In this document: piece by piece, positions 1 through 64,000 of the stretch
How the letters are laid out: each line of letters opens with the position of its first letter
Position numbering within the stretch: position 1 is the stretch's first letter
Assembly: GCA_028554795.2 (NCBI GenBank)
Contig: CM068830.1
Span: 106,863,145 to 106,927,144 of the forward strand
DNA: 64,000 nt
Source: Sinohyriopsis cumingii
Lineage: Eukaryota > Mollusca > Bivalvia > Unionida > Unionidae
Direction: 5' to 3'
Notes under the pieces: generated by a model
The model's database searches: none
Told to the model about the DNA's origin: nothing
The model's input: only the letters and a program-made list of their open reading frames with translations
Position numbers and translations under genes: made by a program

Positions 1-219
1 AGCTTAATGCATGGTCTTACATATGGCTTATACTCAGTAGGGCAGCTCAATGCATGGTCTTGCATATGGCTTATATACTCATCAGGGCAGCTTAATGCAT
101 GGTCTTACATATGGCTTATACTCAGTAGGGCAGCTCAATGCATGGTCTTGCATATGGCTTATATACTCAGTAGGGCAGCTCAATGCATGGTCTTGCATAT
201 GGCTTGTACTCATTAGGGC
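1..219. repeat. Tandem repeat, about 43-45 bp unit, 5 copies
   Basis: Units starting AGCTTAATGCATGGTCTT or AGCTCAATGCATGGTCTT begin near 1, 44, 89, 132 and 177. Alternate units differ (TTACAT/TTGCAT, 43 or 45 bp), giving a partial two-unit higher-order pattern. The array probably continues to the left of the window. It lies upstream of, and presumably within an intron of, the LMAN2-like gene. Confidence 0.9.
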
Positions 220-779
220 AGCTCCATACTGTCTAATAGCTGCATTTATCTCCATCTCACAGAAAAAGGTGCATTCCTATCCTTGTCTGTGCATCTTAAA
301 GCATCAAATGACCACCATCAGGTTACTGCATGTATCTGACCAAGCATAAAAGGTGATAATGTGGGGAATGTCCAGTTACCACAAAAAAGGATATCATGTC
401 CATGTTGTATGCTACCCTGGATTGGAGGAGGGTGGGAGGGTCTTAAGCACTTCACTACAGAATGGGAGAAACCCTGTCCCAATAATCCAATGCTCTAACA
501 TGAAAAGAGGGGTCATGTTTATGCACAGTACAACCCAACTCTGATTTTACTTCAAGATTTAAAGAAGGAAGATCTCGCTGTCACTCTCTCTCTAAACAAA
601 TACCTTCAGGCAGCTGAGTTTTGCATGGGTAGCCCAAGCATGGCCCAGAACCCTGTTTAGTTGGAGATTTTGCCTGGGGAAATAAAATAAGCTCACATTG
701 TAGTAAGACTTGAAATCACTTGCTTGATGCTTGCTTCATCTCAAATTCCTTGTCAACTCGACAAGGACAAATCCTATTT
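220..779. other. Intronic DNA, nothing recognised
   Basis: Unique-looking AT-rich sequence between the tandem repeat and the SINE. No conserved reading frame or RNA gene was seen. Confidence 0.5.
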
Positions 780-790
780 CATTCTGCCCC

Positions 791-1117
791 TACCGCTCTG
801 GTGGCCCAGTGTTTAGAGCATCCACCTTGGATGCGGGAGATGGTGGGTTCAATCCCTATGCTAGGGTCATACCAAAGACTTATAAAAATGGTACCAACAG
901 CTTCCTTGCTTGGCGCTCAGCATTAAGAGGTGAGTTTAGGACTGGTCGGCCTGATGTCAGGATAATGTAACTGGGTAGGACATCATGCTACATGTCTGCG
1001 GCATGATGTCAAAGTGCTAGACATCGCTATAGACTGCCACACTGCAGACATCGCAGTGATATGAATGAAAAATCGTTAAAGCTAACATTAAAAATCCAAG
1101 TCACACACACACACACC
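791..1117 (+). mobile_element. tRNA-derived SINE, family 1, full length
   Basis: The head looks like a tRNA gene with internal pol III promoter boxes: an A box at about 802-819 (TGGCCCAGTGTTTAGAGC) and a B box at 845-855 (GGTTCAATCCC). A non-tRNA body of about 250 bp follows, ending in a CA-rich simple repeat. The copy is flanked by an 11-bp target-site duplication, CATTCTGCCCC, at 780-790 and 1118-1128, so both ends are defined. Truncated relatives lie at 6501-6689 (+) and 42131-42355 (-). It is not a functional tRNA because no acceptor-stem pairing follows the B box. Confidence 0.85.
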
Positions 1118-1128
1118 CATTCTGCCCC

Positions 1129-1572
1129 AGCTATTCATTCCTCTGGGTATGGAGTTGAAACTCTGCTGTTCTGAGAATTTATCCTTTTAGAATGTCCCTT
1201 GAGGAACACTTCATTGGTGCATCTCCTTTGCTTTGAGAGTTGACTCCTGCACTGCATTTTACAATGCATCCTAATTAGTTGTACAAAACAAAGATAAGGC
1301 AGAAGGGTAAGATCATCAAAATACACATTTTTTTATATCAACCCAACTCTTTTAAAAAGTCCAAGACATTTTCAGTCTAACATCAACACAGGAAACATCC
1401 CTGGGCAACATGTTACCCTCCATAGCCTAAATTAAGACATACAGTAAGGCAGTAACTTTTCTACATACCCAAGCTTGCAGGGGGGATAAATTTTAGTGGC
1501 ATGGCTCTTAAATATTAAAAAGTGCATATCTTATTTAATTTATTGACATAAATTTTACATCATCTCTTTCAG
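1129..1572. other. Intronic DNA, nothing recognised
   Basis: Sequence between the SINE and the first visible LMAN2-like exon. It ends in a normal 3' splice site, CTCTTTCAG, at 1564-1572. Confidence 0.5.
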
Positions 1573-1622
1573 ATAACCATGATATCATTTCCATGAAACT
1601 GTATGAAATCGATTCACCAACA
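1573..1622 (+). CDS. LMAN2-like exon, end of lectin domain
   Basis: 50 nt between a CTTTCAG acceptor and a GTAAGT donor. It starts in phase 1 (two bases complete a D codon) and ends on a codon boundary. It encodes NHDIISMKLYEIDSPT. Confidence 0.88.
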
Positions 1623-4600
1623 GTAAGTGTAAAATATGCAGACATACGTTAATATGTAAGAATTAAAAGTATATGTCATTGTAATGATTACAACATTTAT
1701 TATGACATATATTTACACAGTAGCTAAACAGAAAATGCAGTAGTATATAAGATTCACTTTATCCATACGCATGTCTGTCCATCTGTCAGTACTCCATTAT
1801 AGTTACATGTCAGTTTTCCAAGGCTGTACCTTTTATTTAACAATGGATCTGTCTAGTGATGTGTAAGCACTCCAAGGCAGGAACACTTGTCCATGCATCA
1901 GTTAAGTCCACCATTAGGACTCCAAGGCATTAACTCTAATTTGTCCATGCATTGTCTGGCCACCAATCGGACTCCAAGACTACAACTCAGATGACTTACC
2001 TCTAAGCATTTAGTTATCAATTCGCTGTAAAAGCTGGCTTGTTTTTGTCATGCAGAGGTTTCAGTTTAGCCTATTGTCAGCCTTAATCTGTGTGGGTGTG
2101 CATGTCAAGTATTGTTTTAACCTTGTGCCCTTGGGATATTTTCCAGGTCTTTGTCTTGCAGATCAGCCCACTACAGTACTTTCTAACCCTAATTAATCTG
2201 TTCAGTCATGTGACAAGAATTTAACAGCTAAATATATATATTAAGTTTGAATTGAGTTTCAGTTTTATAAGGTTTTCTAAGGCAGAAAATTGAAATTTGG
2301 GATTGAAATTTATTTCAATATTTGGATTTCAGGTTGGTTTTTTTTACTAGAAAAAATGATACTAAAGAAGAAAATATTCAGGATGAAGAAATAAATTCGG
2401 TCTTGTGGGGATTGTGGTATGATGAAGTTTTGGTTTTGAGTAGTTTTACTATATTACAAAGGGTTTGTGATAAAAACATACTGAGATGTTGTATTGTACA
2501 TTTTGCTAAAATTCACATAAACCCTGTATGCTCTAGCAACTGAGTCCATTTGATCATTGGTGATTGTGGCCAGAAATAAGTATTTACTTGAACGTCTTTG
2601 TCGTTGATTATTATCTCTGTACAACTCTCCCTCGATAACTCATGCACAACGGGGTCCACAAACATAGACTGCACTATAAGTGAGGTGCGACTTACCAAGG
2701 GACCTACACAATTTTTCAAAAATCGCTTTGACATCGAGAAAACTGTGGGGGGGGGACAGCCTTTGGGAACTGGGCTTTTTAATGACTGAAAACTCATTTT
2801 ACAATCACGTTGATAATAATTTTTAATAACGCGCTTTTTCTAATGAAGTTGTTCGTTATTTTATTTAAATAACATTTATTTTTTCAAAATGTCCAACATA
2901 TTAAAGATTGTTTCAACTGGTTTCAACAACCATCACATGTATGTGATAAATCTGTGTATTACGTCACTGCTTTTTGTTTTCTTGATGAGTCTAGTTCCTG
3001 TAATGGTGCTTAATAGTAACCTGCCAAATCGGGAGTCCACAGAGCATGGAACTAGACTAACTGTTGATACACCACCAAACAAGATTTATTTTTTACAAAA
3101 ACACACAACATTTATTTCGTGAGACAGTCGTCTACATCAAAACTCAATTTTTATATTGTTCAATTAGTACAATATTGGTGTCGTGATTTCATTGGAAGTA
3201 ATAATGAAACTTGTTATCATCCTTGAGGATATCACTAAGTGCCAGTTCAAGAATTCTCAGAAACTCGCATGCCCACAATGGTCTGTATCTGTGAAATCAA
3301 GCTCTTTATTTTATGAAGTATTCTTTTCACTTGGTGCCATGTTATCTTTGATCAGTTATGAAAGAGTCGGTTAATTTAAGGAAGTTTATGTTACATACAC
3401 AATAACATTTATAAGTGTTCAATTGATCAAATAAAGTGAGTTCACCCAACATACGACCGGGGACACTAGTTTTTAAGTTTGTAGGATTTTTGTGCCTTTT
3501 AACTTTTCTTTTATTCCACCTCCTTTATTTGATTCAAAAGACATAATTAACGTGATAATACAAAGGAAGGCCAGCTTTTAATTCAGTACAACAATACAGC
3601 AAATACTTCCGGAAGTCAGTTATCAAAATACAGTCGGCACTTAATTAGGTTCTCAGAGAAATGCTCATGGACATAGCTGTTACGGTAGATTGACGCATTT
3701 TACGTTTAATTACAAGAGGACACATTGCATTTAATGACGATTACACTTAAAAGGAACTAAAAGATAACCCTGGTACACAAATTTCAATTGATAAAAAAAA
3801 TTTTTTAATTGTATTTATTTATTAAAATACTGCCTGCACTCGGCATAAGTGACATTTTTATTGATCAAAATTTCCTTATATATCGTTAATTGTGGTGTAC
3901 TAGGAATGTTGTTAGCAAAGAAAATGTAAAAGAATTGTATGACCTATATTTAAACTCGATATTTCATTGTGTTGATTAAAATATTCAAGTCCTATCTACT
4001 CTTTCCAACGATAAAACAAGCAGTACATCAGAGTTTCCATTACCAATTTTGATTGAGATTTTCTTCAAGTTCAACAAATAGGAATCAATTTTTGGGGTAT
4101 TTTCTGGTTTAAAAAATGGGATCCATGCCTGACCCAGTGTTATAAGCAGGGCGAGTTATCAGGGCACAGTTATCGAGGGAGTGGTGTATTTTGGTAAATG
4201 ACCATTCATCCTGATATTTTTGTCCCTCAGGTGGTAGGTTTACTTTGGCTCTTTCTCTAACTCGTGCATAAAAATGAGGTACATAACACACTGCACATTA
4301 ATATAATGGCTCAAACCAAGATAATTCTCATTAGTATAAAAGTGATAAAGTTTAAGTAGGTATGACATGACATTTTCTTATTGACAAAAAAAAAAAAACG
4401 TGAATAGAAATGACTTATCTGTAGAAATAACAGAAAATGGTTCAGAATTATCCAGCTTACATTAAGTGTCAAGAGATGATAAAATGGGACAGTGGGTGCT
4501 TTTATTTGGACAAATAGAAATAATTCTCCTTACCATGGATATAACAAAGGACACACAAATATTAAATTACCAACCCATTAACACTGCAAAACAAAGATGC

Positions 4601-7600
4601 AGTTTTGTTTTTAAAATTTTTAAAGTTATGATTATTCTTTAGAACAGTAATCCAGTGTGTTTCATAATCCTTATTGGGAAGAAAAATGGCATCCTGTTAT
4701 ATCTCCAAGCAAGTAATGGTCCTTGTGTTGAAATACTAAACTTAATGTTGTCAGAGCATAATTAGATATATTGGTTTTTCTGTTATCACACAATCATAAC
4801 ATCAGCTGGATATTTTCTGTACTGATGTCAAAATTGTAGGACAAAGATCCCATTGGTGTCATACATTACATTACAAAATGATTCTTTTGTTTTCGTACAT
4901 GATGGACATTTATTTAAAAAGCAACAGTATTGAGATATCTTACATTAGTAAAATTATGATACTGTGATTTCATTGCAAACCTCTTACTGTCTATTTAGGA
5001 AATGTAATTAAATTACATACTTTGGAATTCAATTCTCCATAATGAAAAATGTCTATGAAACTATGTTTTTTGATTACTTAGTATGCCATTTGATTGATTT
5101 GCTTGCTATCTTCATCATGTTTGCAATTTAATTGGATAAACCACTGCTTAATGTTAGATACTTAATAATGGTACTTACATAATAATATTTAAAATGGATT
5201 TCAATTACACAATTAAAATGATGTCTTAATACATGCTGGCAGAATTTGCATTTCCTTTTAACTTTTTTCATTACTTTTCTCCTATTATTTAATTTGATAC
5301 AAAAGATATAATTAACATGATAATGTGAAAACAGATCTACTTTTTAATTGATTGTAACAATGCAGCAAGAACGTCCATAAGTTAGAGAACAAAATATAGT
5401 AGTCGCCTAATTAGATCCTTGCAGAAATGTTCACAGGCATACCAGTGACAGTTGTGTGATGCTTCTGCTGTTTGAACACAATAAGGCATAATTGTATTTA
5501 TGATTACACTCAAACTGAATAAAAGATAGAACTAAAACACCAATTTTACTTGGTTTGGGTTTGATTGACATAACATTATTATTGTCTGGATTTTTTCATA
5601 TTAGCAAAATTATCTGTATAACTAACTTTATTTTAGCATGAATCAGTTTTGTGCCAGTTTAGTCGTATTAATAAATCTGTGAAAATATTAAGCCCCTATA
5701 ATTTTAAATACATTTTGCCAAGCAGAAATTTTCTTGTCAGTCATACTTGATGTATAGTTGTATCCAACAAAATGTCCCATTTACATTAAAATTTGTATTA
5801 AAGTTCTGATGACTTGAAAAACATTAATGTAAAAACTGGTATGTGAATAAGATTTAGAAATTGTTGTTAGTTCTTTTGGGGGAATTAGACAACTAATGCT
5901 GTCTTTTTTTGTTTTTGCTCCAGGATACAGCTCAGGACTATTTTGGTCTGCCAAAGGCTGAAAATGTAGAACCCCCAAGGGGTAAGTATCTCACTTCTAC
6001 TGTTTACAAGTGAACAGTTGTATATGAGCCTTTTTTGACAAAACAGGCAAGTTTATGTTAATATGGATGGGAACATGGTATAGTTGAAGTTAACATTAAG
6101 GGTTCAGTCAGTGAGGTTCAAGTATTTACAAACACGAACAATTGCTTTGTACTGTGATCCTAGTTATACAACATTTCTGATGACTCAGTTCAGCCCACCC
6201 CACCACATCCCACCCACTGAGGAACCTTACACCACCTTCATTGAATGTAGGATATATTTTAGCCCACCTGAGACACATGTATCGCTGAAGTTAATATTAT
6301 TATCTTGTATTTAAAGTTTCTTGAAAGTCATGTATCCCCTACATTGGTTGCTGTATTCAAATGGAAATATGGAATAATTTTATATGTTAATCAAAAGTTT
6401 GTATCCAGGTAGGTTTTCTATCTCACCTTTGACACAAGTAGTTGGTAACAAGATTAAGATTCTTTGTTAACGCGATTTGATGTAATTTAAGAAGTTGGTG
6501 TTAGGACTGGTCGGCCTGGTGTCAGGATAATGTGACTGGGTGGGACATCATGCTACATGTCTGCAGCATGATGCCACAGTGCTAGACATCACTATAAACT
6601 GCCACACTGCAGACATCATAGTGATATGACTGAAAAATTGTTAAAGCTACGTTAAAAATCCAAATCATACACACACACACACACACACAAAATCCCGTTC
6701 GCATATAAGCTGACCACCCAAACTGAATAGGTATAAACACTAAAAAGTGAATGACCCATGTATAAGCCAACCCAAAAGTCCAAGATGACATCACAAGATG
6801 CACGTGGTAAGTTCAAATGCATTTATTTAAGCAGACTTACATTAGCAAAAATTACCAGTATAATTTTCTCGGTGTTGGCATGTACAATTATTACATAGAA
6901 ATGGTGTAAATTTGTTTGAAAAGTCAAGAAATTTATTTAATTTTTGTCTTCTTATTGTTTTGGCCCAATTCAGATTTGTGTATAACTTGATTGGATGATA
7001 AGAATGGTGCATTTGCGGGTTGCTGTAACACTACCTTGCCATTTTGACTAGATTATTGTTTGTTTATGCATTATTGCATTAGACTTTTGATATAAATGCA
7101 CCAGTAATTAACGTTTTTTTTTGCCTTGAAATTGTAAATACTTAATTCATTAAAATGTTATTGCAGTATGACAGCAATAAACAATAATAGGGTTTGATTC
7201 AACACTCACAGTTAGGCTAGTGACAGTATTTACATAATGGCACCACCGCATATGCATTGTAGGTTAGAACACACACTGAATGAAGTACAGTCAAACCCAC
7301 TTATCTCGACCTCGGTTATCTCGACAACCCGCTTATGTCGAGCGTTTTGGTCCGGTCCCGAAAAAATTCTTCTTTGTTATGCTATTTTTTACCCGCTTAT
7401 CTCGACCTCTGTTAAGTCGATAACCCGGTTATGTCGGGCATAAGTTTCGGTCCGAAGTAACATGTGGACCCGCTTAATTCGACGAAATGCAACTTTTTAA
7501 CGTCAATCTCACAGAAATTGTACAAGAAATAGTCAGCAAAAGCGATCGATTTTCAGGCACAATTTTGGTCCGTTACGGCAGTAGTCACATGTTTATTTCA

Positions 7601-9199
7601 TATTCTTTCTATTTTTGGTTCGTAAGAGTAGCTTAATCGATTAGTTTATTAAGAATATATCATGTTCACTACATAAAATATTCAAGGATTCACAAAGACA
7701 AGAGTGTGTACAAATTACAATGTAACTTTATTTTACGAAAACGCAGAATCTTAGATGTCAGCTACATGTGTATTTTATCATTTCCCTTTTATTTCTTAAG
7801 GTACATTTCAGATATGAATTATGTTCCGAAGTACATGTATACATGAAACAACAATCAAGGAGATACAAGTAATGAAATATTATGTACATGTACACATTAA
7901 TAATCAATGTGCAGACGGAAAAGTGCTGATCGGCTGAATATTCAGGTCATGAAATTGCTCCATATGCACGTAATATCATGACGATTTATTGTATAGCATT
8001 TTATGACAAAATAGCCAAACATGTCAGCAATATTTTCAAAATATCTAGGAATTATAAACTGAACATAATGTAGTGGAAATACAAAAATATACGGTAAAAT
8101 TACCTACACGTACATGTACAATAAACGCATACTATATATGAATAAAAAAATGAATACTTTTTTCATTTTGAATATATACATCTATAAAACACACAGTTTC
8201 CAGGGTCGGTGTGCTTTGCAATAAAATAACCTTTGTATTTGATATCCTTCCGGTAAGTTCAAAGAATTAGTTTACTGCTCGCTACCGGATGTGTTTATTC
8301 ACCACCCGCGCATCTATTTATTTGCCATCTGGAATCATAATTGATACAAACTCGCATTGATGCCTGCGGGGTAAGTAGTCTACTCAACATTAACTTGCTT
8401 TAATAAATACTCTTTGTAACCCATGCTAGCGAAAGGAGTGTCATTTGCACTCACAGTCAATGTACATGTACATGTACATGTATTTTCAAAAACATTTATT
8501 GATCGTTATCTGCGAGATACTGTCATATATTAACCTGGATATAATACAATCTTGGTTATTTTGCACCTAACACCGCGTTATGCATGAATGGCGGGTGCCT
8601 GAAAGCAATCGGTGGATGTTTCTCTCTCACTCTCTCGTTTGTGATTTTCTTTGATCCATTTTTCAATCTGATAACATATTCAAACCTCTGAGTACAACCA
8701 AACATGATTTGTTTTTCAATATTCACATCAATTATAAAAATGCGTCGTGTGTTATCTGACATAAGTGATGCACACTACAGTAATGGATGCATACGCTACA
8801 TGTGATATAAGGAGTTCATAGATATATTTTTTCTTTAATAAATTACTTATGATGATAAAAAAGGAATAAATGATAACAACACCAGGTTAGTTCATTTCAT
8901 TTTATTATCAATTAAGCGTTTTGTTTATTTTATTGTAACATGCAGTGGGAGGGGATTCCAGTAAACACCAGCATGAGACAGGAGTAATGCTCAAGGACAT
9001 TTTTAAAATTACCGGTTTTTATGAACCCGGATATCTCGGGACCCGGTTATGTCGACGATTTTTTTACACCCCCGACGTAATCGAGATAACCGGGTTTGAC
9101 TGTACATCTCTTGGATTTGAATCATTGGCACCACTGCAGTAAACTTTAATGATAAATCCAAAATACAATAATGAAGTTTCAGAAATAATGTTACATATG

Positions 9200-9259
<60 letters not shown>

Positions 9260-10184
9260 AAGATTAAAAATTAATTTCTAAAAATGTCAGTACAAATGAA
9301 TTGCAAATAAACTTATGTAGATAAGCTCTTCCAGTATATGTAAATATGAAGTACTATGAATAAAATATGAACGGTAACAATGCTGTAATTCTGTACATTA
9401 GAGTTATTACATATAGTATCTGAAGACATTCGATTAGAGTTCATTTTGAATGACTGATGACCTGGTCCAGTACAAAGTCTGCTTGGAATTTAAGAACTTC
9501 TTTGATTGACAATGTATTTTAATTCAGGCAGTCATTAATTGATGGGTTGAAACATTAGGAAATCAACCTTTCATAATTTTATCTTGTAAAAGTTTATAAT
9601 GGAGTGAAAATTTTAGTTCAAAAGGGTTACAGATATGGGTTTCGGGGCAAAACATACTGATATCATGTAATTGTACAAAACACAGTAAGTTCTGCACTTA
9701 AATTCAGACTTACCCCATTTATGAAGTTGAATTATATATATATATATATAAACACACTTTAAGATCTGATCCAAGTGCAAACTGGCTACACCCAGATCTA
9801 CTGTTACATAATGCATGGGCAGATCTGTATCTGTACAGTTTGTTAATAGTGATCAACAAACCAAACAAGAAAGACCCTGATCTGCTGGCACATTCTGCAA
9901 TCACAGATCAAGGTTTGTTGTTTGCATCAGATTATATGCAAATATGTATGTTATTTTGCTGTGGGTTTGTGGTCTTTGAACAAAAGTGCTCTTTTAAAAA
10001 TTTTATATGAAGTATCAACATTTTTCTCATTCCAGATCATATAGACGATCATAGGAATACAGTGTCAGGATGGAAAATTTTCTTCATTATAATATTAGTC
10101 CTGATTGGTATTGCTGTTTGTGGAGTTGTTGGGTACGTCATTTTTATGAAAAACCAGGAGAACTCCAGAAAACGGTTATATTAG
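1573..10184 (+). CDS. VIP36/LMAN2-family L-type lectin, last three exons (partial gene)
   Basis: This is the 3' part of a gene for an L-type (leguminous-type) mannose-binding cargo lectin of the early secretory pathway. The exons are 1573-1622, 5924-5981 and 10036-10184, joined in phases 0 and 1 with GT-AG introns. The first encodes NHDIISMKLYEI, matching as I recall it the NHDIISMKLF stretch at the end of the VIP36 lectin domain. The second is a variable linker. The third encodes a short acidic linker, one hydrophobic transmembrane segment and a basic cytosolic tail ending KRLY, close to the KRFY tail of VIP36. The lectin domain itself lies in exons left of the window. LMAN2 and its paralogue LMAN2L cannot be separated from this tail alone. 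The two introns hold TA-flanked transposons and SINE copies. Confidence 0.88.
1623..2621. other. Intron, nothing recognised
   Basis: AT-rich intronic sequence with faint internal similarity around the word ACTCCAAG at about 1868-1975. No gene was seen. Confidence 0.4.
2622..4186. mobile_element. Non-autonomous TA-target DNA transposon, copy 1 (pogo/Tigger-type termini)
   Basis: The ends are inverted: CAACTCTCCCTCGATAACT at the left and, on the other strand, CACCACTCCCTCGATAACT at the right, each next to a TA dinucleotide (2620-2621 and 4187-4188). A second copy in the opposite orientation occupies 34517-36067, with clear matches at both ends and inside (for example the block ending GGGATCCATGCCTG near 4130). 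No transposase was recognised, so it looks non-autonomous. The Tc1/mariner-pogo assignment rests on the TA target and terminus style. Confidence 0.8.
4187..5249. other. Intron, no gene seen
   Basis: AT-rich intronic sequence. Its right part may belong to the diverged element relic that is clear at 5250-5560. Confidence 0.4.
5250..5560 (+). repeat. Diverged relic of the 2622-4186 transposon family
   Basis: This stretch aligns by eye, in the same orientation, with about 3495-3780 of copy 1. Shared words include the ATAATTAAC(G/A)TGATAAT region, the CAGCA(A/G)A region and the ACACAATAAGGCAT/ACACATTGCAT region. It is much more diverged than the 34517-36067 copy, so it is probably an older insertion. 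Confidence 0.6.
5924..5981 (+). CDS. LMAN2-like exon, luminal linker
   Basis: 58 nt between TTGCTCCAG and GTAAGT. It is read in phase 0 and leaves one G that completes a D codon with the next exon. It encodes a variable acidic linker starting DTAQDYFGLPK. Confidence 0.8.
6501..6689 (+). mobile_element. SINE family 1, 5'-truncated copy
   Basis: Matches the body of the SINE at 791-1117 from TTAGGACTGGTCGGCCTG onward, and ends in (AC)n at about 6669-6689. The tRNA-like head is missing. Confidence 0.8.
7288..9102. mobile_element. TA-flanked DNA transposon, non-autonomous (pogo/Tigger-type)
   Basis: The termini are inverted: CAGTCAAACCCACTTATCTC at the left and CAGTCAAACCCGGTTATCTC on the opposite strand at the right, flanked by TA at 7286-7287 and 9103-9104. 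The subterminal parts repeat TTATCTCGAC-like words on both strands. The interior of about 1.5 kb has no convincing transposase frame. It lies in the last intron of the LMAN2-like gene. Confidence 0.82.
9204..9256. repeat. (TA)n microsatellite
   Basis: Uninterrupted TA dinucleotides, more than 25 units. Confidence 0.95.
9760..9925. repeat. Dispersed AGATCT-rich repeat, copy 1
   Basis: Contains words such as AGATCTACTGTTACATAATGCA, here shortened to AGATCTACTG, and CCCTGATCTGCTGGCAC with near-inverted partners, so the copy can fold back. Related copies lie at 12524-12710 and 18806-18965. Probably a small foldback or MITE-like element; the family is unknown to me. Confidence 0.55.
10036..10184 (+). 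CDS. LMAN2-like terminal coding exon: transmembrane segment and tail
   Basis: 149 nt from a CATTCCAG acceptor to a TAG stop at 10182-10184. It encodes DHIDDHRNTVSGW, then a hydrophobic helix of about 21 residues, then a basic tail ending SRKRLY. The short cytosolic tail with its end tyrosine is the kind of signal that steers VIP36-type lectins between ER, ERGIC and Golgi. Confidence 0.88.
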
Positions 10185-10293
10185 AAACAGCAGCAGGAAA
10201 TTTTATTCCATAGTATTGGAAATTGAAATCATAATCTACAATTTGAAATCAATTGCTTGTTCATTACGCTTGTTTCCTAAGGGCCATTTCAGA

Positions 10294-10320
10294 AATAAAT
10301 TTGTTATGTGTAAGAATAAA
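10294..10320 (+). terminator. Polyadenylation signals after the LMAN2-like gene
   Basis: AATAAA occurs at 10294-10299 and 10315-10320, about 110-135 nt after the stop codon. Longer 3' ends using later AATAAA words cannot be excluded. Confidence 0.5.
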
Positions 10321-11406
10321 TTTGCAACTTACTGAATGAAAAAGTCACATATTGGGGTTTGGTATTTGTGTTTTTTGTTATTTTTGTGAAAACTCAAGAA
10401 AATCCTTCTGAAAGCACTTGCATTGATTTAATTGCTAAGTATTGAAATCTTAACCTGTGGGGTTTTTTTTTGTTTTTTTAATGAAGTAACTGTTCATTCT
10501 GCTTATTTTCTGATGAGTCTTTTAGAAACAGAGGGTGGGAGGGGCTAAAATAAGATTGGAATTGGTTTGAATGAAAAATCAAGCATTCACATATCCTAAA
10601 GGTTTTTATTGGACCAAACAAAAGAAAGAAAAAGATTGTTAACAATTGTGTTTTGATATGATCAGTTCTAATCAAATTTAATTTTGATTGGGTCAACAGA
10701 AATTAATTTTCTTCTCAAAATTCATCTGGATTAGGGTTTTGTTTCCAAAGGAGATACAAAATTTGCACTAACTGAATTTCATTTTGTCAAGTTCTGAAAT
10801 CCAAAGTAGTACTATAGAAATTATTGACATCTTGAATATGATCCAGTAGGTGACTTTAAAACAAAACACTGTAAATTAGAAAATGTAGTTTTTTTTTTTT
10901 TTCAATTTTAAAATATGGTGTAGCAAATTGCTTGAATTCTATTACTTCTGAAGATATTGGCAAATTGTGAATGGTCTGTTTCTCCCTTGCCATTGATTTT
11001 GTAATGTGATATTATACCTTACATAAATTTCCGAAAACTTGTTTATTTTTTACACTACAGATATCCAGAACCAAAATCGATTTTTAGCATACAGTAGTAA
11101 GTGAATTTTTCCAAGATCATTGCATCTGAATTATGTTTGTGAGTGCCTTAGTTTATCATTTTCACCCCAGTTGTACAGTGCTGTTGCCACTTGTACAGTG
11201 CTGTTGTTTCCTCTGATTGTAAATGTTTTCAGTATGAAATATTTTTATCATTACTGTGCATTTTTCTTTATAATTTCACATTTGTGCAATTCTGAGTTCA
11301 TGTTTTTTAGTCGTAGCTGGAGAAAACCAAGTTTTAGGGTAGGAATTGTGAATAAAAATTACACAGTGCTTTTGTATGACTGCCACTACATCAGATCAAC
11401 AAAAAT
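10321..11406. other. Intergenic DNA, nothing recognised
   Basis: AT-rich sequence with short homopolymer tracts. No conserved frame was seen. Confidence 0.4.
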
Positions 11407-11419
11407 ACATCATTAACAC

Positions 11420-11597
11420 AGTCCAAGGCTCGGCTAGCGTGGGTACGTGGGAAAGCCTGCCAGTAGCTTCTCGTGGGTCGGTGGTTCTTACCTGGGTTTT
11501 CCAGGGTTCTTCCTCCACCAGTAATACTGGCCGCCATGTATAGCCTATCTTGTGCTGAAAAATGGCGTTAAACCCTAGAACAACAACAACAACAACA
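11420..11597 (+). mobile_element. SINE family 2, 5'-truncated copy with target-site duplication
   Basis: Matches the 3' body of the SINEs at 26872-27120 and 27892-28148 (here in sense orientation) and ends in a (CAA)n tail. The 13-bp direct repeat ACATCATTAACAC at 11407-11419 and 11598-11610 marks the insertion. The tRNA-like head is missing. Confidence 0.88.
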
Positions 11598-11610
11598 ACA
11601 TCATTAACAC

Positions 11611-12523
11611 CACAATGTAACAGTCTTCTACACAAACATGAAAGCATGTTTTATTTATTGATAAGTGAATGTGTCTGAGATAGAATGGATTGACTTATTC
11701 AGACATCATGAAAGGATCACTATGGCAAGAAAATTGTCCATGTTTTGCAATGATTGTTTCATCTGCTTTATGTGTATTTCATGTGAAATAATGAAATATT
11801 GGCAGTCACAAGTAAGAAAGGAGCATAATGGATTGTTGTCCATGGCTTGTGACAATGGTTATACTGGAAACCTTCCCTAAATTGGCCCTCTCTTTAACCC
11901 AGGCTTATCACCAGACAGATCAAACAGTTTTAGTCCCATATGTCAATCAGATATTATTTGAACGGCCATTTACTGGACACCTCATTAAAATGGTCACAAA
12001 TTTAGGTCACAGTAGTGTCTGGTTTAGAGTAGTTTCACTGTTTTTACAAAGGTGGAAAAAATTTGTTTAAAACAATAGCTGGTTAGTGAGACTTCTAGAA
12101 ATTTTAATGTAAAATGAGTAGAAACTTAATATTATAAAGTTTTAAGCAAAAATTTTCTTGTATGAGATCTCTGTACAACATTTTCATTGTAATAGCATGA
12201 TGCATTGTTAAAATAATTCTGACATCGAATCGATCTTAATAAATGTCCATAATGAAGTTAATATATATAAAATCATATTATCATTTTGACATTGCTATTA
12301 TTTGTCACATATTTTTAAAGCAGACAAACCTCTGTTCAGTAATATTGTTCGTTACTAGTCATCAACTTAGTAAAAAATGCTTTTGATGGTAATTATTGAG
12401 TTATCAATATCCACCTTCAAAACAGTTCTAGCACCAGTTTAGGAGCTATGCAGATATTTGTCAAGCACTTAAATTAGTAGATAATATAAGTGTAATACCC
12501 TATATACTCACATCCAAGTCGGG
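11611..12523. other. Intergenic DNA, nothing recognised
   Basis: No conserved frame, RNA gene or clear repeat was seen. Confidence 0.4.
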
Positions 12524-12710
12524 TTCAGGTGTAAACAACACAGACCCTGATCTGCCATCACAAGTGCTATGGCAGTAGATCAGGTCTGTATGGTTTCTTT
12601 TACTAATTACTCATAACAAACTGCATAGATCCAGATCTACTGGTGCATTTTGCAATGGTAGATCTAGGTCTCTGCAGTTTGTAATCAGATCTGAGCTAAA
12701 CACGAGTATA
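12524..12710. repeat. Dispersed AGATCT-rich repeat, copy 2
   Basis: Shares the words CAGACCCTGATCTGCC, CAGATCTACTGGTGCATT and TGCAATGGTAGATCT with the copy at 9760-9925, and has the same self-complementary layout. Confidence 0.55.
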
Positions 12711-13710
12711 CATGGTAATCATGAATTATGCTTTTTTTTCTTTAAAATCAGGGTTATTAGTTTGGTGCTGTACATAGCCAGTGTAGCCCTGGCTTGGTGG
12801 ACATGATTACTGTATATAGGGGAAATTTCCCCATAGTTTATTCTCTTATTGTGAAAAAATTGTTTAATTTTCGTGATATAGCATTTTTCCAGATTTTTCT
12901 TGTTTACATTTCAGCATGGTTAAATTTTCTTTAATATGTAGTGACCACATTTTAAAACTGAAAATGCATAGAGATTCCCTCTAACATACATTATTGAATG
13001 CCTTAAACAGTTCAGTATTTGCATATATATACATCAGCTCATCTTGCCACAAGAGCCTGATGTAAAATGTAATTTATTAGATGCATTTTGTGATATTCAC
13101 AAGTTCTTCAGTGTTCTTTTTTCTTTCTATTGGATGTGTTTGGTACAAATTCTTACTACTGAAAAATATTAGATCATTTGGTTTTGTCACTTTTGTTCTT
13201 GCTATAAAATCACTGATACATGCACTATTCCAGAACTAAAAAAAAGTCGACATGGGGTTTTGTCCATTACAGCATGGCATTATTCTGAAAGAATATTTCA
13301 TGTTTCTTCAGAGTCATTCAGCTTATGTAAATATATTAAGATGTGGAAAATATTTACGGGTTGCTCATGTTAATAGATATTTTTGTCACATCTTTGTAAT
13401 CAAGGTGAAACTTGGGTATCACTTCTACATTAGCAATAGGGCCAATGGCACCAACATTACATTGCTCTTTTCAAGTTTTTACTAGCATGTTTGATTGGTT
13501 GCGTTATGTCAACAGTTAGGTTATTTGGTGCAGAGGCAATTTGAATAAAGTGCATTTCCAAAGGACATACCAGGGAATCTGACCCAGGCTAATCCAGCAC
13601 TAGTAGTATTTGAACCTGCACCCTTTCAAAATTAGTCTGGCATGTCAACCACTGTGGCTTATATCTCCATCAGTTGCCTCATACAACGTGCAGGAAGGCA
13701 TTTCAGTTCT
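12711..13710. other. Intergenic DNA, nothing recognised
   Basis: AT-rich sequence, no gene seen. Confidence 0.4.
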
Positions 13711-13836
13711 GTTGTACATCCCCAAGCCTGCCAGGGGCAGAGGGCATGTAACCACTCTGATGCAGCTGAGACACAGTGTACATCCCCAAGCCTGCTAGGG
13801 GCAGAGTGCATGTAACCACTCTGATGTAGGTGAGAT
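13711..13836. repeat. Two-copy tandem repeat, about 63-bp unit
   Basis: The block TACATCCCCAAGCCTGCCAG and its continuation (GGGCAGAGGGCATGTAACCA) occurs twice in direct orientation with few differences. Confidence 0.85.
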
Positions 13837-15939
13837 AATGGTTTTTCCAGAATTTATGTTAATGCAACGTAGAATGCATGTCTGTGAACGAAAAGCAATG
13901 AAGAAATTTTAAGTATATGGAATAAAATATGTGATCACATATATATTTATAAATTTTGTATGCAAGAAGTATGACGGTAAAGTTAAAAGATATTTTGTGT
14001 ATACATTAGATTAGCTTTACTTAGATTATTTAAGGCCCTTAGTTCATAAATGTGTATATTAAGATACTCCTGCTTTTATTCAGAGTTCATTTGTTTAAAT
14101 AGTTCGTTTTGATTGAAGATTTCGAAATTTGAGGATGTGTTACTTGCAAGCTGAGAAGGTACAGCCGAAAATTTATTGCAATTTATGTTTGCAACTTTGG
14201 CAATATGTTTGATTTTGAAATTTCAGTATAGTTGATTTTGAAATTTCAAGTTAATTTTTTTTGTCACAACCCTTGGCATTATGAATTCAAGGTCTGAAAT
14301 TGTTAGTAAATGTTCATTGTAAAATGGATCATGAGGCAGTCAGAGATGATTGCCTTCAGTAAGTAATATGGTCATACAAGTACAATTATGCCAAAAACAG
14401 GACACATCAGTGGTTTAAATAATGAAACTATTAACATGAGATGTAAAACTAAGGCATAAAACTTGGCATCAAGTTTATTAATTTAAAAGTCTGTTTTAAA
14501 TCAAATATTTGGAAAACTGTTGATTATAAATAGGTAAAATTTTCAAATTTAACATTTTTCTTTTGGTAAAGACAATACTTAAAGGATAAGCTCAGGGTGG
14601 TTTAAGCTCAACTGGCCTTTGGTCAGGCAAGTTTTTGTTACACTTGTGCATCCATTATATATTATGTATTATACATAAGCAATCACTATTTTAATATCTT
14701 AAACCACTGGACCAATTTTTACCCAATTTGGCACCGAGCATAGTGGTATGAAGGACTATCACATTTTTATAAATAATGCTGATTTACCTTCAGATATTGC
14801 CACCGTTACTAAAAGTAGTAAAAGCCCTTCTCAAAAACTTCAGAAGCAGAATTTTAAATATCAGAAAATGCATCTGGGCAGGAAGACCTTTCAAGTTTGT
14901 GCAAATGATGCAGATCAGCCTTCAAATTTTGCCACTGTGACATCTCCAACAACACTTAATAGAATTGGATTAGATTTACAGAAAGCATCCTGGCACAAGG
15001 CAGCTTTCAAATTTTTTTAAAATTATTTGATCTGACATATGGCTGCTGTTACTATGGATATAGAAACCTCTAAAATACTTGTCCAAACAACAACAAAAAA
15101 CTAAACAGAATTTCACTGGACAGAAGGCATCCTTGCATGAAGACATTTCAGATATGTACCGTCTCTATCAAATATGGCCACTGACACTAAAAATAGAAAA
15201 ATCTTTCAACTCCTTCTCATTGACTGCTGAATAAATAACTGGTTGCTATTGGAGTGGTCTTTGTGATGGGGTAGTTGCTATGGAAAGCTTTTAGTGCATT
15301 TGGCATTTTAAATCATCCCTTAGCAACTGTGAATACACATTATTAGACTGTTAGCTGAAATGAATATTAGCAAATCAGAAGATGACTGTTTATTAAAAGT
15401 AGCCCTGGCATTTTAAATCAAATAATTTTTTGGCTACAGCATTTTATTTAAGAGTTTAATGATTAACTTTTGTCTCGTCTCTTGTGAGGGTAAAACTTGT
15501 TTTGCAAATTTTTGAATACGGTTGTCAAAATATATAAATTCTTAGAAGAAAAAAAAGTACCAGTATTTTCAGATGTGAATAGAATTGGCTTTTACAATAA
15601 AGTTACTATTATGAAAATGTCTTCCTGTCTCAATCTTTTGTTCAATAAATCAAAAACAATTTTTGTTTGTGCCTGAAAGTATTCATTTTTTAATTAATTT
15701 AAAGCTGAAGAGGGGGGATAATATAGTCTTCCAAGTTCTAAGGTTGCATAATTCATACACCAAAGTACCCATTTTCAACGTTACTATTACTATTATAATT
15801 CTGCAGTTTTTGGGTTCCTCAAGAAAACAAAAGAATCAGAAAATCTAAGTGGAATTTGATGATTGAGTTAATTTGAATTACGAACTACAGTGTAGTATTT
15901 TGAAGGTGTAAATGCTACTCAGAATTTTCTTATAATAAA
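13837..15939. other. Intergenic DNA with faint diverged repeats
   Basis: At about 14750-15230 phrases such as CTTCAAATTTTGCCACTGT recur two or three times in degenerate form, suggesting an old tandem array. No gene was seen. Confidence 0.4.
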
Positions 15940-16190
15940 CAAGTGGCAATATTTAAAAACTTTACATGGGGTGGGGGCAACAATCTTGAAGCTGGCAATA
16001 ATTGAAAACTTTACTTCAGGGGGCCAACATACTCAAAGCTGGCAATATTTGAAAACTTTACTTCAGAAGGCCAACATGCTTGAAGCTAGCAATAGTTTTA
16101 GTGTAATCAACATGCTTGAAGCTGATAATATCGGCAATATTTGAAAACATCACTTCAAGGGGCCAACATGTTTGATGCTGCCACAGTTGC
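15940..16190. repeat. Degenerate tandem repeat, about 60-bp unit
   Basis: The phrase GGCAATATTTGAAAACTTTA followed by a gap and GGCCAACATGCTTGAAGCT recurs about four times with drift. Confidence 0.75.
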
Positions 16191-16934
16191 TAAAGCCAGG
16201 CCCACATGTACCTTATACTGGCTCCTTACTTCAAAGCTTGTTAATATTTTAAATGGTTGAGACTTCTTAGCATACAGAGAAATCACAACATAAAACAAAA
16301 TTTTGTCATGACCTTGACACTGCCATTGGGGTGGTATGCATGGAACTGAGAGCAATGATCCAAGATTGTACTAGTTAACTATTATAGCAACTCCTCAGAG
16401 TTTTGGAAATTGTAATCATACAGAAAGACCATGCCATAAAATTTTCTAATATCGCTGGTGTTGCAACAGCACCATGAGCAGAGGTGTTTGGAATTAAAAT
16501 GATACTGTTGATGGATTCTACATACTAAATATGATGGCTATTCATCCAAAGATTTTAGACTTGTGACCTTACAATAATTGTTTTAAATATTAATCAAGAC
16601 TTAATTCTTTGCCTCAGGATTGGGATACCGAGTTCAAACAGCAAGGCTTACTAACAAATTCTACAGTACAAATGTGACCACCATCTTCCAAAGGTTTAGG
16701 ACATGTTGCCAAAATCTTCACAAAAACAGAGTCCCTTTATGGTATTGATGCTCTACTGGGCAAATAGAATTAACAGGAATTCAAAACAAGACCATTTCTT
16801 CCATTTAACCGTAACATGGTTAAACCATTTTTGACATTCTTCACCTACAACCTTTTCAGATTAGTTGCTGTGGTATACATATACTAAATGTCAGCTTCAC
16901 CCCATTTCCATTTAGGACAAAGTAGATATTGTCA

Positions 16935-17690
16935 TTTGCTGAAAACCCCCATGTCATAATGATCATCCATTCAGAAGTGGTGACAAGAAGATTTTTAAGA
17001 CAGCTGTCATGGTGGTCTTATTGTATGGATGATTGGCACCATTTTCATTTAGCATCAACTAGGCTTTAGAAGTTTCTAGGTGAAAACCCCCAAGCTGATA
17101 TGGCCATCCATTTGGAGAGGAGTCAAGATAACATTTTCAAGGTACAATCAGGACTTGCCATTCTGCATGAGTAGCAACAACAAAATTTTCAAAATGGCTG
17201 TAGTATTGGCCATACTGGACATCATAGCAGCACTATTTTCATTTAATACCAACTCAATATGACAAGTCTTCTGGTGAAAACCCAATGTCATTATTACACT
17301 CCGTTCAAGTAAGAGTTGACAAGATTTTTAACATGGCTCCCATTGTGATCATACTGGATATTTTTTACTTTTTATATGGGACCTGCTAGATGCCACAATA
17401 CGGCTGTTACTTTTTAATGAAAATCATGTTGAGAAAACAATCCATTCATAAGAAGTGGCGATAAGCTTTTCAAGATGGCTGCCATGGCCGCTACATTGAA
17501 TTTCAGATCTGCACCATTTTTTGTTAGCACCAAGTAAGGCATCTAAAAGAAATCTTTAAGCGAAAGCCTCACGTTATGACCATCCATTTATCAGTAGCAA
17601 TAACAAGATTTTCAAGATGGCCACAGTCGCATTCATATTGGATGCCCAAGCAGCAACATTTTCATTTAGGACCAACTAGACTAGGGTATG
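16935..17690. repeat. Degenerate long-unit tandem repeat, about 140-190 bp
   Basis: About five units, each holding a GAAAACCCCCA-like start, a CATCCATT(T/C) word, an ACAAGATTTTCAAGATGGC-like word and a CATTTTCATTTAGCACCAACT-like end (20 bases at most shared). Units begin near 16941, 17081, 17275, 17430 and 17565. No coding function was seen. Confidence 0.65.
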
Positions 17691-18805
17691 AATGTGTGTA
17701 TAAAGTTTAGGAAGATCCTAGTTGTAGTTTATTAAAACTGATAACAAGCTTGTGCTGGCCATCGCAGAGTGGGTGGAGATAGGATTTTGTTTCCAGACGA
17801 AGATAAACAAATTGCTCAACTTGTATAATGGATATAACAAGTTTTTTTCTACAAATATGGGGAAAAAAGTATTTTTATTAGCTATTTGGAGGCTGGAAAA
17901 TTTGTTAAAAATATTCCCCACTCCCAACTCTCAAATGGTTGGTCCCTATCAGTCTATACAAGTTTTCTAAAGTCTTTTCTACCACCAGTTTTGAAAGTTG
18001 CAAGGAAAAATAAATACAACTGGGAGGTAGTGTTTAAAGTTTTTTCAGTGCATTGGCAGTTCAGATAAGATGAACTTTTAAGCAAGTACAATACAAGGTG
18101 GATAAACTGACAGAAAACATTCTCCAATGACCCAAAGAATGACGGTGTAATTGTTTGTAACAGGAGTGACCAACCAGACCAATTTACAACACCCTCGTCT
18201 GATTATGCCATAAGCTTGTAAAGTCTGCTTACTTTTCACGAAACATCTGCATTGAAGCAGGGCTAAATACATGAACATGGCCCATGAAATACTTAAAAGG
18301 TAACCTTGATCAACTTTTGCTGCTGGTTTAGTGGTACTCTTAAAAGATGGATGTACTTGTGAAATTTTCTTGAATGTTCATGCCACAATTTTTTTGAAAT
18401 ATTGAGCTAAATGCAAAAACTGGCTTAATTCTGTTTTGTATGGTTAAATGACATTTTTCAGGGCATAATAGCTATACTTGGAAGTCAGTATATTTAGTGG
18501 AGGAGGACCCAAACAAGAACCCATTCACCAGAAGCTACTGGCTAGCTTTCTCACATAACCACATTGCCATGTACAGAAAATGAAGCCCTTGGGAGTAAAA
18601 CAACAAAACAGCAGCTGGAAAGATTAATGTATGTGCTTGACTAGACAATACTTTGCAGGTGCCACAAAACCATAACCACTATATAGAAACTTTGTTCATT
18701 TTAAATTATTGTAGCAGAGGTGAATCATGTATGAAGTCACATGACTACCAATCTTGCAACTGTCTTTGAACTATTGTATACACCTGCCTATAAGTAGAGT
18801 CAAAC
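17691..18805. other. Intergenic DNA with a small SINE remnant
   Basis: At about 18497-18568 an antisense piece of SINE family 2 can be seen (CAGAAGCTACTGGCTAGCTT context). The rest is unassigned. Confidence 0.45.
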
Positions 18806-18965
18806 TGCAAAGAACATAAACCCTGATTTGCTTTCACATCTTGCAGCTACAGATCAAGGTGTATGTTGTTTATTCAGATAATTTCTAACCAACTGCATAG
18901 ACACAGTCCTGCCAATGTGTTGCACAACAAATCTGGGTCTACAGTGTGTACTGGGACTGAACTTG
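18806..18965. repeat. Dispersed AGATCT-rich repeat family, diverged copy 3
   Basis: Shares CTACAGATCAAGGT, CAACTGCATAGA and CCCTGATTTGC-type words with the copies at 9760 and 12524. The AGATCT cores have drifted, so this is the oldest-looking copy. Confidence 0.45.
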
Positions 18966-20887
18966 TGAGTATAGTACATTCAGAAACCTAATCTTCTTCA
19001 CAACAATAATGCTGACAGAAAATATACTTGTTTCAGGTTCATCTTGTATGGAGACAAATATCAGTGTATAAAGAACTATAAATTTTTTTAAATCGATTCC
19101 ATATATTGGGCTAAGTAGATCTCTTTTTAAGAAAGTGCTTATAGAAAACCTATCCTAAAAGTATTAATTCGTCAAGACCATTCCTTCATGTCAAACTTTT
19201 AATGATAAAAATGCATGCCAAATTTCACTAGATCGCAAATAGGAGACAATAATGTGGAGAGTGACAAATTGATGGCCATAGAAACTATAGGTATAACTTG
19301 TGAAATGCCAATCAGACACAGCCCATTCTTTTACAAGACACATTATCTGGTCATGATACAAGAATAGAAAGTTCCATGAAGATACCCTAAAACAGTTGAG
19401 GAAATGAAGCATCAACTCTATTCCAAAGCATGGGGAGATAACTCAAAAATAATCAGAAGGAGCTGAATCATTTATTGGGCATAACCAAGTTTTAATACAA
19501 ATGAATATTTTAAAGTTTCAAGAAGATTCTTCAAAACGTTCACGAAATCTTAACCCGAGCAGTGTAACAGATGGGACACAATCTGTAATAAAAATGCCGA
19601 TAAATTTTAAAATGCCAAGTAAACAGAATCCACATTGTACAGCAAATAGTCTGATCATAATGTGAAGTGTACAAATTTGCACAAGATCTCTCAAGTTTTG
19701 GAGATATTAAATAAGCGAAAGCGACAGGTTCCAGTATATCCCCCGCCAATACTTTGTTTGCAAGGGGTATAAATACTGACTTAGAAGTCAGTCAGTTACC
19801 AAAATATGCCCAATCAGACAAAATTCTAAATTAGCTTTTGTCAAATGGCACTTGAATTGATACTGTGTGATATTTCAGCAATATATCATGGCAAAATCTC
19901 CAACATATTCAAAGTTCTCATGTAAAACAAGATCATTTATAAGAAAAGAAATTTCTGCATAAAGAAGCACCCAAAATATTTTTATTTTTAGGGTGCAAAG
20001 TACACATTCTTGGTGAGAAAGTTACTAATTCATTAAAACCGGGCAGCAGTAACCCAATACTCTTTTTTTTATATATGAAACTTGCAAAGATAAATCCAGG
20101 TGTTAACTCTGACACCTGCCTAGGTACCATTTCCAAGGCAAAATTACCAGGTAGCAATTTGCATGGAAACAGGATATGCTTCAAAAATTCAAAGTTCAAG
20201 CATAATTAAAATAATAAGCACTGGATAGTTAATAAAGCAAGAAAAGTAGGTTACCAAGACCTTCATTGTAGGTCAATGAGGTTTTTAATATCTTCCATGT
20301 AAATACACCCATCAATTAAAATAACTGTACACAAAAAGTTTAAGGAACCAAACTAAATGTAAACACAGTGTGTAATCAATGGAATATGAACAGCACCTCA
20401 GCGTGGCTTACTTCTGCTAACAGTGTCTGGCACCATCAAGTTTTATGACTGTCTATACAACTATGAGAAATTTAACTAAATGTTTTTGTATACAGCAAAA
20501 ATATAGTTAGAAAAGTGACACTCGACCGAATTTATCCTTCGCAGCCAAGACAAAAATTTAAAAATTGTTGTCATGGACTCGAAGTCATATATATATATAT
20601 GAATACAAACATACCTTCTAAATACCCAAACAGTTCAAATAAATTTTACACAAGAAAAGGCGATTTTAATCACAATACTGCCTGCAATATTCTTGGTACT
20701 CAATTTTTTGGGAGTTGTGCTCCTAGTTTTGAACTGGAACTTGTAACTTCTCCCTGTTTTACATATTAGTGTTAACCCTGATGGCATCATGCTATGAAAT
20801 GGAAAGATTGGCAGTCATGTCATTGGCTAAGACCAGCAGAGAATAGACAGACACAATAAATAGAAAAGTCCTGTATATAGAAGGTCA
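18966..20887. other. Intergenic DNA between the convergent host genes
   Basis: No conserved frame was seen. The LMAN2-like gene ends at 10184 and SNRPG ends at about 20888 from the other side, so this is the convergent spacer. Confidence 0.4.
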
Positions 20888-20893
20888 TTTATT
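20888..20893 (-). terminator. Candidate polyadenylation signal of SNRPG
   Basis: AATAAA on the - strand, about 590 nt after the SNRPG stop codon. It implies a 3' UTR of about 0.6 kb if used. Confidence 0.45.
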
Positions 20894-21485
20894 CACGTGA
20901 TACAAAACATTTTTCTAGTTTAATCTATTTGTAAAACAATCAAGACTGCAAGAAAACCTGAAATATATACATAATGGATCTTATGAAAATGAAAAAGGAA
21001 TTATGTTGTCTTTATGAACACTTCAATCCTGATTGCTTTTAAACTGGATATTGATTTTAACAAACTCAAAACAGACAGGAGGATGAAAAATACTCAAGTC
21101 CCATTTCTGTTACCTCAGAACTAAATAACTTAATCCTGTGTTAGTTGATAAAGGAAACCTATCTGTCCTCTTGCAAGTACTGATGCATGAAATACCATTT
21201 AAATCCTGAAATTGACCAAATGAGTTAGGATGATGTCTGCATATCCAGTTTACAGTATCGTTCACACATCCATGATCATTAACTTTGCTGACGGACTGTT
21301 CTGACAATAACAGTTCTTGGTACTGGAAACAAAACCACGATTTATCATTTGTAATTATAAGTTTCTATCCAGGTGCTGCACATGGAGGTGAACATCAACT
21401 CAATTCTCCATTTTTCTGTTTATCACACATTCTACACACATTATCCAAACACGCTAACCCCATTCATTCCAGGACACAGCTAGGA

Positions 21486-21536
21486 TCATACTCTGTCGAG
21501 AGCTTCTAAAAGGATGATGCTGTTACCTCTTACAAC
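21486..21536 (-). CDS. SNRPG exon 4, C-terminus
   Basis: 51 nt encoding [16 protein letters not shown] and TGA, after a TTCTTCAG acceptor. It completes the Sm2 motif. Confidence 0.95.
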   Translation of the reverse strand, partial: VVRGNSIILLEALDRV

Positions 21537-24500
21537 CTGAAGAAGAAAAGAAGAAAAAAAAATCAAATGAGTACAGCCAATTAAATCAATTCTAAAGTGA
21601 TGGAAAATCTAAAAAAATTTATGCTTGCATTAGGTTGAAAATTTAAAGAAATGCTAAAGAAAGCAAGAAATCCAATCACCCCAGGCAGAAACAAACACAA
21701 TAACCAAGGCACTTAGGGCTATTGCATTTAAACATACCACTACCCCACGGACGGCAAAATAAAAAACTTCCATGCATGGTCATCAATAAACAATAATCAC
21801 TTCTGTGCCATGTCATATCAAAGGAAAATATGCTTCTATCAGTGGTGCTTATTTTATTTTAACCCTTTACCTCATGTAAGCGCCTCTGGATGCCTCTACT
21901 CCATTCGCATGGAAATGCCTTTAGACGCCTGCTATAAACATCAGCCATTTTAAGCGGGTTTTCGTAGCACCACCTTTGGAGGAAACCCCCAATTAGATAC
22001 ATTTCTGCGAATGACCATTATGTCCGATCACGTGGTACCTATGCTCTGGTCAAAATCTGCTATTTAAAGCAACTGGGTCATATTCTCCACTCTCCAAAAT
22101 GGAGGTTGCGGATTTCATTCAGTACTTACAAAAGTTTTCATGATTAGAATTACAACTATGAAAGCTTCAATAACTTAGATAAAGGCACTGATATTGATGT
22201 AGACGCGCACAAAAATCTTGTAAATTTCCAGTATGAGAAATGGCATCTACGGTTGGTCATGCAGCTTCAGTGACTTGATAGTGAACAAGTTATCTCAATA
22301 TTTTAAAGCACATAAAAAATTCATCTGTGAAAAATAATTACACAGCTATAACGATTGGAAATTACTAATAAATTTTTCCATACATAATAGATGTGTATAA
22401 AAAATGTAAAATGGTCAAAATTGCTGTTAAACGTAATAAACACTACATTGCTTAACAGGCAGGCCTATGTGTTTGGAGTCAAACAGGTAACAGGTGTTCT
22501 ATTTATAGTGCACTGCACTGGATAACTTTGCTACATGTGTACTGAAGGCCTAAAAAGCCATATACTCTATAAGGTAAAGGGTTGATAATATGTTTCTGTC
22601 ATGCCACAGTTGTGTTTGTTTTCTCTTCTGTCTCCCCTCCTTTGAACAAAAAATAACATCATTCCAGATTACTCATTGTAATTCGTGGAATTTCAGGTAG
22701 AAAAAAACTAAATCGGCAATTTCTGATGAATCTTAACAGAAATACAAAAACAACTGGAACGTGGATCTTCGAAGTTTTCAGATGTAGCCATATATGGTAC
22801 GGATGCTGCAGTCGAATATTTAGAACATGACAAAAAATGGCAACAGAAAGACAATACAACATGTGGTCCGTCGAAGATGTGGGGATATGGCTGACTTCGG
22901 TCAGCCTGCAGTCAGCTGTGGCTAATTTTAGAGGTGAGAACTTGACCATAGATACAAGGTTGAGACATTCTTCAGCCTCAGAATTAAGTCTGAAAATCGT
23001 TCATTTGAAACTGCAAACTTAAAAAGGTCACCCTCTCTTAGCTTCCATTTGATTGGTTAGAACTATTTTTATATTGCAATTCTGTCAGTGTTTTATAAAG
23101 ATTTCTTATGGAATTAAAAGTAATAATTCTTAGTGGGAATTATATCCCAGTAGAAAATTTTTCAACTAGCCAGATTTTAGAAATATTGTCTTTGAGCTAA
23201 AAATCTATTTAAGTTAGTTTTCACCTATTCTTGGTGAAATGAAATGTAACAAAAGACTTGTCAATTTCAATACACATTAACACAATTATGTCAGAATGTA
23301 CTCTAGTGTAGTGTTATGAGATCTGTAAATTTTTACCTTGAGTATGGCCATGCAGACTTAATCTCCAAGTTTATCCTCAAATTGATGGAAAGAAATGCAA
23401 TATATCATTAAACAACATTGGTTTTTATATTATGGGATATATTCCCTGGGAGTTTACATTCTGGCAGAAAAAAAGATTATGCCTCAAGTCATTCCTACAT
23501 GTAAACAGCACTTGGGAATTAAATCCAATAATTTAAAACGAATATTGATTAAAGTCTGTATATTTTGAAACCTGTGTCCAGAAAATACTGACTTTTGAAA
23601 TTGTATTTGTAAATCCAGATTTCAGAATTGGTGCTGGACACTCCTCCAACTCCACCCACCTGATATTTTGTATGTATATGTATATATATTCAAACATATT
23701 TTTTAAAAAAAAAGAAAATTGAGATACTGATATATGTATATGCAAGGTAGTTTTCCTCTCATGCATTATTGGTGTACTTGTCTTAATTGTTCAACTATTA
23801 GGCCTGTCAGATTTCAACAATTTTCAGCTATACTGGGCTTGTTTGATCCACAGATACATTTAGTGTAAGAAATCAAAAACAATTCCATGAAACAGTTTTC
23901 ATGTGGCAAAAAGAAATATCTTGAAAGTATTCTTTTTTCATTGTTTTTCAAAAGGTCAACATATTTTATAGAAAAGAAGAAGTAAAAACACTAGTTTCAC
24001 AGTGACTAGTAAATAATTGCCAAATTTACAATAACTAATAATTTGACATCTAAACTTTAACTGAAAAGGAACATTTAATTTAGACGCCATTTACTGTCAA
24101 AAATTCAAGATATTGTCATTTTAGAGGAACTATTTCAAAACTCGCACTTTTCTATGTAAGCCGGAAATGGACTGGTTCCCAGCATGTTGTTCTTATCTTA
24201 TTACTCAATGTGGATTTGCCATTGGCTGGCCAAATACAGTTTGGTACTCTCCATAAATATTTCACTGTTACTTGAATCTGCTGTTAGTTGTACGATAAAA
24301 GACCAATTCTGGCCAGTTAATGTAAACATTCATAGAAAAGTCACGAGTTTTGAAATATTTCCTCTAAAACAATGATACCTCAGTATTCTCACTGATTTGA
24401 AGACAGCAAGTGGCATCTAAATGTTTCACACAAGTCAAAGTTTAGATTTGAAATGATAAATTATTGAAAATTGGACAAATTATTCATAAATCACAGTGAA

Positions 24501-24727
24501 AATGATGTTTTACTTATGATTTTTATGTCAACCTCATGAAAAACTACCATATTTCAAAATGTTACTCTTTGTCATGGGAAAACTGTTTCGTGGAATTGTT
24601 TTTGGTTACTAAACTACATGCATCTGCAGATCCAATGAATTATGTGTGGTTGAAAATTGCAGAAATTTTACAGGTGTAATAGTTGACAAATTAAGACAAG
24701 ATACAACAATAATTCCTGGAAAAGACA

Positions 24728-24775
<48 letters not shown>

Positions 24776-27700
24776 CACACATATACAGGGCTCGAAATTA
24801 GCGGTAGTCCGCTAGCCCGAGGCTAGTAGATTTCTGCTCAGACTAGTAACTTTCATAATGTTAATAGTCCGATGGGCTAGTAAGTTACAGTTATCAACAG
24901 TCAGCGCTTGGTTTTTTCCATTCCATAATAAAGATTTGACTTCAGCAGATGTTCTATAGAATCAAAGCAATGACCAATGTAAACACAGTCATAAAATATT
25001 AGCATGAAAAGATGAAGTCAATTTATGCCTCAAAAATGTGCGTTAGAAGCCATCCGATTTTGTGTATTTTGCTTAACAGTGCCAATTATGGTCCCGTCAT
25101 TAACAACGGGACTTGGGTAATTGATCCTAATTAGTCTGATAATGAACTAAATGAAAAATGATGTGGTATCACACTTTATTCAATCGACCACAGTGACAAA
25201 CTACAAATGGGTAAACCACACAAACGAACACTGCAAAAACTATTCAAAGAAATTAGTTTGCATGTTTGTGTAATTTTTTTTTTTTTGGCTCACTTGCCAA
25301 ACACTCAAACAGTCACAATCGGAAAACTGCATATTTTACATTTGCATCAAAATAATTATAAGAATTAGATCGATTTATTACGATTACTTTATTGACACAT
25401 CCTTTCCATACAACTACTTTTTCTATGATGATAAGAATAGGTTTTATATTTTTTTCCCCTTACAAGAATGAACAAATAATTGGATACAAGTGAAGATATC
25501 CAAGCAGAATGTCGTATATTTGTTGGGAATTAAAATCTCTGAGCATGGGCATCTTAAGATTTGAAAATTTTCCGCCTTATTAATTTCAGTAATACATTGA
25601 GGTCCGATTAATCAGGAAAAATTACCAAACTTACGCTATTAATGATGAGACCGTAACTGGAGCTGTTAAATACATCGCGACGAGTCAGATGGATTTGTTT
25701 AATGGGAACACAACTTTTCCAAGCTGAAACTAACATTATCTTCTGATGCTAATGTTTTAGAACAGTGTTTACAATAGCCACTACTTTGATCCTGCAGAAC
25801 ATCTGCTGAAGTCAAGTCTTTATTAGGGAGAGGCCATTTAATTTTAGGGGAAGTTGGGGGCAAAGGCACATGTTTTGAAACGTGTTTCTTGCTCTGACTT
25901 TGTGATATAAAGGATACTGTACCATTCCTTTTCTCTCTTTAACTAATTCACATCAGCTATACTGTAACATCTCGTATTTCAACACAAGGCACAATTCCCT
26001 CCTTATAAAACAGGCAAAATGTGACGTTTTACAGAAAGTGTTTAGCCACTGGAAAAAAGCAAAAGTTGAATGAAAAAGACATGAAAGACAGGAATAAGTC
26101 TTATGATAGGGAAAAACATAATCAAACGTTTCAGAAGACATGGACAAAAGAGAGGGAATGGTTGAATTATGATGAGGAAAAGAACGTTATGCGGTCTAAC
26201 TGGTGTACGGAATTTGCAAAAACAAACACAGAGAAAACATCCAGTTTTGTTGCCGGTTGTTCGAACTCTAAAATTGAAACGGTAAACGTACATGAAAGCT
26301 GTGGGCAACACAAAGAGAATTAGAATTCGCAAAGGAGGAGAGATTAAATAATCGTTCCTGGCAATTGATAATGTAGAAAAGGCATAATGGGATCCCAAAG
26401 GTGATCACCACTGCATTGCAATCTTTTACGGAGACAGGTAAGGAGACCAGAACAAACCCCATATGGACCCCGAGTGCAGGTAGAGGACGAGAAAGGAATC
26501 TGGATCCCTTTCTGGAATTGGATCAGGGTATCTTGAGAAACAAGAAATGTGAATTGACTGATTGATGATTTGAAGTGGGATTTATACTTCTGTACTTCTG
26601 CATTTCATATGATAATGCTATTTATGAAATAAAATTGTTGTTAATCTCAATACAAGTGCGTGACATTGTTTAGTGGACACGACTAGTAAAGATTTGGCAG
26701 GACTAGTAAATTTCTCAGTATACTAGTCCTTCTGGCTACAAAGAAATTTGTGTTAAATTCGAGCCCTGTATATAGCATGATAATATTTTTGTTTCGTAAT
26801 GTTTGTTTAAACTTATATGTAAAAACTTCAAATGGGTTGGCAGAATATCCAATGATACTGTGTGTAAAAGGTTGTTGTTGTTGTGGGGTTTAATGCCATT
26901 TTTCAGCACACGATAGGCTATGCATGGCGGCCAGTAATAATGGTGGATGAAGAACCCGGGAAAACCCAGGGAAGAACCATCGACCCATGAGAAGCTACTG
27001 GCAAGCTTTCTCACATGCCCACATTGGCTGAATCCTAGACTCGAACCCACAAAGACAGAAGCAAGATGGCAATGATCCGTAACGGAGAATGCTTTAGACC
27101 ACTCATCCACTCTGTGCCCCTGTGTGTAAAAGGTGTGATATGAGACGGGTCATCTTTATATAAGACAATTAAAGCTGCATGTTTGCAGTCTGTTGGGGAA
27201 CATTTTCCATGTTTTCTGAAAATAAAAGTAATTCAGGCATCTTGTGGTTTTAATAATTCTTTAATCCCTTCATATAAAATACATATTACCTTGTCTAACT
27301 TGAAAATAATTTTTGAAACTTACATGCTATCAAATTTCATATATAATTTATGGGTACTATTATTTAGGTGCTTACAAACAGACTGATCTTAAACCATGTA
27401 AATACTGGGGTTTTAATCCAGTCAAGACAATGTTTAATCCTTAAACCTGAAAACCACAAATACCCGGTTAATCAAAAATGAACAACTCATTTTATTATTA
27501 CTTTCACAAAATGTTTTTTATTTATCATATTATCTTTAATTATAAATATTAATTAGATCCGTTATATTTTTTTTCTGACTACTAAGTTGATTACTTCTAT
27601 TCAAATTACCAATAATAAAAATTAATATATACTTCACTTCTATAAAAATAAATTGTATGCACGGTCATGAATTTCCAAAATTTGCTTCTATGCATGGGCA

Positions 27701-30700
27701 CGGGTGTCCAAAATTCACTTCTATGACTGGTAGTGGTAGAAAGAAATCACTTCTATAGGTGTCACCCATTTTTGAATGTGCCTTCCCCCACCCCTCAGGG
27801 GTATGTTTAAATGGAATATCCCTTAGATATAAATGGTTTGTCTAACATTTAAGATACCTAAAAGAATAATCATTTTCATTCAATTTGTAGCTTTTGTTGT
27901 TATTGTTGTTATAGGGTTTAACACCATTTTTCAGCACAGGATAGGCTATACATGGTGGCCAGTATTAATGGTGGAGGAAGAACCCGGGAAAACCCCGGAA
28001 AGAACCAACGACCCACGAGAAGCTACCGGCAAGCTTTCTCACATATCCACACTGGCCGAGCCCAAGACTCGAACCCACGCAGACAGAGGTGAGATGGCAG
28101 TGATCCGTGACGGAGAGCGCTTTAGACCACTCGGCCACTCGGGGCCCCCAATTTGTAGCAACATTCAATTTGTTCCATAAAATTTAGATTTGGGGTACAA
28201 TCTACTGAAGATCCCAAAGAAAAATGCAGTAGTAAGAACACGGTATTTTTCCTGCTCTTCTTATGCTTACATTATACACGTATTTCCCTCTTTCACAGGT
28301 ATATTTCTTATTTTGTGTCTGATCACACAGAAAAATACACTCAGTAATAATCATTTCTATAGTCTTTTCAGGTCTGTATTTTCAACTAGTGCCACACAGA
28401 AGGCCATCTGTGCATACTATAATGAATACAAACACTTACCACCATGCCAATGGCATGTTTTTCTCCTGTTTTGGTTTCTTCCACTGTCTCATCAATGACC
28501 AGATTCATGAACGGGTCAAAGCCACGAAGAATTCCATTGATTTTTCGCCCTCCGTTAAGCTTCACTGCAAAAGAGGAGAAAAAAGTCATGCATTCAATTT
28601 GCTCAGCATTTAAATGTTAATGTAAATGATTCCAAATACACAATGTATTAAAGTTTAATGACACATCAGCAGGATACTAGTTATATGAAGCCAATTAAAA
28701 GCCAACATTCTAAAATGTAAATCGTGAAAATAATCACCAGGAAGATAAAGCCTTCAAAAAAAAGGGTAAACTTCAAATAGAAACCAATACAGTAAATGGG
28801 AATGTTAATGTCATGTATATTTTACCCAAAATTGGTATATAAAAAATACATTCCATTTGTGCCTCATGGCACTTCCCATATTTGATTTTTTTTCCCCTCA
28901 CAAACATATATCGGAAATCATGCAGAAATTTAATTTTCTAAGTTTTACAACAAGATGTCTTCTTACTAGTCCCAATCAAAATGCTTTCATAAGAAGTTTG
29001 AACAGTGAATGTAACTGCAATAAATGACACCTAACACACATCTGTAATTAAAAAACATAAAACAAAACGAAAAAACAATAGAACATAGTTGACTAAACTA
29101 CTGACGTAGTAACAATCACACCATTTGTAACATCATAACATTAATAAGGAATGCCAGTACAGTATAAACTTATGAGAGACTGCCCCTTCTGCCAACAAAA
29201 AATGGTCTCTCATAGCAGGTTTGTACAAAAAGACCAGTTTCCAAGGTCATGTTTCAGAACGATTCAAAGAAAAATAACCATAATCACTGTTCCTATATTC
29301 TATTCTATATTAATAGTTCTTGCTAAAGTATTGTATGCATCCGTCTAAAAACAAAATTATATAGCAACAAAGATACAATTCTATCATCAAACATGAAATC
29401 ACATTTACATTTGAAGATCACATATATCAGCATATGAAATAGTTTCTGATTGACTTCTTTTCCTTTATAATAATCTAAATTTGTTTTACCTATGTTTAAG
29501 CCACTTTTTTGTGAGAAGTCTGCTATTTTTCCACTTCTTTCAATTACAATAATTTTCTACAGCCTTAAAATTTGTCCCCTGATAGTTGGAGATTCTTCCA
29601 TTATTATTATGGTTCTAGGTATTAACATTAATAGTGCTCAGTTGTAATATCAAACATAAAGATGGTTTCTACAGGGCTTTGGGAAAATATGACAAATCTA
29701 TACATGTGCATCACATATCTAACAATTAATAAAATAAAAAGAAGTAATTATCTAAAAGTCAATGGCTTCATTCAAAGAAGATATTACAGGGATTAACTCT
29801 AAAAATAAAGTGTACAATCCGGTCACACCAAATTGAATAGATGATAGTTTTGTGATTGAGATGTAATCACTTAACATCTGGGGGAAGGAAAGAAAAAAAT
29901 ATCACAAGTCTTGAACACTATCAATCAAATCCTGCAAATGATTCTCTCTTGCTGGTTTAATAGACATGACCTTATTCACCCCCAGGCTATATGGATTAAC
30001 TCTAAAGACAATATCTGTGACCACTATGTCAATTACAGTACTACAGTGACAATTTGTGACATATTAGCCTGGTTTACAGACTAAAGCATCTATTACCGGT
30101 ATTCATACATATGATTTATGATAAGTCCTGGAAGCAGGCCAAGATAAGATAATTAGTCTGGTTCCAGGCTTCATATGCACCCTGCATTGCCCTCCCCTAT
30201 ACGAAAAGCGGAGAACAATGCAGGTAATATACCAAGCTAAGAAACGGACTAGGAAATAATCCACATGGACTATAGTCTGGTTTACAACAGAAACTATAGA
30301 ACACTTCAGCATACCTACAATATTTCAAATATCAGTATCCAGCCCTTTTTTTAAAAATAGCAGTGTCAAAATGCATATTCTGCCAAGACAAAGCGGTCAG
30401 TGGTCGCATTCAACAGGTGGTTGCTGACAGAGCATTAAATAATAAAATCGATCCGTGCATTAAGATTGTGGTCGGAAATGACAGGTGGTCGCTCATAGCA
30501 TAGGTCACTCGTAGCAATTTTTACCGTAATATCATTCATGACAATGGAGATGACTTTACTTGTGGGCCTGAAAACAACTTGATAAAGACATGACCATCTT
30601 TAATATGCAAGTGTATTTGGCAACAATATCACTTCCTCTACAGTGATCTATAATTTGTCCCTCCTTAAATTCTGGAAGAGAATCAGTTTGGAATCTTCTA

Positions 30701-33700
30701 ACTTCCAAATCATAAGCTCCTCATTTAACACGTCGGCTGCAAGAGTTGGCAATAGTAGTTCAAATCTTTTATGATAAAGATTGCGAGAAAAACGTGTCCT
30801 CTAGCATTCAGTTTTCTTAAAATTTACCTACTACATTTCCGTCAACTTTGCATTGAAGCAGAGGTCTTGCTAGTATTTTAAAACTAGGAGTCCAGGGCTC
30901 CAATTCTGGCAAAAATGGGAGTCCCACCATAAAAAGTTGCAGTCCCTTCTTTCCTAGAGAATCAACGCAGACGTAAGTGCATCTATTTTTAGATGGAGAG
31001 GTTTGCATGGTGTAATCACTCACTTTAATATAGTTTCATTACAACAGTCCATTGACAGGATTGCAAATTTATGATTTATTTGTCTACATACTTGTAGTAA
31101 TTTTAGGCAATGGTTAAATAGTATCTTATTTGCTGTTTTTCCCCTGTATTTTCGCAAATACGTGTTAAGTCAGAAAATAGCTTAGACCTAAAAGTGCATC
31201 TCGCGAATTCCACAACATAGCATTGTCCAATACATTTCTGACCTACATAATTTGCATTTTAGAGTTAAATCTTCAATAAAATAATACCTAGGCTTTGCTT
31301 TCAATGATTTGTATATTTTTCTGAATATATTTGCCCGATGATTTACAAAAACAGACAATCTAATGAACTGGTACATCCCAGATTTAGCAAGTCTGCCATT
31401 ATTTTCCGTTAGGCCTACTGGTTCACTTAGTTTCAAAATAACTGTATTACGAAATAGTGTACAAGAGGCAGTTAATATATATCCAGATCACCGAGTCTGA
31501 TCTTAAAACAGATGTTTGTATGTTTTATCATCAAAGGATATCATGCAGGAAATTGATAGTTGCTATTTTACTCAGAAAAGGGTTAATGGTCATTCAGCTA
31601 TCAAAACATATGCTTGTGAATGGGCAAGAGTTTGTTTGTCAACGTAACTGGTATAAAAACTAGGCCTATCTATTGATGTCTTGATGAATACATTTCGCTA
31701 CAACACTAGAACTAACCAGGCAAAGGCGAGGAGCATTTTAAAAAAAGTATGGTCAATCAATGTACATTTAAATAGCACTTGTTCGTCCATCAGAGTGAGA
31801 CTGAATTTTGTCAATCCAAGTAAGGACTTATTCCAAACACTAAGCTAGGCATCACACTTTCTTACACTTAGCTACTGTCCCATCCGAACTATGAATTCTA
31901 GCAGCTTTAGTACTCTTCCGACTCTCATTACAATCTTCGTAAGTTTGCCGTTTTAACCCCAAGATACTTATCCAAATTTACGTATGGCTTTTTGTCTAAG
32001 TCTCAACATGTCTTGATTCTGATGTCATGTGTACTACTTATTCCAATACATTCAGAAATGAACACAATAACGAAAGCTAAAGTTGTTTATTTGATATACT
32101 TTTATAAATGACCACATGTACATCTCTGGGCCTTTCTGCCTCTGAATTCAATCACTGTAAACAACAGTACATTTTCCCACCCTGCCGCCAGTCAAAGCCT
32201 TTGAACTTGCCGCCCAGCTATTGCATCATGTTCTTTTTAATGTACTCTTACAATAGCAACATGTATGTACATCACTGGGTCTTGCAGTCGCTGAATTCTG
32301 TCATTGTAAATATCAGCACAGCTAACTGATCAACACATTTTCCCACAAAGCAGGTGGCTGAAACAGGACAGGCAAGTCTTTGAATTTTGCCGCACACATA
32401 TTAGACATGTACGGAGGACTCCCGCCTCAGTGATTTTCTGCGTCCCAGATAAAAAATTGGCATCCAAATATGCGTAATTAAGCATTTCCGAGACCTATGA
32501 ATTCAATTTATTTTCAGTCCCCCCCCCCCTTAATTATATAAACATTCACTTATGTCAACAATATTACCTTGGTCCTAAGGATGTTGAGATGAATGGATAG
32601 TAATGTATTATGAAAATGGTGACATTTTTTTAAAATTGGCGACACAATACTGAGGTTCGCGATTTCTTTGGCAACAACTTTTTTTAAAGCCAGCGCCATC
32701 CCTGCACTATAAAGAGATTACAGAACCATCACTCTCTTCACTAACAGACTTAAATTTCACAGATAATGGCCTTAAACACTTTTTTCTTCTGATTATTTAT
32801 ATTAATAAAGCCTACATTTATGATAGCGCAACTGACAATACAGTAAATGTGGTATACGCTTGCAACTTAGAAGTGTTATCATTTTCTAGTTCCTGCACTT
32901 AAAATTCACCAGTGGAAGATCATTTGACAAGTTTCACTCATTTCTAAACTTGAAGTTGCAAATAAGACCATTTTTAATCACAGCTTGAACTACTGATACT
33001 GATATTTTCCCCCCACAACCTAAAAGTAGCCGGAAGTGCATTAAATCTTTTCTCCTAACATTAATACTCACATCCAAGTCTCTTTTCCATGTACCTGAAA
33101 ATAAAGAAAGTATACAGTTACTTGCATCTATTCTGTTCACTTTTAATGCATATAAAAATTATCAGATGAGTATATCCTGTATCTATCTATTCATGTACAT
33201 ACAACTGGTACATTAAAATATTATTACATTAACAGAAAACATTTGGACTATAAAATAATAGTAAATAGTACATAAGGTATATATATACAAGTGTACAACA
33301 CTGCTGGATTTTTCAAGATACTCAAAGAGACTTTATTTTTCATTAAAATTTGAAGTCTATATGATTGAAAATGGTCATCAGAAATGCCACCATCACTTCC
33401 AAAATGCAGAAAAAAAGATTTCATGCAAGAACGGTTTTGACGTTTTCGTCTTAGCCTGGACAGTGCAGGGGTGGACAAATCTTAAGTCTAATGTGGCTAC
33501 CAAATCTTCTTTTTGGACTACTTAACTGTAAGACCAAACCAAACATGCATGTCTGGTTAGCCAACTATCACCATTTTTCGTTGCTGACCCTAGCACTCTC
33601 CCAAGCCATAACATTTTTTACTACCATTTACAGTAATACCTCGTGCATTCGCATTTCTGGATTCGCGAAATTTTCATTGGTACCCTCTACGTACGTTTTC

Positions 33701-36700
33701 TTTATTTTATTGAACTGTACCTTCGTTATATGACTTCTGTGACATATGAAGTTTACCTAGTTTACCTTCCTGATAATGACAAAGAAAACGTCAGTCATTA
33801 AGTTTACAGTCCAATTCGTTACTTGGTTTTACCTTACTGTGAGTGCAAAAGAAAACGGCAGCCAATGAATTAGTATAGGGGTAATATTAGTATACATGTA
33901 CCGTACTGTAAATGCACTAGTGTGGCAAATACCCATTAGGCGATACTGTACTCTTTTTATGTCAACCATTCATTTATCTTTTTAAGGGTAATGTATTAAG
34001 CTAACTTTTAAATGAAATTAAAGTGCTTTGGGAGCATGATTTGGGTCATATTTAGGGTTTAAACCCTAGAAATAAGCATTTATTAGCATTTTTAGTGACT
34101 CGTACCAAACATTCGCGATTCCTCCTGATCCGCGACTGGTTCTGGAACCTAACCTCGCGAATGTTCAAGGTATTACTGTAATACACACCTTAATGTGAAG
34201 ATTCTGTTGCTTATCATCTTGAATTGGAAGGGTGCACTTGCGGTGTGACATGCAGTGAAATATATTATATTCAGTTCAGACTGGTGGTCATTGTTTGTTC
34301 AAGTCCAAGTTAAAACAATAACCACCAACAGAACTGTAGCTTATTTACTGTGTAGCACACTGGAAGTATCATTTTCAAAACCTGATCCATATTCATACAA
34401 AACAAGAATGAAATACTGTGAAAAAGTGGCTATTAAATGATCTGAAAAGTACTTTAAGAGTACATGGGGAGCAAATATGGAATGTCTTCTCATATGCTGA
34501 TATATGCATTCAGCTACACCACTCCCTCAATAACTTGCGAACCCGCTTATAACGCAGTGTCAGGCATGGATCCCATTTTTTAAACCCGAAAATACCCCAA
34601 AAATGTATCCCTATTTGTTGAACTTGAAGAATATCGCGATCAAAATTGGTAACTGAAACTCTGATGTATCGCTCATTTTATCGTTGAAAATGGTAGATAG
34701 GACGTGGAAATTTTAATCAACACTATGAAATATCAAATTTAAAAATAACTCATACAATTTTTTACATTTTCTTTTCAAACGACATTCCAAGTACGCCGCA
34801 ATTAACGATATGTAAGGAAATTTCTATCAATGAAAATGTCACTTACGCCAAGTGGAGGCAGTACTTTAATAAATACAAATTAAATAATTTTTTTATCAAC
34901 TGACATTTGTGTTCTAGTTCCATCTTTTAGTTCCCTTTAAGTGTAATCGTCACAAGTGCAATGTGTCCTCTTGTAATTAAACATATAATGTGTCAATCTA
35001 CCTTAACAGCTATGTCCACGAGCATTTCCCTAAGAACCTAATTAAGTGCCGACCGTGTTATGATAACTGACTTGCGAAAGTATTTGTTGTATTGTTGCAC
35101 TGAATTAAAAGCTAGCATCCTTTATATTATCACATTAATTATGTCTTTCGAACAATAAAAAAAGGAGGTGGAATAAAAGAAAAGTTAAAAGGCACAAAAC
35201 TCGGACTAACTTAAAATCTAGGAAACTCGGTCATACATCAGGTGAACTCACTTCGTTTGATCAATCAAAAACTGTAATAAATGTTAATGTGTATGTAACA
35301 GAAACTACCTTAAATTAACCGACTCTTTCATAACTGTGATCAAAGATAACAAGGCAGCAAAGCGAAAAGAATAATTTATAAAATAAAGAGCTTGATTTCA
35401 AAGATATGGATCATTGTGGGCAAGCGAGTTTCAAAGAATTCTTGAACTGGCATTTAGAGATATCCTCAGGGATGAAAAGAAATTTCATTATTACTTCCAG
35501 TGAAATCACGACATTAACAGTCTACTAACTGAACAATAAAAAATCGAGTTTCAATGTAGATGTGTCACGAAATAAATGTCGCGCATTTTTGAAAAAAAAA
35601 GAAATCTTGCTTCGTGGTGTATCAACAGTTAGTCTAGTTCCCAAATTGTGGACTACTGATTTGGCAAGATACTATTAAATACCACTATGGGAACCAGACT
35701 CATCAAGAAAACAAAAAGCAGTGATGTAATACACAGATTTTTTGCACACACGTGATGGTTGTTCAAATCAGTTGGAACAATCTTTCTTATGTTGGATATT
35801 TTGAGAAAACAAAAATATTATTTAAACAGAATAATGAACAACTTCATTAGAAAAAGTGCATTATTAAAAATTATTATTGATATGATTGTAAAATGAAGAT
35901 TCAGTCATTAAACAGCCCAGTTCCCTAACATGCACCCCCCCCCATGGTTTTCTTGATGTTAAAGCAATTTTTTCAATTTCTGGAGGTTCCTCGGTAACTC
36001 GCGCCTCATTTATAGTGCAGTCTATGTTTGTGGACCACGTTGTGCGCGAATTATCGAGGGAAAGGTGTACTTAGCATGCTTATGGGAAATGTAAAAAAAG
36101 TATCACTGACTCAGCAAAGGGTAAAGATTCCAAAATGCAAAAGTTATTATAACCTCGTCAAAATTTGTACAGGGGGAATGGGTGTTGCCAATAATTTCCT
36201 TTTTCACTGACAGAAATGTATGCATGTGGCTATGGCAGTCTGCAGACAGTAAACCATGATGGATTTGGCTGTTGATCGTCTCTGCTCCTTCTCTCAAACT
36301 TGTTATAGATAAGATTTTCCTTGCATGAGGATCTTGCATGATTTCTTGTTTTACACATAATTTACCATGTCTTCCTAACTAAAGACATGAAATTGTCAAG
36401 ATATTTTTTAAAGCATTGATGCATTGCACAACAAAAGGGGCATGATGACCAAGACGAGTCCTGCATATGATCAAATGGAGCAGCCTGAAATACGCAAGGG
36501 ATAATCTAGATTTTCAAGCAACAGATGTCATGAAGTTCACAATCGAGGTTAGTACAAATTTGTTTAACTTTAAATGTAGCTTTCATTTCGAGATCGCAGA
36601 CATGATTTTGGTCTTCCATAAAAAAAAAAGCTGAAATTTTTTTAGGGGGTGGTTTGGGAATCCTCCTCCAATAGGGTTTCAAGGGGCAACACCCCCGATT

Positions 36701-38847
36701 AGGAGGTCCTGGGGGCCAAAAACGCATTTTACACTCACAGAAAACTGCTCCTGGTGCAACTTATGATCATAAAATAAACAAAGTAATCATCTGAAAAACT
36801 AAATAATTTCATAATATTTAGTCACATGAATTTATTCTCCAATAATATTTATGCTGAAGTTATTTCATGTGCATGTCAGTGTTCACATCGTAATTAAGTC
36901 ACAATAATTTCTCAGTTTTTGCAGCAAATATATTATACTTCTCTTTTCATAACAAATCTGTAAAATAAACACCCAAGTATATCAACTATATACAAATAAT
37001 CCCATACATTCACTTGTCTTTTTCACCAATGAACACAACCCTTTGATATGCCAGTCGAGCTCCTTTATGGGTTTGGCAAAGATTTCTTTAGCCTTCCTTT
37101 TTGTCACCACAGACTTTTTTGGCTCATTGTGCAATCATTTCTTTTCCTTCTCAATGAGAGCCTTTTTCATATCAAGCTGGTGCTTGGCAACATGCAGTGT
37201 GCGTATTCTTAGACGGTTACATCTGTTCTCTCATGCAAAAAATCTTTCTTCTTATAGCAATTAATTGCACTTTTCCCAGATGCCTTTTGAGCTTCAATTT
37301 TTCTGTATGCAGCTTCTTTTGTGGGTGTTGTTCCAAAACTGTTCCAATTGCGATTACCATAGAGGTCACAAAATGCCAGTCCTCTAGCGTTCAGTTTTCT
37401 TATAAACTGACCAACTAAATTTCCATCAACTTCTCGCTCCAGTCATTTCATACGTTTTTTAAACCTTTATTTAAACTTTCCGTTTAAAACTTTGACCAAT
37501 CAGAATACTCTTGCCAAAAGTCATGTGCTAACTAATACAGAACGAATAATTTACAAGGGTTGCCGTGGAATGGGAGTGGACAGACCATTTTTTAAAAAAC
37601 ATCGAAGATGGTATATAAAATGGACTATATAAAAAAAATCTGATTCAAGTCAGGAGAAAAGCAGAATTCCGCTTTAAATCGGAGAAGGATCATGTCTGCA
37701 TCACAGCGCACAGCATTCAATCTGGATTGTACTGTATCACGCCTTTAGGCTCATTTCGTACATAAATGTCTATATACTTTGACACTGATTTTGCCATATG
37801 CACCAATCGGGGCATCTAAATATAGACCTTCCAAAGGAATATGGATGTATTCGATTCCAAATGAAGTGAATACTTGCCAATTAAAGCTATGTAGAATCAA
37901 ATTCTAAAAGATTACACCCATTACTGAAATAGTCATTGTTCAATTCCTACAAGACCCATGTGACTTGTACGCAATCGCTGTAATTGACAGCACTTTAAAT
38001 CCTATTTGTCAAAAAATCTGTTACCGAGAATCCTCGTTCAATTTTATCACACAAGTGACCACAACCATCCATTTGATTCAACTTTTCTCACGTGTCTTTT
38101 GTCGTTTCAGAATTGCAAGAAGACTGAAAAATTACACATAAATTCTGCACTGTGTTCCGTACGATTATTAGACCCTAATGCATATGTACTGCAGGAGAGA
38201 AACTGGTAGAATGTGCTACTTCCGTCAGGTGGATTCTAACAGAAAGGGTTTGTGACCGTAATGGTGAAAATAAAGGTTAATTCGCCAGACTGGATTCATG
38301 CAATGTTCGTCAAAGAGTTGTGCATTGGTACGTCACTGTCTTTTGAATGTACATGTGTAGTTTTTCATTCTTCTTGTGATTATGAAGAGATAAAGGACGC
38401 GTGAGAAAAGTCGAATCGAGCGGAGGGTTGTGGTCACCGTTGCACTTCTTGTGTTCATTTATATTACCGATCAGGTGATTTCATGTCAGATTTCGCCGTA
38501 CTTTATTAATAAAACGTCAGACTCCTTTGATTTTTACGTGACAAGCCCATTGTATGACTGTACGTGGATGCATCATTTTGTCTGGATCAACTGTAAAACA
38601 TATACCAATCTGCGATCTTCTGACATTCTAAAATGTTGTTCTTTTCTTTTTTTGAGACCTAGATATACGTCATAACAACGTGCAATTGTGTACCAGGACT
38701 GTTTTCGTAGAAAGTGGAAGCTTTGGTAGCTAAATACCATCAACAATAATTCCGCGTTTCACATTCTAATAAAATTTGGAGTAGTGTTTAACTGTAGCGA
38801 GATACGCATATTTACTTTTTCAATTCTGGCGGATGTGCTTTACTCAT
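21486..38847 (-). CDS. SNRPG, small nuclear ribonucleoprotein G (Sm-G), complete four-exon gene
   Basis: Sm-G is one of seven Sm proteins that form the ring around the uridine-rich Sm site of the U1, U2, U4 and U5 spliceosomal snRNAs. The exons in transcript order are 38816-38847 (32 nt, ATG to AA), 33072-33094 (23 nt), 28440-28564 (125 nt) and 21486-21536 (51 nt, stop TGA). All introns are GT-AG and the phases join without conflict to 231 nt, i.e. 76 residues, equal to the usual length of the family. The start [11 protein letters not shown], the Sm1 stretch LKLNGGR...GFDPFMNLV and the Sm2 stretch IGMVVVRGNSI are all nearly invariant in animals. The start codon has a good context (AAAATGAG). 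The introns are long (about 5.7, 4.5 and 6.9 kb) and loaded with transposons; the gene itself shows no defect. Confidence 0.96.
21863..22581. mobile_element. Short piggyBac-like DNA transposon
   Basis: Inverted ends CCCTTTACC and GGTAAAGGG lie next to TTAA on the left (21859-21862) and TTGA on the right (22582-22585). TTAA is the piggyBac target, so one side has probably drifted by a base. At about 22098 a short frame opens ATGGAGGTTGCGGATTTC (MEVADF) and soon closes; it may be a piece of the transposase start. At about 720 bp it is non-autonomous. Confidence 0.65.
22837..22933 (+). CDS. Candidate first exon with the start of a SAM domain
   Basis: An ATG at 22837 opens a 97-nt exon ending in a GTGAGA donor at 22934. 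The translation contains [20 protein letters not shown], which fits the first two helices of a SAM (sterile alpha motif) domain: W-x-V-x-D-V-x-x-W-L-x-S-V-x-L. The rest of a SAM domain was not found downstream in the window. It sits antisense inside SNRPG intron 3. It could be the first exon of a nested gene, a stray exon copy, or chance; I lean to a real or formerly real SAM exon. Confidence 0.45.
22946..23660. other. SNRPG intron sequence, nothing recognised
   Basis: AT-rich, no conserved frame. Confidence 0.4.
23665..24770. repeat. Imperfect palindrome, about 1.1 kb, arms about 0.5 kb
   Basis: The left arm (about 23665-24165) and right arm (about 24305-24770) are inverted copies of each other around a centre near 24235. 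Examples: CTTGTCTTAATTGTTCAACT at 23778 against the reverse of AGTTGACAAATTAAGACAAG at about 24682; TTTTAGAGGAACTATTTCAA at 24119 against the reverse of the block near 24350-24372; AAAAACAATTCC at 23876 against the reverse of the block near 24595. Both outer ends run into TA-rich microsatellites. It may be a large foldback element or an inverted duplication. Confidence 0.75.
24786..26768. mobile_element. hAT-like DNA transposon, non-autonomous
   Basis: The inverted ends are CAGGGCTCGAAATT at 24786 and AATTCGAGCCCTG at 26756-26768. Subterminal CTAGTAA words are repeated near both ends (24820-24890 and 26680-26730), as in some hAT elements. No clean 8-bp duplication was found because the left flank is a microsatellite. 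The interior holds a zinc-finger-like frame at 26021-26323 but no hAT transposase core. Confidence 0.6.
26021..26323 (+). CDS. Zinc-finger frame inside the hAT-like element (transposase-derived fragment)
   Basis: A 100-residue frame rich in K and E. It contains the words [20 protein letters not shown] and CTEFAKTN, followed by [19 protein letters not shown] and GQHKEN. The order W-L-x-Y-D-x-E, C-x-x-F, F-V-x-G-C-S-x-x-K-I-E, H-x-x-S resembles the TTF/BED-like zinc finger at the start of many hAT-derived proteins (KIAA1586/ZMYM-type relatives). It is short and has no catalytic part, so it is likely a remnant. The first methionine is not a convincing start. Confidence 0.5.
   Translation: MTFYRKCLATGKKQKLNEKDMKDRNKSYDREKHNQTFQKTWTKEREWLNYDEEKNVMRSNWCTEFAKTNTEKTSSFVAGCSNSKIETVNVHESCGQHKEN
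26872..27120 (-). mobile_element. SINE family 2, full-length copy
   Basis: On the - strand the head starts near 27120 with a tRNA-like A box (GGATGAGTGGTCTAAAGCA) and a B box (GGGTTCGAGTC), followed by a body with the CCATTTTTCAGCACA block and an (ACA)n-type tail. A 13-bp duplication, TGTGTGTAAAAGG, lies at 26859-26871 and 27121-27133. Confidence 0.9.
27134..27880. other. SNRPG intron sequence, nothing recognised
   Basis: AT-rich. A small local repetition around CACTTCTAT at 27640-27750 was seen. Confidence 0.4.
27892..28148 (-). mobile_element. SINE family 2, full-length copy with best tRNA-like head
   Basis: On the - strand the head reads GGCCGAGTGGTCTAAAGCGC (A box) with a B box GGGTTCGAGTC, which looks derived from a leucine- or serine-type tRNA. 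An 11-bp duplication, CAATTTGTAGC, lies at 27881-27891 and 28149-28159. Partial copies lie at 11420-11597 (+) and 41228-41345 (+). Confidence 0.92.
28440..28564 (-). CDS. SNRPG exon 3, core of the Sm fold
   Basis: Begins after CTCTTTTGCAG with the last two bases of a leucine codon and ends ATGGTG before GTAAGT. It encodes [20 protein letters not shown], the Sm1 motif, then LVIDE and HAIGMV at the start of Sm2. Confidence 0.96.
28570..33060. other. SNRPG intron 2, mostly unassigned
   Basis: AT-rich intron. At 30790-30860 about 60 bp (CCTCTAGCATTCAGTTTTCTT context) resembles 37378-37435, so an unidentified interspersed repeat is present. Around 30860 and 32705 there are weak GCAG(A/G)G(G/A)T-type inverted words that might be ends of an old DNA transposon; I could not confirm it. 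No gene was seen. Confidence 0.4.
33072..33094 (-). CDS. SNRPG exon 2, a 23-nt microexon
   Basis: Lies between a TATTTTCAG acceptor and a GTGAGT donor. With the neighbouring bases it gives K-YMEKRLG-L, which lines up with KFMDKKLSL of the vertebrate protein as I recall it. It is too short for frame-based gene finding and is supported by both splice sites and the exact phase. Confidence 0.92.
33631..34178. mobile_element. Short TA-flanked DNA transposon, 548 bp
   Basis: The inverted ends are CAGTAATACCTCGTGCATTCG and, from the other strand, CAGTAATACCTTGAACATTCG (first 20 bases compared), flanked by TA at 33629-33630 and 34179-34180. No transposase was seen. Tc1/mariner-pogo-type by target and terminus; it lies in SNRPG intron 1. 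Confidence 0.8.
34517..36067. mobile_element. Non-autonomous TA-target DNA transposon, copy 2 (inverted relative to 2622-4186)
   Basis: The ends are CACCACTCCCTCAATAACTT and, from the other strand, CACCTTTCCCTCGATAATTC, flanked by TA at 34515-34516 and 36068-36069. The interior matches copy 1 in reverse, for example GGCATGGATCCCATTTTTTA near 34562. At about 1.55 kb it is almost the same length as copy 1, so the family has a standard size. Confidence 0.82.
36070..38810. other. SNRPG intron 1, unassigned
   Basis: Contains a GC-skewed patch at about 36640-36730 (GGGGGTGGTTTGGGAATCCT context) and the second copy of the unidentified 60-bp repeat at 37378-37435. No host exon was recognised on either strand. 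Confidence 0.4.
38816..38847 (-). CDS. SNRPG exon 1
   Basis: Encodes [10 protein letters not shown] plus two bases of the next lysine codon, followed by a GTAAAT donor. It begins at ATG 38847-38845. Confidence 0.93.
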
Positions 38848-39420
38848 TTTGATCTTCGAAGATTGAACTCAGCTTGTCAGCACCCGCTTTACCGGTGTAA
38901 ACAAATATGGCGATTAACACGGCCTATTTGTTGCTTCAAACTTTAAATATTTTACAGCATTAAAGTAAACTGCACATTACTTTTCATTTATCAATTAAAT
39001 TAAGAAAATTACATGATAATATAATATACCATATGTTTATTATTAAATGTTTATAATTATTTTGGTTTTAAAACACGTTTTCAAAGCTATCCCCACAAGT
39101 GTCTCATTTCGTATACCAGTCAAAGCGATCATGTAGGCGATAGTCTGGTTCCCTGATTCGTGTGCCTCACATGGAACATAAAAAGCAGGGAACCAGACAA
39201 TCTAGGCCGCAATGGGAACATCACTAACCCTATCCCCTCTTTTATATGTTCATTATTTTATTTTTTATTTTTACAGCAGAGCTATTTTTAATATTTTCAT
39301 GTGACAAGACAGCTAAAAGAATCAGTATGTGCCTTATGCATGAATAAAGTTCACTAGTACTATAACAAATTAGCATACTTATCACACCCCTCAACCACCT
39401 CGATTTTTAGACTTCCTCTC
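38848..39420. promoter_or_regulatory. SNRPG upstream region
   Basis: The SNRPG transcript must start here or shortly upstream on the - strand. No TATA box is evident near the ATG, which is usual for housekeeping genes. At 39139-39205 a short hairpin-forming repeat (TCTGGTTCCCTGATTCG against AGCAGGGAACCAGA) is present. Confidence 0.35.
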
Positions 39421-39429
39421 TAGCAGACA

Positions 39430-39677
39430 TATAAGTCTCTAAGAGAATGAATAATCATCGCTTTCATATAAAAAATTATAGAGATCCTCAGTTTTCCTCT
39501 AATGTTTCAACACACTTTAACACCAATAATCACTCTCTACTTGATTTTTCTTTCATGCCAATAGATATTGTGCATGGTGACATGAATAGACTCATAAAAG
39601 AAACTTATTGGATTCATAAGTTAGATACTCTGTATCCTAATGGACTTAATGCTAATGCACTATATAAAATTGTGTAA
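39430..39677 (+). mobile_element. Penelope-like element fragment: GIY-YIG endonuclease end
   Basis: The frame 39447-39677 encodes NNHRFHIKNYRD, THFNTNNHSLLDFSF, IKETYWIHKLDTLYPNGLN. This is the pattern of the C-terminal half of the GIY-YIG endonuclease of Penelope-like retroelements (NHR, HF...H...DF, E-x-x-W-I-x-x-L-x-T-x-x-P-x-G-L-N). The reverse transcriptase part is missing, so the copy is 5'-truncated. The frame closes right after the conserved block, as expected for the element's 3' end. Confidence 0.72.
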
Positions 39678-41227
39678 TTTACACTGATATATTGTATATC
39701 CTTTATAACAATATAATTATATGTATGACTGTTTGTCTCTAGTTTATTTTATTATTTTACTAATAGCAGACATATATCAATACGTGTGTCAAGTTGGCTG
39801 TTCATTTGCAGCCCAAGTTACGCATTTGATCTCCACTGCTAGTCTGTGACAGGCAGTCACTAAATAAGCCAACCCATTTTCAAGCCTAACTCAAAGTAAA
39901 TCTAAGTCACATCACAGATTTATCTTCTGTGTGAATTTATAAATGCTAGGCTTATGATAATTAGGTTCATGCCTTCTACCTTAAAATTAGGTCAAAATAC
40001 GAAACTATCCAGTGAGACCTTATGAACTTCTGAGAATGTGGTGGGTGTGAAGTGAAGTTGTTTACATTTCCAACATGCACAGTCGAGAAAATGTTGGTAT
40101 ACATATATGTTATCTTCATGTACTGTGGCTAAAATTTCATTGGATATTGTACTTGTGAGAATTGTAAATGATCTAAGCACACAGCTACCTGACTGCTCCC
40201 TTGTGTTAAAAAAATCAGCCTGAATTAGTCTAAAGTACACTATCTTTAGCAGTTATTAAAATAGGGGACAGGAATTTCGCCAGTCTAGAGAATAACAGCA
40301 TCTGAAAGTGCAATCAATGAATTATCAAACATATAAAATGTATTTTAAAAAATGTTATCGGCTCATTTTTTTTTTTTTACAATTTACCTCTGAGTCCGAG
40401 AAGTGAAAGTAACCAAGCGAAGCTAGCAGCTTTATGAAAGATGCACATTTGAAGTAAGGCCAAGCTGTAGATTCTATAACCCATATTACACCCATCAATC
40501 ATATACCAAACTAAAGTGAATTAAAGGTTCTTTGAATAAAACTGAAGATATACAGTGTCCTTTTTAAATAGCCAGTATAACCAGTAAGGTCGCCCGGGAC
40601 AATTCTTTTTCTTTCAAATTCTAACCCAATATGCAAATACGAAACTGGTGAGCACCACCTATTTCCGTCAATTTGTGAAATAAACCTCGGATGTCGGCCG
40701 AAGTAATAAGGTCATAATGAAAACAATCTCAGCCTTTGTTGTCGTAACGTATGTGGTGCAATGTATATAGTGCTCACCGCCATAGGGGAATCACCAAACA
40801 GATTAAATTCGTCTACAACAATATCCAAGGTTATTCCACCACCTGACGGAAATGACCGGGCGATGTTCGGATTGGAACTCGGTCGTCTCCGTCAGATGGT
40901 GAAGAACTAAGTCCAGTTTCCAAGCTCAAATCCATACTGATCAGCGAACCAGACTACAACCGATGTTTCATCCGATGTTTCTTTTTTCGATTTGAATGCT
41001 AGGGTAGAGATTTTGTGATCGCTGTGAACTTTCCAATTAAGGTATTCTTTGCCCCTATCAATAATACTGAAAATATATGTTTGGAATTATTAATGTCAAT
41101 TTCTAGTCCTTTCTAAGAAAAAAAAACACAAGAGAAGAATTACAGGAAGAAGTAAATTTATATGACGGGAATTATAATATTTATGTTATACATTCAATTC
41201 AATCGAATGGTCTAAAACTGACATACG
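39678..41227. other. Upstream DNA, nothing recognised
   Basis: No conserved frame. CGGAAATGACCGGGCGATG near 40849 and ATTTCCGTCAATTTGTGA near 40662 hint at a diverged inverted repeat. Confidence 0.35.
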
Positions 41228-41345
41228 AGAAAGACTTCCAGCGACTTCTCGTGGATAGGTGGTTCATCCGCCACCAGATATACTTACTGCCTTGCATAGC
41301 CTACCATGTGCTGAAAAATGGCGTTAAACCTAAAACAGCAAAAGC
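41228..41345 (+). mobile_element. SINE family 2, 3' fragment
   Basis: Contains GACTTCTCGTGGATAGGTGG and GTGCTGAAAAATGGCGTTAA, the family-2 body, ending in an A-rich tail. The head is missing. Confidence 0.75.
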
Positions 41346-42130
41346 ATTTATATCACTGTTAAAATATGCGTTCTATTATTCTTGGCAACGGCACAAGTCC
41401 TGAAAGATATTGGCCAAAGCTAAAAATAATCCTTATATATGCATGATAATTCACACATTAAAGCTTACACATGATTCATTTAAAAAATGACAAGTCAAGT
41501 ATACGTAACAAGCTTCCCTTCTATCGTTGAATTTCTGCCAATCGCAACTATTGTAACTTGTATATATTTCTAACTTGTACAGACCAAATATTCGTTTCTT
41601 AAATGCTTTTTTTAAGTTTAGTAATTTATTGTGAATATGCAATTTATATATTTAGTTCTTTCCTAAATGTAAATTCAAATTAAAATTTCATCTAAATTAT
41701 TTTATTTATTTGTTCCTAATATCGTATCTACTGCAATGAAGTTAAAATATACAAGGTGTTTGCATATATTTTTTCAGCCATCTGAACAATTGTATTTTTT
41801 TTAATGTAACTATGGCACAATCATACAATAAATGAAAACATGATTCATCTATTTCTAAAAAAAATATCATACTTGTTCTTCTCTGACTCTCCATTTCTGT
41901 AAAAGAACATCTGTAGGTAGATTTCTATGGGTAATTTTAAAATGAAAATTTAAGATAAGCATGTTTTGTAAACTTATATACCAATAATAATTATATTTCC
42001 TCGCGTAGATTAAGATCACATTTCTATTTATATTGTTCCTTTGGATACACATTATTATTGTTCTTTTACAATGACAATCACTAAGACAACCGTGAGTAGT
42101 CGTAGCAGAAATGAAATATGTTCCCAATTT

Positions 42131-42355
42131 AGTGTGTGAGTGTGATTTAGATTTTTAAAGTAGTTTAAACAATTTTTCAGTCATATCGCTACGATGCCTG
42201 CAGTATGGCAGTTTTTAGTGATGTCCAGCACTGGGGCATCATGTTGCAGACATGTAGCATCATGTCCCACCCAGTCACGTTATCCTTAAACCAGGCAGAC
42301 CAATCCAAATATTAGCATCTTAATGCTGAGCACCAAGCAAGGCAGCTGTTTCCAA
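42131..42355 (-). mobile_element. SINE family 1, 5'-truncated copy
   Basis: The reverse strand matches about 900-1110 of the full copy at 791-1117, including the GCTTGGCGCTCAGCATTAA region and the CATCATGCTACATGTCTGC region. Confidence 0.8.
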
Positions 42356-42569
42356 AAACAAACGACTCTGAAATAATACGTTCCGTTTCATTATATGTTT
42401 TCCTTTCGTCGAATGAAAATCCGAATTACGAATCATTTAATCGGCATGCATAGAAAACCTACATTTCCATGACGATCAGATCGAAAGCGTAGGTGGATAA
42501 TTAATAAATATGACTGGACAAATATTTGATGATAGTATTAAGCACGTTAACGATGCCTTAATGACAGAG

Positions 42570-43130
42570 ACTCCAGTCAAAATATCTATGTATCAAATAC
42601 ATCGAGACTCCAGTCAAAATATCTATGTATCAAATACATCGAGACTCCAGTCAAAATATCTATGTATAAATACATCGAGACTCCAGTCAAAGTATCTATG
42701 TATCAAATACATCGAGACTCCAGTCAAAATATCTATGTATCAAATACATCGAGACTCCAGTCAAAATATCTATGTATCAAATACATCGAGACTCCAGTCA
42801 AAATATCTATGTATCAAATACATCGAGACTCCAGTCAAAGTATATGTCTCAAATACATAGAGACTCCATTCAATATATCTATGTATCAAATACATGTGTA
42901 CACATAGACTCTAGTCAAAATATATATGTATCAAATTCATCGTGACACCAGTCAAAATAACTATGCCTAAAATACATCGAGCCTAGCTCTGCCTAAAATA
43001 CATCGAGACTCCAGTCAAAATATCTATATATCAAATAAAACGAGGCTCCAATCAAAATATCTGTGTATTAATGCATCAAGTCTATTCCAAATATCTATGT
43101 ATCAAATACATCAAGACTCCAGTCAAAATA
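42570..43130. repeat. Minisatellite, 37-bp unit
   Basis: The unit begins GAGACTCCAGTCAAAATATC and ends ATGTATCAAATACATC. About eight regular copies are followed by six or so decayed ones to the right. The open frames here (42510-42860, 42662-42907) are by-products of the repeat. Confidence 0.9.
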
Positions 43131-44032
43131 TCTCTCACAAATACACATGCACATAAAAAATATAGTTATAATCAAATACCCCGAAAAAAACAGTCAAGAC
43201 AGCTATTATCAAATAAATCGAGAACTTACATAATTAAAAAATACGGAAGATTTTCTCGATTGCACAACTACATTAATGATTGAAAAATATATATTTCCTT
43301 AAAACACACACTGTATGATAGGACTAACATAGATAATGCATCACACATATCAGTAAATTATCTAATTAACCATATTAATTACAAGTTCATTATTGCCATC
43401 ACACATTGTTTACTGCTGTCAGTTTAAATTCACTCAGCGCAGCGCACTAAGACGTTTAACGCAGCGAAACTGCACCACTTGCAAACACAAAATAATAATT
43501 TTACATTTTCTTCCAGATCTTGACTGACACATCGTTGTACAGGCGTTGCCGAAATAGTGTTACACTTATGTTGCGTGTTTAGGTTCTAATAAACAGAAAA
43601 AAGAAAGAGTGAAAACAACAAGCTTTAAAAAATTTAACAAATAGTTTATTTCCCTGGAAAACACCGTAAGAATAAAACAATAAGAACTTACGTTTTAAGA
43701 AATCAAATCCAGAATGAATCCAAGAATAATCCAAGAATTATCAAATTAGAAGTCCTAATAATGAAATGTTCTAATGAATTCAAGTTTGAGTTTCGATGAA
43801 AATCCCAAATGGAAGGCGATGACGTATAATGTTGCCTTTATAAGATTGTTTTGTCTACAGTTCTTTGTTATTCCACAGAAGATAATATTCCGATGCTTGA
43901 ATTCCGAATACAATTTAAAGAATGTCTTTGTCCAAAAATTCTGTATGAGCAATCAAATATTTCCTGGAAAAATAATTACTCTTTTATAATCCAAATAATC
44001 TGAACAAGAATTAACATGTAATTCCAAATTGG
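43131..44032. other. Intergenic DNA, nothing recognised
   Basis: AT-rich sequence with the tail of the minisatellite at its left. No gene was seen. Confidence 0.4.
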
Positions 44033-44036
44033 TCAG

Positions 44037-45129
44037 TCGCTCTCAAGTGTCATAGATCATCATCCAGTGTCTCACCAATTGTACGCTGATGACACCCAAA
44101 TATACAAATCTAGCCACCCAACTGATGTTGATGCTACCATCCAAGGTGTATAGAGGTGCATTTCTGATGTGAAATCATGGATGACATGTAACAAGCTACA
44201 GATAAATGATGATAAAACTGAGGCCATTCTGATCACAACACAAAGACTTTTTCTCATTCACATCCTTTACCTCAAACAATAAATATCAGCAACACCGACA
44301 TTAAATTAACACAATCAGTACGAAACCTAGATGTTACTCCGGACAGTACTCTCACATTGCACCAACATGTCATGAACATATGCAAGGCTGCATATCTTGA
44401 GCTGAGACGCATCAGTTCAATTCGCAAATATCTTTCAGTTGATGCCACTAAAACACTTGTGTGTTCATTCGTACTTTCAAGACTGGACTATTGCAACTCG
44501 GTTATGTCTGGTTCATCTCAATATCTGCTCCAGAAACTTCAAAAAGTTCAAAACACAGCTGCTCGGATCATACTTAGAGTACCACGATCAGAGCACACCT
44601 CCCCGCTGATCCGTACCCTACACTGGCTATCCATTCGATCCAGAATCAAACACATAATTTGTTCTCTGTGCTACGTTTCACTGTCGGACTCTAGTCCAAC
44701 ATACCTATCCGACCTCACCCATTTGTACACACCAGCAAGATAAATACGCTCCTCTTCTGACAATCGTATACTCATTATTCCCACTATGAAAACGAAGTCA
44801 TATGGACAGTGTTCTTTTGCATACCAGGGCCCAGCAACGTGGAATGAATTGCCCACTGAACTTAGACACAAAGACACACTGATCCCATTCAAGAGGGCTC
44901 TCAAAACTCACTTATTTTGACTGCAAGAACAAACTTAAAGACCTAATAATGTTTCCTGCCTTAAATATTCTCAGCATGTTTTTTTTTTAATGTTTTCTAA
45001 TTTCATGGTGTTTGTTTTGTAATCATATCATTATATTTTTTTTATCTTATAGGTGTTGTCTAATGTTGTAAAGCGCTTAGAGCTTCTAAAGATTAGGCGC
45101 TATACAAAGTCCTCATTATTATTATTATA
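44037..45129 (+). mobile_element. LINE of the L2/CR1 group, 5'-truncated 3' end
   Basis: The first part encodes YADDTQIY, the catalytic box of a reverse transcriptase, followed by KLQINDDKTEA. The frame 44357-44743 continues with LRRISSIRKYLS, LVCSFVLSRLDYCNSV, LQKVQNTAARIIL and LHWLSIRSRI, the thumb-like end typical of L2/CR1-group LINEs. Between them the frame is interrupted, so the copy is dead. The 3' end (GCGCTATACAAAGTCCTC, then (ATT)n at 45112-45127) has the microsatellite tail usual for this group. Element A lies 42 bp beyond it. Confidence 0.88.
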
Positions 45130-45171
45130 ACAAAGGGAACATCTTGACATCAAGTGTTTTTAAGCCCAAAC

Positions 45172-45697
45172 AGTAGTGAAAGGGGTGAGATTAGCGTCAA
45201 TGGGAATTAGCATTACAAACACCCCCTGGGCGAGATTAGCGTCAATGGAAATTTAACATTAACCACCCTGGGCGAGATTAGCATCAATGGAAATTTAACA
45301 TGGGCAAAAACCCCTGGGTAAGATTAGCGTCAATGGAATTTAACATTGGAGAAAGGAAAAAAAAAAGGAAATATTGAGATTAGCGTCAAAGGCATTCGAA
45401 CAATGGAAAAAAAAATATCGATTCTAGGGACAAAGGCAATTGAACATGGGGAATAGAGTTTGGGTCTGTCTAGGGACAAGGGGAATTGAACATGGGAATA
45501 GAGTTTGGGTTTGTCTAGGGACAAAGAGGAATTGAACATGTTAGAAGAAAAAAACTACTTTAGGGACAAGGGGAATTGAACATGGGATTTTTTTTAAATT
45601 TTTTTTTTAAATTTAAATTTAAATTTAAAAAAGGGGTAGGCAATTGAAAAGTCATTCTCTTTTCGAGAAATATGGGTAGCCCTGAAAAGGGCCTTTG
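45172..45697. repeat. Terminal repeat of element A
   Basis: It starts AGTAGTGAAAGGGG. It holds several imperfect direct units of the type GATTAGCGTCAATGGAAATT...CCTGGG, then GGGACAAGG(GG)AATTGAACATGGG units, then an AAATTTAAATTTAAATTT palindromic tract, and ends at a histone-type stem-loop. The same order is found in the terminus of element B at 60007-60427, in the same orientation in this window. The opposite end of element A is not visible, so inverted pairing could not be checked. Confidence 0.8.
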
Positions 45698-46103
45698 GTT
45701 TATCTTCTTCTTCTTCTGCTTCTAATTTCTTCTTTTTCTCCACCAACTTCTTATTTTCTCTCCTACACTCTTTTTCTTCTTTTTTTTTCTCCTCCTCTTC
45801 TTTCTTCTTCTCTTCCTCATCTTCTTTCTTCCTCTTCTCATTTTCTTCTTCTTTTTCAATTTTTTCATTCCATTTTCGTATTCTTACCCTTTCCTCTTCA
45901 TCCTCCTTCTCCTCCTTTATCTCTTTCATGACACCACTTATTATGTCCTTTACTTTTCTTAAGTTATTAATTTCCATCTTTAGTCGATGGGGACTATAGG
46001 AATAGTGGTCTTCATTGAGTCTCACTAACATCTGCTCCATTATTCCTAAATTGTCTAAAACGTCTTGTAATTTTTGCATTTTGTCAAGGTGGTTCGAAGC
46101 CAT
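45594..46103 (-). CDS. Coiled-coil protein gene 1 of element A
   Basis: I do not recognise the family. The first 65 residues form a heptad-like helix start (DKMQKLQDVLDNLGIMEQML), followed by a very long K/E-rich coiled coil. ATG at 46103 is preceded by a TATA-like word (GTATAAG, about 46147) and by a conserved upstream block at 46156-46182. It is one of three tandem genes with the same design (also near 47421 and 48298). A histone-type stem-loop at 45678-45693 lies at its 3' end, so the end of the coding part is uncertain and this frame may overrun it. Role unknown; an oligomeric scaffold or DNA-bridging protein is a guess. Confidence 0.6.
   Translation of the reverse strand: MASNHLDKMQKLQDVLDNLGIMEQMLVRLNEDHYSYSPHRLKMEINNLRKVKDIISGVMKEIKEEKEDEEERVRIRKWNEKIEKEEENEKRKKEDEEEKKKEEEEKKKEEKECRRENKKLVEKKKKLEAEEEEDKPKALFRATHISRKENDFSIAYPFFKFKFKFKKKI
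45678..45693 (-). terminator. Histone-type 3' stem-loop SL1
   Basis: On the - strand the sequence is CCAAA-GGCCCTTTTCAGGGCT-ACCCA, then TATTTCTCGAAAAGAGA. The 6-bp stem, TTTC loop, CCAAA 5' flank, ACCCA 3' flank and purine block about 13 nt downstream are the parts of a histone mRNA 3' end (SLBP stem-loop and U7-binding downstream element). Confidence 0.85.
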
Positions 46104-46155
46104 CTTCTTTGTAGAATGGTTTGAACGACGAATACTGTGGGTTCTTATACGAAAA

Positions 46156-46182
46156 GCGCGGACGTGAAGGAAAACATCCCCC
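46156..46182 (-). promoter_or_regulatory. Conserved upstream block, copy 1
   Basis: On the - strand it contains TTCCTTCACGTCCGCGC, just upstream of a TATA-like word and the ATG at 46103. The same block occurs at 46224-46250, 47486-47510 and 48364-48389, each time next to a coiled-coil gene or its duplicate. The ACGT core resembles a bZIP or bHLH site; the binding factor is unknown. Confidence 0.65.
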
Positions 46183-46223
46183 TAAGACATAAAATTGATC
46201 TTACCTAGATCATGACCAAACAA

Positions 46224-46250
46224 CGCGCGAACGTGAAGGAAAACATCCCC
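46224..46250 (-). promoter_or_regulatory. Conserved upstream block, copy 2
   Basis: A second copy of the TTCCTTCACGTTCGCGCG-type block, 68 bp upstream of copy 1. Duplicated, perhaps with the flanking GATCATGACC word. Confidence 0.6.
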
Positions 46251-46370
46251 TACTTTTCTCATTTCATATAATATGCTATCCACATAAGTGAAGCAACAAT
46301 AAACAAACCCCAAATCTACTATTTACACGCGCAAATCATTAAAACAAAATCCATAATCTACTACCCACAC

Positions 46371-46830
46371 AATCGTACGTGAGCGGTTACAAAACCCAAA
46401 CTATACTCTCCACATACGCTAAGAAACAAAAAACAAAATCCATGATCTACTATCCACACAATCGTACGTGAGCTTTTACAAAACCCAAACTATGCTCTCC
46501 ACATACGCTAAGAAACAATAAACAAAATCCATAATCTACTATCCACACAATCGTACGTGAGCGGTTACAAAACCCAAACTATACTCTCCACATACGCTAA
46601 GAAACAATAAACAAAATCCATAATCTACTATCCACACAATCGTACGTGAGCGGTTACAAAACCCAAACTATACTCTCCACATACGCTAAGAAACAATAAA
46701 CAAAATCCATAATCTACTATCCACACAATCGTACGTGAGCGGTTACAAAACCCAAACTATACTCTTCACATACGCTAAGAAACAATAAAGAAACCCATAA
46801 TCTACCATTCACACAAACTTACGTGAGCAG
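46371..46830. repeat. Minisatellite inside element A, 89-bp unit
   Basis: AATCGTACGTGAGCGGTTAC begins units at 46371, 46460, 46549, 46638 and 46727, exactly 89 bp apart, with a decayed sixth at the right. It lies between coiled-coil genes 1 and 2. A single related stretch precedes gene 3 at about 47740. Confidence 0.92.
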
Positions 46831-46906
46831 TTACAAACACAAACACACAAACACATACACTCGCACTATGAAAAAAGAGTTAGTGTTTATATTCACACTA
46901 CTCTAC

Positions 46907-46910
<4 letters not shown>

Positions 46911-46937
<27 letters not shown>
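46911..46937. repeat. (AC)n microsatellite
   Basis: Uninterrupted AC dinucleotides inside the spacer between coiled-coil genes 1 and 2. Confidence 0.9.
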
Positions 46938-46938
<1 letters not shown>

Positions 46939-46977
46939 TGGCAAATTGATGGTTATTTCTCTTCTAGAGTATTGGGT

Positions 46978-46993
46978 AGCCCTGAAAAGGGCT
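46978..46993 (-). terminator. Histone-type 3' stem-loop SL2
   Basis: On the - strand the sequence is AGCCCTTTTCAGGGCT, then ACCCAATACTCTAGAAGAGAAAT. Same stem and loop as SL1 with a compensating end pair (A-T for G-C). It stands at the 3' side of coiled-coil gene 2. Confidence 0.82.
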
Positions 46994-46999
46994 GTTTTT

Positions 47000-47421
47000 T
47001 TTGGAACTTCATGGACACCTGGTTAATGGTGGCACCTTCCAGGCCTGGCGCCACATACACATCTTGCTCCCCAGTTGCTTTTTACTTTTTTGGGGGAGAG
47101 AGCAGAGGCAGGATATGTGGCTTCAGAATCCCAATTTTCGGTTTCTGGGATTCTGAAATTTCTTCTTCTTTTCTCCTTTTCCTCCTCCTCTTCTTTGTAT
47201 CTTCTCTCCTCCTCTTCTTTCTATCTTCTCTCCTCTTCTTTGTATCTTCTTTCCTCCTCTTCTTTGTATCTTCTCTCCTCCTCTTCTTTATTTCTTCTTT
47301 CCTCCTCCTCTCTCATCCTTCCTTCTTCCACAATGGCCTCCGCGGCCAGTTCGTTCAACAGGCGGCTGGCATATTCCAGATGCACATGAAGTTCCAACAG
47401 TTTCGCCAGTCTCGTGTTCAT
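47000..47421 (-). pseudogene. Coiled-coil protein gene 2 of element A
   Basis: Starts at ATG 47421 with MNTRLAKLLELHVHLEYASR, like the short helical starts of genes 1 and 3, and continues in E/R/K-rich repeats. It has the conserved upstream block at 47486-47510 and a TATA-like word at about 47473-47480. SL2 marks its 3' side. The frame appears broken about once, so its end cannot be given with confidence. Confidence 0.55.
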
Positions 47422-47485
47422 TCTGGTGTTGATCAATCAACAAGGGTAGCTGGACTGCCGAACGAGTTTCAATTTATACTAAAAC

Positions 47486-47510
47486 TGCGGACGTGAAGAA
47501 AAACATCCCC
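47486..47510 (-). promoter_or_regulatory. Conserved upstream block, copy 3
   Basis: On the - strand: GGGATGTTTTTCTTCACGTC, next to TATAAAT and the gene starting at 47421. Confidence 0.65.
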
Positions 47511-47887
47511 CCTAAAAAACATAAAATTGATCTTACCTAGATCATGACCAAAAAACAACGAGCGGACCTAAAAGAAACACTCACTCACTTTTTTATACTA
47601 CCCATTCCTATTCTAAAATTTTTTTTCATTAATCACTCCAATATGCTATTCACATACGCAAAGCAATTCAATCAAACCCCCCAAATCTACTCTCCCCACA
47701 CCTCAAACAGCCAAAAAAAAACATGATCTTAATCTACTATCTACACCAACGTACGTGAGATGTTACAAACACAAACACACAAACACATACCCTCACACTA
47801 TAAAAAAGAGTTAGTGTTTATATTCACACTACTCTACCTACACACATTGGCAAATGGATTGTTATTTCTTTTCTAGAGTATTGGAGT

Positions 47888-47903
47888 GGCCCTGAAAAGG
47901 GCT
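47888..47903 (-). terminator. Histone-type 3' stem-loop SL3
   Basis: On the - strand the sequence is AGCCCTTTTCAGGGCC, then ACTCCAATACTCTAGAAAAGAAATA. It lies 24 nt after the stop of the 47927-48298 gene. The flanking 150 bp (TTAGTGTTTATATTCACACT context) duplicate those next to SL2. Confidence 0.85.
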
Positions 47904-47926
47904 GTTTTTTTTTTTTTGTTTGTTTG

Positions 47927-48298
47927 CTATGGCAATCTTTTAGTTTCTAAGAATGCGATGTCCTCTGAGGATAGACTTTCTGGCGATAGGTCTGCTTCTT
48001 CGGAAAGAGAAGAACTCTTTGGTGTCGATACGACAATCGACAAAGCCTCTCTCAGGTTCAGGTTCCTGCTGATGTTGCTGCTGCTGTTGTTGTTGTTGCT
48101 GCTGTCTCTGAAGTCTGTACTTCTCTGTCCATTCTTCTTTCTCCTGTTCACTTCTTCTCTGAAGAGTTCTTCTATCAAGTCTTCAGTGACTTTTAGCATT
48201 CTCACATTCTCAATCTCTTCTGGCTTCGGTATCAGACTGTGTCTGACCCTATGCAAATTCACGTAGGCTTCGTTTAGCTTAGCTAGTTTGGAGCACAT
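47927..48298 (-). CDS. Coiled-coil protein gene 3 of element A, 123 aa
   Basis: Start chosen at ATG 48298 (MCSKLAKLNEAYVNLHRVRH); the longer frame upstream has no ATG. It has a short helical N-terminus related in style to genes 1 and 2, a polar middle with N/S repeats, and an acidic-serine C-terminus (SSSLSEEADLSPESLSSED). The conserved upstream block lies at 48364-48389 with TTTAAGAACC at the TATA position, and SL3 follows 24 nt after the stop. This is the cleanest of the three gene-plus-stem-loop cassettes. Function unknown. Confidence 0.68.
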   Translation of the reverse strand: MCSKLAKLNEAYVNLHRVRHSLIPKPEEIENVRMLKVTEDLIEELFREEVNRRKKNGQRSTDFRDSSNNNNSSSNISRNLNLREALSIVVSTPKSSSLSEEADLSPESLSSEDIAFLETKRLP

Positions 48299-48363
48299 CT
48301 TCGTAGGAGGATGAGTCGACAATGAATGGTTAGACTGGAAACAATCCGGTTCTTAAAGTCAAA

Positions 48364-48389
48364 GCGCGGACGTGAAGGAAAACATCCCT
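48364..48389 (-). promoter_or_regulatory. Conserved upstream block, copy 4
   Basis: On the - strand: GGGATGTTTTCCTTCACGTC followed by CGCGCTTTGACTTTAAGAAC. Same spacing to the gene start as copies 1 and 3. Confidence 0.65.
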
Positions 48390-48516
48390 CCACGGTTTTC
48401 GAGCCGCAATGTTCAATGAGTGTCATGAGCGGGATAGTAAGAAGTCAAAGAGCATGAATCAAACATTCTTATAGCCAAACAAATCACAAAGGCATTTTTT
48501 TCAAAATACATCATTT

Positions 48517-48522
48517 TTTATT
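48517..48522 (-). terminator. Polyadenylation signal downstream of the capsid gene block
   Basis: AATAAA on the - strand about 220 nt after the stop of the 160-aa gene. No histone-type stem-loop is present here, so the capsid-side transcripts probably end by ordinary polyadenylation. Confidence 0.55.
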
Positions 48523-48738
48523 CAAAAATCACTTAACACTAACCAACAACTCTAACATTTTTTAACAATAATCCAACAATATAACATCAAACATTTTTTT
48601 CAATTTACACTCTACTTTAAACAGGGTTGGCAAAGTTGTGAATGAAATTGTGATTTCCACTGTTGCAAGTCATTGAGTCATGGATGGACACTACGTTTCC
48701 TAGTTTAAGACAACAAAATAAGCATACCAGTAAAAAAA

Positions 48739-49221
48739 TCAACGATTTACTTTCTCATCGTTTCTAGAAAAATCACGATCAAAATAAGTCACTAAATGTT
48801 CTTTTGCTGATAATAAGTGATCAATTTCGATCTCGACTTTCTCTTTGAATTTGTCAAAGAGGGTTTTGATGTAATGGATGTCTCGAGTCGTTAATGGAGG
48901 ACAGAAATGTTCACGCAAGTCTTTATACCACCAACGTAACACGTCTTTTTTAAACAGACTCCAAGCTTCGTCCAGATATTCGTTGAATTTTTCTTCTTGA
49001 CTGATGTTTTGACATCCATAGTAATCATGCTTCATCCATGTCGTAATTGTGTCTGCCAGGTATGTAGCACAGTAGGAGACCAATTGCTGTTCTTGTTCTA
49101 GCCATCTCGACTTGATCACGATGTCCTTTTCGTCTTTGTGTTGGGATTCTCCTTCCACGGTCTCCTCACATTCCATCTTCAAAGCTTCTCCACTAGGTAA
49201 AGAGGGATAACAGTCTTCCAT
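48739..49221 (-). CDS. Unknown 160-aa protein of element A
   Basis: Starts at ATG 49221, five bases after the hexon stop. An acidic N-terminus (residues 1-35) is followed by a mostly helical, charged body with several W and Y residues (WWYKDLREHFCPPL). I do not recognise it. As the last gene of the capsid cluster it may be a virion or assembly protein. A TATAAAA word lies about 145 bp upstream, within the hexon gene. Confidence 0.6.
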   Translation of the reverse strand: MEDCYPSLPSGEALKMECEETVEGESQHKDEKDIVIKSRWLEQEQQLVSYCATYLADTITTWMKHDYYGCQNISQEEKFNEYLDEAWSLFKKDVLRWWYKDLREHFCPPLTTRDIHYIKTLFDKFKEKVEIEIDHLLSAKEHLVTYFDRDFSRNDEKVNR

Positions 49222-49226
49222 GGCTT

Positions 49227-50558
49227 CTAGTAATCTAGAATGACTTCTCTCAAACTGTTGATTTCTATGGTATTATCGAATTCTGCATACAGGATGACGT
49301 TCAACGTTACATCATCATCACCGATTCTGTTTCCGAACTGAATTTCCACACGAATCTGGCCGGATTTTATAGGGTGGAAATGTCCCTCGTCGCTGCCTTG
49401 GTCTGAAGTGAAATCAAAAGCCCACAAAGCATAGCCTCCGTCATAATCGTCGCACGTAATGCCGTGACTGGTGTTGGTTCCTAACTGTCCCGTGGCTTCG
49501 TACAAGGACAAGTACGATCTCAAGTAATTCTTCTTCTCAAAGTCAGGTTCGAAAGGTCGGGTACACAAGGTCTTGCCATCGCGACTGACTTCAATCTTGG
49601 ACACGCTGAAGTGATGAAAGTTGAAAGGATTTTTAGTGATAGCTCCGTTGAAGGCTTCATTCGAGACCATACCAAGGATCAAACGTTTGGGTAGCTGTCC
49701 TTGGAACAGATGATCTTCGATCATGGATCGCTGTCCCCTAGGAATGGTGAAAGTTTTCACTTCTACGCGTCGGATCGGATACTTGGCGGTCGTTCTGCTC
49801 AACGTCTGACTGATGTCGTTACCTACTTTAGGTAACACTTCCACACGACGTACGTAGAGTCTGGCTTCTTGGATTTTGGTTTTGTACTCGCCAGCATCAG
49901 CCAATAAATGGAAAGCGGTACTGCTCCGATTCAGTCTCAGGCGGACATCCACCCCGTTCAGCAAATATTTTTCTTGCAACCACATGTCCAAATGCAAACG
50001 ATCCATCAGTTCTAAACTTTGGTTGGGTCCTATGATTCTCTTTCTTCGTTCTACAAATCCCTCATTGGTGGTTGTTTTTGATTTGGGGTCAGCTTCAAGA
50101 CCTGTTTTATCAAATTCGCCCGCTTCGTGAGGTTCCCATAGCACGCAGGCATTGAGATGAGTGTTCTTGGCGTCTATTCCGTACGTCAAGAGATTTTCCA
50201 GGTAGGCACGGTAAGGGTAAGTATCCATGCTGCTGCTAACCAGTTTGTTGTTCAAGTACAAGTCCACTGAGCTGAACAAGGAATGCATGAAATTGTTGAC
50301 GGGAGCTACTGGCTCAGTGTCTATAGCATTTCCATCCTTATCTAGAACTTTGACTTTCAGGTACAAGTAACTGCTATTCAGATCGATGTAATCTTCGGGC
50401 TGTCCCTTGATTTCAAACTCGATGGGAGCGGAATCGGTCAATGAGGAGACGGGATGAAATTCCACCCATTGGGATTCTTGCATGGTCATCATGGTGGAGG
50501 GCATGGCAAACAGATCCAGTTCCGTCTTGGAACAGGCGCAAGACTCTCGGTGCATCAT
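49227..50558 (-). CDS. Hexon-type major capsid protein (double jelly-roll) of element A, 443 aa
   Basis: Forms the capsid shell in Polintons/adintoviruses. The start is taken at the first ATG, 50558; the longer frame begins with TTG. Family hallmarks are the N-terminal FHPVSSLTDSAPIEFEIKG stretch, LNSSYLYLKVKVLD, the NNFMHSLFSSVDLYLNNKLV region and the Y-R-A-Y-L-E-N-L-L-T-Y-G block, all common to Polinton capsid proteins. The length fits. It is open over its whole length. It is flanked by the pX-like gene (stop/start within about 20 nt) and the 160-aa gene. Confidence 0.9.
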   Translation of the reverse strand: MMHRESCACSKTELDLFAMPSTMMTMQESQWVEFHPVSSLTDSAPIEFEIKGQPEDYIDLNSSYLYLKVKVLDKDGNAIDTEPVAPVNNFMHSLFSSVDLYLNNKLVSSSMDTYPYRAYLENLLTYGIDAKNTHLNACVLWEPHEAGEFDKTGLEADPKSKTTTNEGFVERRKRIIGPNQSLELMDRLHLDMWLQEKYLLNGVDVRLRLNRSSTAFHLLADAGEYKTKIQEARLYVRRVEVLPKVGNDISQTLSRTTAKYPIRRVEVKTFTIPRGQRSMIEDHLFQGQLPKRLILGMVSNEAFNGAITKNPFNFHHFSVSKIEVSRDGKTLCTRPFEPDFEKKNYLRSYLSLYEATGQLGTNTSHGITCDDYDGGYALWAFDFTSDQGSDEGHFHPIKSGQIRVEIQFGNRIGDDDVTLNVILYAEFDNTIEINSLREVILDY

Positions 50559-50575
50559 TGTTTTGTTGCAGTGTC

Positions 50576-50992
50576 TCAATAATCGAAAACGTCTAAGTCT
50601 CGAACGGTTCTTCTTTTCTTGGCCTTTCTAGCTTGAAGTCTGGTGAAAGGGTATTTTCTTCGTCGTCTCTTTCTGCCTTGTCCTTGCTGAATGCTTGACT
50701 CGGTAGCGTGCAGGGCATTTATAGGTGTGTCTCGGCGGCCCAAAAGGTCTTTACCCGTTTGCAGCAAGACATTTTTGCCTGCCCTCATGAAGGCTTCTTT
50801 AGGGTTTTGTTTGTCGATGATGACATTTTGGAGAAATTCTTTGCCTTGTGTCAGTGCCGCATCTTTCAAGGCGTGCAATCCGCGTGTCACCATCGGTTTC
50901 AACACCGGGGCCACCGAACGAAAGGCCGATTTTAACATATCTCCTAAACCGTGTCCTCGCTGTCGTGCAACCCCTCGATACACTGAATACAT
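50576..50992 (-). CDS. pX-like basic core protein of element A, 138 aa
   Basis: Short basic protein with the N-terminal Y-x-G...R-G-H-G-L-G-D-M-L pattern and repeated A/L helices, ending in RKRRRRKYP and KAKKRRT. This matches the adenovirus pX/pVII-like core proteins annotated in adintoviruses, thought to condense DNA in the particle. Start ATG 50992; a TATAAAAGG word at 51081-51089 is about 90 bp upstream. It lies between penton and hexon, the usual place. Confidence 0.8.
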   Translation of the reverse strand: MYSVYRGVARQRGHGLGDMLKSAFRSVAPVLKPMVTRGLHALKDAALTQGKEFLQNVIIDKQNPKEAFMRAGKNVLLQTGKDLLGRRDTPINALHATESSIQQGQGRKRRRRKYPFTRLQARKAKKRRTVRDLDVFDY

Positions 50993-50995
50993 GAC

Positions 50996-51862
50996 TTACG
51001 AGTCGTGAGAGAACCGTTTTCGAAAATGGAGTTTCACCGTGACTTTTCCTTTGGTGAATGGAATATTTTGTCCCAAATCTCCTTTTATAGCAATGTTGAC
51101 CGTGTCCAAATACGACTTGCTGACAGGCAAATAATGAGGATGCACAAATTCCCGGTGGACGTGATAGGTGTTTCCACCTTCCTGGTCACTGGTCGTGGTA
51201 CTATCCACTTTGAAAGGAATGACACGCAGTAACGGTACAGAGGTGTGTCCCACCACGTTATACTCCACCACATCGGAGTACACGAACATCAAATTCAGTC
51301 CTTGGTTCAGTTCTACAGGGAATCGAAAAAACTTGTAAAATTCCATATTGCTGTTGATCTTCGGTTTAAAATTTGGAGCCATTTTTGTGTCTCCACCTAA
51401 AATATCAAACAAGTCACGATTAAAACTGATGGACAACGTTTGGGTATCCTGAAATTTCATCAGTAAGCGGCAAGCCACTTTATGGTACTCCAGGGTGACA
51501 CTTTTTTTGACTCTGTTCAGGGCTTTGCCAAAGGCTAACTCGAACCTGGAAGTAATGGTGTCCACCAAATGTTGGCCACTAAAATAAAACCTTGCCGGAA
51601 TTTTCAAGGTGTAGATATTGAAGGGTGAATTGTTGGATGGTCTTGTGTCCCCTGAAAACCCGATGTCATTCATGGCTTCTTGTAATTGTTGGTTCAGGAT
51701 TTCGACCTCAAAAGTGTTTTGCTTTTCGGTGATGTTTTGGATTTGTGTAGGGTGAATCATTTCTACTAAAGCCACTTCCCAATGGGCTTCGTGATCTAAC
51801 TGGATGGCTTGAGGTAATTTAGCCGTGTAACAGCACAACGTGTTCTTGGGAAACACCTCCAT
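50996..51862 (-). CDS. Penton-type minor capsid protein (single jelly-roll) of element A, 288 aa
   Basis: The N-terminus (residues 1-50: NTLCCYTAKLPQAIQLDHEA, then WEVALVEM) is the conserved start of Polinton penton proteins. Typical later phrases include YSDVVEYNVVGHTSVPLLRV and HREFVHPHYLPVSKSYLDTV. It would fill the five-fold vertices of the capsid. Start ATG 51862 and stop three bases before the next ATG at 50992. The frame is open throughout. Confidence 0.87.
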   Translation of the reverse strand: MEVFPKNTLCCYTAKLPQAIQLDHEAHWEVALVEMIHPTQIQNITEKQNTFEVEILNQQLQEAMNDIGFSGDTRPSNNSPFNIYTLKIPARFYFSGQHLVDTITSRFELAFGKALNRVKKSVTLEYHKVACRLLMKFQDTQTLSISFNRDLFDILGGDTKMAPNFKPKINSNMEFYKFFRFPVELNQGLNLMFVYSDVVEYNVVGHTSVPLLRVIPFKVDSTTTSDQEGGNTYHVHREFVHPHYLPVSKSYLDTVNIAIKGDLGQNIPFTKGKVTVKLHFRKRFSHDS

Positions 51863-51906
51863 GGAACTGTCACTGGGTAAGGTTAATTAAAATTGATTTT
51901 GGTGAC

Positions 51907-52326
51907 TCATAATTCCAGAGTTCTGTGGCTGTCCGAGGGGTTAGTGGACGCCAGAGGCGTGTCTCCGCCCAAAATGGGGTTCTGGTTGTGGTTGTTGTTG
52001 GAGTGGTGACTGGCACTGGCACTGGACACAAGGTTCCCGTGGTTCCCGTTCGAGGAGAATTTCAGGGAGGGATTGGGAAGCAGGTAACCGATGCAACTGC
52101 TCAATAAAATGGTCCACAATTGTTTGTCTCCTTGTTGCAAACTCAAATTGGCAATGGCTGTCTCGATGACACAATACACCACGAAGATTTGGCAGAAAAA
52201 GACGATTTGCGTTTTAGGCACACGTTCTCCACACCACACCCACAAGGGCTGTTTTTGTAAATCTTGCAGAGAAGAACTAGGTGAAGGAGGAGTGGTCGAC
52301 GTAGCTGCGTCTGTGTGAAAGGGCAT
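51907..52326 (-). CDS. Membrane protein of element A, 139 aa
   Basis: Start at ATG 52326 (the slightly longer frame begins with GTG). A proline/serine-rich N-terminus is followed by a hydrophobic segment at about residues 40-60 (VFFCQIFVVYCVIETAIANL) and the motif LWTILLSSCIGYLLPNP, which I know from many Polinton/adintovirus genomes as an uncharacterised conserved membrane protein. The C-terminus is N/H/S-rich. TATAAAAAG at 52338-52346 lies 12-20 bp upstream, inside the integrase end. Possibly an internal virion membrane or exit factor; this is not established. Confidence 0.75.
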   Translation of the reverse strand: MPFHTDAATSTTPPSPSSSLQDLQKQPLWVWCGERVPKTQIVFFCQIFVVYCVIETAIANLSLQQGDKQLWTILLSSCIGYLLPNPSLKFSSNGNHGNLVSSASASHHSNNNHNQNPILGGDTPLASTNPSDSHRTLEL

Positions 52327-52331
52327 GATGG

Positions 52332-53477
52332 TCACTTCTTTTTATAGTCGATGACTTGCGAAGCGTCGATCCAAGAATCAAAACTGGGTGGATATCCTTT
52401 CCAACGTACTTTGACTTCTTTGACACGTCGTTTGCCCACTTTACGGGTTCTGCGTTCGAGAATGCTTTCGATGTCGTACACGTCGTCTTCTTTTTTGGTC
52501 ACACGTTGTAACTCGGGCAAATAAAACGTTCCTTTGAGCACTTCTCCGTTCATGTCTTCCAATTTATAGACGGTAGGATGACGGCCATGCACTCGTCCAG
52601 TGACGAGAAACAATTCGGTCGTCCAGTTAGGTAAGTAACCTTTGTCGCAAGTGCGTTTGGTTTTAGCAATGCGCACCCATTCTCCTACGGCCAACTCTCC
52701 ACTTTTCTTGGGGACAGCCCTCGTCGGGGAGGTACCTAACAGGCGCTCAAACACCAACACTTCGTTGTCGGGAGTCACGTCTTGCGGGGCAGTCCGATGC
52801 TTCGATGGTAAGATTGGTTGTACGCTTGCACCAGGTGCGGTAAGATGTCGATGTACTTCAGAGTGTGGTGATGCGTAAAATATTTCCACATGCGTTCTTT
52901 CAATGTGCGTTGAAAACGTTCCACGATGCTGGCTTTGGTTTCGGGATTCTCGGTGGTAAAAAAAATGAATGTCACGTTTCTTTAATTCTTTTTGGAAAGC
53001 TTGGTTCAGAAATTCAGTGCCTTTGTCCGTTTGCCATCGAAAAGGGTGACGACCGCTTTTTTTCAACACCCGTTGCAGGGCTCGCACTAACTCGCTGCTC
53101 GATTTGGAAGTCAAGGGCACGACCCAGGCAAATTTGGAAAAGACGTCGATGACACAAAACAAATATTTGTAGCCACGATTGTAGCTGGCCAAATGAGAGA
53201 CATCGGCTAAATCGGCTTGCCATTGATGATCGATGCCTTCCACTCGGGTGCGACTTCTGGCAAACTTGCGTCGAATGGGTTTGTGTAAAGTGTAGGTAGC
53301 TTGTTCTTGTAACCATCGTTGCACTTGAGGTAAAGGGAGACTTTTCAGTCGAGTTTTGGCAGCACGATACAATTTTTGAACTCCTGCGTAACCTGCAGGA
53401 TGCGAAGGATCGTAGTAAATGCTGGCTAAGACTTTTTCCATTTTTTTGTGTTGTTGGTGTGTTAATAAGGCACCCAC
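52332..53477 (-). pseudogene. Retroviral-type integrase with C-terminal chromodomain (element A)
   Basis: The family integrates Polinton DNA and makes the 6-bp target duplication. The N-terminal part has the Polinton integrase phrase YYDPSHPAGYAGVQKLY and a zinc-less linker (YTLHKPIRRKF). The catalytic core shows HQWQADLADV with the first acidic residue and WQTDKGTEFLN with the second. The C-terminal part has an SH3-like stretch (YKLEDMNGEVLKGTFYLPEL) and a chromodomain-like end (YDIESILERR, VRWKGYP, DSWIDA), which could guide insertion to particular chromatin. The gene looks broken about once, so it is treated as a fossil. Confidence 0.88.
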
Positions 53478-54109
53478 TCTTGGAGGATGCTACTCTTTTT
53501 CTCTTGGGGTATTTTCTTGGATTGCAATGCTTTTCGTGTGCGACCGGCAATAGGTGTTGAAGAGGAGGATGTCTGAGCGGGGGATATCGGTTCTTGTTTC
53601 ACTTCTGTCTTCACTTCTGTCTTCACTTTCTTTTTCTCTTGTGATGAAGAAGGGGTGGCCATCATCTTTTTAATCCATCCAATTCTGGAGGTAGGTGGTG
53701 TTGTTAACTTGCGTACTTTTTCTGGTGGAGTTTGAAACCCTTCTTCTTCTTCTAATTCTCCTTTGTCTGTCTTGGTCACTGATAGTGATGGTACTGGTAC
53801 TGGTACTGGTACTGGTGATGGTGCTGAACTTTTCATCAAGGTCTTAAAATCTTTCAGAGTGGGAAGAGCTGTTTCGTCTAAAGCTTTTTGGTGAAAGAGT
53901 TGCAGTCGTTGCAAGAGTTGACCGTACTTTTGCGATTTTTCTGTTTCGGACAAATCTTGGCGATCCATTAAGGACTGCAATTCGTGTTGTAACTGGGACA
54001 TCTCGCTCAAATGGGGATTGGGAGGTAAATGCGGGGTGCGTTGTTCTTGCCACCGATGGTATTCCATCCATCGTTTGTAAGGCACTAAAGCTAGTTTTCG
54101 TCCTTCCAT
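53462..54109 (-). CDS. Unknown structural-type protein of element A, 215 aa
   Basis: Start placed at ATG 54109. The N-terminus MEGRKLALVPYKRWMEYHRW resembles the K-x-x-L-V-P-Y start of a conserved but unnamed Polinton/adintovirus protein encoded beside the integrase. A helical middle (DRQDLSETEKSQKYGQLLQR) follows, then a low-complexity linker with (VP)n, then a basic and serine-rich tail. It may be a minor virion protein. It overlaps the integrase start by a few bases. Confidence 0.65.
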   Translation of the reverse strand: MEGRKLALVPYKRWMEYHRWQEQRTPHLPPNPHLSEMSQLQHELQSLMDRQDLSETEKSQKYGQLLQRLQLFHQKALDETALPTLKDFKTLMKSSAPSPVPVPVPVPSLSVTKTDKGELEEEEGFQTPPEKVRKLTTPPTSRIGWIKKMMATPSSSQEKKKVKTEVKTEVKQEPISPAQTSSSSTPIAGRTRKALQSKKIPQEKKSSILQEWVPY

Positions 54110-54156
54110 AGGGTTAAGGGGTCGATTCTGAGATCTTGGGACTTCCGAGGGCCTTT

Positions 54157-54543
54157 TTATCTTGCTCCCACCAGTCCTCCCAACATGGTTCCCAAGACTC
54201 CTTTCAGTATGGGGCCTAACAAGAGAGGTAAAATACCTCCACGTTGGACCAACATCTTCTTCTTTTGACGAATGGGAATTTTCTTTTGAACCATTTGGCG
54301 AAGAACGTGACGATGTTTGCTTAAGCATTGTTTCTGGTGTTTGGACAAAGGGATCGTGCCTTTCAAAACGTTCAAACAACATTCGCACACGGTATCGATG
54401 ACCTCTTTGGAGGCCGATTGAATGAGTTTTTTTCGTAGAGGTGGAGAAGCTTTGGACAGGACAGATAACATGTCTCCATGTTTGACTAAACGTGGTGGTA
54501 GTCCTTTTCTTTTCTTTCCTTGGGGTTTTCTGGAGGGTGACAT
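54157..54543 (-). CDS. Conserved small Polinton protein, 128 aa (element A)
   Basis: Start placed at ATG 54543; the longer frame begins with GTG. After a basic N-terminus comes the pattern RLVKHGDMLSVLSKASPPLR, then VCECCLNVLKGTIPLS, then QKKKMLVQRGGILPLLL and a hydrophobic glycine-rich end (LGTMLGGLVG). This protein is very common in marine-invertebrate Polintons and has no assigned role; the hydrophobic tail suggests a membrane-active or capsid-internal function. TATAAAAAAG lies at 54602-54611. It is related to the N-terminal part of the next gene upstream (54607-55530). Confidence 0.75.
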   Translation of the reverse strand: MSPSRKPQGKKRKGLPPRLVKHGDMLSVLSKASPPLRKKLIQSASKEVIDTVCECCLNVLKGTIPLSKHQKQCLSKHRHVLRQMVQKKIPIRQKKKMLVQRGGILPLLLGPILKGVLGTMLGGLVGAR

Positions 54544-54606
54544 CTTTGAGTCTTCTGGAGCACCAAAAAAAACCACTGATACCCCCTACTTGGTCACAGG
54601 TCTTTT

Positions 54607-55530
54607 TTATACTGGAACGCGTCGCCACTGATTGTCTTTACGGCGTATCAGTTTGAGGACAGGCATGACACGTCGTGGAGGGGTACGCAACGGACTAAAT
54701 CGAGCCAGTTCTTGCTTGGACAAATCCAGTAAACTTTGTAACATACCCGATCTTTCATGGACTTTGGTTTTAGGAGAAGGTACTTTGTGAGCAGCAGCCA
54801 CTGCCGCTAAATTGGAGGGTCCTGCCACTGGGGAAGTTCTTCTTGGCGTCATCAACGGAGAAGTTCTTGGTGTGATCAACGTCTCCAAGTACTCTTCAGT
54901 TCTTGGTGTCATCAACGGAGAAGTGGATGAACGTGAGGCTGCCGGAGATGCGGTCACCACCGTGGCAGGTCGTGGTTTGCGAGTGTAAGGTTGTGTCCTG
55001 GCCGAAGTGCCTCTCTTGCGACTAGTTTTCTTCTGTGGACTTTTCTTTTTCTGGGGGCTTCTTTTCTTTTCCCGGGGTGGTGTCTGGTAAGAGGAGGGTC
55101 CCGCCACTGGAGAAGTTCTTCTTGGGGACCTGGTCTTTTTCTTTTTCTTCTTGGGGCTTCGTTGGGCTTTTTTCTTGGGGATAACTTTGGGGGCATTAGG
55201 ATCCCATCTTAAGAGTGAGCGAATGATGACCCCTCCTAGAGTACCACTCCCTCCAGGTTTCAAAATGATTTGTTTTTTGGTTTGAGTGTCGATGCCGGGA
55301 TCGGCCAGTTGGACCAAAGCGACTTTGTTTCGATCGAAAAAGCGTTTGGTTTCATGAGGAATCTGAATGATTCCTTGGAGTATTTGACGTGCCGTCACCG
55401 TGAACCATCGTAAGACTTCTTTGAGACTAGCTTCTAAGACACGAGCTCGTATTTGTGGATTTTTTTCTCGACTGATGCCATACAAGGCACGAATCAATTT
55501 GACGGGAAGATGCGACTGAAGGGACGTCAT
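54607..55530 (-). CDS. Basic protein of element A with a paralogous N-terminal domain, 307 aa
   Basis: Start placed at ATG 55530 (MTSLQSHLPVKLIRALYG) because TATAAAAA lies 40-48 bp upstream at 55571-55578; the longer frame upstream overlaps the ATPase gene. Residues about 15-110 follow the same pattern as the 128-aa protein: A-x-x-KEV, ILQGIIQI, TKKQIIL, GGSGTLGG. The rest is K/R-rich with SP and TP repeats (SPLMTPRT, TSPVAGPS), likely disordered, DNA-binding and phosphorylated. It may be a core or scaffold protein. Confidence 0.7.
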   Translation of the reverse strand: MTSLQSHLPVKLIRALYGISREKNPQIRARVLEASLKEVLRWFTVTARQILQGIIQIPHETKRFFDRNKVALVQLADPGIDTQTKKQIILKPGGSGTLGGVIIRSLLRWDPNAPKVIPKKKAQRSPKKKKKKTRSPRRTSPVAGPSSYQTPPREKKRSPQKKKSPQKKTSRKRGTSARTQPYTRKPRPATVVTASPAASRSSTSPLMTPRTEEYLETLITPRTSPLMTPRRTSPVAGPSNLAAVAAAHKVPSPKTKVHERSGMLQSLLDLSKQELARFSPLRTPPRRVMPVLKLIRRKDNQWRRVPV

Positions 55531-55586
55531 GTTCGCACTGTGAGTGAGACAGACGAAAAAGGGTCTGAGGTTTTTATAGATTTTTT

Positions 55587-56330
55587 TTATGTGGAGTGAA
55601 ATGAAGTCGAGGACGGAGACGTGTACAGGACAGGCCCTCCGTCTTGGCACCAGTGGTGGAACAAGTGGGTACGAAATCGCAAATAATCGGGGGTCGTAGG
55701 TTTCAAATCGACGAGTAAATAGGCGTGTGGAGTTTGAGTGGCATCGTCGTACGCCTGAGTCAGCCAAGGCGTTCCTAACTGTTTGGCTAAGACTTGCACT
55801 TGCGATTTATCTCGAGGGCTTTTAAACAAGACCACGTAATGCGCATTGAGACTGATGGTGCGATGGGCTTTACTTTGTTGAAACAAATTTTGGGTGATGT
55901 AAACGACACTGGCATTACGGTGATGCCCTTTGCGCGTGAACCACAGTTTAATTTCTTCTTCGTCTTCTCCTAACATGTCGTCGAAAATGACCAAATGGGT
56001 TTGACGGGAGTCAGAGACGATGCCGTCGTCTTCTTTAGGAATGGCTTCCACAAACACGATGGAATCGCCTTGACTTTCTCGCAAGAGGCTGTACGCCGAT
56101 TATCACTCTTTGTAACACCACACGATCCGCTGAGGGGGTCGATCGATCAAATGATGTTTATGTTCGATCAAACGTTTGACGAATTCGGTTTTGCCTGAAC
56201 CGCTAGGTCCAGCAATGAGCATGTTAAAGGGATGGCGAAGATACAAAGCCTCCCAACTGGCACGATCTAAGTGTTCGTCGATGACTTTGACAGTAGAGGA
56301 AGAGGGAGCAGAGGCAGCAGAGGTAGCCAT
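55587..56330 (-). pseudogene. Genome-packaging ATPase (A32/FtsK-HerA family), element A
   Basis: The enzyme pumps viral DNA into the capsid. The upstream part, starting at ATG 56330, has a Walker A loop (IAGPSGSGKTEF). The downstream part has a Walker B strand (LVIFDDML) and the sensor-like TQNLF. The Walker A phrase and the FDDM box are typical of the Polinton/adintovirus ATPases. The TATA word TATATAAA lies at 56377-56384, about 50 bp before the ATG. The region appears broken about once and is treated as a fossil. Confidence 0.88.
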
Positions 56331-56401
56331 AGTGTGAGAAATGTCACTTGTGACACGAAAACAAACAAGACAAGAGTTTATATACTTTTTTTCAGAACAC
56401 G

Positions 56402-56407
56402 TTTATT
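56402..56407 (-). terminator. Polyadenylation signal after the small membrane-protein gene
   Basis: AATAAA on the - strand just beyond the 56415 stop and before the ATPase promoter. Confidence 0.5.
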
Positions 56408-56414
56408 GAATGTT

Positions 56415-56648
56415 TCAAACATGAATACGAAAGACAAAAATACATAAAAGCCAAAGGCTTAAGTATAAGGATAAAAAGCACATGATAACCATCAACGTGG
56501 AATAAACACAAGTGGCTGTACAACATGTTTTGGGTAATGTTCTAACCAGTTCTATAGTAGGGGGTAAGGTCACACAAGTGTCCTCCCGAAAGGGTCTTTC
56601 AGGCCTGTCCACGACAGTCCCGTCCTGGGTGACGGGTTCTTCTGGCAT
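56415..56648 (-). CDS. Small membrane protein of element A
   Basis: Start uncertain: ATG 56648 is used, but an earlier ATG at about 56764 opens another short Cys-rich frame, so the arrangement is not resolved. The frame ends in a strongly hydrophobic segment (STLMVIMCFLSLYLSLWLLC) near the C-terminus, i.e. a tail-anchored layout. The TATA word TATATAAAAAGG at 56818-56829 lies inside the 3' end of the polymerase gene, and AATAAA follows at 56402-56407. Function unknown. Confidence 0.45.
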   Translation of the reverse strand: MPEEPVTQDGTVVDRPERPFREDTCVTLPPTIELVRTLPKTCCTATCVYSTLMVIMCFLSLYLSLWLLCIFVFRIHV

Positions 56649-56795
56649 CGTCACTAACACAGGTTGAAAAGTCGCAAGGCTCACAATCGCATTCCAGTTC
56701 AGAAGCCCCACACTTGAATTGTGCCTGTCTAAACTTGTTTTGTGTTTGTCTGAAAGTATTCATCTTGTTCGCTCGGTCTTGGTAGTCATAATGAA

Positions 56796-59700
56796 CTATC
56801 GATCTTGCCTAGGGTTCCTTTTTATATACAGTCCAATACCGACGTGTCCATACGGTAAGGTGAAATGATTAGGAAGTCGCACTCGCTTCTGGTACACGAT
56901 TTGATAGACTTTTTCCAAGGGTCGACTGACGATGTGGTGAGTGGGTAAACGTACAATTTTGTTCGGTTGATAGGTGGTCACTTTAAAGTTTCCATCCTCT
57001 CCCGATTGCAAGGCTTCTTTCAATACCCCAAAGTTCACCACACGACTGGTACGATAATTCAGAGTCAATCCTTTCACTTTACACGTCGTGTGCAATTCTC
57101 CTTGTGGGTCCCGGTATTCGTAGCCGTAATGTTTTGGACCGCCACTGACGAAACTTAGAATCTTGTCGTCGGGATGTTCGTCTGTCCAGGCTCCTAAACG
57201 GTCTCCTTCGATGTCAGGGTGCTGTTGACTCGGGTGATGGATGTAAATGGAACTGTCCGTGTCAAAGTACAGGACACGTTCCCCTAACAGTTCTAAAACT
57301 TCGTACAATTTTAAGCGAGCATGAGCTGTCACGTAAGCCGCAATGATGACATTTCCAAAGGGGTCGTCTTGTACAAAGTCCAGATCTTCTTCGTAATTGA
57401 CCAAGATCAAATCCTCGCGAACGACGTCCACGTGTTTCATGTATTTGGTTTTGTCGTGAATCATCTGAAAATAGCGGGAAGGTTCTGTCAAATATACCGT
57501 CTTGGGTAAACACGGTCGTTGTGCCATTTTACCCCACAAGCAATTTAACATCACTTTCTCAAACGACCGCCTGCCCTCGTTTTTCTCGATGTGGTCTAAA
57601 GAGATGCCTTCTTGTGCGTAGTATTTCTCTTTGAATGTCTTTTCGTCTTCGGAAGTGTGACACCAGGAAGGATATCCACTGGCTTCTTGTTTCAGTTTCA
57701 AAAAGGCATCCACGTAGTCGGCGAAAATGCCTTTCTGAGTGGGGTCACCCTTGCGGTATTGTTGTGTCTTGGGAAAGTGGCAAATTTCGTACACTTCTAA
57801 CAGTTGGTATCCCATGTCCAGAGCTTTGAACAATTCTACGCTGACCCAGGTTCCCGTCAAGGCCCGTTCTTCCTGGGTGTGCTGACAAGGTTGGTCTTGG
57901 TTGCACGTTTCGGCACAAGTACGACACAATGGAAACATCAGTTTGCCTTGACAATGGTGAGGTAAGACGGGATGGTACAAGTCCGTGGGAGGCAAAACTT
58001 TACACTTGATCAAGCCTTCGTATTGTCGAATGTTTTTCAGGTCGATGTGTTCCGTGAACAATTGTGGGTGCCCTGCAGGAAAGGGACAATATTTGCACAC
58101 GTAAGGATACAGCGAACGCACGTCCAAGTATTTGATTTCTTCTCCTTTCTCTTCGTCGGCTTGGTACAGCAAACAGGTGGCATTGGTCCTTCCTCCGTAC
58201 AAACTATCCCTCGGGTTCAAGGGGTCCATCAGCTTGTAGCTTTCCACGGCACGTTTAAACTCGGGATCGGTTTTCATACTGTGATCGTACTCGTGTTCCC
58301 ACATTTCCACCACTTGGTATCCTTGCTGTTCTAACTTTAGGCGTCGCTGACAAGTGTCCTGGTACAAGTCTTCCATGGTTCGTTGTAAAAACTGATTTTT
58401 AGTGCTACGATCAGGGTAACAGACGGGACATCCGTGAAATAAGCAACCGTTAAACTCGTACACGATCTTGGGGTTTTCTAAGTCCCAGCCATCGACCGAA
58501 TACGTTCCGATGATCTTTTCGCCTCCTCCGTTGCGGGCATGCTGAATCCATTTGTCTTCCTTGTCGCACAAGTAATGTAACCAACGTAGGGCTTTGACCG
58601 AGTATTGACGTTTGACATAGTGGGTCGTTTGAGGACTGATGACAGCCACGGTGTTTTCAGGCATGAATCGTTGTCGATACACTAAGGAACACGCTTTGGC
58701 AATGGTGCAAGCTTCTTTCAAAGGATCGACCCCTCCGTGTTCCATGAACAGTTCTCGAAATTTTCCACAGCAACGCCGTAAAATGTCCACGTCGGAACGA
58801 CAATACTTTAGCATTTCTTCCTGAAAGTCGAAAGGGTCGGAGGCGTGAGTCTGGTACCAAGCGTAGAAAGCTTCTCGTTGTTCGGTACGCATGTTGTCGG
58901 GGTCGTAATAGTGAGCCTCTGGCAAATGGGGTAGAACGGCGTGTTGATTGGCTTCCGTATTGAAAAAGTGTGGAAAGTACCCTTTAGCCATTTCTGTCAT
59001 TCCAAACGTTTTAGGCATTCGACTCAAAGGCATGGCCAAATAGCTCATCGAATCTTTAAACTGCACTTGTCCCACTTGCATGAAAATGATTTTGGCTCCG
59101 TTCAAAGTGACTTTAGGACGTTCGGTGCCTTGTTCCGTATAGTATCTGAGAAGAAACTGTCCATCGTATCCGGAGAAATTGTGAGCCATCACCGTGGCAT
59201 GACGATGACAATCTCCGTAACGTTCGATGTCCTCTTGGCTCCACGTCTTGTCGATGGGATCTAAAACCCATTGGGCAAAATCGGCTAACGTGTTCGGTCC
59301 TCGAAAGATTTTTTCACGCCCTCCGGGATCTGGCTGCAGTGAGGGCAATGACTGAAGATAGGTTCTTGAATGCACTTCTCGCACGCTCGATGAGCCACGC
59401 AGAAATTAGGAATGTGAATGCCAGTCTCTTGCATGCATTCGAAATCGAAAAAGATGAAATTGCCTTTCTTCTTGTGACCGTCCTCTTTCTCTGGTGGGGG
59501 TTGGTATTTTTGCACGTAGCATTCGTGTTTCAAGTCCACGATGTGGTGACAAATGTGACATTTTTTCTTTCCTGAACATACGTGTGCCTTGGCATTATTG
59601 GTACGTAGGCCTTGTCGACACGTAGGGCACAATCGCAGCAGTTGACAAGCACATTTCTGCTGTGAACCTTGCGTCTTCAGATGTTGTTGGTAACAGGCAG

Positions 59701-60006
59701 GGCTGACAAACGTGCGCAGACAAGCAGGACAATGTACTCTTTCTTGTCCTTCGCTCAGACAGGGTGGAGAGGCCAAACATCCTGGGCATTTCCATCCGCA
59801 ATGTTTGTGTTGCTCTCGATTGTTATAGCCATAGTCACATTTCTCACAGTAATAACTGTATCCCAGGAATCCAGTGATAGTGGTAATGGTATCGAAATGG
59901 TCATCGTGATAATAGACATGAATGTATTTTCCGTCCTTAAAGTCTTTCCCTCGAAACAACAGAGGCCCACGCACTTCTTGAGGGTGCACTTTCAAGGTGA
60001 AGCGTG
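56796..60006 (-). pseudogene. Protein-primed type B DNA polymerase of element A, cut by element B
   Basis: Replicates Polinton DNA. The zinc-rich region (CEKCDYGYNNREQHKHC; CHICHHIVDLKHEC) is followed by the exonuclease boxes FDFECMQ (Exo I), AHNFSGYDGQF (Exo II) and YCRSDVDIL (Exo III). The polymerase boxes are DVRSLYPYV (A), KVMLNCLWGKM (B) and LYFDTDSSIYI (C), in normal order. The 5' part of the gene is missing here because element B is inserted at 60006/60007: the coding match to B's own polymerase runs right up to that junction. Besides the insertion it looks broken about once. It is about nine-tenths identical by eye to B's copy over their shared part. Confidence 0.93.
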
Positions 60007-60427
60007 AGTAGTAAAGGGGGATACATTAGCGACAATGGGAATTAGCATTACAGACCCCCCTGGGACAGATTAGCGACAAGGGAAATTTAACATGGAGAAA
60101 AATCGTGGGTCAGATTAGCGACAAGGGAAATTAACATGGGAATAAATCGTGGGTCACTCTAGCGACAAGGGGAATTTAACATGGAACTATAGTGTGGGTC
60201 TGTCTAGCGACAAGGGGAAATTAACATGGGAATAGGGGACTGTATAGCGTCAAAGGAATTTAAACAGGGTGGGTCTGTCTAGCGACAAGGGGAAATTAAC
60301 ATGGGGAATAGAGTTTGGGCTTTTGGGATTATTTTTTTTAAATTTAAATTTAAATTTAAAAAAAGGGGTAGGCAATGGAAAGGCTATCTCTTTTCGAGAA
60401 ATATGGGGGCCCTGAAAAGGGCCTTTG
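60007..60427. repeat. Terminal repeat of element B
   Basis: Same layout as 45172-45697: AGTAGT start, GATTAGCGACAAGGGAAATT-type direct units, an AAATTTAAATTTAAATTT tract at about 60338-60358, GGGGTAGGCAAT and a histone-type stem-loop. It is about 100 bp shorter, owing to fewer internal units. Confidence 0.82.
60408..60423 (-). terminator. Histone-type 3' stem-loop SL4
   Basis: On the - strand the sequence is CCAAA-GGCCCTTTTCAGGGCC-CCCATATTTCTCGAAAAGAGA, with perfect stem pairing. It lies 24 nt after the stop of the 76-aa gene and at the inner edge of the terminal repeat. Confidence 0.87.
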
Positions 60428-60446
60428 GATTTATGTTAATATGTCC

Positions 60447-60677
60447 TTAACATAAAGGGCATCTGTGGCATCTTCTTGTCCTCAAGCTGCGTCTTACAGC
60501 AGGGCCATACATCAGAGTCCTCTTGAGGCAACCTTGTCTCTCTATGTAGACTCTTCGTATCCACAAACTGCTGGTGGTCCTGTGGACAACGGTCCACTTG
60601 GATCGGACATACATGAGCATGTCCGTCCTGAACATCATTGAAGACACGAAGGTGGAAGATTCAACGTCAGTCCACAT
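60447..60677 (-). CDS. Small gene of element B, 76 aa, unknown
   Basis: ATG at 60677, about 50 bp after a TATAAATA box at 60726-60733, and followed by SL4 24 nt after the stop. The product is basic with many R residues and ends CHRCPLC. No family was recognised. The TATA box and stem-loop on either side make this a convincing transcription unit even though the protein is short and untypical. It is transcribed toward the element end, like coiled-coil gene 1 in element A. Confidence 0.55.
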   Translation of the reverse strand: MWTDVESSTFVSSMMFRTDMLMYVRSKWTVVHRTTSSLWIRRVYIERQGCLKRTLMYGPAVRRSLRTRRCHRCPLC

Positions 60678-60725
60678 CTTGCGGCTACGAGAATAGCTGA
60701 GTGAGTGATTGCACTGAACTGCGCT

Positions 60726-60733
60726 TATTTATA
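60726..60733 (-). promoter_or_regulatory. TATA box of the 76-aa gene
   Basis: TATAAATA on the - strand, 49-56 bp upstream of ATG 60677. It shares a divergent promoter region of about 220 bp with the gene starting at 60901. Confidence 0.65.
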
Positions 60734-60831
60734 GGTACAGGTAGGATTGAAACGGATTGAGTTCATTCACCAATCCGAACACGCGTTACAAAATTCAGTC
60801 AGCCCGCATCCAATCCGAAGAGAGCAGTCTG

Positions 60832-60853
60832 TGACGTCACGTAGTCTATATAG
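60832..60853 (+). promoter_or_regulatory. CRE-like site and TATA box of the Q-rich gene
   Basis: A perfect TGACGTCA palindrome (CREB/ATF-type site) at 60832-60839 is followed by TATATAG at 60847-60853, 48-54 bp before ATG 60901. Confidence 0.65.
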
Positions 60854-60900
60854 ATTTGCTAGCGCTTGTGTGCAGTCAATCTATGCGACAGTGATTCAAC

Positions 60901-61461
60901 ATGACGGAAACTCAGAAAACGATCCATTGGGGTGCACCAGCAGGGGAGACTGCCCAAGGGAACCCGGACTTACTTTCAGAAGAGGTACATTGGGATTTTG
61001 TGGATTTTCTTACCTCGCAAGAATTTGTTCCGGAACCTTCGTTACCATCTTCATTACCGCAAGTGGAGAATTTTAGACAGAGACAGAAAGAAGAATTGGA
61101 GAAATTTATGCAACGACAAAAGGAAGCGGAACAAGCTTTTCTCCTACAGCAACAGCAACAGCAACAAGAAGAGGTAAGAAAAAAACAACAGCAACAACAG
61201 CAAGAAGAAGTAGCAGCAAAGAAACAAGAGGGTGAAAATCAAACGGCTACGGTACTGTTGGACATTTTAGCGGAGTTAAGAAGTCTGAAACAAATGTATC
61301 AGACTTCTTTATCACGACCGAAGAGAATACGACCTTCCCGAGCTAAACACGCCAACCCTGTGACTAAGCCTATCGTACCACCCTTAGTGATTTCAACCCA
61401 ATCATCAGAAGTAGGCCTTGGCCGTGGCAAAGGCTTAAGGCAGTTAAAGTTGATTGGTTAA
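60901..61461 (+). CDS. Q-rich coiled-coil protein of element B, 186 aa
   Basis: ATG 60901 follows a CRE-like site and a TATA box. The acidic N-terminus (residues 1-60) is followed by a coiled coil with QRQKEELEKFMQRQKEAEQ and two glutamine runs (about residues 85-105), another helix (LLDILAELRSLKQMYQTS) and a basic tail (SRPKRIRPSRAKH). I do not recognise it. The stop is 25 nt before stem-loop SL5. The design (coiled coil, TATA, histone-type 3' end) recalls the coiled-coil genes at the other end of element A, though the sequences differ. Confidence 0.7.
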   Translation: MTETQKTIHWGAPAGETAQGNPDLLSEEVHWDFVDFLTSQEFVPEPSLPSSLPQVENFRQRQKEELEKFMQRQKEAEQAFLLQQQQQQQEEVRKKQQQQQQEEVAAKKQEGENQTATVLLDILAELRSLKQMYQTSLSRPKRIRPSRAKHANPVTKPIVPPLVISTQSSEVGLGRGKGLRQLKLIG

Positions 61462-61486
61462 ACTCACCCCTACACCAAAATAAAAA

Positions 61487-61502
61487 GGCCCTTTTCAGGG
61501 CC
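61487..61502 (+). terminator. Histone-type 3' stem-loop SL5
   Basis: GGCCCTTTTCAGGGCC followed by ACCCAGATTTCTCGAAAAGAAATA, the only one on the + strand, after the only visible + strand gene that is not the polymerase. An AATAAA word at 61479-61484 lies directly before it, so polyadenylation is an alternative to test. Confidence 0.87.
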
Positions 61503-61752
61503 ACCCAGATTTCTCGAAAAGAAATACAATTTCAATTTGCCAATCACTCAAAAATAAACCCCACCCATTTTACCTTATAGTACGTGTCTGTGTATGAGTG
61601 CGTGAGTGTAGCTTCTTATTTTAAAATCAAAACTCAAAGACACTTACCTTATATCATTCATGTATTCTTTTATCCATTTTTTTACAATCCAATTCACAAT
61701 TCACCACAGAACACTTTAATTAAAAGTTCATTGACTTCTTCTTTCTCCTTGT
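61503..61752. other. Spacer between convergent genes of element B
   Basis: AT-rich, 250 bp. It holds the downstream element of SL5 and the presumed 3' region of the zinc-knuckle gene, for which no stem-loop was found. Confidence 0.5.
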
Positions 61753-62223
61753 TTAGTCTCTCTGTTTTTTGAATTTCTTCACCGTTTTTTCCTCATTTTC
61801 TTCCCTTCTTCTTTTCTTCTCCTGTTTCTTTGCTTCTTTTAAATAGAATTGTCTTCTTTCTTCCTCTTCTTCCTCTGAAGAATCCCTCTCTTCTTTCGAA
61901 GAATCCCTCTCTTCTTCTGAAGAATCCTTCTTTTCTTCTGACTCCTCTTGTTTCTTTTTTGGGCAATCTGGAGACCAATGTCCTTTTTCTTGACAATAAT
62001 AACAGGTATCTTGACTTTTGTCTTTTTTAGCCCCTGTTTTTTTTCTTTTTTGACGGTCTGGACACTCTGAAGACCAATGCCCTTTCTTCTGACAGATATA
62101 GCAAGTATCTTGACTTTTATCTCGAAAGGAAGGAGAGTAGTCCGTCGGCTGGTCTGAAGAGAATTTTCTAATGACCCCTCGCAAAGCTCTGACGAAACGT
62201 TCCATCTGGGTAGTCTCTTCCAT
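61753..62223 (-). CDS. Double CCHC zinc-knuckle protein of element B, 156 aa
   Basis: Start at ATG 62223; the longer frame begins with GTG. Two knuckles, CYICQKKGHWSSEC and CYYCQEKGHWSPDC, are spaced by a basic linker, and each is preceded by the same DKSQDT phrase. This is the Gag/CNBP-type single-strand nucleic-acid binding module. A K/E/S-rich tail follows with repeated SSEEERDS units and a basic end. Such knuckles are unusual for a Polinton. TATATAAAAA at 62278-62287 is the promoter, divergent from the polymerase promoter. It may bind replicating or packaged DNA or mRNA; the role is inferred only. Confidence 0.75.
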   Translation of the reverse strand: MEETTQMERFVRALRGVIRKFSSDQPTDYSPSFRDKSQDTCYICQKKGHWSSECPDRQKRKKTGAKKDKSQDTCYYCQEKGHWSPDCPKKKQEESEEKKDSSEEERDSSKEERDSSEEEEEERRQFYLKEAKKQEKKRRREENEEKTVKKFKKQRD

Positions 62224-62277
62224 CGTTGTACTCGGCTTGAGAGTGAAATGAATAGTGAAAGGACAAGACACACACCC

Positions 62278-62310
62278 TTTTTATATACGCTGGTTTGCCA
62301 AGACTATAAA
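62278..62310. promoter_or_regulatory. Divergent TATA pair: zinc-knuckle gene and polymerase B
   Basis: TATATAAAAA on the - strand at 62278-62287 faces the zinc-knuckle gene; TATAAA on the + strand at 62305-62310 faces the polymerase ATG at 62359. The spacing suggests shared early control of the two genes. Confidence 0.65.
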
Positions 62311-62358
62311 TTAGTCTATGGTGTTTAAACTTGAGTCATTTGACGTTTTGCACTCAAG

Positions 62359-64000
62359 ATGAAACGATCCCATTCATTCGAGAAGAAAGAAGAAGAAGAA
62401 GAAAGTAAGAGGCAGAAACGTGATCTATCTCCTCGTACCAGGGCTGAAATCTTGGCACAAATTCATGCCAGTGATTTTGAAGAGGACATGAGTGAACCAG
62501 AATCCGAACCCTCTAAACCAAGTTCACCACCCTTATTCAACCCTGAAAAGTACTATTCCATTCGAGAGACGGAAAAGCGCTCCTCTAGAAAATTTAGAAC
62601 CACGGCTTACACCTACACGGTGAAGTTTAAAGATTTCAAGGCCGACGTACCCTTGGAGAAAGCAGAAGGGTTTATCACCGAGATGTGGGATTCTTTGCTC
62701 ACCGCACTCAAGCGACAATGTCAAGCCAAAGAAGACGATCGCTTGACACTATCGATAGATCACGACGGTTTGAAATCCCCTGTTTGGATCGAGTTTAGCA
62801 GACCCGCAGAACTGACCCCTTCCAAAGTCATGGACAAGATTCAACACGCACAACAATCTAATGACCAGTTTGACATCACCGATGGTAAAGCCACACTGAA
62901 AATGGCCCACGTCTCTCCTCCTCAAGGAACTGGATGCAAAAAGATGTTATTGGTGGACGACCTTCGCAACACCAAAAAGAGTCTCGTCCGAATTAAAAAC
63001 CCTCAAGACCAGATGTGTTTAGCCCGTGACATCGTGGTGGGACGAACCTATGCCAACAAGAACGACACGGTAGAATGGAAAAGAACCTGGAAAACTATTC
63101 AACGATGCGATCGAGCCAAACAACGAAATGAAGCAGAACTCCTGTTACAACAAGCCGGACTGTCCAAAGACACACCCTGTGGCATTCCTGAGATGCAAAA
63201 ATTGCAAGATGCCCTAGCTCCACGCTACACCTTGAAAGTGCACCCTCAAGAAATGCGCGGGTCTCTGTTGTTTCGAGGCCAAGACTTTAAGGACGGAAAA
63301 TACATTCATGTCTATCATCACGATGACCATTTCGATACCATTACCAGTATCACTGGATTCCTGGGATACGGTTATTACTGTGAGAAATGTGACCATGGTT
63401 ATAACAATCGAGAGCAACACAAGCATTGTGGATTGAAATGTTCAGGATGTTTGGCCTCTTCACCCTGTCTGAGCGAAGAACCAGTGCCTTGTTCAACTTG
63501 TCTGCGCACATTTGTCAGCCCTACCTGTTACCAACAACATCTGAAAACGCAAGGTTCACAGAAGAAATGTGCTTGTCAACTCCTGAGATTGTGCTCTACG
63601 TGTGAACAAGTCATACGTACCAATAATACCAAGGCACACGTATGTTCAGGAAAGAAAAAATGTCACATTTGTCACCACATCGTGGACTTGGAACACCAAT
63701 GCTACGTGCAAAAATACCAACCCCCACCAGAGAAAGAGGACGGTCACAAGAAGAAAGGCAATTTCATCTTTTTCGATTTCGAATGCATGCAAGAGACTGG
63801 CATTCACATTCCTAATTTCTGCGTGGCTCATCGAGCGTGCGAGAAGTGTATTCAAGAACCTATCTTCAGTCATTGCCCTCACTGCAGCAAGATTCCTGGA
63901 GGACGTGAAAAAATCTTTCGGGGACCAAACACGTTAGCCGATTTTGCCCAATGGGTCTTAGACCCCATCGACAAGACGTGGAGCCAAGAGGACATCGAAT
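62359..64000 (+). CDS. Protein-primed type B DNA polymerase of element B, N-terminal 547 codons
   Basis: ATG at 62359 follows a TATA box, and the frame stays open to the window edge. A charged leader (residues 1-60) is followed by an N-terminal domain that is lost from element A's copy, then the zinc-rich region (CEKCDHGYNNREQHKHC; CHICHHIVDLEHQC) and Exo I (FDFECMQ) near residue 475, ending in the phrase around NTLADFAQWVLDPIDKTW. The polymerase boxes lie beyond the window. The visible part looks whole. Confidence 0.93.
   Translation, partial: MKRSHSFEKKEEEEESKRQKRDLSPRTRAEILAQIHASDFEEDMSEPESEPSKPSSPPLFNPEKYYSIRETEKRSSRKFRTTAYTYTVKFKDFKADVPLEKAEGFITEMWDSLLTALKRQCQAKEDDRLTLSIDHDGLKSPVWIEFSRPAELTPSKVMDKIQHAQQSNDQFDITDGKATLKMAHVSPPQGTGCKKMLLVDDLRNTKKSLVRIKNPQDQMCLARDIVVGRTYANKNDTVEWKRTWKTIQRCDRAKQRNEAELLLQQAGLSKDTPCGIPEMQKLQDALAPRYTLKVHPQEMRGSLLFRGQDFKDGKYIHVYHHDDHFDTITSITGFLGYGYYCEKCDHGYNNREQHKHCGLKCSGCLASSPCLSEEPVPCSTCLRTFVSPTCYQQHLKTQGSQKKCACQLLRLCSTCEQVIRTNNTKAHVCSGKKKCHICHHIVDLEHQCYVQKYQPPPEKEDGHKKKGNFIFFDFECMQETGIHIPNFCVAHRACEKCIQEPIFSHCPHCSKIPGGREKIFRGPNTLADFAQWVLDPIDKTWSQEDIE

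Follow-up and report, generated by a model that had tools for sequence, protein, structure and literature searches.

Animals use a stem-loop RNA signal for their histone genes, and the replication-dependent histone mRNA 3' end (RF00032) is the closest described counterpart of the signals reported here. Both have the stem, the TTTC loop, an A-rich 5' flank, a spacer and an HDE of the CTNGAAAAGA type, with a spacing near that of the host and predicted pairing with a candidate U7 RNA. The differences are that the signal here, a predicted RNA end, follows the non-histone genes of a mobile element, and that two of the five element gene positions have an A-U end pair. The carrier is a virus-like, Polinton-type mobile element with about ten thousand copies across the host genome, probably that of an animal. 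With Polinton/Maverick elements and adintoviruses it shares a Family-B DNA polymerase, an rve integrase with a chromodomain, a putative, weakly matching A32/FtsK-like ATPase, terminal repeats and a length of about 17-20 kb in example copies, whereas the histone-type gene signals belong to the present element.

Our literature searches found no analysis of such signals for Polinton/Maverick elements or adintoviruses, which agrees with the initial annotation in so far as it knew of no description in Polintons. However, section 16 of a 2025 study (PMC12220804) lists six 'histone 3'UTR stem-loop' hits, undiscussed there, in a collection of Polinton-like viruses and virophages. That ncRNA scan gives them as a bare count among ncRNA classes; it sets them in no context, compares them with no host genes and names neither an HDE nor a promoter, and they are not found in the paper's cryptophyte elements.

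The element and its five stem-loops

The window, which is the whole 64-kb stretch of DNA that was analyzed, contains an integrase with an rve core and a chromodomain (52332..53441, - strand; PF00665 7.3e-14, PF00385 1.8e-7) and a Family-B DNA polymerase (56796..59189, - strand; PF03175 4.2e-41) that is truncated on its 5' side in this copy. The putative packaging ATPase (A32/FtsK-like) is a weak match, with PF04665 at 1.8e-4, below that model's cut-off. A 443-aa element protein, which we take to be capsid-like, had neither a Pfam match nor a significant PDB sequence match, and its structure model (pLDDT 41) was too poor for use. The right terminal repeat (45172..45706) matches the left terminal repeat of a second, inverted element copy (60007..60437) in blastn pieces of 69-91% identity; facing each other in element orientation, the two are terminal inverted repeats.

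Five 16-nt hairpins lie at the positions and on the strands that the initial annotation had given: 45678..45693 (- strand, in the right terminal repeat, on the 3' side of ORF 45594-46103; RF00032 35.6 bits), 46978..46993 (- strand; 29.6 bits), 47888..47903 (- strand; 25.2 bits), 60408..60423 (- strand, inside the second element's left terminal repeat; 32.2 bits) and 61487..61502 (+ strand; 39.5 bits). The suggested Rfam scan returned all five as full-length RF00032 matches (E-values, from best to worst, 1.3e-8, 3.5e-7, 6.5e-6, 6.2e-5 and 0.0027), although the gathering score was reached by 61487 and 45678 only. For the hairpin pattern 0.34 chance matches are expected, and none of 100 shuffles reached five.

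Each of the five stem-loops accompanies a small gene, at its 3' side and in its sense orientation, as had been proposed. A stop about 24 nt ahead, or a matching position, had been claimed for four of the five. Stops do lie 23 nt ahead of the stems at 47888 (123-aa gene, 47927..48298, - strand) and 60408 (76-aa gene, 60447..60677, - strand) and 25 nt ahead of that at 61487 (Gln-rich 186-aa gene, 60901..61461, + strand), whereas the other two sites deviate. In the window copy the 66-aa frame at 47221..47421 (- strand) stops 227 nt ahead of the 46978 stem, and the 169-aa frame of a small charged gene (45594..46103, - strand) crosses the 45678 stem, with only a 48-aa frame ending 28 nt ahead of it. 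Four of these proteins have no Pfam match and the Gln-rich one has only a sub-threshold AIP3 match; by BLASTP the 47927-48298 protein shows no significant likeness to the two other right-end proteins.

The proposed swap of the end pair with pairing kept does not hold throughout: the pair is G-C at 60408 and 61487, A-U at 46978, G-U at 45678 and, in the window copy, a mismatched A-C at 47888. The ACCCA flank follows three of the five stems exactly and is missing at 47888 and 60408. A purine block is present after all five, starting with GAAAAG (GAAGAG at 46978) 12-14 nt past the stem, rather than the 13-20 nt first reported; in five host histone genes the distance is 13-14 nt. The HDE-like block CTCGAAAAGA occurs with the same letters at 45658..45667 (- strand, GAAAAG 13 nt past the stem), 60389..60398 (- strand) and 61513..61522 (+ strand), while CTAGAAGAGA occupies 46958..46967 (- strand) and CTAGAAAAGA, at 47867..47876 (- strand), is identical to the blocks of host H3, H4, H2B and H1. 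As read from these letters, the five cassettes are shown to hold an SLBP-type stem-loop, a spacer and a U7-type HDE in host histone form. Over some 50-70 nt each cassette is a copy of the others, and the five are therefore not independent.

Comparison with host histone genes

As a reference we used the host's own H3-H4-H2B-H2A-H1 array, with a unit of 8.3 kb, and model R1 was built from its five histone genes only. The window sites at 45678, 46978, 47888, 60408 and 61487 scored 46.7, 49.5, 51, 43 and 55 bits with R1, compared with 56-64 bits for the five host genes themselves and 16.2 bits for the next best place in the window. When the 8.3-kb histone unit was searched against the 64-kb window by blastn (E<0.05), all 24 hits fell inside signals (19 in cassettes, 5 in promoter motifs), against four hits in total (mean 0.2) for 20 dinucleotide shuffles and none for the reversed unit. 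A chance origin of the five stem-loops was ruled out by the pattern shuffles, RF00032, the R1 model and these BLAST controls. In stem, spacing and purine block the element matches the host histone kind. Beyond the HDE, the cassettes resemble host H2A best (0 of 500 shuffles were as good), and they may have originated in a host histone gene.

We also found a 25-bp motif that precedes the three right-end stem-loop genes and occurs in the upstream regions of host H2B (3 differences of 25), H1 (2 differences) and, reversed, H2A. In the window, GGGATGTTTTCCTTCACGTCCGCGC is at 46156..46180 (- strand), 52 nt ahead of the ATG of ORF 45594-46103, with a second copy (1 difference) at 46225..46249 (- strand). 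Further copies lie at 47485..47509 (- strand, 3 differences), 63 nt ahead of the ATG of ORF 47221-47421, and at 48364..48388 (- strand), 65 nt ahead of the ATG of ORF 47927-48298, the last matching the host H2B upstream region by blastn at E 0.001. The stretch TTTCTTTTAGGTCCGCTCGTT at 47557..47587 (- strand) is like the region upstream of host H4 (L050:1454-1484, 84% over 31, E 0.028), a match that is weak alone. The promoter motif was not found ahead of the two left-end genes of the window; genome-wide it has 36,072 matches, against 1 for the control. Unnoticed in the initial annotation, it adds a second line pointing to a histone program at the three right-end genes.

A candidate U7 RNA (TCTTTTCAAG, Sm-like TTTCTCTAG and a hairpin) occurs at three host loci. 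Host HDEs are predicted to pair with it at 9 of 10 positions (7 for H2A) and those of the window at 8 or 9 of 10 (9, all Watson-Crick, for the 45658 block and 8 for the 46958 block), counts in which 7 of the 10 pairing bases were preset in the search pattern. That pattern gave 101 matches versus 130 for its reversed control; five places were picked by eye among the matches listed, and three of them read as U7. The hairpin common to these three is absent from the search pattern, and the Rfam U7 model scores the candidate at 17.9 bits (E 0.77). Two other loci were rejected, L032 for having one weak RF00066 place that is not U7-like, and L059, from a first pattern, because it reads as the antisense strand of a degenerate element end. 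A PF15247 profile search of the host genome for SLBP gave no match among 14 candidates scored, and the controls were equally silent.

Conservation across element copies

Stem-loops were followed into related copies of the element by two routes. The RF00032 genome scan scored 75 places of 589,472 candidates, of which 30 became loci. From the best 95 of 28,851 candidate capsid-like genes, which are 93-100% alike, seven copies spread down the list were taken, a sample with divergent element families outside its reach. These seven, picked without regard to the stem-loop, have 20 of 21 expected stem-loops in place; in copies picked through a different stem-loop, 10 of 10 are present. The copies stay alike because of a recent expansion. 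For 65 of the 86 stem-loops in copies, an ORF that is 50 aa or longer ends 5-40 nt upstream, with overlapping loci counted twice and the first 30 loci selected by stem-loop, versus 79 of 1720 random positions (4.6%).

Of 26 distinct rows, host and element together, 12 have an A-U end pair, 12 G-C, one G-U and one none; for covariation, shuffles can attain two of five measures (24 and 37 of 500). At the 46978-type site the mean pairwise identity is 1.0 in the stem, 0.96 in the HDE and 0.62-0.86 in the flanks; at the 47888-type site the HDE (0.95) does not stand out from much of its flank (0.92-0.96). Genome-wide, the stem plus HDE pattern has 53,105 sites and its reversed form none. These intact sites, about 53,000, stand against host histone genes numbering in the hundreds. 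Scans of IMG/VR at the protein level, for which the capsid-like protein, the polymerase and alignment A1 served as queries, returned no relatives, and the strict stem pattern matched 0 contigs; three stretches found with a looser pattern did not match RF00032 at E 0.1 and were taken as chance.

A probable histone-type program for element genes

The histone-type 3'-end layout put forward in the initial annotation is supported by RF00032 (five of five sites at E ≤0.0027, two of them above the cut-off), R1 (five of five), the spacing, the 20 of 21 stem-loops in copies and end-pair covariation. The poly(A) signals, the SLBP search and conservation at the 47888-type site lend it no weight. The element appears to have copied the host histone expression program, and very probably it has put five small genes under the 3'-end part of that program, which would bring with it the proposed processing and S-phase timing. 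The U7 snRNP, SLBP and CPSF73 machinery would then cut element transcripts a few nt past the stem, leaving mRNAs that end without poly(A). Their production, translation and decay would go along with those of histone mRNA and fall chiefly in S phase, or in germline or embryo cells that divide rapidly, and these element proteins would thereby be supplied at times when the element can draw on host DNA replication.

Poly(A) signals bear on whether such ends would be the only ones. AATAAA and ATTAAA are absent within 300 nt past four of the five stem-loops, and of ten further gene ends tested in the element, eight are likewise without them; since most other ends are without them too, we dropped the missing signals as support. 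At 61487, AATAAA lies 51 nt beyond the stem, and polyadenylation signals downstream of histone genes have been described for C. elegans and human genes (PMC1924863). With this precedent, dual use, in which dividing cells make histone-type ends and other cells poly(A) ends, is conceivable if somewhat doubtful, given the four stem-loops with neither signal nearby. We regard it as unlikely that the promoter relationship runs the other way, the motif of host H2B, H1 and H2A having been taken from the element, or that the motif is a general one of host promoters. Its genome-wide matches are far above the histone gene number, but the host array shares just about 25 bp and no larger element piece, and either direction leaves both gene sets with the same signals.

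The cassettes might instead be passengers, descended from a single fragment of histone origin that was taken up, spread through the element and into its terminal repeats, and maintained by copy number alone, without functional 3' processing. The 50-70 nt common to the cassettes, two of which are inside terminal repeats, the likeness to H2A past the HDE (0 of 500 shuffles) and the 93-100% alike capsid-like genes (best 95 of 28,851) would all fit. Such a fragment, however, would not have to retain a stop codon at 5-40 nt upstream (65 of 86 versus 4.6% at random) or compensated end pairs, nor would it explain stem and HDE conserved above the flanks at the 46978-type site or the histone promoter motif on the opposite side of three genes, and we judge this origin improbable. 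Two points shift the balance slightly towards it and away from histone-type processing: the poly(A) result favors neither view, and the search pattern already contained part of the U7 pairing. That the hairpin acts as DNA or as another RNA signal (serving replication or packaging as a terminal hairpin, or terminating transcription), its histone likeness being convergent, is scarcely credible: two of the five are within terminal repeats, but three are internal, the match takes in the HDE at host spacing, all five in the window are in the sense of the neighboring gene, and the promoter motif is histone-like too.

If histone-type processing is indeed what the five genes use, a broader proposal can tentatively be made: the whole family might mimic histone genes, with the host's promoter factors for histones and its 3' machinery driving the small genes at the element termini only during host replication, perhaps within the histone locus body; the transcripts might then draw SLBP and U7 away from histone mRNA and affect histone supply. 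An element with genes that bear this 3' signal, and in part the histone promoter motif, would be a second user of the histone 3'-end system and a natural handle on what makes genes 'histone-like'. Poly(A)-selected RNA-seq may miss element transcripts, and Polinton activity would be linked to the host S phase.

Histone-type stem-loops in the Polinton-type element

All five hairpins proposed in the initial annotation are present, at 45678, 46978, 47888 and 60408 on the minus strand and at 61487 on the plus strand. In the covariance-model scan that it had suggested, all five match the complete Rfam Histone3 model (RF00032); ranked by score they reach 39.5, 35.6, 32.2, 29.6 and 25.2 bits, against a gathering score of 34. 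The surrounding genes are of Polinton type, including a family-B DNA polymerase, an integrase with a chromodomain and a weak A32/FtsK-like ATPase. For a 443-aa element protein that we presume to be capsid-like, we found no Pfam match and no significant PDB sequence match, and its structure model was poor. Two element copies, inverted relative to each other, occupy the window: the left copy (about 45172-60006) has its polymerase gene cut short, and the second begins near 60007 and runs past the window into the fetched locus L031. From its polymerase to its capsid-like genes, this second copy continues past the window edge, with a DNA identity of about 92-96% (window 45000-64000 and L031).

In element orientation, the minus-strand sites 45678, 46978 and 47888 (genes at 45594-46103, 47221-47421 and 47927-48298) lie at the right end, and the left end has a divergent gene pair (60447-60677, minus strand; 60901-61461, plus strand) that carries 60408 and 61487. 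The genome-wide listing of stem plus U7-type purine block (HDE) includes a 19.5-kb stretch of contig C1 (34139-53638) with all five signs in the same order. Across the fetched loci, 65 of 86 stem-loops have the end of an ORF (50 aa or longer) 5-40 nt upstream, versus 79 of 1720 random positions, with overlapping loci counted twice. AATAAA and ATTAAA are absent within 300 nt downstream of four of the five stem-loops (61487 has AATAAA at 51 nt), which speaks neither for nor against the reading because eight of ten other element gene ends tested equally lack them.

Several other features were noted in the same region. Tandem repeats of ~89 bp, some copies 95% alike, lie between two stem-loop genes (46303-46844), and the terminal repeats (45180-45600 and 60020-60320) include many short GATTAGCGTCAATGGAAATTTAAC-like repeats followed by an AT palindrome. 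An element gene at 61753-62223 (minus strand) encoding zinc knuckles (PF00098, two stretches) and an acidic tail has no stem-loop, and a tandem repeat array at 42510-43223 yields long repetitive frames.

Resemblance to host histone genes at both gene ends

Host histone genes are arranged in 8.3-kb tandem units in the order H3-H4-H2B-H2A-H1, with H1 confirmed by a PF00538 match. Their 3′ ends read GGCCCTTTT[T/C/A]AGGGCC, or GGTCCTTTTCAGGACC in H1, and the stem is followed by 13-14 nt ending in CTA (CCC in H2A) and then GAAAAG. The element cassettes (stem-loop, spacer and HDE) have the host stem, a similar spacing of 12-14 nt and then CT[A/C/T]GAAAAG or CTAGAAGAG. The reading of these sites as histone-type 3′ ends is supported by a covariance model trained on five host histone genes only, which detects all five window sites at 55, 51, 49.5, 46.7 and 43 bits (E-values 6.8e-13 to 1.9e-9), the sixth-best match in the window scoring 16.2 bits. 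Over 38 fetched sources, in which overlapping loci repeat some sites, this model gave 81 matches of at least 35 bits, six of them in the histone array, and six more near 15 bits. Past the HDE, the cassettes are most like host H2A, a likeness that none of 500 mononucleotide shuffles equalled, and are less like the other four histone genes (38-196 of 500); from these sequences we infer that the cassette may be a captured H2A-like 3′ end. A stretch past the HDE common to the host unit (L050:3737-3793) and window 46943-46993 reads CATCAATTTTGCCA in H2A and CATCAATTTGCCAA in the element, and is perhaps a further 3′ signal.

The likeness extends to upstream regions. Each of the three right-end genes has a 25-bp motif, GGGATGTTTTCCTTCACGTCCGCGC, at 52, 63 and 65 nt before its ATG, doubled in one case. 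In the host unit the motif occurs before H2B (three differences) and before H1 (two), and the H2A upstream region has it in reversed form (six). A second stretch, upstream of the ORF at 47221-47421, matches the host H4 upstream region at E 0.028. When the whole histone unit was compared with the whole 64-kb window by blastn, 19 of 24 matches with E<0.05 fell in the five cassettes, five in the promoter motifs and none elsewhere; as a control, 20 dinucleotide shuffles of the unit gave four matches in total and the reversed unit none. The 18-bp motif core has 36,072 genomic matches (reversed form, one). Allowing up to three mismatches, it occurs in the window only at four places before right-end genes, and was not found there before the left-end pair or the capsid-like, integrase or polymerase genes.

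Constraint and spread across the genome

In an alignment of 40 host and element sequences (26 distinct rows), pairing holds in 98.1% of cells and covariation scores 0.223, neither value being reached by any of 500 shuffles. Two further measures are weaker: two pairs changed on both sides, a count that 24 of 500 shuffles matched or exceeded, and there were six further pair types (37 of 500). Among the distinct rows, 12 have an A-U end pair and 12 a G-C pair, with G-U in one and no pairing in one. Because the rows are related, these figures reflect few events. At 46978-type sites, identity is 1.0 in the stem and 0.96 in the HDE, with surroundings at 0.62-0.86. At 47888-type sites, the stem (0.97) and HDE (0.95) are not distinct from much of the flank (0.92-0.96), other flank pieces being at 0.74-0.78.

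The genome searched comprises 2.9 Gb in 1138 contigs; its histone genes point to a host that is probably an animal, perhaps a mollusc. Thirty RF00032 loci, the best of 75 scored, have the element's stem and, by eye, the element's flanks, unlike host histone genes. As these were picked by the stem-loop signal itself, two checks free of that bias were made. Five copies were fetched via the right-terminal stem-loop; the two remaining stem-loops of their right ends were found in 10 of 10 places, every end pair being A-U. Seven copies taken from 95 capsid-like matches had 20 of 21 expected stem-loops in place, the missing one being in L066, where the end is rearranged, and one of the 20, in L063, having two broken pairs (24 bits). 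Genome-wide, the stem plus HDE pattern has 53,105 matches, including some host H2B genes and omitting mutated sites, and its reversed form none; as a rough figure, this corresponds to ten thousand element equivalents at five cassettes each. Among the 95 capsid-like matches (the best of 28,851 candidates), which are 93-100% alike, about three quarters are free of internal stops, and the expansion therefore looks recent.

The initial annotation knew of no description of such signals in Polintons. Among listings and abstract openings of the open-licence literature searched, we found no paper describing histone-type gene signals in Polinton/Maverick elements, but PMC12220804 lists, uncommented, six histone 3′UTR stem-loop matches in a set of Polinton-like viruses and virophages. 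Judged against this literature, the analysis of the signals is new and the stem-loop match as such is not.

A candidate U7 RNA and a possible gene class

U7 RNA carries a hairpin after its Sm site, and the Rfam U7 model also contains one. According to PMC7026596, the U7 5′ end pairs with the HDE and is directly followed by the Sm site, AAUUUGUCU. Three loci (two on contig C17, one on C9) share this layout: each has TCTTTTCAAGTTTCTCTAG, separated by two free bases from the hairpin AGGCAGATAAAYTGCCT, while the flanks diverge. They probably encode U7. The search pattern contained TCTTTTC and TTT[C/G]TCTAG, i.e. 7 of 10 pairing bases by design, and was not enriched (101 matches versus 130 for the reversed form); what the loci add to it is the shared hairpin and a shared AAG. 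The Rfam U7 model gives one locus a score of only 17.9 bits. With those seven bases built in, the candidate 5′ end pairs at 9 of 10 positions with the H3, H4, H2B and H1 HDEs, 7 with H2A, 8-9 with the five window sites and 10 with an L001-type element copy. Our search of the host for SLBP gave no match, and its controls were silent as well.

Judging from these motifs, host histone transcription factors would drive the right-end genes, and for all five small genes 3′-end processing would fall to SLBP and U7, giving mRNAs that stop after the stem. Neither cassette nor promoter motif accompanies the capsid-like, integrase or polymerase genes, and the five small genes thus look like a separately controlled class, one that would be expressed during host DNA replication.
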